A stretch of DNA of 41,278 bases. Origin: Halorubrum vacuolatum. Lineage in GTDB: Archaea; Halobacteriota; Halobacteria; Halobacteriales; Haloferacaceae. The first letter of the stretch is position 1; the number at the start of each line of letters is the position of its first letter. Where the stretch lies: contig NZ_FZNQ01000021.1 of NCBI RefSeq assembly GCF_900188065.1, positions 1 to 41,278 on the forward strand, read 5' to 3'. The notes below the pieces were generated by a model, which saw only the letters and a list, made by a program, of their open reading frames with translations, was not told the origin of the DNA and did no database searches. Shown in pieces: positions 1 through 41,278 of the stretch. The position numbers were made by a program, and so were the translations under genes.

Positions 1-1
1 T

Positions 2-220
2 CGATTAGGACTCAGCGGTCGGCGTGATTATACCGACCGAAACCTGATCGAAAAGTGGTTTCAGACACTCAAAATGAGGATCGACCGCTTCCATAACTCA
101 TGGGTCGGCAGTCGGTCGAGCGCGCGCCGCTGGTGTTTACAATTCGTACATTACTACAACCGACAGCGACCACATCAAGCACTAGATCAGCGAACACCCG
201 CTGAGGTGCTAGCTAACTAG
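2..220 (+). CDS. IS6-family transposase, C-terminal part (cut by window edge)
   Basis: The frame enters from the left edge and ends at TAG 218-220. It encodes about 72 residues that end in the typical haloarchaeal IS6 (ISH14/ISH29-like) C-terminus: the last DDE glutamate in NLIEKWFQTLK, then RIDRFHNSWVGSR, a Tyr-Tyr-Asn motif and RPHQALDQRTP. The enzyme would cut and join DNA during replicative transposition. The two upstream catalytic Asp residues lie outside the window, so I cannot say whether the gene is intact. Its stop codon overlaps the stop of the convergent gene (both inside CTAG at 217-220). Confidence 0.85.
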   Translation, partial: RLGLSGRRDYTDRNLIEKWFQTLKMRIDRFHNSWVGSRSSARRWCLQFVHYYNRQRPHQALDQRTPAEVLAN

Positions 221-804
221 ACAGTGCCGTCTGACCGATGCCCCGGACCAGATAATGATTCGATAGTACCGAGCTCCGATAAACTATCCCCAATTACTAC
301 CGTCGTCCCGAGTGATTCGTGAAACCGGGAGTCAATTTGTTTTCTGTGATCGCTGGACATCGTGAGAAATGCAATCGTTAGACTGTCTTCGACAGCAGCA
401 CTGGCCGTTAGAATATCAGCAGATATTGAGTCGTCACCAAGATCTCCTGTAATAAAACAACAGTCGATGTCAATTCCCACATCAGCGAGTTTCTCAGGAT
501 CATCAACCCAGATGTCAATCTGATCTGATTCCTCCGACTGAGGGGTCTCATCGGAGTGAACCGCGACGGTTGTTACCAGCGTCTCAAGAGCACGTTCTTC
601 TGAGACCGTTACTGGTTGAGTGTTCTGTGATTCTGTATGAGGAGCGTCTTTATGCAGGTTTAGTCTCGATTTAACGCGGTCAATTCCACGCGCTCCACAT
701 CCCACGTAGAGAAACTTCGGCGGTCCGAATATGTCGTTGGAAACAGACTTGGAGTTTTCAATTTCGGCGGCCTTCATCATCGCCGACTCAATGAGATCCT
801 TCAT
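217..804 (-). CDS. Small FtsZ/tubulin-fold-like protein, function unknown
   Basis: 195 residues. I do not recognise a named family. Two stretches resemble a degenerate FtsZ/CetZ fold. One is KFLYVGCGARGIDRVKSRLN near residue 30, in the place of the GxGG nucleotide-binding strand. The other is CCFITGDLGDDSISAD near residue 115, followed by a strand LTIAFLTM, like the FtsZ segment around the glycine-rich T4 loop. The GGGTGTG loop itself is absent and the protein is half FtsZ length, so GTP hydrolysis is unlikely. A weak AT-rich promoter lies near 843-850. Tubulin-superfamily membership is inference from motif order; an unrelated Rossmann-like fold is possible. Confidence 0.5.
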   Translation of the reverse strand: MKDLIESAMMKAAEIENSKSVSNDIFGPPKFLYVGCGARGIDRVKSRLNLHKDAPHTESQNTQPVTVSEERALETLVTTVAVHSDETPQSEESDQIDIWVDDPEKLADVGIDIDCCFITGDLGDDSISADILTASAAVEDSLTIAFLTMSSDHRKQIDSRFHESLGTTVVIGDSLSELGTIESLSGPGHRSDGTV

Positions 805-861
805 GGGGGCTCAGGGTCCAAGTCGATCCAAGTTCTGACGAGAAAAATTACGTTCTGCATA

Positions 862-1116
862 CTAACAGTTCGGACAGACCTGTACGGTCATGCCGCTGAG
901 ACGGAGCTTCCACTCGAGTTCAGTACCACAGTCGGTACAGCAACTTGCTTCCTGTTTGTTTTCCTCTCCACTACGTGTGCTCGATATTGATTCCATTGGA
1001 TCGTCATCGTCGTCCGGGACAAGGATCTCTGAGCATCCGTTTTGGTCATTCTCCGAGCGATCCGTTCCCTTTGCGCAGTCGCAGTTCACCCCGACCATGT
1101 CGTGCATACCGTTCAT
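862..1116 (-). CDS. Small zinc-ribbon protein
   Basis: 84 residues with an acidic middle (five Asp in a row near residue 38) and a C-terminal four-cysteine zinc ribbon: CTDCGTELEW around residue 60 and a final CPNC. Extra cysteines (CDC) sit near residue 13. Small proteins ending in this type of ribbon are frequent in haloarchaea and are usually called hypothetical; DNA, RNA or protein binding cannot be told apart here. A TATA-like TTTTTGTTAC lies at about 1131-1139, so the transcript would be nearly leaderless. It reads in the same direction as the helicase remnant but is separated from it by the truncated helicase end. Confidence 0.6.
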   Translation of the reverse strand: MNGMHDMVGVNCDCAKGTDRSENDQNGCSEILVPDDDDDPMESISSTRSGEENKQEASCCTDCGTELEWKLRLSGMTVQVCPNC

Positions 1117-1143
1117 ATATTACTTCAGTAACAAAAACCTAAG

Positions 1144-1794
1144 TCAGACATTCCCGGTATTGACGCCACAAACGACCTCCCAGCAGATATCCACGTAGTC
1201 GTCGACCTCGGCCTCACGCCACTCCTCAAGGACGGCCTCGCTCTGGGGCCGTTCGTCGAGTAGTCCAGCGAGTACATCGACCAACTGGTCGCGACCCCAG
1301 AGCTGTCCGAGGAGCGCAACATCGTCATCGTCCTGGTTTCGTTCGAGGAACTCCGTCACGACTTCGCGTTGGAGTGTCGCGGCGCCGTCTTCGTCGAGTA
1401 CGTCGAAGCCGAGCGGGACCGGAGCCTCGACGGCTCGTTCTCGCAAGAGCCGGGTACAGAAGGCGTGAATCGTATGGACGTAGCCGTCTTCCAGGTCATC
1501 GAGGACGTTTCGCCAGCGGTGGTAGGCCTCTGGTGAGTCAACAGCCTCGAGACGGTCGTACACCTCCTCCCGAACGCGCTCGGTCAGTTCGGCAGCGGCC
1601 TTTCGCGTGAAGGTGATCGTGACGATATTTTCCGGGGTGAGCGACGGATTGTCGGCCAGTATCGTCACGTACCGTTCGGTAAGCGTCGTCGTCTTCCCCG
1701 TCCCGGCGCCGGCAGTGATCGCGACATTCCGGCCCTGAACGAGCGCATCCTCCTGTTCCTCCGTGAGTTGTATCTCCTCGGAGGCATCAGTCAT
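1144..1794 (-). pseudogene. UvrD/AddA-like superfamily I helicase, N-terminal remnant
   Basis: The first 210 or so residues of a RecB/AddA/UvrD-type helicase, normally about 1,000 residues or more. Visible motifs are the Q motif (LTEEQEDAL, residues 11-19), Walker A AGAGTGKTT (28-36), motif Ia TFTRKAAAEL (61-70) and VHTIHAFC near 105. After WEVVC the sequence changes character and stops six codons later, so the ATPase core beyond motif Ib, including Walker B, is lost. Its start overlaps the end of the upstream nuclease gene by 8 nt, the normal arrangement of this haloarchaeal double-strand-break processing pair. The remaining fragment cannot be an active helicase. Confidence 0.85.
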
Positions 1795-3360
1795 CGCTCA
1801 TCACCGCCTCGATGTCCTCGTCGTCACGAACACGGAGCGGAACGTACGCGGTGTCGTCCTCGTGAACCTTGTCGACGAACTCCCGCTTGCGGTGGTGACG
1901 GACATCGCACGCCCGACTGTAGTCACAGTATCGGCAGTTGGCACCACGAGCGGACAGGAGCGTCGTATGGAACCGTCCGTTGGCGATCGCCTCGTCGATT
2001 TGGCCCAACCACTCCGGAACGACATCGTTCAGGAAGCGACGGAGTTCAACCTCGGAATCGAACTTCGACTCGACACCGCGTGGAACCTTGAGATCGTTGG
2101 GCGGTCGTACCTGATAGTACGTCGCCGAGAGCGAGCCCTCCTCGAACAGATCACCGTCGACGACCTCGGCGGTAGCAAGCAGATAGATGGGGAGCTGGAA
2201 CTTCGTGCCGCCAGTCGTCTTCGTAATATACGGTGCCCGTCCAGTCTTGTAGTCGTAGAGCGTAAGCGTCGGTTGTTCGCCACCCTGGCTCACGTCAACG
2301 CGGTCGATGTATCCCCGAATCGAGACAGTCGAGCCGTCCGGTCGCTCCACCGTGAACGGACCACCATCCGAGTCGGGAAGCCCCTCACCGAACGGGGCCT
2401 CGAACAAGTGTGGTCGGTCAGCGCCGTCCCGCGAGAGTTTGTTGTCGAGGAAGGTAGCGAACAACCCCTGTTCCGGTGCGTCGTGAGGTTTGCTCCCGGC
2501 CTCGTACGGAGCACTCTCGCCGTCACACAGGCCCGCGAACAGCTCCGCCTTCCACCGCTCGTAGAACAGGCCGTCGTACTCGAAGTCAGCATCCCGGAGT
2601 TCCTCAACGGCGATCTCGCGAAGGTGCGTCGCCAGGTCGTCTCGGTCGAACTCGGTGAGATCGGCACCGTCTTCGGTTTCGTCCTGTAGATCCGCGAAGA
2701 ACCGTTCAAGCACGTCGTGGACGTACGATCCAGTTTCGAGGGGCGTAGGGACGACCTCGACGTCGTCAGGATCCTCGATTCCGAGCACTTCGTCAGCGTA
2801 GAACTTGAACCCACACTCGACGTATCGCTCGATGCGACTCGCACTGTAGGGTTCCCGCTCTGACGGCGGATAGACTTGCGCGACGGTCTCGGGATCCAAC
2901 ACGCCGTCGTGGTCGGAGAGGCCAGCCGTTCCCCTGTTGGCCGCACAGCGGATTCCCCGATCCGTGCGATTGGTCTGCTCGGGGGAGAGATCACCTCGGT
3001 CGCCGGCGCGGCTGACTGCCGCACGCCGGTCGGCCGTTGCAGCGACGTGCCGCTGGAGGTCTTCGCGAGAGCCCACGCGGTCGTCGAGCCCGTCTTGGGG
3101 TTCGATGCCAGTCACGCGCTGGAGTTCGTCGAGGACCGGCGACCGGACGACGGCGGACTCGTCGTCGCCCGTCTCTGGTGTGATGATCGTGAGTTCGTCG
3201 ACGTTCGCGAGTAGCGTCGCGAAGAGATAGCGGCCACGGAGTCGCTCGTCGCCGGTGTCGAACCGTGGGTGGGCGTCGGTCATCTCCTCGAAGAAGGCTG
3301 GGCGTTCCGGCGTTACCGGGAAGTGCTCGCTCGTCAGCCCCACGAGGACCACGACGAGGC
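1787..3360 (-). pseudogene. AddB/RecB-like PD-(D/E)XK nuclease, 5'-truncated
   Basis: C-terminal part of an AddB-type protein. From the C-terminus backwards it shows CRYCDYSRAC (cysteines of an iron-sulfur cluster), the nuclease core LYDYKTG with upstream GYIDRVD, and the domain entry YSASRIERYVECGFKFY, whose Cys is the usual first cluster ligand. Upstream lies helicase-like sequence (LVGLTSEHFPVTPERP). The reading frame stays open to about 3454, but beyond roughly 3350 it is the antisense of an IS66 transposase, so the authentic N-terminus is gone. With the truncated helicase downstream, both subunits of this locus are broken. The junction is known only to about 20 bp. Confidence 0.85.
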
Positions 3361-3817
3361 TGAGCCGATCTACCGGTATCTCAAGCAGATGTTCGTCGGT
3401 CTCCAGTCCTGGCTGGAGACCGACCCGACGGATCGAGAACGAGCCCAGATGCATCGTGTCGCCCAGAGAGGGCTCGAAACGCTCGTTGAACGGTCAGACA
3501 CCGACGGACCAGTGGCAACACTGCTCGGCAAGATCGACGGCGGGATCGACCACGGGCTCACCTTCGTCGGTGAGCCAGCGGTCTCACCAACGAACAACGC
3601 CGCCGAGAACGCACTTCGTGAACCGGTCGTTCTCCGGAAAATCATCGGTACGCTCCGCAATGATCGCGGAATGTTCGTTCACGAAACGTTGCTGTCCCTG
3701 CTGGCGACGTGGCGCCAGCAGGGACGCAACTCCTACGATGAACTCAAGCGAGTCGTCGAAAACAACGAGATGACTTCACCCGCTCAGGCTGTGCCTGCCG
3801 TCGAGCCTTCGGGGTAA
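3341..3817 (+). pseudogene. IS66-family transposase, C-terminal remnant
   Basis: About 155 residues of the IS66 TnpC-type transposase C-terminus, with the characteristic SPTNNAAENALRE and RKIIGTLRNDRG segments and the tail ATWRQQGRNSYDELKR. The zinc-binding and central DDE parts are missing; the 5' side runs directly into the antisense nuclease gene. A perfect 13-bp inverted repeat (3694-3706 and 3713-3725, 6-nt loop) lies inside the coding sequence, one of many such hairpins in transposase genes here. It ends at TAA 3815-3817; no terminal inverted repeat was recognised downstream (3818-3943 shows nothing else). Confidence 0.8.
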
Positions 3818-3943
3818 ACACGTACGACTCGTTCACAGATGGCTGTCACTGACAGAAGAGGCCGGCTGGGAGCGAGATCATCGTGTCTGCCACAACATGT
3901 GCGGGTAGTCAGACTGCCGGTCGTACTGGCCAGGGAGACCGAA

Positions 3944-5110
3944 TCACGAATCAGCCGCAACGGTACTGGCCAGAAACGACTCGAGCTTTGCCGCCGTTTC
4001 GTCGTATTCCTGAAGAGACGAGATTTCATCTCGAGCTTTGGCCACGGATTCGCGATAGAAGTCGTCGTTAGTCAGGAGTTCCTTTGCAAGCTTCGTCGCT
4101 CGACGAATGTCATATGGTTCGATACTTAGTTCTGGCCAGCAGCGCTGTTGGAGATAATCATATTTGTTTCCAATAACAGGCACACCGACACCGGCGAATT
4201 CAGCCGACACGCGGCCAGCAGTTGCCCGGTTAGTGAGTTGGATTGCGAGGTCGAACGAGGAGAGATATTCATAATACCCCTCTTCGATGAAGCCCACTGT
4301 TGACACGTGTTCAAGGGTATTGTAGTCCGCTACCATCCGTTGATGATGATCTTTAACGCCGATGATCTCACCCTCCAGTCCAAAGCCGGCATCTCGAAGT
4401 GCATCCAGTAACAATATACTCGTGTAGAAATTTGAATGGTCGATGTTCCAGGAGGTAATTCCTAGACACACTTTATCCTCCGAGCTAGTTCGTGGTGAGA
4501 CATCCTGAAAGTGGCCTTCCGGGACGTGGAACGGCAAAAATATCACATTGTCGTTGAACGTCTCTGCGTACTGTTTGTACTGTCGATTCGAGACGATATA
4601 CCCGTCGACAGAGCGGAGTACTTCACGGTGGCATAGTTGAAGTTTGGGTGAGTACATCGTTACATCCTGGAACCCACCCTCCATTATACCGATTATCGAC
4701 AATTCCGGGCACGTTTCGAGGAGATGTTTAATATAGAAGTTATAGAAGAAGTGATGTGAGATAACTAATACATCGTAGTCACGTATATCTACTATCTCCC
4801 CATCAAACAGCTTGGCATCGAACGAGAACTCCGCTTCATCACTGACACAAAATGCCTCATGGTACATCGAACTAACCTGGGGATAGGCACCATAGAACTC
4901 GTCTTCGAGTCCGTCGCTGAATTTGTCTCCTTTGGCAAACTGGAGGGGGGTATTTTCTACCGTCAGTGGAACGCCAACGTCAGCATCCAACATATCAAAA
5001 TATAGAGTGTTGTCGAATGTGCCTGTTCCCGAGTCGGTATCAGTTTTCCATTCAGTATCGAGGTATAGGAACAAAACGCTCGACATACGAATCAGGTTAC
5101 CATCAGACAT
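3944..5110 (-). CDS. GT-B type glycosyltransferase
   Basis: About 388 residues. The N-terminal half has the alternating strands of a GT-B donor/acceptor domain (VLFLYLDTEW near residue 12, DVLVISHHFFYN, IIGIMEGGFQDV). The C-terminal half has the nucleotide-sugar side: VCLGITSWN, a strand IIGVKDHH, HVSTVGFIEEGYYEYLSSFDLAIQL and AEFAGVGVPVIGNKYDYL, the usual GT4-like region before the C-terminal helix. It would transfer a sugar from an activated donor on the cytoplasmic face. The start is placed at ATG 5110 because a TATA-like box is centred 26 nt upstream; an ATG three codons earlier (5119) and one at 5086 are alternatives. Sugar and acceptor cannot be predicted. Confidence 0.75.
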   Translation of the reverse strand: MSDGNLIRMSSVLFLYLDTEWKTDTDSGTGTFDNTLYFDMLDADVGVPLTVENTPLQFAKGDKFSDGLEDEFYGAYPQVSSMYHEAFCVSDEAEFSFDAKLFDGEIVDIRDYDVLVISHHFFYNFYIKHLLETCPELSIIGIMEGGFQDVTMYSPKLQLCHREVLRSVDGYIVSNRQYKQYAETFNDNVIFLPFHVPEGHFQDVSPRTSSEDKVCLGITSWNIDHSNFYTSILLLDALRDAGFGLEGEIIGVKDHHQRMVADYNTLEHVSTVGFIEEGYYEYLSSFDLAIQLTNRATAGRVSAEFAGVGVPVIGNKYDYLQQRCWPELSIEPYDIRRATKLAKELLTNDDFYRESVAKARDEISSLQEYDETAAKLESFLASTVAADS

Positions 5111-5131
5111 TGTAAACATTCCGGTCGGACT

Positions 5132-5141
5132 ATGCTATATG
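5132..5141 (-). promoter_or_regulatory. TATA-like box of the 3944-5110 glycosyltransferase
   Basis: ATATAGCATA on the minus strand, centred about 26 nt before ATG 5110. This spacing is that of haloarchaeal leaderless promoters and is the reason for choosing this start. Confidence 0.5.
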
Positions 5142-5337
5142 AATGTGTATTTGTGCCGAGTTTGTTGACAAGACTGGAATTCTATGGACTCGACGGGTGT
5201 ACCTCGGCAGTTTATCAACGCACGCACTGCCACGAACGTACCCCCGAGCGGGGTTCTCCGACATCACAACGGCCTGGAATAACACCTGGAGTCGAACAAT
5301 TTCGATCCGATATGTCACTCTCAATTCAGTACCCCGG

Positions 5338-5346
5338 ATTTATTAC
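5338..5346 (+). promoter_or_regulatory. TATA-like box of the VOC-fold gene
   Basis: ATTTATTAC centred 21 nt before ATG 5363 and 27 nt before ATG 5369; a leaderless transcript starting at either is likely. Confidence 0.5.
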
Positions 5347-5362
5347 AGGTGGAACTCACGTT

Positions 5363-5845
5363 ATGTCGATGCCAACGAAGTCCGTCCCTCGAGCGATAAC
5401 ACACGTCGGTCTCACGGTATCGGACATCACCAAAGCGATCAACTGGTATCAAGAGGTTTTTGGATTTCAGTTGTTAAACGAACCGTACACGATTGACAGC
5501 GACGATGCCACATTCGAGCACGATATATTCGGAGAGTTCGACCGGATGACCATGGCCCATCTGGGAACCGGGAACCAGGTTGGGTTGGAACTTTTCGAGT
5601 TCGAGACGAGTGACGGGATGACGGAGACGGATTTCACAAGCCCGGGACTCAACCACTTCTGTGTGATTGACCCGGACATCGAAGAGATGATAAATACGAT
5701 CGAAGAGAACGGTGGGATGCAACACTCACCGATCGAACGACCTTTCGATGATCGGCCGTACCAATTTGCGTTCTGTCGTGACCCGTGGGACAACCATATA
5801 GAGATATACACTCATAGTTACGAACAATTCATGGCTCCCCAGTGA
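5363..5845 (+). CDS. VOC-superfamily metalloprotein (glyoxalase/dioxygenase fold)
   Basis: 161 residues covering two beta-alpha-beta-beta-beta modules. The likely metal ligands of the family are all present: His in ITHVGLTV (about residue 14), Glu in GLELFEF (about 77), His in GLNHFCV (about 98) and Glu in NHIEIYTH (about 147). This H/E/H/E pattern fits the lactoylglutathione-lyase/epimerase branch, which isomerises or cleaves small oxygenated substrates, but the substrate cannot be read from sequence. The frame is open further upstream, but the promoter and the family start favour 5363 or 5369. The next gene, a convergent dehydrogenase, ends 10 bp away, so the pair share a 3' side. Confidence 0.75.
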   Translation: MSMPTKSVPRAITHVGLTVSDITKAINWYQEVFGFQLLNEPYTIDSDDATFEHDIFGEFDRMTMAHLGTGNQVGLELFEFETSDGMTETDFTSPGLNHFCVIDPDIEEMINTIEENGGMQHSPIERPFDDRPYQFAFCRDPWDNHIEIYTHSYEQFMAPQ

Positions 5846-5854
5846 CGCGGAGGC

Positions 5855-6607
5855 TTAAATTGCCGTAAATCCCCCATCGACCGGGTAAACCCCTCCAGTG
5901 ACAAAGGAAGCTTCGTCAGAACACAGCCAAGCGACGACATCTGCTATTTCACCTGGTTTCCCCAATCGTCCGAGAGGGACCGAATCGAGATAGCGTTCGA
6001 GCTGCTCTGTTGTGGTGTTGGCTTGCTGCAGCGGTGTGTCTGTCGCGCCGGGACAGATAGCATTGACGCGAATCCCGTCTGAAGCATATCTCGTCGCTGC
6101 CACGCGGGTGAGACCGATGACACCGTGTTTACTGGCCACGTATGGTGCATTGCCAGCACCTGTGAGCCCAGCAATCGACGACGTGTTGACAATTGCTCCC
6201 CCGTCGTTTTCCGCCATGAGTTCCAGTTCGTACTTCATACAGAGCCAGATACCTTTCAGATTCGTATCTATAACTCTGTCCCACTCTTTTGTCTCCTGCT
6301 CGGTCATCGACTCACCGTTCCCCTCTATTCCAGCATTGTTATGAGCAATATCGATAGTACCATACATCCTATTGGTTTCGCGAACCATGTTTTCGACGGA
6401 CTCTTCCCGTCGGACGTCCGTCTCTATTGCGCTACCGGTCCCCCCACTTGATTCAATCCGGTCGACAGTCTCTCTCGCGTTTTCGATATCGATGTCCGCA
6501 ACAGTAACATTTGCCCCGCCCCGTGCGAAACGTAGAGCTGTTTCGCGACCAATGCCCGAGCCTGCACCGGTCACAACCACGGTTTTATTAGTAAAGTCAA
6601 ATGGCAT
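5855..6607 (-). CDS. Short-chain dehydrogenase/reductase (SDR)
   Basis: 250 residues, the standard length of a classical SDR. The Rossmann motif TGAGSGIG (residues 14-21) binds NAD(P); Asp in VADID (about 38) after strand 2 suggests NAD preference. NNAGI (about 90), the catalytic Ser in NTSSIAG (about 140), Tyr-x3-Lys in YVASK (about 155) and the C-terminal GGVYPVDGG are all present. It should oxidise or reduce a hydroxyl or keto group on a soluble small molecule. Its start at ATG 6607 is fixed by a TATA-like box 27 nt upstream. The neighbouring VOC gene and a second SDR at 9390 suggest one small-molecule pathway. Confidence 0.85.
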   Translation of the reverse strand: MPFDFTNKTVVVTGAGSGIGRETALRFARGGANVTVADIDIENARETVDRIESSGGTGSAIETDVRREESVENMVRETNRMYGTIDIAHNNAGIEGNGESMTEQETKEWDRVIDTNLKGIWLCMKYELELMAENDGGAIVNTSSIAGLTGAGNAPYVASKHGVIGLTRVAATRYASDGIRVNAICPGATDTPLQQANTTTEQLERYLDSVPLGRLGKPGEIADVVAWLCSDEASFVTGGVYPVDGGFTAI

Positions 6608-6630
6608 AATCCCCCTGTCGCGTTCTGAGT

Positions 6631-6638
6631 ATTTAAAA
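6631..6638 (-). promoter_or_regulatory. TATA-like box of the 5855-6607 SDR
   Basis: TTTTAAAT on the minus strand, centred about 27 nt before ATG 6607; leaderless promoter. Confidence 0.55.
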
Positions 6639-7091
6639 CCGGCTTGAACTGGTAGTGACGGCCTGCAGTGTCTGTAGATTCCAACTCGACAAACAGGCCG
6701 TCAGAAGATGTGACGAACGCCAGCAGTATCAATGCTGACGAAATCGTCGCCGACGAAGTGTACTCGCTGCTCGACGCGGTCGCGCTCTCGCGGCCTCTCT
6801 CGACGCGGGCGCGGAACGTATGATCAAGACAAACCGCCCGTGTTCGTCCTCGTGGATCGTGGCACCGAGCAACGGTACGTTGTGCCGGCGAAATCCGCAG
6901 ACGAATCGACGATCCGGCTCCTGCTGGCTGACCGCCAGCAGGAGCCTCTCACGGTCTATACGGACGGATTTTGCGCGTACGATCCGCTTACAGAAGACAA
7001 AACATTCGACCGCGAATACGTCGTTCACGGAGACGGTGAGTACGCCGACGAGACGGTCCACGTGAACACCTGCGAGAGCCACGCGTCGCTG

Positions 7092-8236
7092 TAATGACCG
7101 AGAAAACCTTTGTTGGTCACGCTCAACCACAACGTAATGAGTGGAAATCGTCGAAAAGAAATCACGTATCATCTTCCAGAAGAGAGAATCGATGAACTCC
7201 TCCGCGAAGCTGAAGACGATCGCCGAAAAGAGCGGCTCGGCTTTCTGAAAAACCTTTACTACGGTGATACGATCGCAGAAGCTGCCGACCGTGAAGGCCG
7301 GTCGGCAGCGACCGGGAGACGCTGGGTAGAAGCCTGGAACGAGGGTGGACTTGAGGGATTAATGCCGAGTTTCGGGGGCGGCGGCCCCCGAAACTCGACG
7401 AAGACGAACAACAAGAGCTGGTGGAGATGCTTCGGGACGGCCAACCGTGGAAATCACAGGAGATTCAGCATCTCCTCAAAGAGGAGTTCGATGTCGAATA
7501 TCATCCGGATTACCTCGGGAAATTTCTCCGTGAACTGGGCTTGTCCTACGCAAAACCCCGTCCGAAGCGGCCACATCGACCGGAGAATCCTGAGGAAATT
7601 CTTGACGAGCGCGTCGGCGACGCGCTCGACGAGGATGGCGGCCCTCACAACAGAGAGAAAGGAGATGACAAAGAAGGATGGACTGTTGACGACGATGTCT
7701 GTACGGATGGCGGAACTGTTCTGGGGTTTTTCGATGCCTCACAACCGCAACCGTACGACAATTCCCGCCGTGTCTGGTACGTAGACGATCCACACGTGGA
7801 ACGGCCGTTAGTCAAGACAGAGGACTCGGCGGTTGGATTCTACGCACTGAATGGGGAGAGTACAGTTCGCTGGAAAAAAACCGAGGAGAAAGAGCGGATT
7901 TGTGAGGTGTTAGAGGTGGTCCGCGAGCAGAATCCCGGCAAGCGGATTCTGCTCGTCTTGGACAAGCACGGCTCACACGTCTGTGAATACACGCGCAAGC
8001 GTGCGCATCAACTTGGCATCAGTCTCATCTTCCTTCCGTCAGGATCGCCGCATCTCAACCCAATCGAACAGGTCTGGAAATACCTCAAGTGGACGATGGC
8101 ACCGATCATCGTCGAGGACGAAGACGAGTTCCACGAACTCGTCAAGGATGTTTTCGAGCAAGTGACACAGCGAATCAGTTTTGCCAAAGACTGGTGTCAG
8201 AAGTTCCTCGATCTACAGAAGTTTCCTTGATCATTA
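7092..8236 (+). mobile_element. IS630-family element, copy 1 (full length)
   Basis: The ends are TA-flanked imperfect inverted repeats: the left starts TAATGACCGAGAAAACC and the right, read inward, TAATGATCAAGGAAAC. The unit sits inside the IS1595 transposase between its HASL and ARRW codons. Removing 7092-8236 leaves no duplicated TA, so either the target TA is counted as part of the element or one copy was lost. It carries one transposase gene in two frames. A second copy begins at 17185. Confidence 0.8.
7137..8230 (+). pseudogene. IS630-family transposase with a frame change near 7385
   Basis: It starts at ATG 7137 (MSGNRRKEITYHLPEERIDE), with a helix-turn-helix N-terminus (EAADREGRSAATGRRWVEAW), and continues in a second frame from about 7390 (LDEDEQQELVEMLRDGQPW). 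The catalytic domain is in the second frame: FFDASQPQP, LLVLDKHGSHV and HLNPIEQVWKYLK, the D/D/E set of IS630/Tc1-type enzymes. Compared with the homologue at 17960-19007, which codes GGGRPPKL in one frame here, one base is missing inside the loop of a 13-bp hairpin (7366-7378 and 7385-7397). Copy 2 has the same change, so it is either programmed frameshifting (a -1 shift would be needed) or an inherited defect. Further hairpins lie at 7281-7309, 7606-7628 and 7924-7955. Confidence 0.8.
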
Positions 8237-8419
8237 GCGCGACGGTGGCTCTCGCCGCATCGAGGCATCTCAAAAGATCGCCTCACACAGTATCTCCGAG
8301 CGTTCCAACTCAGACGAGAACTCTACCGCAAACCCGGACGAAAAGCGCTCAAACACGCCGTCAAAGCCACTCTCTGAAATCAACAATATGCTACACAAGA
8401 GCGGTCGAACATTTTTAAC

Positions 8420-9359
8420 GGCTGTGTTGAATCGGCATAAGGCGTAGAGATTCACTGTTTGACGAAGCGTTTGATGTTGTAGACGACACACATCAAGGCG
8501 ATTTCGCGGAACTCACGGAACCAAGAACGAGCTCGCACGGCGAAGCCGAGCGAGCGCTTCACAGCCGAGTTCACGGTCTCGGTCATCGAGCGTTGATTGT
8601 AGCGCTGTGTGTCGATTCTAGCATTGTGCGCATGGTCATATGGAGCGAAGATGCGATGTTTGATCAGCGGGCGAATCCCGAGGTTACGAAGGGATTCGCG
8701 GAGTGCTTGTTTGTCGTAGCCTTTGTCCGCAGCGAGAGACCGCAGATCGCCCGCATTTCGGCGGGCGATCTGCTCAGCGAGATCTGCGTCGCTTACTTCT
8801 CGGGTGGTTGAGCAGTGCACGTCAAGGACAGCTTGGGACGCTGTATCGACTAATTTCGTCACTTTGAGCTTTTGAACACGGTAGCTGATCCGCTGGCAGT
8901 AGTGGCGGCTGGCTGGTGAGCGGTCGTAGAACGTAGCGTCGATGGCAGCATGTTCGGAGAGTTCGTGCAGCTGCGCCGACTGGCGCAGCAGCACTCGACA
9001 GACACTCATGCTGATCCGGTCGAATGCCTTACACAACGTGGATGGTGCGGGGAGATCGGCCGCTTTGAGGCCGATCTCTCCAGTTATTTGTGGCATCTCT
9101 TTGAGCAGGTCGATAGTCATGCGATAGGATGTATCGAGGTAAATTCGCAGACAATGAAGGGAAACGAGGGCATAGTCGGCGAATCCGCCGCCACCTTCCG
9201 GGGCGGCGGATTCGTCTCCATCACCAGTGACTCTTTGAGCAACCGGCACAACTTCCCCAATGAAGCGGGAGATTTGGGTCATGAACAACTGAAGTCTCCC
9301 GCTTCAATACCTTTGATTTAGCGACCTGTTCTGCTGCCGTCTAGCGATTCAACGCAGCC
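8420..9359 (-). mobile_element. Complete IS5-family insertion sequence (940 bp)
   Basis: The 15-bp terminal inverted repeats GGCTGTGTTGAATCG (8420-8434) and GGCTGCGTTGAATCG (complement of 9345-9359) match at 14 positions, and a perfect 8-bp target duplication surrounds the unit. One intact transposase gene lies inside on the minus strand. Similar ends (GCTGTGTTGAAT) occur at 35399 and, more distantly, in the element at 36003-37153. Confidence 0.92.
8452..9288 (-). CDS. IS5-family transposase
   Basis: 278 residues, apparently intact. The catalytic residues fit the IS5 DDE pattern: Asp in AIDATFYDRS (about 118), Asp in LAADKGYDKQ (about 188) and Glu in MTETVNSAVKRSLG (about 242), with R and K at the usual Y2/K1 positions. 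The protein would act in cis or trans on the flanking 15-bp ends. The coding sequence holds several perfect hairpins: 8742-8754 with 8761-8773 (13 bp), 9180-9192 with 9202-9214 (13 bp), 9052-9061 with 9069-9078 (10 bp) and 8970-8977 with 8982-8989 (8 bp). Three of these are matched in position by hairpins in the truncated homologue at 35473. Confidence 0.9.
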   Translation of the reverse strand: MFMTQISRFIGEVVPVAQRVTGDGDESAAPEGGGGFADYALVSLHCLRIYLDTSYRMTIDLLKEMPQITGEIGLKAADLPAPSTLCKAFDRISMSVCRVLLRQSAQLHELSEHAAIDATFYDRSPASRHYCQRISYRVQKLKVTKLVDTASQAVLDVHCSTTREVSDADLAEQIARRNAGDLRSLAADKGYDKQALRESLRNLGIRPLIKHRIFAPYDHAHNARIDTQRYNQRSMTETVNSAVKRSLGFAVRARSWFREFREIALMCVVYNIKRFVKQ

Positions 9360-9367
9360 TTTTTAAC
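9360..9367 (+). promoter_or_regulatory. TATA-like box of the 9390 SDR, recreated by the IS5 target duplication
   Basis: TTTTTAAC centred about 26 nt before GTG 9390, suiting a leaderless transcript. It is the right copy of the target duplication of the IS5 element. Confidence 0.6.
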
Positions 9368-9389
9368 CCATGGAATTCAGTGTGGTGTC

Positions 9390-10151
9390 GTGAAAGTAGA
9401 TATAGAAGACCGAGTGGCCCTGGTCACAGGTGCAGGTCGCGGGAACGGACGAGCAATTGCTCGTTCTCTCGCGAGAAACGGTGCCAAGGTCGTAGTCAAC
9501 GACCTGGATGAAGAGCCCGCCGAGGAGACAGTCGATACAATACGGAACGAAGGGGGAACAGCAGTAGCGGCACCGGCGGACATCTCCGACGAAAACGCCG
9601 TCAAAGCCATCGTCGAAGAGGCCGAGAACAAGTTCGGCACAATTGACATATTAGTGAACAATGCAGGCGCCGGTGCTGCACAACCATTTATTGACGAACG
9701 GGAGAACGCCCTCTGGCGATTCAATATCGAAACAGATCTCTGGGGATCTATCTACTGCATCAAACACGTGATGGACGGGATGATAGAGCAGAACTACGGA
9801 AAGATAATAAATACTACATCTATTCATACGAAGAACGGTGTCGCCGGCACCCCCCAATACGACGTTGGCAAGTTCAGCGTGCTTGGCCTGACGAAAAGCC
9901 TCGCACTGGAACTCGGTCGTGCTGGAATTCGAGTCAACGCAGTAGCACCCGGCCACACGAAAACTCGGATGACCGAGGATTTTCCACCGGACCTCGAGGA
10001 GGAAGTTACCGGGAGGAATCCGCTGGGTCGATTCGGAGAATCAGAAGAGATCGCCGATGCAGTCACGTTCCTCGCTTCACCCGCAAGCGATTACGTCAAC
10101 GGTCACGAACTCCGAGTCGATGGAGGACAACAACCCGTCGATATGCTGTAG
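9390..10151 (+). CDS. Short-chain dehydrogenase/reductase (SDR)
   Basis: 253 residues starting at GTG 9390. It has the Rossmann motif TGAGRGNG (residues 12-19), Asp-rich strand 2 end (VVNDLDEE), NNAGAG (about 89), catalytic Ser in NTTSIH (about 141), the YDVGK Tyr-Lys pair (about 153) and the C-terminal NGHELRVDGG. It is a soluble NAD(P)-dependent oxidoreductase of unknown substrate, most like 3-oxoacyl reductase/glucose dehydrogenase-type SDRs. Its promoter abuts the IS5 element. It may act with the other SDR and the VOC protein before the insertion sequences arrived between them. Confidence 0.85.
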   Translation: MKVDIEDRVALVTGAGRGNGRAIARSLARNGAKVVVNDLDEEPAEETVDTIRNEGGTAVAAPADISDENAVKAIVEEAENKFGTIDILVNNAGAGAAQPFIDERENALWRFNIETDLWGSIYCIKHVMDGMIEQNYGKIINTTSIHTKNGVAGTPQYDVGKFSVLGLTKSLALELGRAGIRVNAVAPGHTKTRMTEDFPPDLEEEVTGRNPLGRFGESEEIADAVTFLASPASDYVNGHELRVDGGQQPVDML

Positions 10152-10311
10152 GAGATCGATATCGTCGTTCGACATCTCTGACGGATCGAAATCAATTTGC
10201 AACTCCTGAAGGGGATTACGGCACGAGGTCGTTTTAACTCGCTCCGGTGAACTGGACCCAGCACCTGGAACGGCATTCTCGGTATGCGCAGAACCCTCGC
10301 TGCGGGAGCAC

Positions 10312-11589
10312 CTAGCTACCGCCAGTGAGATAGTTCACGATACACTCATGCTGGGGCCCAATGGTCTCGACGAGATGATTCTCGTCCACCGGACCAAAGG
10401 TCCTGTTCGATTCGATAACGAACGCGAGTGTTGCAATCGTATACGTCCCGTCCTCCTCGACGGGGTCATCGTCGATGTGAACAGTAGACCCCTCGCTGGT
10501 CTCATCGATCGTCAGACCGGAATAGGCGATGTTCTCGCTCTCGTCTCCGGAGGACATCGAGTTATCCACTACCTCGAGGAGTTCTCTACCGGACACCTCT
10601 ACCACGACGGCAGGTTGGGGGAACGGAATTGCTCTCAAGATCTCCCCACTGGTCATACGACTGTGTAACTGGGGTTCGTCGCGCACGGCATCCCTGTTAA
10701 TCAGTCCGATATCTGCTCCAGATTCGTGGCGGAGTGCCTCCGCAACGACGGAGTCGAACATCCGATTTTCGATATCGATAGGTGCATCTGTGCAGTCGAT
10801 AGACGCGTCCATCTTCCGCTCGTCCTCGTATGAACGGAGTGACGCGACGGCTTGCTCGTCGACAGGAGCGGCCTGGACTGGATGGTGGGTGACAGAAAAA
10901 CGGGACCCATCTATCGAAATTTCGACAATCTCTTTCGCTGACCCAATGGTTCGTACAATGAGTGTGCCGTCGACGCGGCGTTCGAGCCGTTCGTTGACGT
11001 GACCGGCCAACAGAACGTCGATGTCCGCCTCGGAAACGATTTCGTCTGTTCGGTCGGTGTGAGCAACACCGACGACCACGTCGACGCCATCATTGCGGAG
11101 TTGTTTGCTGATACGGCAGGCGGTCGCAACGGGACCGGAAGTGGTGAGACCGTCTGCATTTGGCGCAATGTCCCCTATCGAGCCGTGAGTAACACCGAAG
11201 ATACCGATTTTGGTGTCCCCGACATGATAGGTGACAGATGATTCGACACCGATGTCTGCCGCAAAACGATGTTCCGTCCCTGCCTCGTGAAGGTTGGCCG
11301 TGACCCACGTTTGCGGTGAGGCCCGGATCACCTCTTTCAACGGTTCGAGACCAAAGTCGAACTCGTGGTTGCCAAATACTTCGATATCGGTTCCCACTCT
11401 CTCGTAGAAGTCTACGGCATGTCTCCCCGCTGTCTGTGTAGAGAGCAGACTGGGTCCGATCGAGTCACCCCCACCGATTACAAGAGTTTCCTCATCGGAG
11501 AGTACCTGCGCGAGACCACAGAACCGACCGATCCGATCCGGATCGTCGTACCCATCTTCGATATCCGAGTAGAACAACAGAGAGACCAC
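10312..11589 (-). CDS. Bifunctional metallophosphatase/5'-nucleotidase family protein
   Basis: 425 residues. The N-terminal calcineurin-like domain shows GGGDSIG (about 39), GNHEFDFG (about 72), GVAHTDRT (about 178) and LLAGHVNE (about 197), the metal-binding series of the 5'-nucleotidase/UshA family. The first motif is SDIEDGYDD rather than the usual D-x-H, a form I associate with haloarchaeal members. The C-terminal domain contains GLINRDAVRDE and IPFPQPAVVVEVSG, the nucleotide-specificity domain. There is no signal peptide, so it should act in the cytoplasm on nucleoside phosphates or related phosphoesters. It starts at GTG 11589. It runs in the same direction as the oxidoreductase and nucleoside phosphorylase genes beyond it. 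Confidence 0.82.
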   Translation of the reverse strand: MVSLLFYSDIEDGYDDPDRIGRFCGLAQVLSDEETLVIGGGDSIGPSLLSTQTAGRHAVDFYERVGTDIEVFGNHEFDFGLEPLKEVIRASPQTWVTANLHEAGTEHRFAADIGVESSVTYHVGDTKIGIFGVTHGSIGDIAPNADGLTTSGPVATACRISKQLRNDGVDVVVGVAHTDRTDEIVSEADIDVLLAGHVNERLERRVDGTLIVRTIGSAKEIVEISIDGSRFSVTHHPVQAAPVDEQAVASLRSYEDERKMDASIDCTDAPIDIENRMFDSVVAEALRHESGADIGLINRDAVRDEPQLHSRMTSGEILRAIPFPQPAVVVEVSGRELLEVVDNSMSSGDESENIAYSGLTIDETSEGSTVHIDDDPVEEDGTYTIATLAFVIESNRTFGPVDENHLVETIGPQHECIVNYLTGGS

Positions 11590-11839
11590 GGATGTTCGCA
11601 GTTGTGGCTCCGCTAGGTCGTTAATCTCACGGTTGAGATAATTGACGCCAGGCCGAAAGAAATGCTGATCTCATCTTGTAGAGCGACGGAAGCACCTCGA
11701 GGGGGCAACGTTCCGTAGACGGGCATACAGCAGTAGAGACACCACTTCTTTGATATTTGGGAAGAGCGCTCGACTATGACGCCTACGTCGTTACGGAGTT
11801 TTGGCGTCGTTCCTCGAACGCGACTGCTGCTGGGACGGC

Positions 11840-12907
11840 CTAGATTTCGACCCTCCGACCCTGCTCGATCGAATCGTAGATAGCTTCGAGGGTGTACATG
11901 TCGACCAGCCCATGCCTTCCGTCGGGGCCGATACTCCGACCTGAAAGTACGTGGTCAGCAAAATACTCGAACTCCTCGACCATCTCGTTGATCCATTCGA
12001 AGCTCGTCGACGTTTCTGTACCACCTCGCTGTATCGTCAGTTCAGTCTCCAGATGGAAGGCTGGGGACAGTTCGACCGTTCCTTTGGTACCGACGACCGT
12101 CAAATGGCTCTCCGAATAGGCGTTCTGGCTAGAAGTAAACGCCGACTGGATACCGTCCTCGAATTCGACCAAAAAAGAACAGCGTTCGTCGGGTACATCC
12201 TGAAACACGTCCGTAGGCGAAACTGCGGAGGCCTGCACGAACCGGGGGTCCCGTTCCAGTAAAAATCGAGTCGTATTCACCGGATAAATACCGATGTCAG
12301 AGACCGAGACTCCATACCCTACCAGGTCCGGGTTCAACCGCCACTGATCAGCATCCGGAAAGTCCTCGAGCAATTGAACTGAGTTGTTCCCGTAAACGTG
12401 AACCGGATCACCGATCAGCCCATCCCGAATGAGTTCCCGAGCTCGACGTACCGCCGGATCAACCTGCATCCGATAGGCGACCATCAGAGGAACGTCATGG
12501 CGGTCACAGACGCCAACAAGTTCCTCGGCCCGGGATGTCGTCGCTTCCAGAGGTTTTTCACAGAGTACGGCTTTCTGATTCCGGGCTGCTGTCTGTACAT
12601 ATTCGAGATGGGTTCCATTTGGTGTTACGACATATACAGAATCGTATACGCTGTTCGCAACGCCGTCCGAATACTCCTCGTAGTTCAGGACGTGATCGAT
12701 TCCATATTCCCTAGCGACCTCCTGGCCCGCGTGCTCGTTGCTCGTGACGACTGTAGTGAGTTCACAGTGGGCCGCTTCGGAGATGGCTGGAAGCGCATGA
12801 TTTAGGGCCCAGTTTCCCAATCCAACCACTGCTACGTCCAATGTACCTTCCGGATCCGATTGCCAGTCGCGTTTCGTAAAGTCCTCAAAATAGGCAGCGA
12901 TTTCCAT
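11840..12907 (-). CDS. Gfo/Idh/MocA-family oxidoreductase, similar to haloarchaeal D-xylose dehydrogenase XacA
   Basis: About 355 residues. The N-terminal Rossmann domain has VAVVGLGNWA (about 27-36); the family signature CEKPLEA follows at about 117, with VAYRMQVDPAVRRAREL and VSDIGIYPVNTTRFLLERDP in the substrate domain. The overall pattern, including DWQSDPEG near the start and GLVDMYTLEAIYDS at the end, resembles XacA, which oxidises D-xylose with NADP. Family membership is clear; substrate identity is inference, and another pentose or nucleotide sugar is possible. ATG 12907 is preferred over 12916 because the TATA-like box is centred 26 nt upstream of it. Confidence 0.82.
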   Translation of the reverse strand: MEIAAYFEDFTKRDWQSDPEGTLDVAVVGLGNWALNHALPAISEAAHCELTTVVTSNEHAGQEVAREYGIDHVLNYEEYSDGVANSVYDSVYVVTPNGTHLEYVQTAARNQKAVLCEKPLEATTSRAEELVGVCDRHDVPLMVAYRMQVDPAVRRARELIRDGLIGDPVHVYGNNSVQLLEDFPDADQWRLNPDLVGYGVSVSDIGIYPVNTTRFLLERDPRFVQASAVSPTDVFQDVPDERCSFLVEFEDGIQSAFTSSQNAYSESHLTVVGTKGTVELSPAFHLETELTIQRGGTETSTSFEWINEMVEEFEYFADHVLSGRSIGPDGRHGLVDMYTLEAIYDSIEQGRRVEI

Positions 12908-12929
12908 ACACGGCATGAGTGTCTAGGCG

Positions 12930-12936
12930 TAAAAAA
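12930..12936 (-). promoter_or_regulatory. TATA-like box of the XacA-like gene
   Basis: TTTTTTA on the minus strand, centred 26 nt before ATG 12907. Confidence 0.5.
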
Positions 12937-13009
12937 TTCTTGCACCCCCGACGTTGCTCTGGAACTTACTGATCTCGGCCGGCCCGTCGTCTTCGCGAGT
13001 CCCGACCGG

Positions 13010-13876
13010 TCACAGGTTCCTGTATTCCCACTCCTCGTGTTCATCGCTTTTAGCTATCTCTGCATGTCCACGACAATTTGAACAGCGACTCGTCGACATC
13101 GCTTCGATGGTGTCGATGATGATTTGTGTACAGTCCCTGGCTCGTTCATCTAGTGTCTTATCGACTGCCGTAACACTCGTCGTCGGTCTATCGTATTTGG
13201 TTTGATCTTCCCGTGGATCCGTGATTAGAGCGAAGTTGGCGTAACACATCTCCAGTTCTCGTGCCAGCGTAACTTCCGGATATGTCGACATCCCCATGAT
13301 ATCTCCACCGTGCGCTGCGAACATCTCCGCTTCAGCGACCGTTGCGAACCTGGGCCCCTCTACTATCACGAGAACGACATCATCGTGGCACTCGAAACCG
13401 TTTTTCTCCGCCCGTTCAGTTAACGTGTTTGATATGTCTGGGCAGAAGGGGACGTGAGAACTAAAATGCCGAGACGGGGCCTCGTCAAAGAAGGTGTCAT
13501 TTCGGTTGGTCGTATCGTCGATGTAGTCCGCTGGGACTGCTATGTCACCGAACGAGAGCGACTCGTTGATTGCTCCGTTTGCGGTGGCACTGATTATTCG
13601 ATTCACCCCCAGTCGGTGGAACGCAAACAGGTTCGCTCGATAATTAATCGAATGTGCAGGTATGTACCGCCCCTCCCCATGTCGTGATATAAATGCAACA
13701 TTTTTGGACCCCAGTTCTCCCACAACGACGGGATGAGAGGGTTCGCCGTAGGGTGTTTCGACCACAATCTGTTCCTCTATATCGATACTTCTACTGATGC
13801 CGTAGCCACCCGTTATCCCGATCTCGATCTCGGCATCCGGAGACTCGCTCATCGGTAGCTGACGTGTCTCTGTCAT
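13010..13876 (-). CDS. MTA/purine nucleoside phosphorylase family protein
   Basis: About 288 residues. The phosphate-binding Gly-rich start GITGGYGIS (about 15), FISRHGEGRYIPAHSINYRANLFA (phosphate and base side), NGAINESLSFGDIAVPADYIDDTTNR and the signature VEGPRFATVAEAEMF with GMSTYPEVTLARELEM define the MTAP/PNP group. It would split a nucleoside with phosphate into a base and a pentose-1-phosphate. The C-terminus has an extra Cys/His-containing tail (SRCSNCRGHAE) not typical of the family. ATG 13876 is chosen because a TATA box lies 28 nt upstream. With the adjacent 5'-nucleotidase-type enzyme this could release pentose phosphate from nucleotides; that link is inference. Confidence 0.82.
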   Translation of the reverse strand: MTETRQLPMSESPDAEIEIGITGGYGISRSIDIEEQIVVETPYGEPSHPVVVGELGSKNVAFISRHGEGRYIPAHSINYRANLFAFHRLGVNRIISATANGAINESLSFGDIAVPADYIDDTTNRNDTFFDEAPSRHFSSHVPFCPDISNTLTERAEKNGFECHDDVVLVIVEGPRFATVAEAEMFAAHGGDIMGMSTYPEVTLARELEMCYANFALITDPREDQTKYDRPTTSVTAVDKTLDERARDCTQIIIDTIEAMSTSRCSNCRGHAEIAKSDEHEEWEYRNL

Positions 13877-13900
13877 TCCTTCCTGTTGTCGTATGCTGAG

Positions 13901-13908
13901 TATATAAA
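13901..13908 (-). promoter_or_regulatory. TATA box of the nucleoside phosphorylase gene
   Basis: TTTATATA on the minus strand, about 28 nt before ATG 13876. Confidence 0.6.
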
Positions 13909-14112
13909 TTCGGTGGCAACTCAACGGGTCGAGGTCAGGTAGCGGATACAGCGCTCACCGACCGAGTGTCAGTGCCCGAAATCGAGCGCCTCAGTGGCGG
14001 AACCCCTGAGAACGACCCAGCGGTGCAGGGCGCTTGCAGACGCCCTGCTGGGCGAGTTGGCAGCACAGCCGCGGTATGTCACTGAAATAATGTTGGAAAT
14101 TACATTTCATAT

Positions 14113-14946
14113 GGGGGTGGGATAGAATCAATCTCATAGTGCCAAGTTCGGACTGCTCGGATCACCTCCTCGTTCATAATTCGTAATCGCCACGACGAGT
14201 CGAAGGCACAGCGATAAAAACACGTGTGCCTTCGCCATCTCGCGGTCTCGGGCAGGAACGTGCCCGAGACCGCCCTCCATGCAGACGTTGATTGCGTTTT
14301 CTACTTGCGACCTCAGTGCATAGGTCTCGTCCAGTTGTGTCTGCCACACACCGATATTCTCGAAGTGTTCTTCGATTCGTGATTCGACCCTGTACTCGAT
14401 ATCGAGTGGATCGTTCGTGTTGCGTGGGTTGTATGGAGCCACCGGCACGACGTTCTGCGAGAGCAGAAGGTCGTGTCAGTTCAGGATATCGAACGCTGAA
14501 TCACCAATCATCCAGATCGGCTTCTTGACGGCGAGCGCGTCACGCGTGACGCGCATCGCCGTCTCTTCATCGACTTGCTTTTGGTCTGTGAACGCCGCTG
14601 CGACCGGGATGTTGTGAGCAGTTGTGACCAACGTACAGCCGTAGCCGAAGTACTTCTCGTCAGCTGTTGGATCGTGATTCCACGTCCCATCAGAGTCATC
14701 TCGAAAGGGCGTCCGTATATCGGTTGAATCGATCCGGAATGTTAGGGAGAGCAGGCCGCGCTATCGGGGGCGAAAACGTCGAACTCTTCGAAAAACGACG
14801 GATCAAGATACTCGGCCAATGCTGTGATCTCCGTCTCCAAGACATTGAAGACGTCCTCAACCGTATCTATCGATGACAGGGCTTGTGTGGACATGGCATC
14901 TCACTAGCCCTGTCGCTTATCCTGAGAAGCTTTCTATCCCACCCCC
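14113..14946 (-). mobile_element. Decayed insertion sequence with intact ends (834 bp)
   Basis: Perfect 15-bp inverted repeats, GGGGGTGGGATAGAA at 14113-14127 and its complement at 14932-14946, with a perfect 8-bp target duplication. The clean ends contrast with the ruined transposase gene inside, which suggests the element was mobilised in trans after or during decay. Confidence 0.88.
14134..14894 (-). pseudogene. DDE transposase of a haloarchaeal ISH element (IS4-like), internally deleted
   Basis: The start reads MSTQALSSIDTVEDVFNVLE and runs to FFEEFDVFAPDS. A deletion and frame change follow near 14765, then LTFRIDSTDIRTPFRDD (first catalytic Asp), YFGYGCTLVTTAHNIPVAAAF and WMIGDSAFDILN (second Asp). 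A TGA at 14476-14478 replaces what is probably Trp (ILN-W-HDLL). The rest continues to AITNYERGGDPSSPNLAL. Two hairpins are present in coding sequence: 14242-14254 with 14261-14273 (13 bp) and a perfect 20-nt palindrome at 14535-14554. Family assignment is tentative; non-function is clear. Confidence 0.75.
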
Positions 14947-14954
14947 TTTCATAT

Positions 14955-15337
14955 AGTTAACTGGCAGTGTCACGTCGCGGCCCCAATCTGGTAGACGCCC
15001 TCGAAGTCACGCCGACCGCGATGATGACAACGGTGCAAGTGGCCAGAGACCAGAACGCAGTTTACATCAACGGCCACGACTCCGTGTGGTACGGCGATTG
15101 TGACGCCACCACCAGTGAGAGGCGCTACCCCCTGCGCGTCCTAGTCACAGCGAAATGGGCAATCTTGACGGTCGTCTGGGGATACGACGCCAGACATCGT
15201 CGTTATCAAAACGTACCAACCATGCACATTCTATATTACCGAAACGTGTCTTGAACCAGTCGACGGCTACCACGATGCACACCAACCATATCGGTGCTGG
15301 GTCGCTTGGTAATGTTCGACAACCCACCCCTCGGAAC
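14955..15337. other. Intergenic region, no gene recognised
   Basis: About 380 bp between the decayed IS and the GT2 promoter. Open frames here have no recognisable domain and no plausible promoter. I see no RNA gene. Confidence 0.5.
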
Positions 15338-15345
15338 ATTTAAAA
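15338..15345 (+). promoter_or_regulatory. TATA box of the GT2 gene
   Basis: ATTTAAAA centred about 27 nt before ATG 15369; it supports that start over an upstream in-frame ATG at 15294. Confidence 0.6.
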
Positions 15346-15368
15346 GCTATACGTATAACAAATCGTCT

Positions 15369-16298
15369 ATGTCTCGTGCCTTCGATGGCAGATTTCCGCT
15401 CTCCGTGGTCATTGCGACGTACGAGAGACCAGCAATGACAGTTGATCTGATTCAATCAATACGAACGTCTGTCAGTAATTTTCGTACTCGGGACGGTGTT
15501 TCCCTCGAATTCGAGTGTCTAGTGTGCTGCAGCAAGAACGACGAGACGACGATCGAGACCCTGGAGACTGTAGACTGGCCGGAGCTGAAGGTCATCACAA
15601 CTGATAATCAAGCTGCAAGCCACAACCGCGACGTAGGATTCCGCCGTGCTTCTGGAGCCTATATCGCGGTAGTCGATTCCGACTGTATCGTCGCTGATGA
15701 CTGGATCGGTGCGATCTACGATGCACTCCGTACCAACAAGTATCCCGATGTCCTGCAAGGAGCGTACTTCTACGACTATCAAGAAGAGCGGAGCCGCTAC
15801 ACCGTCATCGAAGCCAACGAGGATTTCTCCCGGTTCAAGGACAGGCAGGCGGATAGCCGAAATCTCATATTCCACCGAGACGCCTATTCTGGAATCGGGG
15901 GGTACGACACCGACCATCTGTACGCAGATGCAGGAGAGGACCTGGTCCTGCGTAACCGTGTAGAAAATGCGGGATACAGATTCTGCTTCGCAGAACAGGT
16001 CAAAGTCTATCACCGGTACCCGACCGGTCTCGTCGGGAACCTCAAGAGATACAATCGATACGGCCGGGGAGCAGTCCACATAAAATGGTACTATCCAGAG
16101 ATGTACGGGAGGTATTCCCCCTGGTCTTTCACGTCTTCGACACTAAAGCAGATGCGGTCTTTCATCATAGACCAGACAGTCTCTACGCGCAAACTCCTGT
16201 TCCGAATCCTGAAAACCTGTTCCTTCCTGATCGGATTCCTCCAAGGGCTCGTAGTGTATAGATTGGAAGCGGCCCGAACTTCGAACGGGCTATCGTAA
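15369..16298 (+). CDS. GT2-family (GT-A fold) glycosyltransferase
   Basis: 309 residues. The GT-A core begins SVVIATYERPA (about 12), continues through ITTDNQAASHNRDVGFRRASG and has the DxD-type metal/nucleotide motif VVDSDCIVADDW (about 97). An acceptor-side motif DAGEDLVLRNRVENAG follows at about 180. A hydrophobic stretch near the C-terminus (ILKTCSFLIGFLQGLVVY) may contact the membrane. It would transfer a sugar from a nucleotide donor to a lipid-linked or polysaccharide acceptor on the cytoplasmic side. It stands alone between insertion sequences but fits the glycan genes at 19.4-25.4 kb and 3.9 kb. Confidence 0.85.
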   Translation: MSRAFDGRFPLSVVIATYERPAMTVDLIQSIRTSVSNFRTRDGVSLEFECLVCCSKNDETTIETLETVDWPELKVITTDNQAASHNRDVGFRRASGAYIAVVDSDCIVADDWIGAIYDALRTNKYPDVLQGAYFYDYQEERSRYTVIEANEDFSRFKDRQADSRNLIFHRDAYSGIGGYDTDHLYADAGEDLVLRNRVENAGYRFCFAEQVKVYHRYPTGLVGNLKRYNRYGRGAVHIKWYYPEMYGRYSPWSFTSSTLKQMRSFIIDQTVSTRKLLFRILKTCSFLIGFLQGLVVYRLEAARTSNGLS

Positions 16299-16692
16299 CG
16301 GCCGTGGTCGATCTACGACGTTCATCTGGTCCCCTGTACGAGTCAGGACGTCGAACCCCAGGGCGTTCAATCTGGCTTAGTACTCCCGCATCTCGAGAAC
16401 GGATAGTATCGACGACGCCCGCCGACCCGGACCATTATATTCGAATAATTATACGATAAAGTATACGCAATGATATATCCCCCGGCCCTTCCAACTCAAG
16501 TGTGATTTTGGGCGAGGCAGGGAGATCACTGTCACACTTTCGTAATGAAACTGGTCTTCAGCAGCTAACGTGTCTTCAACAATTCAAAAGCAATCTGGTT
16601 TGTCTTGTATTCCACTTCGACTGCATAGATATATTCTGCCACAGCCAGCGCTGCCGCTCCGCAGGAGCGGCCAGCGCGGCCTTTCTCTTCCC
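16299..16692. other. Intergenic region with AT-rich patch and a hairpin
   Basis: No gene recognised. 16435-16490 is AT-rich. A hairpin around 16648-16675 (GCCGCTCC / GGAGCGGC) follows the stop of the minus-strand transposase remnant and could be its terminator. Confidence 0.4.
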
Positions 16693-17184
16693 CTAACCAG
16701 CCTCCAGATCACGCCACCACAGGTACCGACGCTTCGGTTCCGTGAACAGCGATTTCATTTGCTCGCTCTCCAACTTCGGAAACAACTCACGACCCACCGA
16801 AAGCGACCAGTTCCGCGACACCAGCCCGTTCTTCAGCGTCCGAACGCGCATCTGCGTGTGCAGAAACGACCGCGCGCGCTCCTTTGATCGAAACCGACGC
16901 TCGATTTGCGTCGGTTTCGTGTGCCCGTAGTACCGCTCGAGGTTGTTCGTGGTACTCGGCACCCACTCGTCCCGGAGATGCAACGCGAACCGATCAAAGT
17001 TCTGCTGTACCTCCTCGACGTATCCACGCACCTCTGTCGGCAGCTGCTCGACCTTGTCGAGCACTGCCTCAAACCGCCGAACTGCTCCCTCATAGGACGG
17101 AGCCGCAAACACCTGCTTGAACTCACTCCAGACGAGCGCTCCCCGGAGCTTCTCCGAGTCAGAGTACCGAACGCTCCGGAACAC

Positions 17185-17705
17185 TAATGACCGAGAAAAC
17201 CTTTGTCGGTCATGCTCAACCACAACGTAATGAGTGGGGATCGTCGAAAAGAAGTCACGTATCATCTTCCAGAAGAGAGAATCGATGAACTCCTCCGCGA
17301 AGCTGAAGACGATCGCCGAAAAGAGCGGCTCAGCTTTCTGAAAAACCTTTACTACGGTGATACGATCGCAGAAGCTGCCGACCGTGAAGGCCGGTCGGCA
17401 GCGACCGGGAGACGCTGGGTAGAAGCCTGGAACGAGGGTGGACTTGAGGGATTAATGCCGAGTTTCGGGGGCGGCGGCCCCCGAAACTCGACGAAGACGA
17501 ACAACAAGAGCTGGTGGAGATGCTTCGGGACGGCCAACCGTGGAAATCACAGGAGATTCAGCATCTCCTCAAAGAGGAGTTCGATGTCGAATATCATCCG
17601 GACTATCTCGGGAAGTTCCTTCGTGAGTTGGGCTTGTCCTACGCAAAACCCCGTCCGAAGCGTCCACATCGACCGGAGAATCCAGAGGAAATTCTCGACG
17701 AGCGC
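17185..17705 (+). mobile_element. IS630-family element, copy 2 (3'-truncated)
   Basis: Nearly identical to copy 1 from the left end (TAATGACCGAGAAAACC at 17185) through codons LSYAKPRPKRPHRPENPEEILDE, where it stops abruptly at about 17705 and joins the host transposase remnant. The transposase start is ATG 17230. It has the same one-base difference in the GGGG hairpin (17459-17490) as copy 1. The DDE domain and right end are absent, so it is dead. Confidence 0.85.
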
Positions 17706-17951
17706 ATCCGACGATCTCCCCTGTGGCGTCGGTGATCCAGTCATGGATTCGTTGATCCGATGGACGCGTCCCGTAGTGAATGGTGATGATGTCTTGGATG
17801 GCTTCGAGGGACGCGTCGGTGAACACGTTCACGACGCGTCCGAGGCGACGGACTGGTCGTGGATAGCGGTGACCATCGTCGATTTCCGGGAGACTCGGTG
17901 AGAACGAGCCGGGGCAGTTCGGACACTGATAGCGCTGCACCCGCACGGAGC

Positions 17952-19036
17952 TAGAGTGATCAGCGTAACTTCTGAATATCCGGGAGGAACGTCTCGATCC
18001 AAGCAGCTGCGAAGCTCAGTCGCTGACTCAACCGGAGGAATCTCTGCGTGAGAAACTCGCGGAAGTGAGTTTTGTCCTCGAAGATCTCTGGTGAGGTCTC
18101 TCGCTTGAGATCTTTCCACAGCGGTTCAATTGCGTTCAGTGTCGGTGAATACGGTGGGATGAAGACGAACTCGATGCCGAGTTCGTCGGCCCGTTGCTGC
18201 GTGAGCTTCGCGTGGTGTGACCCGTAGTTGTCTGCCACGAGCAGAATCCGCGGGGCCGGATTCTGCTCGCGGATCTCTTCGAGCGCCTCAACGATCGTCT
18301 CTTTGACCAACCGTTCTGTGAACGTGATCACGCTCTGGCCAGTCAACGCGTAGAAGCCAATTGACCGCCACGGCACTGCTACTAACGGCTTCTCTATCTG
18401 GACGGTGCGGTCGTACGACCACATCCGTTGGGAGTTCTCGAACGGCTGCGGCCACGATTCATCGAAAAAATCCGAGGATCACCGGGTCATCCTCGTCACT
18501 TTCGTCGTCATCTTCGCCGAGCGCCTGAGAGAGGCGCTCGGCGAGGATCTCCTCAGCATCATCTGGACTGCGTGGATCCATCGGCCGTGGCTTGGCATAA
18601 TGCATCCCGCTAGCGCGTAGCTTCCGGCTCAAATGAGCCGGATCGTAGGTAACACCGTAGCGGTCGTGGATGAGTGCGTGGATTGCTCGTGGTGTCCACG
18701 GCTGACCCTCCTCAAGGATCTCACACAGGTCGGAGAACTGTTCGTCCGAGAGTTTCGGGGGGCGACCGCCCCCGAAACTCGGTCGTAACCCATCGACACC
18801 GCCATCATTCCAAGCGTGCGCCCACCGACTACTGTTGGCTTGAGAAACACCGACGCGACTGGCGGCTTCCTGCAACACATCACCTGCGTAGAGATTCTTC
18901 ACAAAACAGAGACGGCGGACGAGCGGGGCCTCGTCCGCCTTCTGTGCCTCATCAAGTTCCTCTTCAGAGAGATGTTCCACCACCTCGACCCGTCGACGTC
19001 CACTCATGGACACTATAGGTTCTGTGAGTATCCATA
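17952..19036 (-). mobile_element. IS630-family element, copy 3 (diverged, complete ends)
   Basis: Bounded by TA at 17952-17953 and 19035-19036. Removing the element and one TA restores the codons of the host transposase, which identifies the TA target duplication typical of IS630/Tc1 elements. The terminal repeats are imperfect (TAGAGTGATCAGCGTAAC and TATGGATACTCACAGAAC). It is a different IS630 lineage from copies 1 and 2. Confidence 0.82.
17960..19007 (-). pseudogene. IS630-family transposase with a +1-base frameshift at an A6/T6 run
   Basis: It starts at ATG 19007 (MSGRRRVEVVEHLSEEELDE), with an HTH region AASRVGVSQANSSRWAHAW, the SFGGGRPPKL linker in one frame, and LRASGMHYAKPRPMDP. The first frame ends after DPVILGFF because of six T (complement of A6 at 18465-18470); one T fewer would give GFFDES with the first catalytic Asp. 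The second frame continues MWSYDRTVQIEK, LLVADNYGSHHA and LNAIEPLWKDLK (the remaining Asp and Glu) to IQKLR. A -1 shift would not restore the frame, so this is a mutation or needs polymerase slippage. Hairpins: 18238-18269, 18514-18544, 18750-18780, 18914-18939. Confidence 0.8.
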
Positions 19037-19318
19037 CTTTGCGCAGACCACTCACGCCCGTGCGGGTGCCGCGTGTATCTCCCGTTCTTCCAGAGGTCGG
19101 TTCTGCTACACTCAGGACACCGTGGGTGTGAGAACTCGAGAACCGGAACTTCATCAGGAGACGGCTCGATACGTTCAAACGGTGCGGTGGTTAGGGTGTG
19201 CACAGCTCAACTATCGCACCATCTTCTAAAGAACCTGAACTGTCGCGTCGCTTCCGCCAGCGACGCGACGGCTTCTGATCGAATCTCTCACTCAACGGGG
19301 AGAACAAGCCGAGACCAA

Positions 19319-19366
19319 ATCACATTCCGGATGGAAGTGCTTATCACATTCCGGATGGAAGTGCTT
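19319..19366 (+). repeat. 24-bp tandem direct repeat (x2) upstream of the UAXS-like gene
   Basis: Two identical 24-bp units (19319-19342 and 19343-19366, beginning ATCACATTCCGGATGGAAG) lie directly before the TATA box of the next gene. They could be an operator pair or a recent slippage duplication. Confidence 0.85.
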
Positions 19367-19379
19367 ATCCCCCCATAAA

Positions 19380-19387
19380 TTTTTAAA
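19380..19387 (+). promoter_or_regulatory. TATA box of the UAXS-like gene
   Basis: TTTTTAAA centred about 28 nt before ATG 19412, 14 bp after the tandem repeat. Confidence 0.6.
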
Positions 19388-19411
19388 GGTTTAACGTGTA
19401 CGTGACCGTAC

Positions 19412-20470
19412 ATGTCACAGGTTGTGGTGTTTGGGGGCGGAGGATTCATTGGATCCCACCTCTGTCGTCGATTGGTCAAGAAACACGATGTAGAGATAAT
19501 TGATATAGATTTAGAGAAGGTGGAGGGGTTGAGAGAGAACGAACGGACGACGTTCCACGAACTGGACATCCGAGACGCAGCGGCCAAAGAGTACTCCAGG
19601 GGATTGATAGAAGAGGCCGACATCGTGATCGATCTAATCGCGTATGCAAATCCCCAGCAGTACGTCGACATCCCGGTCGATGTCGTTCACCTGAACTACG
19701 ACACGAACCTCGAGATCGTCGAAGTGTGCGCCGAAACTGACACTCGCCTGATTCAGTTCTCTACGTGTGAAGTCTACGGAAAGGTTGGGGCACGAACAGG
19801 GGAAGATGTCGAGTTCGATGAAGATACCTCGGATCTCGTAATGGGTCCCGTCGATAAGCATCGCTGGATTTACGCCACGGCCAAGCAACTTCTAGAACGG
19901 ATGGTTCATGCTCATGGTCTAGAGAACGACCTCGATTGGACAATCGTAAGGCCATTCAACGTTATCGGCCCACAGATGGACTATATCGTCGAAGATCCAG
20001 GCGAAGGGACTCCGCGGGTGTTTGCGTCGTTCATGTCTTCTCTTCTTTATAACCATCCAATGCACCTCATTGACGGGGGACAGAATCGCCGGGCTTTTAC
20101 CCACATCCTAGATGCCGTCAATGGCCTCGAAGCCATTATCGAGAACTATCACGAGTTCAATCGCGAGATCGTGAACGTCGGGAACCCCTCGAATGAAGTG
20201 ACTATTGCGGAATTAGCCAATCGGATGCGCGCAGTCTATCAGGACCTGAGCCCGGACGGCAGCCTCCCAGAAACGGTAGAGATCTCGGGGACCGAGTTTT
20301 ACGGAGAAGGATACGAAGACGGAGAGCGACGTGTTCCGAACATCTCGAAACTCACATCAGTGGGCTGGGAGCCAGAATATGACCTAGATGACACTCTTCG
20401 TGACGGTATCTCCTATTACGTCGATATTCATGAGCGCCCAGGGACCACCCCCGATCCTTCATTCGAGTAA
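19412..20470 (+). CDS. NAD-dependent nucleotide-sugar enzyme of the ArnA/UDP-apiose-xylose synthase group
   Basis: 352 residues, extended SDR. The NAD motif is GGGGFIGSH (residues 8-16). Diagnostic segments are FSTCEVYGK (about 114), PVDKHRWIYATAKQLLERM (Tyr-x3-Lys), TIVRPFNVIGPQMDYI, GTPRVFASF, LIDGGQNRRAFTHI, GNPSNEVTIAELA and EFYGEGYEDGERR. These align closely with UDP-apiose/UDP-xylose synthase and with the ArnA dehydrogenase domain, both of which act on UDP-glucuronate. The STCEVYGK Cys-Glu is as in UAXS (ArnA has Ser), but the earlier UAXS cysteine (in AxICTPADY) is Ala here (AYANPQQY). So the product could be UDP-apiose, UDP-xylose or a 4-keto pentose. It is a likely donor maker for the nearby glycosyltransferases. 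Confidence 0.85.
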   Translation: MSQVVVFGGGGFIGSHLCRRLVKKHDVEIIDIDLEKVEGLRENERTTFHELDIRDAAAKEYSRGLIEEADIVIDLIAYANPQQYVDIPVDVVHLNYDTNLEIVEVCAETDTRLIQFSTCEVYGKVGARTGEDVEFDEDTSDLVMGPVDKHRWIYATAKQLLERMVHAHGLENDLDWTIVRPFNVIGPQMDYIVEDPGEGTPRVFASFMSSLLYNHPMHLIDGGQNRRAFTHILDAVNGLEAIIENYHEFNREIVNVGNPSNEVTIAELANRMRAVYQDLSPDGSLPETVEISGTEFYGEGYEDGERRVPNISKLTSVGWEPEYDLDDTLRDGISYYVDIHERPGTTPDPSFE

Positions 20471-20658
20471 CCGGATACAGCCTATCCAGCTACACTGGAA
20501 CTGACACGTCTCTTTCCAGGATGGAACGAATCGCATTGCTGGCCCGGTCGACCGTCGATACTGAAGGTCGCCGAGAAATAGCGGACATTCTGCCCAGAAC
20601 CATCCGATCACGCTGTCCTGATAGCGCTCGAAACTACTAGCATGGTGTGTAAATTGGA

Positions 20659-20667
20659 TTTTATACT
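20659..20667 (+). promoter_or_regulatory. TATA box of the sulfatase-fold gene
   Basis: TTTTATACT centred 26 nt before ATG 20689. The 190 bp before it (20471-20658) contain no gene I can support. Confidence 0.6.
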
Positions 20668-20688
20668 ATCCGGATACGAAATGGCGAT

Positions 20689-21647
20689 ATGGAGGCTACT
20701 GGGCCGAACCCACCCAACCTATACATCAAGATTAATGATTCGCTCCGCTACGACTACGGAAGGGAGTTTTTCAGTGGGCTAGAAGGCACCTTCGCGAAAG
20801 GGATAGCTCACGGAAACTGCTCGCCGGAAAGCATACCCACTATCTATACGGGCGTGACTCCTGATGAGCATGGCGTCACTGGATTTTACGAGTCTCCCGT
20901 GCAGACGCCGACGATCTTCGACTTACCACGAGTACTCCCGGAGTACTCTATCGCCTATTTCGACCATCCTCAGGATCCGATCGTCCGGTTGCTCGACGGA
21001 CCACCAATCAAGAAGTTGACCGATATAGAACCGCCGTTCATCTACATCGAACGCGACCTCGCGACGCATGTTCCCTACGGCACTTCGTGGAATCGTATAT
21101 TGGCCGAGCGCGAACTCACCGGAGATGCGTCCCTGAACATCGGTGTCGGAGCAGAGAACACGACACGCGGGATTACAACATCGGGACCGATGCACAGTGG
21201 GACTCCGCGCACGAATACACGAACCTGATGCAAGAGGGAGAAGTCGACTTCTTCGACGACTACGAGCGAGGCTGTCGGAGGGCACGAGAACGTTTCACTG
21301 ACCAGATGGCATTTCTGGAAGACCGGGGCTGGTTGGAGGACACGTTCGTGGTCTCGACGGCCGACCATGGTGAGGTGTTCGGCCATCACGACGGTCGCCC
21401 CGACCACTGGAATCACACCGTCGATTGTACGGAGGTGGTCGAAGTACCAGTTCTCTTTTATGGCAGAGATGTCGACATCGACTCACCAGTACACCTGGAG
21501 GACCTGCTCGAGCTCTGGTGGCCACACTGGTCAACTATTCGGGATGGACGCCTGGAAGCAGAAAGAAAAACAGACACTACGGAGATGACAGTAGAGGACA
21601 AAGAGAGGACAGAAGACCGACTGCGGCAACTTGGCTATCTGGAGTGA
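20689..21647 (+). pseudogene. Alkaline phosphatase/sulfatase-superfamily protein, frameshifted
   Basis: The first frame (20689 to about 21160) reads NLYIKINDSLRYDYG, then SPESIPTIYTGVTPDEHGVTGFY, the usual catalytic-side region of sulfatase-like hydrolases. The second frame takes over by about 21175 with DTRDYNIGTDAQWDSAHEYT and FLEDRGWLEDTFVVSTADHGEVFGHHDG, holding the metal ligands Asp-His-Gly-Glu and a later His in PDHWNH. A single indel between about 21140 and 21180 would restore one protein of about 320 residues. Such proteins hydrolyse or transfer phosphate or sulfate esters and are common in haloarchaeal glycan loci. It is probably inactive in this copy, unless the shift is a sequencing error. 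Confidence 0.78.
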
Positions 21648-21720
21648 GACGACTCGTTCCTACAGTCATCCGGTGACAAGTACCACCGGGATTCACTACA
21701 TCGTTGCTCCGGACGGTCTG

Positions 21721-21784
21721 TTCGACACCCCCGACCTCGCCACCGAAGATACTTCGACACCCCCGACCTCGCCACCGAAGATAC
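21721..21784 (+). repeat. 32-bp tandem repeat (x2)
   Basis: Two identical 32-bp units, 21721-21752 and 21753-21784, beginning TTCGACACCCCCGACCTC, in non-coding DNA after the sulfatase-fold pseudogene. Only two units and no spacer, so not CRISPR. Confidence 0.85.
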
Positions 21785-21869
21785 CCCGGCGGTCCTCCTC
21801 GCCAGGAGGTGCGATGTCCTATCGGTCGTCGAGTTTCGTGAGTTCTGTTGGCCCTACGACCTCGGCTGT

Positions 21870-22215
21870 GGGAGAACGGCAGGCCGAAGACGAACTACCG
21901 GTGGTCGCACTGATGGACCATGGCCGTGGACACCGGTAGGCCGTCCCAGTGACATCCGCTGACGAATCGACCGTGCGACGCGCCCCTCGACGGCAGCGAC
22001 GGGGAGTTCTCACCGTCTTCACGGAGAGATTCCGGACGTGTGAGCGACTGGACGGAGAGTACCAGCGAAAGGGTGGGTTCAGCAGGGTACGCAGACGCTC
22101 ACGTGAGTACGTGCGAGGGTCACGTGTCGCTGGCGCACCGGTGGCTCTCGCCACAGCGGGACGTCTCGAAGGACGAGCGGACGATGTCTTCCCGGAGTAC
22201 GTAACCTTCGTCGCC
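21870..22215 (+). pseudogene. Highly degenerate IS1595 transposase fossil
   Basis: Piecewise similarity to the transposase remnant at 6830-7091 and 8237-8300. 21887-21918 resembles the codons for PPVFVLVDRGT. GCTGACGAATCGACCGTGCG at 21959 matches ADESTIR. CTCACCGTCTTCACGGAGAG at 22011 matches LTVYTDGF. 22110-22175 matches HVNTCESHASL plus ARRWLSPHRG, codons that in the copy at 7092 are now separated by an IS630. Many substitutions and indels; no open frame. Confidence 0.6.
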
Positions 22216-22319
22216 GGCGCCGACGGACGCGGGGTCCAGAAGTGCACAACGTACGAATTCTGATTTACAGCCGACAATGGCGTCCCAAACGCGATACGAG
22301 AACGCCGACCGGCGGTGGA

Positions 22320-22327
22320 CTTATGTA
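22320..22327 (+). promoter_or_regulatory. TATA-like box of the transaldolase-like gene
   Basis: CTTATGTA centred about 26 nt before ATG 22350. This favours 22350 over in-frame ATGs at 22323 and 22338. Confidence 0.45.
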
Positions 22328-22349
22328 CGTGACGGAAATGAATCCACCC

Positions 22350-23012
22350 ATGCAAATCTTCGCTGACACAGCGGACGTAGAGGCAATCCGCGAAGCACAC
22401 GAATGGGGGTTCATCGACGGCGTCACGACGAACCCGGCGTTAGTTGCAGAAACGGACCGGTCGTACCGGGATATAGTGACAGATCTTGATGAATTCGTAC
22501 AGGGACCGATCAACGCACAGGTCGTGGCAACAGACGAAGACGGGATGGTAGAACAGGGGCGAAAGTACGACACCTGGAGCGACAACATTGCAGTCAAGAT
22601 TCCAGTCACTCAGGAGGGGATCAAGGCTATCGATAGGTTGAGTGATGAGGGAATCAAGACTAATGCAACGTGTCTGTTTTCACCGGTCCAGGCGCTCGTA
22701 GCAGCGAAGAATGGCGCATCGTACGTCTCTACTTGGTGGGGTACTGTCAACGACAGCGGCCATGACGGGTACGAGCTAGTGCGAAACACCAGGGAAATTC
22801 TGGATCAGTACGGTTATGACACCGAGATTATCGTCGCAAGTGTCCGGGACACTAGACATATCGTGAAATCTGCACGAATCGGTGCAGACATAATCACCGT
22901 TCCTCCCTGGGTCTTCGGAATGTTATGGGACAATCCGCTGACGAACCAATCGCTAGATAACATCCTCTCAGAATGGGGGGACCGCGGAGATCCTACAGTG
23001 GATCCATCTTGA
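22350..23012 (+). CDS. Transaldolase/fructose-6-phosphate aldolase family protein
   Basis: 220 residues, the length of the short FSA/TalC-type transaldolases, a single TIM barrel. It starts MQIFADTADVEAIREA, with DGVTTNPALVAE at about 27 (active-site Asp and Asn region) and the Schiff-base Lys in NIAVKIPVT (about 83). TNATCLFSPVQALVAAKNGA, STWWGTVND (where the family often has SPFVGR), EIIVASVRDTRHI and ADIITVPPW follow. It joins or cleaves C3 units of sugar phosphates, or an analogous aldol. The altered STWWGT segment near the active site may mean a different substrate. The context of sugar-nucleotide and transferase genes suggests a role in making an unusual sugar (inference). Confidence 0.85.
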   Translation: MQIFADTADVEAIREAHEWGFIDGVTTNPALVAETDRSYRDIVTDLDEFVQGPINAQVVATDEDGMVEQGRKYDTWSDNIAVKIPVTQEGIKAIDRLSDEGIKTNATCLFSPVQALVAAKNGASYVSTWWGTVNDSGHDGYELVRNTREILDQYGYDTEIIVASVRDTRHIVKSARIGADIITVPPWVFGMLWDNPLTNQSLDNILSEWGDRGDPTVDPS

Positions 23013-23274
23013 ACAAGTCCCGAGTGATTCACCAGGCCCGCTGTGACGGATGTGTGGACCGGATTCCTCGGCACTATCTAGTCCCCACGTAGTCTCATCC
23101 CTCTGATGTCCGGTTCGACGTCTGCGAGTATCGAAGCGCCTATCGAGAAGGCCGCTACAATCGAGAGGGCTCCTCAGTTCGTGCCGAGCGATGTAGCCAT
23201 GTCGCCCCGCCATCGGTGATACGCTCGGTCTCGACGACGTCGAACCGGTCTTCACTGCCACAGAAAGTGGCCGT

Positions 23275-24129
23275 CTACCTTCGTAACACGAGTTCGCTAA
23301 AGTAGTGGTCTGCTATCTGATCGAGCGAGTCCAAGTGCAACGGTTCGTCTTTCTGTGCTGAAGACACGATCTCGAACCCGTTCTCCTTCAGGAAATCGAT
23401 GATGAATCTCGTTTGCTCCTCCTCGAGGAATCCAGGATGGATTTCTAGCTGGATAAGGAACGGTTGGTCGAGATTGAAGATATCTTTCGCGCCTCGCAGA
23501 ACTTCGTATTCGTATCCCTCGACGTCCATCCGTACGACGTTGATGTCCGTCGCGTCGAATCCCGATTCGTCGAGGTAGTCCTCGAGTGGGTGAACGACCA
23601 TGTTCTTCGTATCGACGGTTTTCTCCCTGTTTTTGTGCGTCTCTTTGAACGAGTGGAGGTTTGAATGGTTGCTCACGTACATCGGTCGTTCCTCCTCGGA
23701 GTCACCCACAGCACCGAGGATTGGCAGAACCTGTTGTTCGTACCCGTTCAGCAGTACACTAGACTTCAAGAGAGCAAAGTTCGCTCTATCCGGTTCAATT
23801 GCAATTACATTCACGTCATCCTCCAACTTGGCTATGGGTTGGAACGCGTAATACCCGATGTTCGAGCCAATATCGACTACATTGACGTTTTCGACCTCAT
23901 TCGATACGTCTTCGAGTTGATTCTGGTATGCTCTCGTAGTTATCGGTTCTCTGGTCCCGTGAATCCAGATATCTCGCGAGATGCCGGGATCATTCAAGTC
24001 AACGAGCAGTGTGCTCCCTTCGACATCGACAGTCGAATACCGCATCCCGATACTATCGCTATTATTATATATTAGCTCACGAATATCCTCGTGTAGGGTT
24101 TCAGTCGAACTTTTTTCGCCCTCAGTCAC
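23275..24129 (-). CDS. FkbM-family SAM-dependent methyltransferase
   Basis: 284 residues, starting at GTG 24129. The SAM-binding motif I is VVDIGSNIGYYAF (about 86), followed by an acidic strand end VIAIEPDRANF (about 110). The FkbM signature VVRMDVEGYEYEVLRGA appears at about 198 and a final LIQLEIHPG. Such enzymes O-methylate sugars or polyketides; in archaeal surface-glycan loci they are expected to methylate a hexuronate or another glycan residue. It is divergent from the GT4 gene, the two promoters facing each other across about 190 bp (24130-24317). The 262 bp downstream (23013-23274) show nothing recognisable. Confidence 0.85.
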   Translation of the reverse strand: MTEGEKSSTETLHEDIRELIYNNSDSIGMRYSTVDVEGSTLLVDLNDPGISRDIWIHGTREPITTRAYQNQLEDVSNEVENVNVVDIGSNIGYYAFQPIAKLEDDVNVIAIEPDRANFALLKSSVLLNGYEQQVLPILGAVGDSEEERPMYVSNHSNLHSFKETHKNREKTVDTKNMVVHPLEDYLDESGFDATDINVVRMDVEGYEYEVLRGAKDIFNLDQPFLIQLEIHPGFLEEEQTRFIIDFLKENGFEIVSSAQKDEPLHLDSLDQIADHYFSELVLRR

Positions 24130-24152
24130 AGTACGCTACTAGTAAGCGAGTC

Positions 24153-24160
24153 ATAAATAA
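24153..24160 (-). promoter_or_regulatory. TATA box of the FkbM gene
   Basis: TTATTTAT on the minus strand, about 27 nt before GTG 24129; it supports a GTG leaderless start. Confidence 0.6.
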
Positions 24161-24275
24161 CCATCCATAATTTAAGGGTAGGCAGCGGAGGCCGGTGTTC
24201 TTCCCACCTAAATAATGAGTGGACATTTCGTGCACAAGGCCCCGGACAGATGTTAAATAGAGTTACACACGCCAG

Positions 24276-24283
24276 TTTTATTA
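24276..24283 (+). promoter_or_regulatory. TATA box of the GT4 gene
   Basis: TTTTATTA; a transcript start near 24305 would lie between the two candidate starts, GTG 24300 and ATG 24318, and so favours ATG 24318 with a short leader. Confidence 0.5.
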
Positions 24284-24317
24284 TTTCGAGACAGGATACG
24301 TGAGACACCTATCAGAG

Positions 24318-25382
24318 ATGCGAGTTGCACTCATTACAGCCGTGGACCCTTTCGAGGAAAGCGGCGGTGCAGAACGGACATTGACTAGGTGGCTTTCACA
24401 TCTTGCCGACAACGGCTATGAAGTCGATGTCCTCACGTACGGTGAAGAGAGTGACGGAACGAGGGTAGGCTGTTCAGTGAAACGCTTGGACGACAAGTGT
24501 CCTATCACCTCGATCGACCGGTTCTGCAGAACCGAGGACCTCGACGTCGTGTTGACACAATCGGGGTGGGGTGACATCGCTCTTTGGGCAGCAAATCGCC
24601 ACGGAATCCACTCGCTCCTCTGTGTGATGAGTGACTTCGATCTGAATCTCAAATCGGGTATCGCCTCGGATGCAGGCCCCACTCGCGCGATTGCTGTTTC
24701 AGACGATTATCGGGAGCGAGCAACGGACGTGTACGACTGTTCGGTTCAAACGGTGTATCAACCCATCGACTTCGAATACTACACGGTGCCGGACCTGGCA
24801 CGGGAAACATACACCCTGATAAATCCGATCAACTACAAAGGAGGGGAACTATTCAAACGATTGGCACAACAGTCGGACGATGAACAGTTTCTCGCGAAGA
24901 TGGGTTGGTTCCACCAGCGGAACGAGGACCTGACGTTCGACAGGGATATCTACGATATCTACAGTCAGACCGTAAGCGAATACGTTCCTTCCCCCGAGGA
25001 ACCGGACCTGAGCCCCGTCCCCAATATCGAATTCGTCATAGATGGCGACATTCGGGACATCTATAGACGGACGAAAGTTTTGCTGGTCCCATCACAGTGG
25101 GATGAGTCCTTCGGGCGAGTCGTAATTGAGGCAATGCACAACGGCATACCGGTCGTCGCCAGCAATGTTGGGGGTATCCCGGAAGCATGCGGAGATGCCG
25201 CAATCCTAGTAGACGATTACGAGTCAGTCGACGCCTGGGAGGAGCATCTGAACACGCTGGAAGATCGAGACACCTATGAGGAATACGTCCGGAAGAGCAG
25301 GGCCCGAGCAGACCGCTATAGGGAACGACAGCCAGGCGAGATTCGCGCCTTCGAATCGGAAGTGAACAAGCTAATCGAGTGA
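24318..25382 (+). CDS. GT4-family (GT-B fold) glycosyltransferase
   Basis: 354 residues from ATG 24318 (MRVALITAVDPFEESGGAER), a typical GT4 start with the Gly-Gly acceptor loop; GTG 24300 is an alternative. The C-terminal domain shows LLVPSQWDESFGRVVIEAMHNGIPVVASNVGG with the E-x7-E motif (ESFGRVVIE), which binds the donor nucleotide and sugar. The middle strand TYTLINPINYKGGELF is the start of the donor domain. It is a cytoplasmic or membrane-associated sugar transferase. Its neighbours (FkbM, transaldolase-like, UAXS-like genes) indicate a role in a methylated, possibly pentose-containing surface glycan. Confidence 0.88.
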   Translation: MRVALITAVDPFEESGGAERTLTRWLSHLADNGYEVDVLTYGEESDGTRVGCSVKRLDDKCPITSIDRFCRTEDLDVVLTQSGWGDIALWAANRHGIHSLLCVMSDFDLNLKSGIASDAGPTRAIAVSDDYRERATDVYDCSVQTVYQPIDFEYYTVPDLARETYTLINPINYKGGELFKRLAQQSDDEQFLAKMGWFHQRNEDLTFDRDIYDIYSQTVSEYVPSPEEPDLSPVPNIEFVIDGDIRDIYRRTKVLLVPSQWDESFGRVVIEAMHNGIPVVASNVGGIPEACGDAAILVDDYESVDAWEEHLNTLEDRDTYEEYVRKSRARADRYRERQPGEIRAFESEVNKLIE

Positions 25383-25739
25383 CGCCCATAGCCGAATCCA
25401 CGAACTCATCTGGTCTGTTCGCGTGCTCGGTGAAGACTCTCGGAATAACGCCAGCGGGCCAGGCCTGGGCGACAGACTGATAGACGATTGCATGGATAAA
25501 CCCGAAGAGGAAAAGTCCCAGGATAATCGGTAGTGGATCGGCATACACCTTCGGTAGCGGTTCTAGTTCAGTCCAGACGGCGATTAGCTTCGAACTCTGG
25601 ATGGATCAAGGAGAATACCACCGCCGTTCCAACCAAATCCCACGACACGAAAGGTGAGAATCATAACAAGATTCAAACTGAGACCTCCTGCAAGCCCGGT
25701 GAGCAGTATTCTACGGGTTCTCTGTGAGGCCAAACTCAT
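25383..25739 (-). pseudogene. Frameshifted membrane-protein gene
   Basis: It starts at ATG 25739 (MSLASQRTRRILLTGLAGG), followed by a first membrane segment SLNLVMILTFRVVGF. A frame change near 25605 is needed to continue SSKLIAVWTELEPLPKV and the second segment PLPIILGLFLFGFIHAIVYQSVAQAWPAG. The 3' end fades near the convergent GT4 stop. It follows the other membrane-protein remnant by 14 bp, so they were probably an operon. Function unknown. Confidence 0.55.
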
Positions 25740-25753
25740 ATTCTGAGAGACTT

Positions 25754-26092
25754 TCACCAGACGTACCCGTTGACTGTAGCCACTGCGAGTCCGAATGGAA
25801 TCATCACTCCAGAGGCTAACGCGATGGGTTGGCCGGTGACGACTGTGAGAGCACCACCGACGACGACACCGCCCGGCATTGCGCCGGCGAGAAAAACCGC
25901 AATCGAAACCGGTAGCGCCTCAGTCCGCCAGGCCGCTATCCCAATGAAGATGTTCCCGATAGCGAGAACGAACAATCCAGCGAAGAACACGAGTGGAATC
26001 CGGTTCGATATCGAGGCGGGAAGGAATCCACTCGGGAAGATGCTTCCGGGCAATAAAAGGAGTACGCTCTTCTGTAGCGGATTGTTGGTGAG
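25754..26092 (-). pseudogene. Small membrane protein, 5' end lost
   Basis: The open frame runs from just after a stop near 26095 to TAA/TGA at 25754 with no ATG. The coded part has three hydrophobic segments: IPLVFFAGLFVLAIGNIFIGIAAW, LPVSIAVFLAGAMPGGVVVGGALTVV and ALASGVMIPFGLAVATV, each given here in part. Only a TTG at 26053 could serve as a start. The frame is continuous to the boundary with the IS1595 remnant, so the original start was probably removed by it. No family recognised. Confidence 0.5.
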
Positions 26093-26124
26093 TTAGAGCA
26101 GTAACTGGAAGTCACAGCGGGCAA

Positions 26125-26146
26125 GGGTGGCGCGGCCGCGCCACCC
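26125..26146. repeat. 22-bp perfect palindrome before the IS1595 remnant
   Basis: An 11-bp half-site GGGTGGCGCGG followed directly by its complement. It lies 8 bp before ATG 26155 and is G+C-only apart from one A/T pair. Confidence 0.8.
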
Positions 26147-26154
26147 GACGAAGT

Positions 26155-26574
26155 ATGATTCCACTCAAGACGTTCGTCTCGGAGCGTCGGGCCGCGAATC
26201 TGCTGGCACAGATTCGCTGGCGTGACGGCGTCTATTGCCCACGCTGCCGTACCGAATCGGTGATTCGGTACGGCAGCTATCGGGTGTTTCAACGGTATCT
26301 GTGTAAGGATTGCGGACGCACGTTCAACGACAAGACCGTTACGGTCTTCGAACACTCGTCGGTCCCGCTCAGGAAGTGGTATCTCGCCGTCTACACCTAT
26401 ATGATCGCGACCGAACCATCGGTTCGAAGTGCGATGCTTGGCGCCGTCCACGCGCGCTGGGACGCCAGTATCCGGACGTTCACCGATGCCACGGACTGCT
26501 GTCGGCTCTGCGCACAGTTCTGTACCCACATTCAGAACGAGGAACTCTACGGATCGCTCGACCGTCTGGACTGA
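26155..26574 (+). pseudogene. IS1595-family transposase, N-terminal remnant
   Basis: It begins MIPLKTFVSERRAANLLAQ and has the zinc ribbon of this family: CPRC (about 27) and CKDCGRTF (about 51), then SVPLRKWYLAVYTYM. After about residue 95 the frame no longer matches; the adjacent frame reads LGRQYPDVHRCHGLLSAL, so there is a frameshift near 26440, and the catalytic domain is absent. A 16-bp perfect hairpin (26243-26258 and 26262-26277, 3-nt loop) lies within the ribbon codons, and a 9-bp one at 26194-26217. Confidence 0.75.
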
Positions 26575-26579
26575 TCGGA

Positions 26580-26700
26580 CTCGCGGTCACCCCGGGACGA
26601 CCTCTTCGCCGGAGCTGCTGCGAGATTCACGATCCTCCAGTCGGTGTGCCACCAGCATCCGTCGTCGCCGTGACCGAGATGGTTGCGAGAGAGAACATCG
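26580..26700 (+). pseudogene. Fossil of a second polB 5' region
   Basis: CTCCAGTCGGTGTGCCACCA at 26634 and GACCGAGATGGTTGCG at 26676 closely match polB codons at 26920-26972 (CTCCAGTCGGTGTACGACCA and GACCGAGATGGTTACG). The interval between is changed by small indels. It looks like a decayed partial duplicate just upstream of the truncated polB. Confidence 0.55.
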
Positions 26701-26765
26701 TTCCCTGAAATCCGGAAGTGACACGCCATCGATTATCCGGAACCCCACTGTTGGTTCTGTAGGGA

Positions 26766-28215
26766 ATGCCGTTCACAATTGACTTCCTAAGCGACGGTCG
26801 CGTCCTGGAGTGGGAGGCAACCGCCGACGGCGTCGTCGTAACAGAACGAGATAACTACACACCGCGATTCTACGTCGCCCCTCGGGACCCTGATGCCAAC
26901 CTCGACCTCACGACGCTCCAGTCGGTGTACGACCAGCACCCAGACGTCGTCGCGACCGAGATGGTTACGCGACGGCCGGGCTTTCGACGAGACGAGGAGG
27001 CCGTTCTCGCGGTCGACGTCGCCCACATCGACCGCATCACTCCACTCGCCCGGCAGGCGCGTCAGCTGTCGGCCTATCCAGTCGGGGATCTCGCCTGCTT
27101 CAACGTCGACTTCTCGCGAGAGTTCCGATACTGTCTGGAGACCAGCGCCGATCCGACGCCGGCGAGCGAGCTGTCGACGCTTCGGCTCAGCGTCCCGGTG
27201 ACCGAAACGAGCAACGACGTCTATGTGGAGCTGTCCGTCGCCGGCGACACCGTCACCGGCTCACCGACGGATATCCTGACCGCCGTCCAGGGGGCGCTCG
27301 ACGCACACGATCCGGACGTCCTAGTCTGCTCGACGAGCGAGATCGTCCCGACCCTGTACGAGATGGCGACGGATGCCGGCATCGACGACTTCTCGCTGAG
27401 TCGGTGGCCGGGCGTCGACTACCAGCAGCTCGCGAGCCAGTCGACGTACTCGAGCTACGGTCGCGTCGGCCACTCCCCAGCGCGGTACAACGTCCCTGGA
27501 CGGGCGATCATCGACGAGTCGAACACGTTCTTCTACGGGGAGACGAACCTCGACGGCGTCCTCGACCTCGTGTCGCGCTCGAAAAAGCCCGTCCAGGAGC
27601 TCGCGTGGGCGTCGATCGGGAACGTCCTCACCGCGATCCAGATTTGCGAGGCCCACGACCGCGGCGTCCTCGTGCCGTGGAACTCCTGGCGTCACGAGTT
27701 CTACAAGCCGATGGGGACGCTCCACGATGCCGACCGCGGCGGCTTCATCTTCGCTCCTGAGGTCGGCCTCCACGAAAACGTCCACGAACTCGACTTCTCC
27801 TCATTGTACCCGAACATCATCTGTACCCGGAACGTCTCACCGGACGTCATCCGGTGTGACTGCCACAGCGACCGCAACGACGTCCCCGGCCTCGGGTACT
27901 CGATCTGCGACGACCGGGGCTACCTCGTCGACGTGCTCCAGCCGATCATCGACGCTCGCGACGAGATCAAGGCGGCCATCCGTCGCGAGAAGGAACGGAA
28001 CGGCCCCGATGAGGACCGGCTGGCGGAGCTCGAGGGACGGTCGGGAGCGCTAAAGTGGATTCTCGTCGCCTGCTTCGGCTATCAAGGGTTCAGCAACGCG
28101 AAATTCGGCCGTATCGAGTGCCACGAGGCAATCAACGCGTTCGCTCGCGAGATCCTACTAACGGCGAAACAGCGGCTGGAAGCGGGCGGCTGGCGCGTCG
28201 TCCACGGCATCGTCG
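26766..28215 (+). pseudogene. polB: B-family DNA polymerase, 3'-truncated
   Basis: About 483 authentic residues of a haloarchaeal B-family polymerase, normally over 700. The 3'-5' exonuclease-like region is degenerate. Polymerase motif A is HELDFSSLYPNII (about 340), and motif B is ALKWILVACFGYQGFSNAKFG (about 428). The gene breaks off at VVHGIV, immediately before the Asp-Ser of motif C, the second catalytic metal-binding site, so polymerase activity must be lost. The following codons are antisense cas8b. The join falls in a GTCGTC run at 28212-28217 shared by both genes. Confidence 0.88.
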
Positions 28216-30401
28216 TCTTCGTCGTACAGGCTCGAATCGCTCAGGCCGTAGGCAATCCCGAGGCTGTATAGCCATTGAATCTCGGCCTCTGTGAGCCGCC
28301 ACGACTGGGGATCTTCGGCCAGCATCGTATCGGCCAGCCGGTCGGTATAGCGAGCGTTCGTCCAGTATGATCGGTTGCCGTCAGCCTCAGCGTAGGTGTT
28401 ATCCATCTGGAGCGTCCCTTTGGTCACCTCCTTGACCGTCTGCTTGGTAATATAGTCGACCGGATACCGGCGAACGAGCGTCGACGTGATATTCTTACGG
28501 CTCTGGTACGCCGTAATCCGTCCGACCAGCGCCCCAAGCGTGAATATCGCCTGCTCGGAGGCTCCTGAAAGGGCCTCGTGGCTCTCTATAAATTCATCCA
28601 ACCGCTCTTCTCGGGTTTCAAATTCTGTTGGCATCTCTGTGTAACCGAACGCAATTGTGTTGCTTGTATCGAGCCCGCCCACCGCCGCTAAAGCGTGGAT
28701 CTGGGCGTACTGCTCAACGACATTTCGCCGGAACAAGTCGTACCCGTTGCCGTCTCCGAACATCTTGTGCTGGTCTTGCACCAACTGGTGAATGTAGTGC
28801 TCTAACAGCCGGCTGGCGTCAATCGGCGTCCCGGTGAGCAAGTTCCTCACCCGTTCCATCCGGCTATCGTCTATGTCACCAGCTCCCGGCGGTTCGTTCG
28901 CCTCCCGGCTGTTCCGGGTTGGCTCTGTCGTCCGGCGGAAATACCCCCCGTAGAGGATGTACCGGACGAGATTCAGGCTCCGGCCCAAAAGCGGGCTTTT
29001 GTCTGGATCTGGGTTCTCGTTGAAGATCCCATCCGCAGCGAAGACCGCACTCCCGGTCACGTCGTTATGTGCGTTCTCAAGCTGCAAGGCCGGAGAGACG
29101 CCATCGATCGTGTCGAAAAAGACGCGGGCGGGGTTGCCTGAGATCCGATGCACGACCGCAAAACGGACGCTGTCCCAGTAATCAGCCGACTCCTCGCCAA
29201 ACCCGACGTCGTGCTCGGAGAGAAAGTCGGTGATCGATGCCTGCCCGCCCGAACGGACGGGATCTGCATCGCCAAAGAACCCCGATACCGTCTCATCGAA
29301 TGAACCGTCTGACCCGCCCTCGGCATCGCGAAGCCGGGTGTAGACGCGATCGTGGAACCACTCGAACGTCTCCGGGTCAAGCTCACTTCGACGGACTGCG
29401 AGATACGGGAGCAAGAACAGCCGCCGGTTGTAGCCGAGCCCTCGATGGAAGTTGTCGAACAGGGAATCGGCCAAACTAACCGCCGCAGCGGTGTCAAACC
29501 GTAATGGGTGGATTCGCCATGCGGATGAACCAGTCGTATCCAGATCCGGGAAGTGCTCTCGCTGTTGCTTGCCGTACATTGAGAACACGCCGGGTGAACC
29601 GCCCGTGACACGCCCCGGCTCGTCGCTCACCAAGCCGACACCCTGACCGCTGGCATCGTCGACGTTGATGTTTTCAAGTTTTGCTTGCTTCCTCACCCGC
29701 ATCACCTCGTTCAACACCGGAACCTCCCCCGGGAACTTCCACTCCTCCTCACCGGGGAGCTTCACACGGACGGTGATCAGCACCTCCAACTCCTCATCTT
29801 CGGATGCTACAAGGTCTAAGAACGCATCTGAAAGCTGGTCCATCACCTCGTCGTCCTGACCGAGCGTGGCTAACCCATCCAGAATCGCCCGATCAGCACC
29901 GTTCGCTTCCGCACGGACCTGATCGGCGGCCTCTGATACCGGCCATGACGTGAATCGGTCACGGAGCGTATTCGTGCCCGACCCACTCACGCCCGCAAGA
30001 TAGCGAGCGTCTTTGCCCCCTTTGTGCGTCGTGAGGGAGTAATCAGTCATCAGACCCCGCTTCTTGTTAGGATAGGAATGGCCCACCCGGAAGCGATCTG
30101 CCTCCGTGTACGTCGCCAACTCGACCGGGCCACCCTCGGCATCCGATCGGAGCTTCGGATACACCGGGTCGGAGAGATCGACGTAGGCGATAAGGAGGCT
30201 ATCACGCTCGCCAAACAGGTTGCTCTTCGCGTTCGGCGTCAGATACGCGAGATACTCCGGGGCAAGGTCGAAATCGAGGTCGGGCGACTGCTGTGTGCTA
30301 TACCACTCGAAGAGCGTGTATTGCCACGCTACCTCGTACAGCGTTGCCGGGAGGCGATCGTGCATCCGGCTGACCGCCACGTCGGCGTCTCTATCCGTCA
30401 T
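28158..30401 (-). CDS. cas8b: Cas8b (Csh1), type I-B Cascade large subunit, altered C-terminus
   Basis: About 747 codons. It starts MTDRDADVAVSRMHDRLP and matches the haloarchaeal Cas8b pattern throughout (PEYLAYLTPNAKSNLFGERD, FRVGHSYPNKKRGLMTDYS, RRLFLLPYLAVRRSELD, SLNLVRYILYGGYF, TYAEADGNRSYWTNARYT). It would recognise the target PAM and hold the crRNA complex. The native sequence runs to LYDED near 28225; the last 20 residues (APAARFQPLFRR) come from antisense polB. ATG 30401 overlaps the cas6 stop by 11 nt. No cas7, cas5, cas3, cas4, cas1 or cas2 follows, so interference from this locus alone is impossible. Confidence 0.88.
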   Translation of the reverse strand: MTDRDADVAVSRMHDRLPATLYEVAWQYTLFEWYSTQQSPDLDFDLAPEYLAYLTPNAKSNLFGERDSLLIAYVDLSDPVYPKLRSDAEGGPVELATYTEADRFRVGHSYPNKKRGLMTDYSLTTHKGGKDARYLAGVSGSGTNTLRDRFTSWPVSEAADQVRAEANGADRAILDGLATLGQDDEVMDQLSDAFLDLVASEDEELEVLITVRVKLPGEEEWKFPGEVPVLNEVMRVRKQAKLENINVDDASGQGVGLVSDEPGRVTGGSPGVFSMYGKQQREHFPDLDTTGSSAWRIHPLRFDTAAAVSLADSLFDNFHRGLGYNRRLFLLPYLAVRRSELDPETFEWFHDRVYTRLRDAEGGSDGSFDETVSGFFGDADPVRSGGQASITDFLSEHDVGFGEESADYWDSVRFAVVHRISGNPARVFFDTIDGVSPALQLENAHNDVTGSAVFAADGIFNENPDPDKSPLLGRSLNLVRYILYGGYFRRTTEPTRNSREANEPPGAGDIDDSRMERVRNLLTGTPIDASRLLEHYIHQLVQDQHKMFGDGNGYDLFRRNVVEQYAQIHALAAVGGLDTSNTIAFGYTEMPTEFETREERLDEFIESHEALSGASEQAIFTLGALVGRITAYQSRKNITSTLVRRYPVDYITKQTVKEVTKGTLQMDNTYAEADGNRSYWTNARYTDRLADTMLAEDPQSWRLTEAEIQWLYSLGIAYGLSDSSLYDEDDDAVDDAPAARFQPLFRR

Positions 30402-31164
30402 AGCTCGTGATATTGACAAAGCCAAAGCCGAGGCTGTTGGCCTCACCTACCCCAACGTCCAACAGGAGATTCAGGTGTCGACGGTGATCCGAGTCGCGAA
30501 CGGTGTAATCGAACCGCCACTTGCTCAGAACCCACGTCTCCTGTCTCCCGCTCGTGATCGTCACCGGGATCGCGAACGTCTTGAGAAGCTCGTACCCATC
30601 GAAGAGGTTGCCAGCAACGTCCGAAGGACCGGGTAAGTGATCCGCACAGAACAGGCTGTGCTTTTTATCCAAGTTGTTCTCCACCTGCGTCAGAAACGGG
30701 TCTAACGTGTGCTCAGGCCGCCAAAACTCGGCCTCGTCACTATCCACGTTGATCCCGTAGTCGTCAAACCGCCACGGCGGGATCCGGACGACGACGCCCG
30801 TCCCCGTCTCTAAGGTGCCTGTTGTCCCGGGCTCACCCACGTCGGGCGAAAGCGGAGAGACGTCGGTGACGCGGAAGGGCATCTCACCGATATTGAGCTC
30901 ACGCCTGCGGGTCAAGTCCTCGGCGATGTATGCGAGCAGCTCCTCGTTCGGTGACGCGATCAAGAGCGACCGCTCATCGCCACGCTCCATATCACGCGGC
31001 GGGAACGGGTTGGAACTGACGAACGGGGCGGGGCGTTCGGCGTCGTGGAGGTCGTCGTATGGGCTCGATTCAAGTGCGTTCCAGATTCGCCCACGCAACT
31101 TGTGGTGATACGCATTATCGTATGCCGCATCGTGCCGCGCACGGAGTCGAGTAAGTATCCGCAC
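30391..31164 (-). CDS. cas6: Cas6, type I-B CRISPR RNA endoribonuclease
   Basis: 257 residues from GTG 31164. It matches haloarchaeal Cas6: RLRARHDAAYDNAYHHKLRGRIW at the start, SNPFPPRDMERGD, ELNIGEMPFRV, VVRIPPWRFDDYGI, FWRPEHTLDPFLTQVE, and the C-terminal glycine-rich loop LGFGFVN. His40 (DDLHD) corresponds by position to the catalytic His41 reported for Haloferax Cas6, and the C-terminal glycines to the RNA-binding ones. It cuts pre-crRNA within the repeats of the adjacent array. The gene appears intact, with a TATA-like box 27 nt before the GTG, so crRNA maturation could still work here. Confidence 0.92.
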   Translation of the reverse strand: MRILTRLRARHDAAYDNAYHHKLRGRIWNALESSPYDDLHDAERPAPFVSSNPFPPRDMERGDERSLLIASPNEELLAYIAEDLTRRRELNIGEMPFRVTDVSPLSPDVGEPGTTGTLETGTGVVVRIPPWRFDDYGINVDSDEAEFWRPEHTLDPFLTQVENNLDKKHSLFCADHLPGPSDVAGNLFDGYELLKTFAIPVTITSGRQETWVLSKWRFDYTVRDSDHRRHLNLLLDVGVGEANSLGFGFVNITSYDG

Positions 31165-31187
31165 CGGCTAAATCACCTCTCGTGTCT

Positions 31188-31195
31188 GGTAATAC
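31188..31195 (-). promoter_or_regulatory. TATA-like box of cas6
   Basis: GTATTACC on the minus strand, about 27 nt before GTG 31164. Confidence 0.5.
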
Positions 31196-31289
31196 ACCAT
31201 ACCGGAGGTCCGGCGCTATCACTTAAAAATCATCACCTGAGTTGTCAGGTCCACCCCTAATGTTCTATAGATTTCTCTCCTCGCACTGC

Positions 31290-31583
31290 GCTTCAACACC
31301 ACAGAGGTCCATCTGAAACATAATCACGCGGGCATACCAGCGCATCCGTTCGTTGCTTCAACACCACAGGGGTCCGTCTGAAACTCACGACGGCCGGGCG
31401 GCCATCCTTGGTGACTGGCTTGCTTCAACACCACGAGGGTCCGTCTGAAACCATCGGCGAACCGTTCGGGATCGAAAAGTGGATCGCGCTTCAACACCAC
31501 GAGGGTCCGTCTGAAACTCGGACGGCGGTGCGTGCATCGCCATAACTTCAGCGGCTTCAACACCACGAGGGTCCGTCTGAAAC
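31290..31583 (-). CRISPR. CRISPR array, 5 repeats and 4 spacers, type I-B
   Basis: 30-bp repeats at 31290-31319, 31355-31384, 31422-31451, 31488-31517 and 31554-31583; spacers of 35, 37, 36 and 36 nt. On the minus strand the repeat begins GTTTCAGACGGACCC and ends TGTTGAAGC, the haloarchaeal I-B form, so transcription runs toward cas6. The three right-hand repeats are identical, the next differs slightly and the one beside cas6 most. That is the normal decay pattern at the leader-distal end and places the leader right of 31583. I saw no match of the spacers to the rest of this window. Confidence 0.97.
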
Positions 31584-31690
31584 CATAGCCGAAACCGACT
31601 ACACAACCGTTCTATCACCGCCTTTGACTTGAGTTTTCTGTCGACCTTCAATACCCCGCGCACCCCCGGGGGGTCGACTGAACAGTCGGT
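31584..31690 (-). other. Presumed CRISPR leader with a repeat-like relic
   Basis: Position and array polarity mark this as the leader side. At about 31647-31687 a sequence with TTCAATACC and GGGTCGACTGAAC resembles a repeat broken by a C/G-rich insertion. No clear TATA box is seen, so array transcription may be weak. Confidence 0.4.
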
Positions 31691-31693
31691 GGC

Positions 31694-31795
31694 TCACTCG
31701 GTCTCCTCACTCGATGTGAGGTACTCGTCAAGCTGGTCGCGAAGGCTTGCCGCCTCCTCGGGGGTCAGGTGTGCCATATCGAACTCGCTGGCATG
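31694..31795 (-). pseudogene. C-terminal scrap of an unknown protein
   Basis: The minus-strand frame reads ASEFDMAHLTPEEAASLRDQ and ends EETE with TGA at 31694. The sequence looks coding but has no start of its own beyond an internal ATG at 31777 (27 residues). Confidence 0.35.
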
Positions 31796-31898
31796 AAATC
31801 CTCCTCGCAGTAAGCAGCGAAGTTTCCTCGCGCTCGGGCATCCCCATCGCAGTATCTGCCTGCCGAAGCGATCGTTCTCGGCGAGACTCTACTGGAAC

Positions 31899-32063
31899 TT
31901 ACTGATTGATGTGACGCCTTTGACATCCTCCCCGCGCTGAAGCGCGAGGATTCCAGCGCGGGACAGCGGGCCGGTCCCGTGTCACCGCTGGCAACTTCTC
32001 GCCTGCAGAACGGGATTCGGCGAGGCTTTCTCCTTGGTTTCTGTAACTCTGCAGTCCGATCAT
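31899..32063 (-). pseudogene. 3' end of an IS200/IS605-type tnpB with right-end structure
   Basis: The frame ends SAGEKLPAVTRDRPAVPRWN then PRASARGGCQRRHINQ and TAA at 31899. The DNA at 31924-31960 (GACATCCTCCCCGCGCTGAA and on) is the complement of the structured right end also found after the TnpB at 39590-39622. Everything upstream in the gene is missing. In TnpB systems this region encodes the scaffold of the guide RNA, so this is a solitary right end next to the CRISPR leader. Confidence 0.6.
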
Positions 32064-32111
32064 AGGTGGACAGGTGGTCGTTGTGAGAGAATCTGAAGCC
32101 GCCTCCTCTTA

Positions 32112-32210
32112 TTAGATAACTTACTTATATTAGAATCTTAGATAAGAATCTAATTTTAGAATCTTAGATTATTGTCTGACGTAACTATATAATCTATGAG
32201 AGTTAGATAA
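32112..32210 (+). repeat. Iterons upstream of the ParA operon
   Basis: TTAGATAA at 32112, 32138 and 32203, a variant TTAGATTA at 32164, and a longer direct repeat TTAGAATCTTAGAT at 32130-32143 and 32156-32169. The array overlaps the promoter and is very A+T-rich. It could be the operator or centromere-like site of the partition operon, or part of a replication origin. Confidence 0.75.
32186..32193 (+). promoter_or_regulatory. TATA box of the ParA operon
   Basis: TATATAAT about 27 nt before ATG 32217; iterons lie on both sides, so iteron binding could repress this promoter. Confidence 0.65.
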
Positions 32211-32216
32211 GATACA

Positions 32217-33098
32217 ATGCTTTCATATACCGTCTACAGCGAGGCCGGCGGTGTCGGCAAGACAACGCTGACATGGAACACAGCGGTCGCGCACGCTCGC
32301 GCGGGTCTCAACGTGCTCGTCATCCCGCTTGATCCCCAAGACGGCAACTTGAGCCGCCTCGCCGATGTCGACGGCGATCGCACCGACCCGCAGGCTGACA
32401 GCTTGGTTCGTCACCTCGTCGGGAGCCCCCGTGGTGAGTTCAACGACCTGATCCGGAGGGCTGAGGGAGTCGACATCGTCCCAGAGCACAACACGCTCTC
32501 AGATCTACAAGACCACCTACGCAGAGAGAAACAAAAGGCCGAGGACTTTGGTGACGCGTTCAATATCTACGCGCAGTTGCGACGCGTGCTCTCGGAGAAC
32601 GGCGTACCGTCGGAGTATGATGTCGTCGTTTGTGACCCACCAGCGACCGAGTCGATCCACCTCTATAACGCGATTTACGCGATGCGAAACCTCCTGATCC
32701 CACTGGAGCCCAGCGCGAAGGGAGAGGCTTCTGTCCAAGGACTCGAGCAACTGGCGACAAACTTCGCCGACCAGCTAGAGATTGACGTCGGCGTCCTTGG
32801 CGCCGTCCCGATGGGCTACAAAGACACCGCTGACCAGCGGGAGATGCTCGAAGATGTTCCATTCGAGGTCCCGGCGGTGATCGGCGACCGGACAGCGCTC
32901 ATGGAGGGCTGCTGGAAGATGCAGTGTTCGGCGTTCGAGTACGTTCGGAAGTATCGCAGCCCTCGCCGCGACTACGAGGTCGAGACGCTGGCGCAGTTTG
33001 ATGAGATCGCGCGATATCTTGAGCAGCAGGCTGGCGTCGAGGCGCCGTCGGTACCCGAACCGGGAGCTCTCGACGAGGATAACGAGGTGACGGTCTGA
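32217..33098 (+). CDS. ParA-family ATPase (plasmid partition)
   Basis: 293 residues. The Walker A-type loop is SEAGGVGKTTLTWN (residues 8-21). The signature Lys that normally precedes Gly-Gly (KGG) is Ala here, so it departs from classical deviant Walker A. Switch I/II elements follow: VIPLDPQDGNLS (about 40) and YDVVVCDPPATES (about 138). Such ATPases position plasmids by dynamic binding to DNA. The acidic tail is typical of haloarchaea. The stop overlaps the next start (TGATG at 33096-33100), so the two are translationally coupled. The upstream iterons probably serve this operon. Confidence 0.88.
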   Translation: MLSYTVYSEAGGVGKTTLTWNTAVAHARAGLNVLVIPLDPQDGNLSRLADVDGDRTDPQADSLVRHLVGSPRGEFNDLIRRAEGVDIVPEHNTLSDLQDHLRREKQKAEDFGDAFNIYAQLRRVLSENGVPSEYDVVVCDPPATESIHLYNAIYAMRNLLIPLEPSAKGEASVQGLEQLATNFADQLEIDVGVLGAVPMGYKDTADQREMLEDVPFEVPAVIGDRTALMEGCWKMQCSAFEYVRKYRSPRRDYEVETLAQFDEIARYLEQQAGVEAPSVPEPGALDEDNEVTV

Positions 33099-33490
33099 TG
33101 GCGGGCTTCAAAGAGGGCTCAGTTAACGGCTGGGGCGACGAGGAAGAAGACGAAGCGGGGGGGAGCGACACCGGCTCCACCGATGCCAGCGTCGACACTG
33201 GCCTCCATCGAGATGAGCGTACCACGTCGCGGGTCGTGGAGGAGTCAACGCCGCGCCTTCCGTGGATCCACCGGCGGAGTAGCATCACGGACGGCCGCGA
33301 GAACACTAAGCAACTCCATCTTCAGGATACGACGGTTGAGGTTGAACGCAAGCAGAAGTCAAAGATCGAGGACCTCCTCGGCGAGAGCGTGAAGAAGGCT
33401 GATCTTCGCGAGGCAGCCCTCCTGGTCGGGCTGATGCACATCGAGGAAACTGCCGATCAGCTCCAGGAGTGGGGGTACGCGGTGGAGTGA
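33098..33490 (+). CDS. ParA-partner protein (probable partition adaptor)
   Basis: 130 residues: an acidic, Ser/Thr-rich unstructured N-terminal half, then a basic and helical C-terminal half (RKQKSKIEDLLGES, DLREAALLVGLMHIEETADQ, LQEWGYAVE). It has no ParB-type HTH that I can see. Its position, coupled to the ParA gene, and the second copy of the same design at 33983 support a role as site-binding or adaptor protein for partition. This is inference from context. Confidence 0.65.
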   Translation: MAGFKEGSVNGWGDEEEDEAGGSDTGSTDASVDTGLHRDERTTSRVVEESTPRLPWIHRRSSITDGRENTKQLHLQDTTVEVERKQKSKIEDLLGESVKKADLREAALLVGLMHIEETADQLQEWGYAVE

Positions 33491-33982
33491 CTTGACAAAT
33501 TCATATCGCGATATGCACTATACGTGGGTGGAAAAACACACTTTGTAGGCCTACACTCCACTATCGAAGTGTATTCTGACCGCCTGAACCCCTGCTTCGA
33601 GACGTCGATATCGGTGTCCTCAAGGCGGTGAAACAGGTACACACCACGTTTTCAGTAAATTAGTCCTAGAATCCGGGGTTAGATAGTTTATCCTAAATAT
33701 TAGGCCCTTCCCCACAGTCTGTACGATTTTAACCAACAACTCATCTCTCCACCACGCCATGTTGGTTAATTTCAGTCACTATCGTAGAGGGTTTCAATAG
33801 GGCCAATTAATTCTGATAAAAAGTTGGGTAGTCCTTTTATACTGTTACTTCGAATTTGTTTCTATGGTGATTTTGTTCTCGGTTATCGGGCTGCGTCGAT
33901 ACAGCACGGCTTGATCGAGTTGGAGCCCAGAGCCTCCAAATCACCCGTCGCTGAAGAAAGGAATGTACAGCTCCTCAAAAGG
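33491..33982. other. AT-rich intergenic region with an inverted-repeat site
   Basis: No gene recognised apart from an open frame leading into the pseudogene at 33983. It contains the TTAACCAAC/GTTGGTTAA pair at 33729-33769, listed separately, and long A+T-rich stretches. Confidence 0.5.
33729..33769. repeat. Inverted repeat TTAACCAAC-N23-GTTGGTTAA
   Basis: Perfect 9-bp arms at 33729-33737 and 33761-33769. The same arms with 24-nt spacing recur at 39700-39741. Spacing between arms is close to two to three helical turns, as for a dimeric regulator or origin-binding protein. Confidence 0.8.
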
Positions 33983-34366
33983 ATGAAAGAGGGTGCCGGA
34001 GAGAACCTATTTGCAGACGATGAGCCATCAGATCAGAGTGCCAGCACGCGATCATCACCCAGTCATGCGGAACAGACCCAACCTGCGCAAGCTGATGATA
34101 GGACAGACGACCGAGATCAAAGACAATTCCAGATACCGTATAAATTCCGCCGTGATGGTGTCCAAGACGGTCGCGAACGGGTTCCACTGTTCCTTCAGCC
34201 AGAGACAAAACGAGGCGAGCGCGAAGCATAAGGTGAACTTGAGGAGCGACTAGATGAGGACGTCTCCATCACGGACCTTCGCCAGGCACTTATGAAAGCC
34301 GGGCTTCAGCATCTCGATGAAGTGGAAGGGAATCTTGAAGACTGGGGATACGGAAATCACATATAA
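33983..34366 (+). pseudogene. Second ParA-partner-like gene with an in-frame stop
   Basis: It reads MKEGAGENLFADDEPSDQSA, an acidic spacer, PYKFRRDGVQDGRERVPLFL and KRGEREA. A TAA at 34229-34231 follows, then the frame continues GELEERLDEDVSITDLRQAL and ends HLDEVEGNLEDWGYGNHI. The tail resembles the end of the 33098 gene (LHHIEET...LQEWGYAVE type), so this is a paralogue or the partner of a lost ParA. A single nonsense change breaks it. Confidence 0.7.
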
Positions 34367-34682
34367 CCTCATCCTCGTCCGGTGGACGCGCGATATCTAC
34401 TTTCAATCCGTGGTCACTCATGTTGAGTCTGATTTTATATATCGCACTGCCGTGTTCGTGGCGTTCTCTCGGTTCAGCCATTTCAGTGTCATCGTTCGTC
34501 GCAACTTCTGTTTTGTATCTACCATGCAGTCGTTCAAATGCAGCCGTTTCCGCACTTGTGTCGGGTGTTTATAGTCAACTACGTCGGGGCAAGTCCCGAG
34601 CTATCCGCCTTGTTTATTGATGAATGCGCTCAGCGGATAGATAGAGTATGTTGTGGCCAGTCTGCGAGATATACAACCGGAA
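34367..34682. other. Intergenic region with a possible minus-strand gene scrap
   Basis: On the minus strand 34380-34560 codes a plausible peptide (AFERLHGRYKTEVATNDDTE, then MAEPRERHEHGSAIYK), but it has no start upstream and runs antisense into the partner pseudogene. I cannot assign it. Confidence 0.35.
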
Positions 34683-34988
34683 TCAAATCCGGCGTGCAAG
34701 TATCTCACTTATTATATTGCCAAGCTCCGTGTACTCGTTTCCGTTTCGGCACTCTTGCATTACTTGATCGATGTCTTCCGTTGTAGATATAATCGCCTCA
34801 GAACTTTCTGGGGGATATACTACCATGTTTCCCTCTACTTGGCCGGACTCCTCACGATCAAATTTGTGTTTGTGCTCAAGGAGCAAGATTACCTTATCAT
34901 CTGTTTGCCCCTGAAGGTTTTTGCCGAATTTTGCTTTTATATTCAACCTTTTCAATTCTTGTTTACTGAGTCGGGTTTTCTGAGGCAT
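34683..34988 (-). CDS. Hypothetical protein, second gene of an AT-rich pair
   Basis: 101 residues, basic N-terminus (MPQKTRLSKQELKRLNIKAK) unlike the acidic genes around it, and no cysteine pairs or membrane segment. It begins 2 nt after the stop of the 114-residue gene upstream, so they form a two-gene operon. Codon use is A+T-rich, which suggests recent transfer from a virus or plasmid. No family recognised. Confidence 0.6.
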   Translation of the reverse strand: MPQKTRLSKQELKRLNIKAKFGKNLQGQTDDKVILLLEHKHKFDREESGQVEGNMVVYPPESSEAIISTTEDIDQVMQECRNGNEYTELGNIISEILARRI

Positions 34989-34990
34989 TG

Positions 34991-35335
34991 TTATTCAATA
35001 CGTATATCTCCCGCTGTCATTGGCTCCCCGCAACTGTTACAGAGTAACTTATCTTCGGGTGACGGTTCTTTAGTTGAATCCCCGCCAATTATATTGTCAA
35101 TGTCCTGTTTCATATTATAATAAATATAGAGTTGTCTGATAAGCCACCATAACGTCTCAGGATCTGCTTGGCCGATATCGAATAGCTCGGTTAGCCCAAG
35201 AAATTTTGCTACTTCATCAGCGCCATTCAATTCAGATTTCAGAGCGTCTTTAAGATCACTTTCTGGTATTTCTATTGTCCTTGTCTGTGTAGGACATTCA
35301 GGTTCTGTACACTCTAAGGTCACAACTACTGCCAT
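34991..35335 (-). CDS. Hypothetical zinc-binding protein, first gene of an AT-rich pair
   Basis: 114 residues. Two cysteine sites: CTEPEC near residue 9 and CNSCGEPM near residue 98, possibly one zinc site joining both ends. The middle is helical with an aromatic run LWWLIRQLYIYYNMKQD. Codon use is A+T-rich like its partner. No family recognised; a small accessory protein of viral or plasmid origin is plausible. Confidence 0.6.
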   Translation of the reverse strand: MAVVVTLECTEPECPTQTRTIEIPESDLKDALKSELNGADEVAKFLGLTELFDIGQADPETLWWLIRQLYIYYNMKQDIDNIIGGDSTKEPSPEDKLLCNSCGEPMTAGDIRIE

Positions 35336-35398
35336 ATGAGTATGTAGTATGCATACGTGTTAAGCTCTAGGAATTTAAAATCAGTACCTCACAAAGCT

Positions 35399-35855
35399 GC
35401 TGTGTTGAATAGCGATCTTATCTGCCATTTTCGGCGGTTTAGAAGGATGAAGCCGAGGAAATCGAGCTTGGTATGGAGATCAATATCCTTGACTTCATCG
35501 AGCAGTGTCGTGACCTAGCTAAACAAGCGTTGGGAAAGCACGCGGGCGAGCCCGCCAGCGGCGGGTTCGCCCGCTGGGTTCACGTCGTTTTGCACTGTTT
35601 TCGGGTCGAAGACGGCCACAGCTACCGTGAAACGTCTAATCGGCTGAAGTACATGGCTGAGGTCCGCGATGCTCTTGACTTAGATCGGGACGATATCCCC
35701 GATCACACGACGATCTACAAGTCGTTTGATCGGCTGAAAATGTGGGTGTGGCGGGCGCTGCTGCGCGTTTCTGCGCAGCAGCACCCGGAGTCTGGCCACG
35801 CTGCGCTCGACAGCACGTTCTTCGACCGCCGACGTGCGTCCTCGTACCATTCGTG
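35399..35855 (+). mobile_element. IS5-family element, 3'-truncated
   Basis: The left end GCTGTGTTGAAT at 35399-35410 matches the ends of the complete IS5 at 8420-9359. The transposase gene starts at 35473. The element is cut at about 35855 and has no right end; the 150 bp after it show no gene. Confidence 0.7.
35473..35855 (+). pseudogene. IS5-family transposase, N-terminal half
   Basis: MEINILDFIEQCRDLAKQAL, VVLHCFRVEDGHSYRETSNR, IPDHTTIYKSFDRLKMWVWR and ALDSTFFDRRRASSYH, the last with the first catalytic Asp. Native sequence ends there; the frame runs on to 35967 without similarity. It is homologous to the 8452-9288 transposase and carries hairpins at three matching places: 35542-35574, 35683-35704 and 35757-35782. 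Confidence 0.8.
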
Positions 35856-36002
35856 TTCGCTTAACACTCATAGTAATAGGCTACGGCTTTTGAGCTCGAC
35901 TGAGTTATGCGTATACGAAGGAAATGAGCGAGGTGCAAACCTCGCAGAACCGTCGGAGCAGGCTTGATCGAACGCCGATGCCCATCATTACTTAGCGGAG
36001 TC

Positions 36003-37153
36003 GGCTCTGTTGAAATCCTTCAGACTTGACACGATCTGCGTGCTGAATACAGCACGAGCTGAAGCTTGATTCCGAGGAGTAGTGATCGGTCAGTACAAGC
36101 CCTGTCGGTTTCGACAGACCGACATACTTTGCGACTGCCTTCGTGTCCTGAACAGTCAATAGTTAGGCTCAACGACATTCCATGCAGTATAAAGAAATAA
36201 GCTGGCTCCAATACCGAATAGCGAGATACAGAGGACTCACGGATCGCTCAGCACGCATTATATGATTTATTCTCTTTTGAAATCTTTATCCGCGGACTCT
36301 GTGTGGCGACCGTCGTCCATGAAGTATCCTGCTGCCTGCAAAGCCGATCCTGAAAGGAGGCTAGCTAGAATCTCGTCTTTGTGTTCTACTACCCAATCTC
36401 CCGCTTTGGACATATACTCTGAAGGTGTGTTTTGGTCATCCATATCACTCCCGGCATTTTGGGGCTGATCTACGCCAAAGAGGATCGATATTCCCATATG
36501 GAGATCAGGCCTCAGCCAGACGGATTCGAGAGAAATATCGTGGATTTGTGCGGCTGGGAGTTCAGGTTTCGACAAGCCCGCGTCGGTTGCGGCAATAACA
36601 TTTGTAATCAATTCCCGCTCATATACATCAAACCCGTGGCCTAAGTGCGGTGCAAATACCCTACAATATTTGTCATTCCCATATTCTATGGGTTCGTTTA
36701 AATCATGTTCTGTACCCCAATATCCTATTCCACTAATAAGTGGGCCCTCTCCGATATCACCGGCTTGTACTTGATTTACTATCTGAAGCACGTCTCTGAG
36801 GGTATCACTCCGATAACGGTTGAATTCATCAACAAGAGATCTCTCCACACCTGGCTGTTCAATAGTGACCCCCGTCGGGAAATAGCACACGAACTCCCCC
36901 GAGTTAGGAACCATAATTAGTTCATGTTATATCATACAATCAAAGTAACGGTGGTATGTCTCCTTACTCTAAACCTATCTTAGATGGCTTGTTCAAAACC
37001 GGTTGAACCAACCTGCAGTCAGTACGCACTCTTCAGCGAACAGTTGATTCACCACTGATTGGTCGGAAGCAACGAACCACCTGTGCTGCATACACCCTCT
37101 GTATCTCGCACTACGGTCGAAACCTATCACTGCCTGAGGATTTCAACAGAGCC
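36003..37153. mobile_element. IS5-ended element without transposase, carrying a passenger gene (1,151 bp)
   Basis: 17-bp perfect terminal inverted repeats: GGCTCTGTTGAAATCCT at 36003-36019 and its complement at 37137-37153. An exact 8-bp target duplication GCGGAGTC lies at 35995-36002 and 37154-37161. No transposase or fragment of one is visible inside; the only good gene is the 215-residue protein on the minus strand. It must have moved with transposase supplied in trans. Confidence 0.85.
36267..36914 (-). CDS. Hypothetical protein carried by the IS5-ended element
   Basis: 215 residues, start ATG 36914, stop before 36267. The N-terminal part is soluble with mixed strands and helices (GEFVCYFPTGVTIEQPG, SDTLRDVLQIVNQVQ, ISGIGYWGTEHDL, RVFAPHLGHGFDVYERELI, HMGISILFGVDQPQ). 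Near the C-terminus is a short hydrophobic stretch EILASLLSGSALQAAGYFM followed by a charged tail. No catalytic signature or family recognised. Base composition is A+T-richer than its neighbours. As the sole cargo of a mobile unit, a defence, toxin or regulatory role is conceivable, but nothing in the sequence proves it. Confidence 0.6.
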   Translation of the reverse strand: MVPNSGEFVCYFPTGVTIEQPGVERSLVDEFNRYRSDTLRDVLQIVNQVQAGDIGEGPLISGIGYWGTEHDLNEPIEYGNDKYCRVFAPHLGHGFDVYERELITNVIAATDAGLSKPELPAAQIHDISLESVWLRPDLHMGISILFGVDQPQNAGSDMDDQNTPSEYMSKAGDWVVEHKDEILASLLSGSALQAAGYFMDDGRHTESADKDFKRE

Positions 37154-37209
37154 GCGGAGTCGTATTGATTCCAAAGAGCAGTTGAGACTGTGTCCCGCTG
37201 ACGGGTTAA

Positions 37210-37491
37210 TCAGCTGTCGCGGTCAATGTACTGAGCTTCCCACTCAACTCGTGCGTCAATTTCTCTGGTACCGCGTCGAGTAGTGGTATACTCGTTGGTC
37301 CGTCGGTCACGCTGGCTTTTCTCTATAAGTCCCTTCTCGACGAGTGTGTCAAGGTTGGGATACAGTCGACCGTGGTGGATCTCTTTTTCATAATAGTCCT
37401 CTAGTTCGTCCTTGATTGCGAGTCCATGCGGGTCTTCAAGACCAGCAACGACGCATAGCAGGTCCCGCTGAAACCCAGTGAGATCGTACAT
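37210..37491 (-). CDS. PadR-family transcriptional regulator
   Basis: 93 residues, one winged-helix domain: LTGFQRDLLCVVAGLEDPHG, recognition helix region KDELEDYYEKEIHHGRLYPN, then LDTLVEKGLIEKSQRDRRTNEYTTT for the wing. The motif GRLYPNLDTLVEKGLI is characteristic of PadR proteins. It lacks the long C-terminal dimerisation domain, as do many haloarchaeal members. The protein binds DNA and usually represses nearby genes. The IS5-ended element inserted just downstream of its 3' end. Confidence 0.88.
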   Translation of the reverse strand: MYDLTGFQRDLLCVVAGLEDPHGLAIKDELEDYYEKEIHHGRLYPNLDTLVEKGLIEKSQRDRRTNEYTTTRRGTREIDARVEWEAQYIDRDS

Positions 37492-37797
37492 ATCTCAGTA
37501 ATATATATTCAACTTTTGAAATTCTATCGATCTTAAATATTTGTATCGGATAACAAGAGCCTTTCAACAAGTGCTTCTATACTCGTAGCTCTTGATACTC
37601 TCTCAAACTCCTTGTTCTAGCTATTGTTAACCCAACATCCGTATCCCGTTAATACACCCAATAACATCTTCCGCGCTTTGAAATTGACAGAGTCGTGAAG
37701 ATCATGACAATCGACAGGCCGCACGGTCGAAGTCCTTTCTTACTGTTTAAAAACAGCGTATCAACGCTGAAACTGACAACTAGCCGAAGGCGGCAGC
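37492..37797. other. Intergenic region between PadR and integrase
   Basis: About 300 bp, A+T-rich near the PadR promoter (TATA-like stretches at 37503-37511 and 37538-37546). An inverted repeat CAGCG/CGCTG with adjacent GTTT/AAAC near 37747-37776 could be a terminator. No tRNA or clear attachment site was found beside the integrase. Confidence 0.4.
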
Positions 37798-38552
37798 TTA
37801 GAGGTCATCGAACCCGGCCTGCGAGTCGTCTCTCGGGTCGTCGAGCGACAGGCGCTGGTCGAGGCTGTTCACGGCGTCACGCAGCTGAGCAATTTCCTTC
37901 TGGAGCATTTCGAGCGGGTCGGGTTCCACGTCCACTTCGTCACTGAAGAGACCTGCATCGGCGAGCGCGTCCTGGATGACGTCGTCGAACAATGCGTTCA
38001 GGTACGGGTCGATTCTATCTCTGTCTTCCCACCCACCGAGTTCCATCACGACCTCGGGGTCCACGCGCTCGCGGAGCATCATGTTCGTGGCAAAGAACAC
38101 CCTGAAGTCGTGTGCAGTCACGTGCTGGAAGTCATCGTTCCCGGTACGTGACACGGCGTTCTCTGCACTCCTCTTGATGGAGTGTGCCATTGAGAGCTTG
38201 TCCTCGGGGAAGTACCCGGCCCGTTCACCGAAGCCCTCTATCTTACGGTACTCTTCGAGATCTTCATACAGGTCTCGTGGTACCCATGCGTCACGCCGAT
38301 TTCCTTTCGTACCTCGGCCTTTAGACTTTTTGCCGTAGATCGTGACAAAGAGGATGTCCACGTCATCGTGGGTGCTTTCACGGATGTCGTCAGGGCCGAA
38401 GGTGAGCTCGCTGATACGGCAGCCCATCTCTCCCATCACACGCATGCCATCTCGGCCTCACGGTTGTGAGCGGATTCGATCATCACTTCGTAGTCGCGCG
38501 GATTCATGTAGACCCGCATGCCTTGCATGAGTGTTTTCAGTCGCATTGGCAT
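37798..38552 (-). pseudogene. Tyrosine recombinase (XerC/D-like integrase), frameshifted
   Basis: The catalytic part is 37798-38445. It has the first Arg in GCRISELTFGPDD, Lys in the KKSKGRG region, H-x-x-R in TAHDFRVFF, Trp in LGGWEDRD (in place of the second His) and nucleophilic Tyr in DPYLNALFDD. The N-terminal part (MPMRLKTLMQGMRVYMNPRD and EVMIESAHNREAEMA) is in another frame ending TGA near 38437. Loss of one base in AEMA-MRVMGE (about 38446) explains the break. A TATA box at 38573-38580 lies about 25 nt before ATG 38552, so the full gene began there. It lacks a core-binding domain of usual size. Confidence 0.8.
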
Positions 38553-38661
38553 GTTGAGGGGTCTCACTCACTGTAAAATACGCTTGGAAAGTAATATACA
38601 AGCGTTTAAGTGGATCAGCGAATGGCGTCCGAGTCGTCTGGTTGTCGTCCCGAGCCCATCG

Positions 38662-38783
38662 GTGTTCGGTTAAGCCCTATCTGACGGTTTGAGAGGTCTG
38701 AGCATCGGTCAATTCCTAGGTACACGCCCGACGTAGTCTATCTCTAAGCGCGTGGAATATAACTGAAAGTATTAACCGAACAC
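38662..38783. mobile_element. MITE-like 122-bp unit
   Basis: Perfect 12-bp terminal inverted repeats, GTGTTCGGTTAA at 38662-38673 and its complement at 38772-38783, enclosing 98 bp without a gene. It directly abuts the 5' break of the TnpB gene. I see no target duplication. Confidence 0.55.
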
Positions 38784-39622
<839 letters not shown>

Positions 39623-39699
39623 GCGGCAACGAGGGGTGGATCCCAGTGATATGAAAAATGTAGTTTGTTACGGCTCGTAGGATATTGGCTATTTTTGTG

Positions 39700-39741
39700 T
39701 TAACCAACATGCTCCACGGATCAATAGATGTTGTTGGTTAA
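39700..39741. repeat. Inverted repeat TTAACCAAC-N24-GTTGGTTAA
   Basis: Arms 39700-39708 and 39733-39741, identical to those at 33729-33769. It lies between the TnpB end and the amine oxidase 3' end, where no gene starts. Confidence 0.8.
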
Positions 39742-39784
39742 TGTGGTAAGACCGGCATACGTACCTGCTAATCGTCACTCTGTC

Positions 39785-41278
39785 TCAGTTATCCTCAAGA
39801 TCCATCCCCTCTTGGTTCTCTGTCTTCCATTTATCAATGTCTTTGATCGCGTGCTCTGGCGGGACGTCGATCGCTGGGTTCTCCTCGAAGAAGTGGGCAG
39901 GTTCGAGTTTGAATGAGACCATCTTTGTTGGAAGTATCGGCCAATCTTCGGGCACACTCACGTGAGTTTGACACATGTTATACCAGACAACGAGGTCCTC
40001 GTTGGCTATCGAGCGGTCCGCATCGGTCCAGACTGGCAGCCCCACGCCACCGGGATGTTGGTTCGGATACTCGCCGGCCGGGTAGCGCTCCGCGTCGTCG
40101 TACTGGCTCACCCAGAGGTGTTTCGTCGCAAACCCGGCTCGTTTGGCATTCGAAGAGCCTGGCTGCATCGGAAACGCGGTGTTCGTTCCCGCCTTGGGCA
40201 TGAGCCGATAGCCGACGGGCTCACCTGTCGCGTCGTTCGTCACGTTCTCGTTAACGATTTCCCAGTAGCGGCCAGCGTGGGTGTCGGTCATGCGTTGTGC
40301 GTCGGATTCGCGTTCGAGCCGCGTCCGCTCAACGTAGGCAGCGTTGCCGTGGGGATTCAGGTTTTGATCAGTCACCCCGGCGTGAGGAGTTGGGTCGTAT
40401 CCCTCGGGCCCGTAGGGGACGTCGTTGAGGTTGACCTCGCGGACCGTGTTCGTCTCGCCGTCGATGGTGAAATCCAGACGACAATTAAAGACGTGCTGGT
40501 GGAGCATTGACTTGTGTCCAGGACCGATCGTCTCAGAGTAGCCGGTCTCGCGGTTGTCTCCCGATAAAAGTCCGGTCGCGTTACAGCCGGTGAGTCTCAC
40601 TTCGCTCTCGATCGAGCCGTCCTGGTAGAAGTACCAGTAGAACGCGAAGTCGTAGTTTCCGATCGTGGAGATAAACGAGATCACGAGGCGTCGATTCCGC
40701 CGGACTTCGTGATCACCGACCCGCCAGTCGTAGTGCTTCCAGAGGAGACCGTAATCCTCCTCGTGAAGACAGATCGCGTTGGGGATCACCTGTGCGTTAC
40801 CGTCGCCGTCATTGAGGACCGCGTCCCAGTAGTGCATGTATCCGAGACAATCACAGCCCTCGGTCAACGAATTCGCCAGTCGCCCGAGACCGTACTCGCC
40901 GACGTCGAACGGGGCCTTCCAGTCATGGTCCGGATCGGGGTCGTTGTACGCCGTCACCACCTCCGGATAGGACGCCCGTCGGAGGATCGGTCGCTCTGTG
41001 CCCTCGTCCTCGTAGGTGATGTCATACAGTACTAACCCCTCCCGGTGGTTGAAGCCGACGCGGACGTGCCAGTTTTGCCACTCGACGGTGTGGCCGTCGA
41101 CGTTCCAGCTCGGCCCATCCGGCTGGATGACGTTATATGGGGTGAGATCGTCGCGTAGATCCCGTTTCCCCTCCCGGTAGTAGTGGGTCCGCAAATTCTC
41201 GACGACGTTCGTGTTTTTCGGGCCGGTATCGACGAGTTTGACGACCTCGCGCTCGTCGAGATCAACCCATGCGTGTAT
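39785..41278 (-). CDS. Copper amine oxidase (primary-amine oxidase), N-terminus outside window
   Basis: 498 residues to the window edge, in frame throughout; the gene continues beyond 41278. This is the catalytic domain. It has the base Asp in YMHYWDAVLND (about 150), the topaquinone precursor Tyr in STIGNYDFAF (about 205), two copper His in LHQHVFNC (about 265) and the third His in CQTHVSVPEDWPILP near the end. It oxidises a primary amine to aldehyde, ammonia and peroxide. No signal peptide can be judged. The C-terminus looks complete (NQEGMDLEDN). Confidence 0.92.
   Translation of the reverse strand: MHAWVDLDEREVVKLVDTGPKNTNVVENLRTHYYREGKRDLRDDLTPYNVIQPDGPSWNVDGHTVEWQNWHVRVGFNHREGLVLYDITYEDEGTERPILRRASYPEVVTAYNDPDPDHDWKAPFDVGEYGLGRLANSLTEGCDCLGYMHYWDAVLNDGDGNAQVIPNAICLHEEDYGLLWKHYDWRVGDHEVRRNRRLVISFISTIGNYDFAFYWYFYQDGSIESEVRLTGCNATGLLSGDNRETGYSETIGPGHKSMLHQHVFNCRLDFTIDGETNTVREVNLNDVPYGPEGYDPTPHAGVTDQNLNPHGNAAYVERTRLERESDAQRMTDTHAGRYWEIVNENVTNDATGEPVGYRLMPKAGTNTAFPMQPGSSNAKRAGFATKHLWVSQYDDAERYPAGEYPNQHPGGVGLPVWTDADRSIANEDLVVWYNMCQTHVSVPEDWPILPTKMVSFKLEPAHFFEENPAIDVPPEHAIKDIDKWKTENQEGMDLEDN

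Follow-up and report, generated by a model that had tools for sequence, protein, structure and literature searches.

Transposase production in IS10, IS200 and ISPpu9 is limited by mRNA structure and antisense RNA, the structure being located at the start of the mRNA. REP sequences, MITEs and the palindromic elements of Rickettsia are short palindromes tied to mobile DNA, which represent inserted copies of a repeat. Template switching at short inverted repeats is described, in the accessible parts of two reports, as leading to arm homogenisation and spacer inversion (PMC8604942, PMC8794818). The nearest precedent for the hairpins reported here is the coding palindromes in mitochondrial genes of Nematomorpha, for which the accessible part of the source describes arms of up to 142 bp in respiratory genes of four species and hairpins that are dynamically gained and lost (PMC6649704). 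Here, we describe hairpins in haloarchaeal transposase genes, in which synonymous codon choice makes two nearby stretches of the gene exact reverse complements.

The window analysed, a stretch of 41,278 nucleotides from Halorubrum vacuolatum, was scanned exhaustively for perfect arms of at least 9 bp with loops of 3–10 nt, which revealed 25 hairpins: 17 of the 19 listed in a first-pass annotation of this DNA and eight additional ones. All 19 were located exactly where that annotation had placed them, and its statement that most arms are perfect applies to 18 of them across the whole span (10–16 bp). Arm length (bp) and loop length (nt) are given below as arm/loop, and hairpins absent from the earlier list are marked as new.

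An IS66 transposase fragment on the forward strand (3269–3817; Pfam DDE_Tnp_IS66 above cut-off, NCBIfam IS66 below cut-off) contains two hairpins, a new one with perfect 12-bp arms and a 6-nt loop (3395–3424) and one of 13/6 (3694–3725); hairpins in this family were seen in the window only. The IS1595 transposase fragment at 6732–7094 (forward strand; Pfam DDE_Tnp_IS1595) carries a hairpin of 13/5 (6916–6946). Five lie in an IS630 transposase encoded by two overlapping frames on the forward strand (7110–8230; Pfam HTH_23/DDE_3, NCBIfam IS630), namely 7281–7309 (11/7), 7366–7397 (14/4), 7606–7628 (10/3 in the scan, alternatively 11-bp arms with a 1-nt loop), 7924–7955 (12/8) and 8123–8143 (9/3, new). 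The IS5 transposase on the reverse strand (8452–9288; NCBIfam IS5_2 above cut-off) has three hairpins common to most of 80 fetched homologs, at 8742–8773 (13/6), 9052–9078 (10/7) and 9180–9214 (13/9). A decayed DDE_Tnp_1 transposase on the reverse strand (14134–14750; Pfam, with one stop within the match) contains a hairpin of 13/6 (14242–14273) and, as found by coordinate check, a 10+10 palindrome without loop (14535–14554).

The ORF at 16693–17265 had been named a zinc-ribbon transposase; its hairpin (16889–16919, 12/7) is present, and the family name found no Pfam or NCBIfam match and is thus unconfirmed. Two new hairpins, 17374–17402 (11/7) and 17459–17490 (14/4), belong to a second copy of the N-terminal part of IS630. 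A divergent IS630 transposase on the reverse strand, split into two ORFs (17960–19178; Pfam DDE_3 and HTH_32, NCBIfam IS630 for 17963–18424), contains hairpins at 18164–18187 (10/4, new), 18238–18269 (13/6), 18514–18544 (13/5), 18750–18780 (12/7) and 18914–18939 (10/6), and a further new one (19242–19269, 11/6) lies 64 bp past the 5′ end of the ORF. Directly upstream of a truncated IS1595-type transposase on the forward strand (26155–26574; Pfam Zn_ribbon_IS1595, NCBIfam IS1_IS1595_Zn), at a distance of 9 bp, a new hairpin of 9/4 was found (26125–26146), followed within the ORF by 26194–26217 (9/6, new) and 26243–26277 (16/3). The truncated IS5 transposase at 35473–35967 (forward strand; Pfam DUF772 and NCBIfam IS5_2, both below cut-off) is, like the decayed gene at 14134–14750, of IS5 type and carries the only imperfect arm among the 19 (35542–35574, 15 bp with one mismatch and a 3-nt loop, seen by coordinate check) together with 35757–35782 (10/6). 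Pairing of three perfect arms continues beyond a single mismatch, reaching 17 bp at 18514–18544, 14 bp at 18914–18939 and 15 bp at 35757–35782.

Transposase ORFs, which make up 6,536 bp of the window if the unconfirmed ORF 16693–17265 is counted among them, thus contain 23 of the 25 hairpins, and the other two lie within 70 bp of such an ORF. The remaining 34.7 kb yielded no further hairpin in the scan, in agreement with the earlier observation of none comparable in the glycan, cas, polB or parA genes. The TnpB gene of IS200/IS605 type on the forward strand (38826–39569; Pfam OrfB_IS605), which served as internal control, had none within the same limits of arm and loop. In an Rfam search of the window, only CRISPR repeats reached the gathering score, and no match fell on the hairpins.

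Beyond the window, haloarchaeal insertion sequences of the DDE/DEDD type (IS4/IS5, IS630, IS1595, IS110 and ISH3) have transposase genes rich in such hairpins, with about 2–3 perfect ones per kb. A non-redundant collection of 137 transposase genes from haloarchaeal IS, some of them decayed, contained 260 hairpins compared with 2.8 in shuffles that preserve protein, codon usage and GC content, and 111 of these genes carried at least one. In the first gene set, 75 of 96 genes had a hairpin, and the total was 174 versus 2.3 after shuffling; in the second, non-redundant set, 32 of 41 genes had one, with a total of 70 versus 1.0. For 211 chromosomal ORFs of higher GC content, 12 hairpins were found at a shuffle mean of 7.4 and a shuffle maximum of 12. 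Neither an equal density in cellular genes nor a lack of excess over shuffles, the outcomes named in the first-pass annotation as speaking against its proposal, was therefore observed. As synonymous shuffles gave so few hairpins and cellular genes of higher GC content showed no clear excess, chance, base composition or codon bias were rejected as an explanation with near certainty.

The excess is confined to this gene class and, in our sample, to haloarchaea. TnpB genes contained 2 hairpins versus 0.34 in shuffles and Y1 TnpA genes 3 versus 0.18, with 15 of 17 Y1 TnpA genes having none; 30 tyrosine integrases and 13 IS1595 transposases from other archaea had no hairpin, 26 transposases from E. 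coli and high-GC bacteria had one, and a scan of ISH7A found it essentially devoid of them. The suggested general feature of haloarchaeal DDE transposase genes consequently stands for the sampled families, and does not extend to transposases in general. Hairpin density was 2.4/kb within ORFs, 0.7–0.8/kb in the flanking 100 bp and 0–0.34/kb farther downstream. Upstream, densities of 0.2–1.0/kb persisted as far as 600 bp, so that a clear confinement to the ORF is seen only downstream; these upstream hairpins are perhaps remains of decayed element parts. In 450 kb of sequence, with stretches chosen partly for their IS, 12 clusters of at least two hairpins were found, of which 11 lie on ORFs with transposase annotation or family match and the twelfth (L043:12879–13591) overlaps a decayed DDE_Tnp_1 match.

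Hairpins are biased in codon register (115, 46 and 19; n = 180) and most frequently have loops of 4–7 nt, and palindromes with loops of 0–2 nt are likewise enriched (42 versus 1.2). Arms are GC-rich (71% compared with 56% outside) and reach at least 15 bp in 11 of 412 hairpins with arms of at least 7 bp and loops of 3–9 nt, none of them 17 bp. Different families share 7 of 499 arm 9-mers, which is few although above the control (3 of 1039).

Comparison of homologs demonstrated that pairing is under purifying constraint and that compensatory changes occur. The three IS5 hairpins were retained in most of 76 distinct sequences from homologs of 80–96% identity. Arms change at a rate 3.5 to 6 times lower than that of the remaining gene, and loops at a higher one: third positions of codons for identical amino acids diverged by 3.0% within arms (95/3120), by 18.3% outside and by 23.4% within loops. 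The constraint is nearly uniform along the arm and ends sharply, with an observed/expected ratio of 0.28 at the outermost pair and 1.04 one base past it. At 60–90% amino acid identity, 450 complementary paired changes compared with about 28 expected were counted in gene pairs that are not independent of each other; 136 independent pairs showed 51 paired, 215 one-sided and 26 paired-but-broken changes. Covariation of paired sites was thus present in both pair sets, and paired change was seen across 20–90% identity. Since arms are free to change as long as they remain complementary and families share so few 9-mers, a sequence-specific binding site, one form of the binding site considered earlier, is unlikely.

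Loops behave differently from arms. Amino acid divergence was 23.3% in loops compared with 9.4% outside, and inversion of the loop was observed in all three IS5 hairpins, in some homologs for 8742–8773 and 9180–9214 and in one for 9052–9078. Among 384 loops of at least 5 nt, 24 directional comparisons showed an inverted loop with intact arms; these correspond to about 15 events in 14 of the 136 gene pairs; four of the events concern 5-nt loops and possibly arose by chance. Spacer inversion is a mark of template switching according to the accessible part of the source (PMC8604942).

The constraint is strand-symmetric. Independent pairs contained 69 G.T and 65 A.C mismatches at 382 and 365 expected (p = 1.0), which means equal suppression to 0.181 and 0.178 of expectation, and the other mismatches were similarly balanced (C.C/G.G 20/24, C.T/A.G 13/16, at near-equal expectations). 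A count with repetition at 60–90% identity had given 266 G.T versus 129 A.C, a surplus which disappeared with independent pairs and expectations specific for base and codon position. Hairpins acting solely in sense mRNA, where they would slow translation or trigger decay as the control regions of IS10 and IS200 do but gene-wide, would fit the prevalent loop lengths, the GC-rich arms and the strong folding of the sense RNA over the first 600 nt of 24 genes (z −4.66), as well as the low amount of transposase protein despite mRNA in the accessible part of one report (PMC10134880). Antisense folding, however, was equally strong (z −4.46) and G.T was no better tolerated than A.C, which argues against such an action; we consider it quite improbable. 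An expression-related reading thus has to assume comparable loads on the two strands, and a role at the DNA level explains the equal suppression more simply. Hairpins or cruciforms might block replication or transcription machinery, hinder recombination between copies or deter insertion of other IS. The balanced mismatches, the loop inversions, which happen in DNA, and the enriched palindromes with loops of 0–2 nt point in this direction, as does the tendency of mobile elements in Haloquadratum to insert into each other, reported in the accessible part of the source (PMC3119063). This role nevertheless appears unlikely to us: the hairpins are concentrated in the ORF with an immediate drop downstream, GC-rich 13-bp repeats seldom extrude from duplex DNA, and we know of no benefit to the element.

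Template-switch correction of near-palindromes, proposed in the first-pass annotation, is supported in so far as loop inversions indicate its action on the hairpins. The hairpins might even be neutral or parasitic, persisting without a function because template switching or arm conversion removes all mismatches, as proposed for Nematomorpha mitochondria. Inverted loops in the three IS5 hairpins and about 14 of 136 gene pairs, an even constraint with sharp edges and near indifference to mismatch type, and loops at variable protein positions, expected if flips recur, are in line with this. Unbiased conversion alone, however, predicts paired synonymous change at the neutral rate, and pairs of two third codon positions changed together in only 3 of 143 cases compared with 22.4% third-position divergence outside (4 of 127 versus 42.8% and 18 of 129 versus 55.2% in more distant comparisons). 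GC-biased conversion would speed up the turnover of A:T pairs, which was not found, and the sparing of cellular genes, integrases and TnpB would be left unexplained. We therefore regard neutral persistence as improbable.

Among the functions offered earlier, limiting of transposase expression emerges as the most likely one, in a form involving both strands. We tentatively propose, with less than even confidence, that coding hairpins maintained by selection act in sense as well as antisense transcripts to throttle the expression of transposase, and that template switching perfects them. Switching between arms during replication would create, perfect and occasionally flip hairpins; transcripts of the element, including antisense ones, would fold wherever started and whichever strand is read. 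Folded transcripts may stall ribosomes or polymerase and expose the RNA to decay, which would result in little transposase despite plentiful mRNA. The element would thereby restrain its own activity, and selection would retain hairpins through this low output. The efficient unwinding of in-gene hairpins by ribosomes counts against throttling, as do the hairpin-free transposase genes of ISH7A and of 15 of 17 Y1 TnpA.

In Halobacterium salinarum, as far as the accessible part of the report goes, mobilome mRNAs are plentiful and only 4 of 33 proteins were detected, three of them TnpB; ribosome reads accumulate at the 5′ end of an ISH3 transcript, and the scarcity of protein was ascribed to SmAP1 and asRNA rather than hairpins, with SmAP1 loss reducing transposition (PMC10134880). 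The latter two points count against throttling by hairpins. Transposases are overlapped by 58 of 846 asRNAs in the accessible part of another source (PMC6523106). TnpB, which dominates the detected mobilome proteins, is also the class nearly without hairpins, which speaks in favour of throttling.

In broader terms, we consider it about evenly balanced whether many unrelated haloarchaeal IS families each evolved perfect, strand-symmetric hairpins at synonymous transposase sites under a shared haloarchaea-specific pressure, as an undescribed mobile-element control, or DNA-level protection, on both strands. If so, base pairing would shape synonymous positions across an entire class of mobile genes, in several unrelated families, in our sample in haloarchaea only. 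This would point to an undescribed layer of jumping-gene control and offer a testable reason for abundant transposase mRNA but scarce protein in Halobacterium. With loops that flip while arms stay, the hairpins provide a natural system for studying template switching, and their clusters, 12 of 12 on transposase genes in 450 kb including the decayed one, a simple marker by which insertion sequences can be found.

The haloarchaeal hairpins differ from the structures of IS10, IS200 and ISPpu9 in being many, spread throughout the coding sequence and present in unrelated families, and from REP, MITE and Rickettsia elements in being made of the gene's own codons, with little sequence shared between families. 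Template-switch sites, in the accessible parts of the sources, are known as mutation events from diverse kinds of sequence (PMC8604942, PMC8794818); the loops described here flip too, but the hairpins are long-lived, constrained and restricted to one gene class. With Nematomorpha they have in common, according to the accessible part of the source, perfect inverted repeats in protein genes with both arms coding, rare mismatches and a bias to the codon register suiting the genetic code (PMC6649704). Long arms of the Nematomorpha type (at least 15 bp) are not a feature of the haloarchaeal hairpins (11 of 412); here, arms are mostly 10–14 bp, occur in transposases only and in unrelated families, and are conserved with compensatory change.

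The first-pass annotation had listed 19 hairpins, most of them with perfect arms, within transposase genes of unrelated families in the window, and by eye had noted none comparable in the glycan, cas, polB or parA genes. Each of the 19 was present at its stated position, and 18 are perfect over the span given. A scan for perfect arms of at least 9 bp with loops of 3-10 nt revealed 25 hairpins, namely 17 of those already listed and 8 additional ones. Of the 25, 23 lie inside transposase ORFs (6.5 kb), and the hairpins at 19242-19269 and 26125-26146 are located just beside such an ORF. The same scan found none in the remaining 34.7 kb of the window, and its TnpB gene also carries none. One hairpin-bearing ORF (16693-17265) matched no family, so its label as a transposase rests on the first-pass annotation. 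The ORF at 26155-26574 on the forward strand encodes a truncated IS1595 transposase N-terminus followed by a C-terminal part that aligns with the final 57 positions of DUF7509, which would suit a fusion of the element remnant with another gene. Positions 31355-31583 on the reverse strand hold a short CRISPR array with four Rfam CRISPR-DR24 matches.

Chance expectation was derived from codon-preserving shuffles, which hold protein, codon usage and GC constant. A profile search of the window's genome and 60 genomes of its family (its own included) gave 155 loci among the matches listed, of which 117 remained after ORFs below 200 nt and near-duplicates were dropped. At perfect arms of at least 10 bp and loops of 3-10 nt, the genes among these listed matches contained 40 hairpins vs 0.44 in shuffles for DDE_Tnp_1 of the own genome (22 genes), 50 vs 0.86 for DDE_Tnp_1 of the family's genomes (23 genes), 29 vs 0.16 for IS630 (24 genes), 37 vs 0.74 for IS1595 (21 genes) and 18 vs 0.14 for IS110 (6 genes). 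A second sample, comprising 41 genes from 80 regions after removal of locus L412, ORFs below 300 nt and sequences near the first set, yielded 70 vs 1.0. Both samples pooled (137 genes, 111 kb; 76 DDE_Tnp_1, 29 IS630, 24 IS1595, 6 IS110 and 2 from pNRC100) contained 260 hairpins vs 2.8 in shuffles, with at least one hairpin in 111 of the 137 genes; IS66 was sampled in the window only. Codon bias or composition is thus ruled out as the cause by the synonymous shuffles. On Halobacterium pNRC100, ISH3B, ISH27-2, ISH8, ISH8A, ISH28 and ISH11 carry two to seven hairpins each with arms of at least 9 bp, and both ORFs of ISH7A carry none at this threshold. The register in which codon faces codon was favoured (115 vs 46 and 19 in the other registers), as expected if the protein sequence restricts where hairpins can form. 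Arms rarely exceed 14 bp: among 412 hairpins with arms of at least 7 bp and loops of 3-9 nt, ten had arms of 15 bp, one of 16 bp and none of 17 bp. In the 137 genes there is also a second group, 58 hairpins where 2.4 were expected, whose loops measure 13-20 nt at face value; these are perhaps stems with an inner mismatch.

Chromosomal ORFs of at least 150 aa from the same genome (211 ORFs, 280 kb) contained 12 hairpins, the shuffle mean being 7.4 and the highest shuffle value 12. Among the matches listed, 21 TnpB genes contained 2 hairpins vs 0.34, 30 tyrosine integrase genes none with 0.53 expected, and Y1 TnpA genes 3 vs 0.18, a weak excess confined to 2 of 17 genes. The integrases and TnpB genes rule out a general feature of mobile recombinases. 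The mRNAs of 12 haloarchaeal TnpB genes exceed their synonymous shuffles in folding strength (z -2.78 for sense, -2.03 for antisense); perfect hairpins are almost absent there. From 25 new IS1595 loci, 23 were used (L225 and L230 represent the same IS as L212), and 13 of 15 non-haloarchaeal and 2 of 8 haloarchaeal loci were retained; the 13 genes from genomes related at phylum level only, whose GC is lower (0.47), carried no hairpin among the matches listed. No arm of at least 9 bp was found in E. coli IS1, IS5, IS30 and an IS911 fragment. In a further set (36 of 44 loci used, 30 retained), five bacterial plasmids of 58-65% mean GC contributed 26 ORFs (22 kb), DDE_Tnp_1 or rve matches of which some lie below the family cut-off, and these carried a single hairpin; 4 Methanohalobium genes carried one. 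The E. coli elements, bacterial plasmid ORFs and phylum-level IS1595 genes rule out a general feature of transposases. Within the 137 genes, 7 of 499 arm 9-mers recur in more than one unrelated family, compared with 3 of 1039 in a control; this small excess gave little support to a shared binding sequence.

Nearest-neighbour comparison, in which each gene was used once (94 pairs), put divergence at third positions of codons for identical amino acids at 3.0% for arms, against 18.3% outside and 23.4% for loops; the corresponding amino acid divergence was 4.8%, 9.4% and 23.3%. Observed changes reached 0.28 of expectation over all arm sites, 0.28 at the outermost pair and 0.24 in the middle; the constraint relaxed beside the loop (0.42 and 0.49) and was absent one base past the arm (1.04). 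Arm changes were coupled: in 136 pairs, 51 changes were paired and complementary, 215 affected one side only and 26 affected both partners but broke the pairing. Over all ordered pairs of 60-90% amino acid identity, 450 paired complementary changes were counted vs about 28 expected, a figure inflated by shared ancestry.

Perfect coding palindromes in Nematomorpha mitochondria were ascribed to mismatch-erasing conversion that requires no function (PMC6649704), and spacer inversion together with arm homogenisation is described as the mark of a polymerase switching template from one inverted repeat to the other (PMC8604942). In the window's IS5, three hairpins are retained in most of the best 80 of 230 relatives (haloarchaeal records; 76 distinct sequences including the window's own), and their loops are sometimes reverse complements among these homologs (CGGAAC/GTTCCG; CCGGAAGGT/ACCTTCCGG). 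By our own criterion, 24 of 384 directional comparisons in the 136 pairs showed inverted loops, corresponding to about 15 events, of which four concern 5-nt loops and may be chance. The loops lie at variable positions of the protein, which is expected if intolerant ones disappeared. Under unbiased conversion, pairs made of two third positions should undergo paired synonymous change as fast as neutral sites; such change was found in 3 of 143 third-third pairs vs 22.4% outside in the closest set, which is small (41 hairpin comparisons of the third-third register), and in 4 of 127 vs 42.8% and 18 of 129 vs 55.2% in two more distant sets. GC-biased conversion, which predicts short-lived A:T pairs, is not supported since these equal G:C pairs in stability. 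Because paired third-third changes are too few and A:T pairs are stable, selection on pairing seems to be needed on top of template switching.

A hairpin working in mRNA should accept G.T more readily than A.C. Relative to a base- and codon-position-specific expectation, mismatches amounted to 0.181 for G.T and 0.178 for A.C, 0.158 for C.C and 0.174 for G.G, 0.116 for C.T and 0.119 for A.G, and 0.231 for T.T and 0.120 for A.A, the last two from 5 and 3 cases only. When the same sequences were reused, G.T outnumbered A.C by 2:1, as a wobble signal of sense RNA would, but this excess was gone in later comparisons. Standing hairpins with one mismatch comprised 14 T.T vs 2 A.A, the pairwise comparison 5 vs 3. 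Predicted RNA folding was equally unusual for sense and antisense. By both measures the constraint acts alike on both strands, and the relevant molecule is either DNA or the transcripts of both strands. In Halobacterium, 58 of 846 antisense RNAs are known to lie on transposase genes (PMC6523106).

Within 450 kb partly picked for its IS, 12 clusters of at least two hairpins and 28 single hairpins were detected; 11 clusters lie on ORFs with a transposase annotation or match, and the remaining one coincides in part with a decayed DDE_Tnp_1 match. Four hairpins alone led to an ORF for an IS4-family transposase in plasmid region L231 (NC_001869.1, 35759-36841, forward strand), which is absent from the incomplete plasmid gene table. 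Chromosomal hairpins whose perfect arms of 17 bp enclose 7-nt loops occur in three sampled regions (L035:11397-11437, L038:9594-9634, L040:2058-2098); their arms exceed every transposase arm, and they are possibly one repeated element.

Hairpin density was 2.4 per kb within the ORF, fell to background by 100 bp past the stop and was 0.2-1.0 per kb over the 600 bp upstream. In bacterial elements the ribosome site is often hidden, whereas haloarchaeal transcripts mostly lack a leader; this might be the reason why control would lie inside the gene here. In the H. salinarum mobilome, mRNAs are abundant and proteins were detected for 4 of 33, three of them TnpB, the class in which hairpins are almost absent, and ribosomes accumulate at the start of an ISH3 transcript (PMC10134880). 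This study proposes SmAP1 and antisense RNA as the cause, and the text of it covered here does not mention hairpins inside transposase genes. From the gene class, the position in the ORF and these proteomic data we infer a role in expression: hairpins in the transcript of either strand would slow ribosome or polymerase, slowing would favour transcript decay, and the element might thereby keep itself quiet. A role at the DNA level is nearly as likely and accounts more simply for the strand symmetry. Hairpins inside haloarchaeal transposase genes were not described in the literature searched, most subscription papers being outside its coverage. Both coding palindromes, as in Nematomorpha, and template switching have been described before; the haloarchaeal transposase hairpins, as a conserved, strand-symmetric and gene-class-specific set, are a novel form of these.

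Follow-up and report, generated by a model that had tools for sequence, protein, structure and literature searches.

Structured nucleic acids in mobile elements

Low transposase expression is tied to secondary structure in the mRNAs of IS10, IS50 and IS200, where Hfq or Sm-like proteins and antisense RNA take part in the control. In those cases the structure sits at the 5′ end or the ribosome-binding site of a single element; the haloarchaeal hairpins described here, by contrast, occur several to a gene along the full coding sequence, in many unrelated families, and without wobble pairs. Structured RNA within a haloarchaeal transposon gene is also known from the sot RNAs and omega RNAs of IS200/IS605 elements (RF02656), but these reside in TnpB genes, which are free of the present hairpins. 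Template-switch hairpins (Monttinen and Loytynoja, PMC8794818) likewise have perfect stems and multi-base compensatory changes; they are attributed there to a general mutation process, whereas ours are found only in certain mobile-element genes of certain hosts. Interspersed palindromes, REP among them, are also short perfect inverted repeats, but REPs represent a single sequence spread outside genes as mobile copies, unlike hairpins that are native to their codon position and differ between families. Work on ISH elements goes back to the 1980s, yet we found no report of such hairpins in the literature searched.

Conserved hairpins in haloarchaeal IS630 genes

The window, a 41,278-nucleotide stretch of a Halorubrum vacuolatum contig, holds two elements of the haloarchaeal branch of the IS630 family, each with a DDE_3 domain (Pfam matches of 7e-16 and 8e-20) and an N-terminal HTH (HTH_23, HTH_32, HTH_33). 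Their transposases are 48% identical in alignment. Element 1 (7137..8230, + strand; Pfam HTH_23, HTH_33 and DDE_3, and alignment to element 2) loses its frame at a 1-nt deletion within the loop of its first linker hairpin and also has one in-frame stop; a truncated second copy, 96% identical (17185..17713, + strand, with hairpins at 17374-17402 and 17459-17490), is frameshifted by such a loop deletion as well. Element 2 (17960..19007, - strand; Pfam DDE_3 and HTH) is spread over two frames that meet at ~18472 and is readable only via a conserved +1 frameshift site (GGATTTTTTCGATGA), a motif kept in ~18 relatives. These frameshifts correct the earlier picture of both genes. A link between hairpins and frameshifting is not supported, the same hairpins being found both in relatives that have the +1 site and in those that do not.

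The first-pass annotation had placed hairpins at three shared protein positions in both lineages, and all six are present as perfect inverted repeats in the same protein columns of the two elements. In the linker (alignment column 85) they lie at 7366-7397 in element 1 (arm 14 bp, loop 4 nt) and 18750-18780 in element 2 (arm 12, loop 7); in the segment preceding the catalytic domain (site 166) at 7606-7628 (arm 10, loop 3) and 18514-18544 (arm 13, loop 5); and over the REQNPxxRILLV motif (site 285) at 7924-7955 (arm 12, loop 8) and 18238-18269 (arm 13, loop 6), the element 1 hairpins at sites 85 and 166 being further supported by covariation. A count of three per element falls short, since each has more: element 1 carries hairpins at 7281-7309 (column 56; arm 11, loop 7), where relatives show covarying variants such as GCTGCTGATCG/CGATCAGCAGC, and at 8123-8143 (column 349, in one clade; arm 9, loop 3), and element 2 at 18164-18187 (column 311; arm 10, loop 4) and 18914-18939 (column 31; arm 10, loop 6). 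Across the whole window we counted 16 hairpins with arms of at least 11 bp and loops of 3-8 nt, against 0.03 in dinucleotide shuffles. An Rfam scan of the window matched CRISPR-DR24 repeats only, with no other family above its gathering score.

The same architecture recurs throughout the haloarchaeal relatives. Among 92 IS630 genes a perfect hairpin stands at the three sites in ~76-87% of copies (site 85 in 70, site 166 in ~75 and site 285 in 80 of the 92), and further sites at columns 31, 56, 244, 311 and 347 are clade-specific. These genes contain 354 hairpins with arms of at least 9 bp and loops of 3-10 nt, compared with 11.4 after synonymous codons were permuted inside each gene; for arms of at least 12 bp the counts are 156 and 0.7. 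Such an excess over synonymous-codon shuffles is that of a conserved RNA or DNA secondary structure.

Arms that differ in sequence and still pair perfectly had been read as a sign that pairing itself is selected, and a covariation test on many relatives had been proposed. Run on 80 non-redundant relatives (<95% identity), with the hairpin columns excluded from tree building and the same substitutions redistributed over that tree as a null, the test upholds this reading: at least four pairs covary above the phylogenetic null at p ≤ 0.004 in a branch test whose resolution is limited by 500 simulations. Absence of covariation, or of hairpins from most relatives, had been named as grounds for rejection, and neither was found. 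Third positions 251:263 are GC in 56 relatives, CG in 16, AT in 2 and TA in 1, and compensation took place on 6 branches where 0.22 were expected (p=0.002); pairs 245:269 (CG 53, TA 20; p=0.002), 495:503 (GC 49, CG 20; p=0.002) and 491:507 (GC 41, AT 30; p=0.004) behave alike. Amino acids covary as well, Val-Asp with Leu-Glu and a Glu codon with Leu/Phe. Site 285 shows next to no variation, because its amino acids and its pairing together allow almost no alternative, and it fixes less-used codons: AAT and ATT each in 75 of 80 relatives, against a usage elsewhere of 37% and 29%. Since the matched changes fall on both arms at the same codons, it is the pairing that is preserved; the hairpins keep to homologous codons while substitutions at synonymous sites, and in some amino acids, maintain Watson-Crick pairs.

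That complementary codons might coincide by chance, as a side effect of codon usage and peptide conservation, has in its favour that the arms encode conserved motifs and that first codon positions pair with third at most sites. It has virtually no probability left, being refuted by the shuffles, which take the hairpins from 354 to 11, and by covariation, in which third-third pairs change together, with amino acid changes likewise matched so as to preserve pairing. We regard it as near certain that the hairpins are real and that their pairing is under selection.

Pairing on both strands

Selection tolerates Watson-Crick pairs only. In intact genes a G-U opposite a G was seen 6 times against 196 expected, a 33-fold depletion, and 4 times against 22 in a second count; A-C mismatches numbered 5 against 218 (44-fold) and 5 against 67 (13-fold). 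Beside site 285 the stem is not lengthened beyond an adjoining G-U, Val being encoded by GTG in 22% of cases against a baseline of 18%. As G-U is avoided like A-C, the pairing is Watson-Crick on both strands, and would therefore concern DNA or sense and antisense RNA alike; a reading in RNA is not straightforward.

Selection on the fold of the sense-strand RNA only is for this reason improbable. The six hairpins folded as RNA are very stable (-17.7 to -29.1 kcal/mol, z -3.8 to -6.9), and the control of IS10 and IS200 transposases by mRNA structure offers well-known precedents (PMC5006887; reference cited in PMC10134880). A sense-strand mRNA should nonetheless tolerate G-U above A-C, and here the one is as rare as the other.

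As the best explanation we suggest that the hairpins may be a self-imposed structural brake on transposase production, with a probability of about 40%. They would form on transcription of the transposase gene, and their stems would block or slow ribosomes along the message, and possibly also polymerase or antisense pairing, so that a reduced output of transposase would hold transposition down. The intolerance of G-U implies a structure that forms equally well on either strand; we therefore expect it in the sense message together with the abundant antisense RNAs, or as early as the DNA stage. Release of the brake would fall to a factor that melts hairpins, SmAP1 for instance. A brake acting by mRNA folding alone should tolerate G-U, and the depletion counts against that version.

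Several observations in haloarchaea are consistent with a brake. Transposase mRNAs of Halobacterium salinarum are of above-average abundance, yet 29 of 33 mobilome proteins went undetected and three of the four detected were TnpB (PMC10134880), the class without hairpins in our analysis. Ribosomes pile up at the 5′ end of an ISH3 transcript (PMC10134880), and the ISH3/ISH27 elements of pNRC100 bear a 13-14 bp hairpin at ~nt 52-84, likewise at the 5′ end. Deletion of SmAP1 lowers IS4 and ISH3 transposition, and SmAP1 is considered by those authors able to melt hairpins (PMC10134880); antisense RNAs are frequent over transposases (PMC6523106). The same authors also give SmAP1, antisense RNA or low abundance as possible causes of the undetected proteins (PMC10134880). 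For the puzzle of abundant haloarchaeal transposase mRNA without protein, the hairpins provide a concrete target. They also carry a warning, in that perfect hairpins on both strands could give rise to artefacts in the ribosome-profiling, start-site and antisense-RNA data for these genes.

Families, hosts and remnants

The first-pass annotation was right about selection on pairing and missed that the trait reaches beyond IS630 and that G-U is excluded. Many unrelated cut-and-paste type IS families of haloarchaea have several perfect hairpins in the coding sequence, with arms of 9-16 bp and loops of 3-8 nt: beyond IS630, the trait is found in IS4/ISH8, ISH3, IS5, ISH6, IS66 and IS1595, as well as a second, distant branch of IS630. 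On annotated plasmids, 23 of 27 haloarchaeal non-TnpB transposase genes have 2-7 hairpins, with ~0.1 expected per gene; non-transposase genes of the same records are near chance (6 hairpins in 61 kb against 1.6 expected). The DDE_Tnp_1 loci of the source genome contain 47 hairpins against 1.2 expected. Among the haloarchaeal genes tested, hairpins are absent from TnpB (four genes), ISH7 and one IS6 gene. A genome-wide property is ruled out by the near-absence of hairpins on chromosomal stretches; two stretches, L068 and L073, are exceptions with hairpins in clusters, which in L073 take in transposase loci.

Hosts differ as sharply as families. In the distant IS630 branch, two haloarchaeal copies have 5 and 3 hairpins with arms of at least 10 bp, but the alphaproteobacterial copies have none at equal or higher GC, which argues for a host effect. 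Nearly all bacterial transposases tested are without such hairpins: a Deinococcus IS630 has one of 14 bp, and ISDra5 and Synechocystis IS5/IS701 have none. A Salinibacter plasmid that was also covered holds few transposases. Methanosarcinales IS4/IS5-type transposases possess homologous, covarying hairpins, though fewer, and methanogen IS630 relatives have almost none at the haloarchaeal sites. High salt is not supported as the cause, given that Methanosarcinales transposases share the trait, and polyploidy is a weak candidate in view of the few or no hairpins in Deinococcus and Synechocystis. The hairpins show that, in one archaeal phylum, a second constraint acts on transposase genes, one that is strong and the same for both strands, prevails over the choice of codons and links amino acids to each other. 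We tentatively suggest that unrelated Halobacteriota element families may independently have gained arrays of perfect, purely Watson-Crick hairpins inside their transposase genes as an unrecognised host-dependent structural code, at the DNA level or in both transcripts, with the strength to dictate codons and even amino acids.

The brake gives no account of the near-absence of hairpins in the bacterial transposases tested. A benefit exerted in DNA, with RNA not involved, is somewhat unlikely: hairpins or small cruciforms in single-stranded or supercoiled DNA would aid the element, for example by retention or repair among many genome copies, or through less recombination or transcription. Polyploidy and gene conversion are features of haloarchaea and methanogens, and TnpB elements are thought to have a retention mechanism of their own. 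Strict, strand-symmetric Watson-Crick pairing, a helix that stops at G-U rather than extending, and a trait shared by many IS families within a single host group but missing from TnpB genes all speak for such a benefit; against it, no known DNA process accounts for the need, and the polyploid bacteria tested show the trait weakly (Deinococcus) or not at all (Synechocystis, ISDra5).

Perfection could also arise without selection, were template switching or heteroduplex repair to copy one arm onto the other (quasi-palindrome correction). Template switching can produce perfect stems and compensatory changes and keep them in place (PMC8794818), and a mutational trap of this kind predicts that G-U and A-C be equally disfavoured, as observed. 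It should nevertheless operate in all host genes, and ordinary genes (6 against 1.6) and TnpB have few or none. Interrupted copies have proportionally more broken and fewer compensated pairs (49:8) than live ones (39:17; Fisher p=0.04), and the most decayed copies have lost 12-17 of 37 pairs; in these tests of modest size, with most dead copies young, pairing seems to go when function goes. As a full explanation the trap is a long shot; an arm-to-arm process may still help to maintain the stems.

Other transposase loci of the window bear hairpins too. An unrelated IS5/IS4-like DDE_Tnp_1 transposase (8452..9288, - strand; Pfam) has them at 8742-8773 (arm 13, loop 6) and 9052-9078 (arm 10, loop 7), with longer-loop ones at 8671-8699 and 9180-9214, and a DDE_Tnp_1 fragment (14134..14448, - strand; Pfam) has one at 14242-14273. 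Two IS1595-type fragments identified by Pfam, at 6729..7094 (+ strand) and, with a zinc ribbon, at 26155..26574 (+ strand), carry hairpins at 6916-6946 (arm 13) and at 26194-26217 and 26243-26277 (arm 16) respectively; an IS5-like N-terminal domain (DUF772; 35473..35967, + strand; Pfam) has one at 35757-35782. The open reading frame at 3255-3773 has no Pfam match. The hairpin at 3694-3725 is the same in sequence as one of the IS66 elements ISH10/ISNpe8, and that at 3395-3424 is almost the same as a second hairpin of these elements; because of these matches, 3395..3725 is probably an IS66 remnant.

Hairpins in haloarchaeal transposase genes

Two IS630-family transposase genes that are 48% identical, element 1 (7137-8230, + strand) and element 2 (19007-17960, - strand), carry the six hairpins claimed by the first-pass annotation (7366-7397, 7606-7628 and 7924-7955 in element 1; 18238-18269, 18514-18544 and 18750-18780 in element 2), each present as a perfect inverted repeat and folding far more strongly than shuffled sequences. 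The window, which spans an entire contig of a haloarchaeal genome, holds 16 perfect hairpins (arm of at least 11 bp, loop of 3-8 nt) against 0.03 expected, and the hairpins outside its IS630 genes lie nearly all within transposase genes or fragments of families other than IS630. A perfect 12-bp hairpin at 16889-16919, in a stretch lacking a Pfam match (ORF 16693-17265), possibly marks another IS remnant, and a CRISPR array of 30-nt repeats (CRISPR-DR24, RF01337) occupies 31355-31583 (- strand).

Profile searching across 391 genomes of the class gave matches in 94, and 92 near-complete IS630 genes were placed codon by codon on one protein alignment. Together these genes contain 354 hairpins with arms of at least 9 bp and 156 with arms of at least 12 bp, against 11.4 and 0.7 after within-gene synonymous shuffling. 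Most copies share hairpins at three columns, namely 85 in the SFGGGRPPKL linker, 166 ahead of the catalytic domain and 285 at REQNPxxRILLV, with columns 31, 56, 244, 311 and 347 each used by a single clade.

Among 27 transposase genes, TnpB excluded, on annotated haloarchaeal plasmids such as pNRC100 of Halobacterium salinarum, 23 (ISH3/ISH27, ISH8, IS5 types, ISH6, IS66, IS630 and IS1595) have 2-7 hairpins each where about 0.1 is expected. Several of the genes are near copies, so it is safer to count independent families. Hairpins were not found in ISH7A, ISH7B, one IS6 (ISH15), one unnamed transposase and four TnpB genes; ordinary genes on three of the plasmid records had 6 against 1.6 expected. 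DDE_Tnp_1 loci in the window's own genome contain 47 against 1.2, and there IS5-type arms covary (for example GCAGGTCTTCCGC, GCAGGTCGTCCGC and GCAGATCGCCCGC, each matched by its exact complement). On pNRC100, perfect 11-14 bp hairpins at 20927-20953 and 21053-21083, with mirrored copies at 24781-24937, sit in or beside 'hypothetical' genes, one protein accession occurring twice, which are perhaps unannotated IS remnants.

In a distant IS630 branch, two haloarchaeal copies have 5 and 3 hairpins (arm of at least 10 bp), but no hairpin occurs in the bacterial copies examined, which come from Azospirillum, Jiella, Sphingobium, Acetobacter, Rhodovastum, Vibrio, Geobacillus and Planococcus. In the rest of the bacterial sample, which as a whole is small and plasmid-biased, E. 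coli and Rhizobium transposases lacked hairpins, the IS-rich pNGR234a had one, near or within istB, and a Deinococcus IS630 transposase gene had one perfect 14-bp hairpin (nt 225-256; 25759-25790 of its record, L165). Some Methanosarcinales DDE_Tnp_1 transposases have homologous, covarying hairpins (loci L208, L219, L224 and L227; ACAACCTTGGCA/TGCCAAGGTTGT versus TAACCTTGACA/TGTCAAGGTTA). Thus the trait is strongest in haloarchaea and tracks host more than IS family. By its position in the gene, the Deinococcus hairpin falls near the haloarchaeal linker hairpin.

Selection on pairing

The suggestion that pairing itself is selected was borne out by covariation among 80 IS630 sequences of <95% identity, on a tree built without the hairpin columns: four pairs (251:263, 245:269, 495:503 and 491:507) are strongly compensated on independent branches (branch-test p 0.002-0.004, 500 simulations), with weaker signals at further pairs. 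Protein residues are themselves coupled in two cases. In one, Val-Asp occurs 46 times and Leu-Glu 11 times, with 1 mixed (Fisher 5e-11); in the other, Glu GAG goes with Leu CTC (39) and Glu GAA with Phe TTC (30). The Fisher test ignores kinship, and weight should rest on the tree-based test. Site 285 is almost invariant in the 80 sequences because residues and pairing together permit little besides GAG.CAG.AAT and ATT.CTG.CTC; there Asn is written AAT and Ile ATT in ~94% of sequences each, against 37% and 29% in general usage.

Perfect stems could also arise without selection, were one arm copied onto the other by template switching. Broken and compensated pairs number 49:8 in interrupted copies versus 39:17 in live ones, and the most decayed copies have lost 12-17 of 37 pairs. 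This loss favours selection over a pure mutational trap, if only modestly because most dead copies are young. Element 1 and its truncated second copy (17185-17713) have in common a frame-shifting 1-nt loss in the linker-hairpin loop (7376-7386 and 17469-17479), so the element seems to have been duplicated when already dead or while mobilised in trans.

Strand symmetry and possible function

At third positions in the paired arms of 43 intact genes, T facing G (G-U in mRNA) was seen 6 times where codon usage predicts 196, A facing C (A-C) 5 against 218, C facing A 5 against 67 and G facing T 4 against 22; wobble is therefore shunned as strictly as mismatch. Nor is the helix extended through a conserved G-U adjoining site 285. 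Selection on an mRNA fold does not usually leave such G-U avoidance, and the strict Watson-Crick constraint fits DNA pairing, hairpins required in the sense as well as the antisense RNA, or copying from arm to arm.

Drawing on published H. salinarum data, we infer that the hairpins may act as a brake by which the element limits its own transposase expression. In that species transposase mRNA is high with protein undetected except mainly for TnpB, ribosomes pile up on an ISH3 transcript at its 5' end, and ISH3/IS4 transposition falls without SmAP1 (PMC10134880). Because of the strand symmetry of the pairing constraint, a function at the DNA level is nearly as likely as the brake, and both models yield clear predictions.

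Frameshift motifs

IS630 frameshifting is already known in general (PMC5009743). Element 2 carries, at about 18475-18455 (- strand), a motif conserved in its lineage, GGN TTY TTT CGA TGA, which is also found at twelve other loci (L010, L077, L078, L081, L082, L084, L086, L090, L091, L096, L115 and L135). The zero-frame stop falls one codon past UUU CGA and the DDE domain lies in the +1 frame; relatives without the shift lack one T (GGN TTY TTC GAT). The motif is a candidate site of programmed +1 frameshifting for archaeal IS630. A second IS630 lineage (L126-L129) has another conserved +1 frame change, in a T-rich run at alignment column 275.
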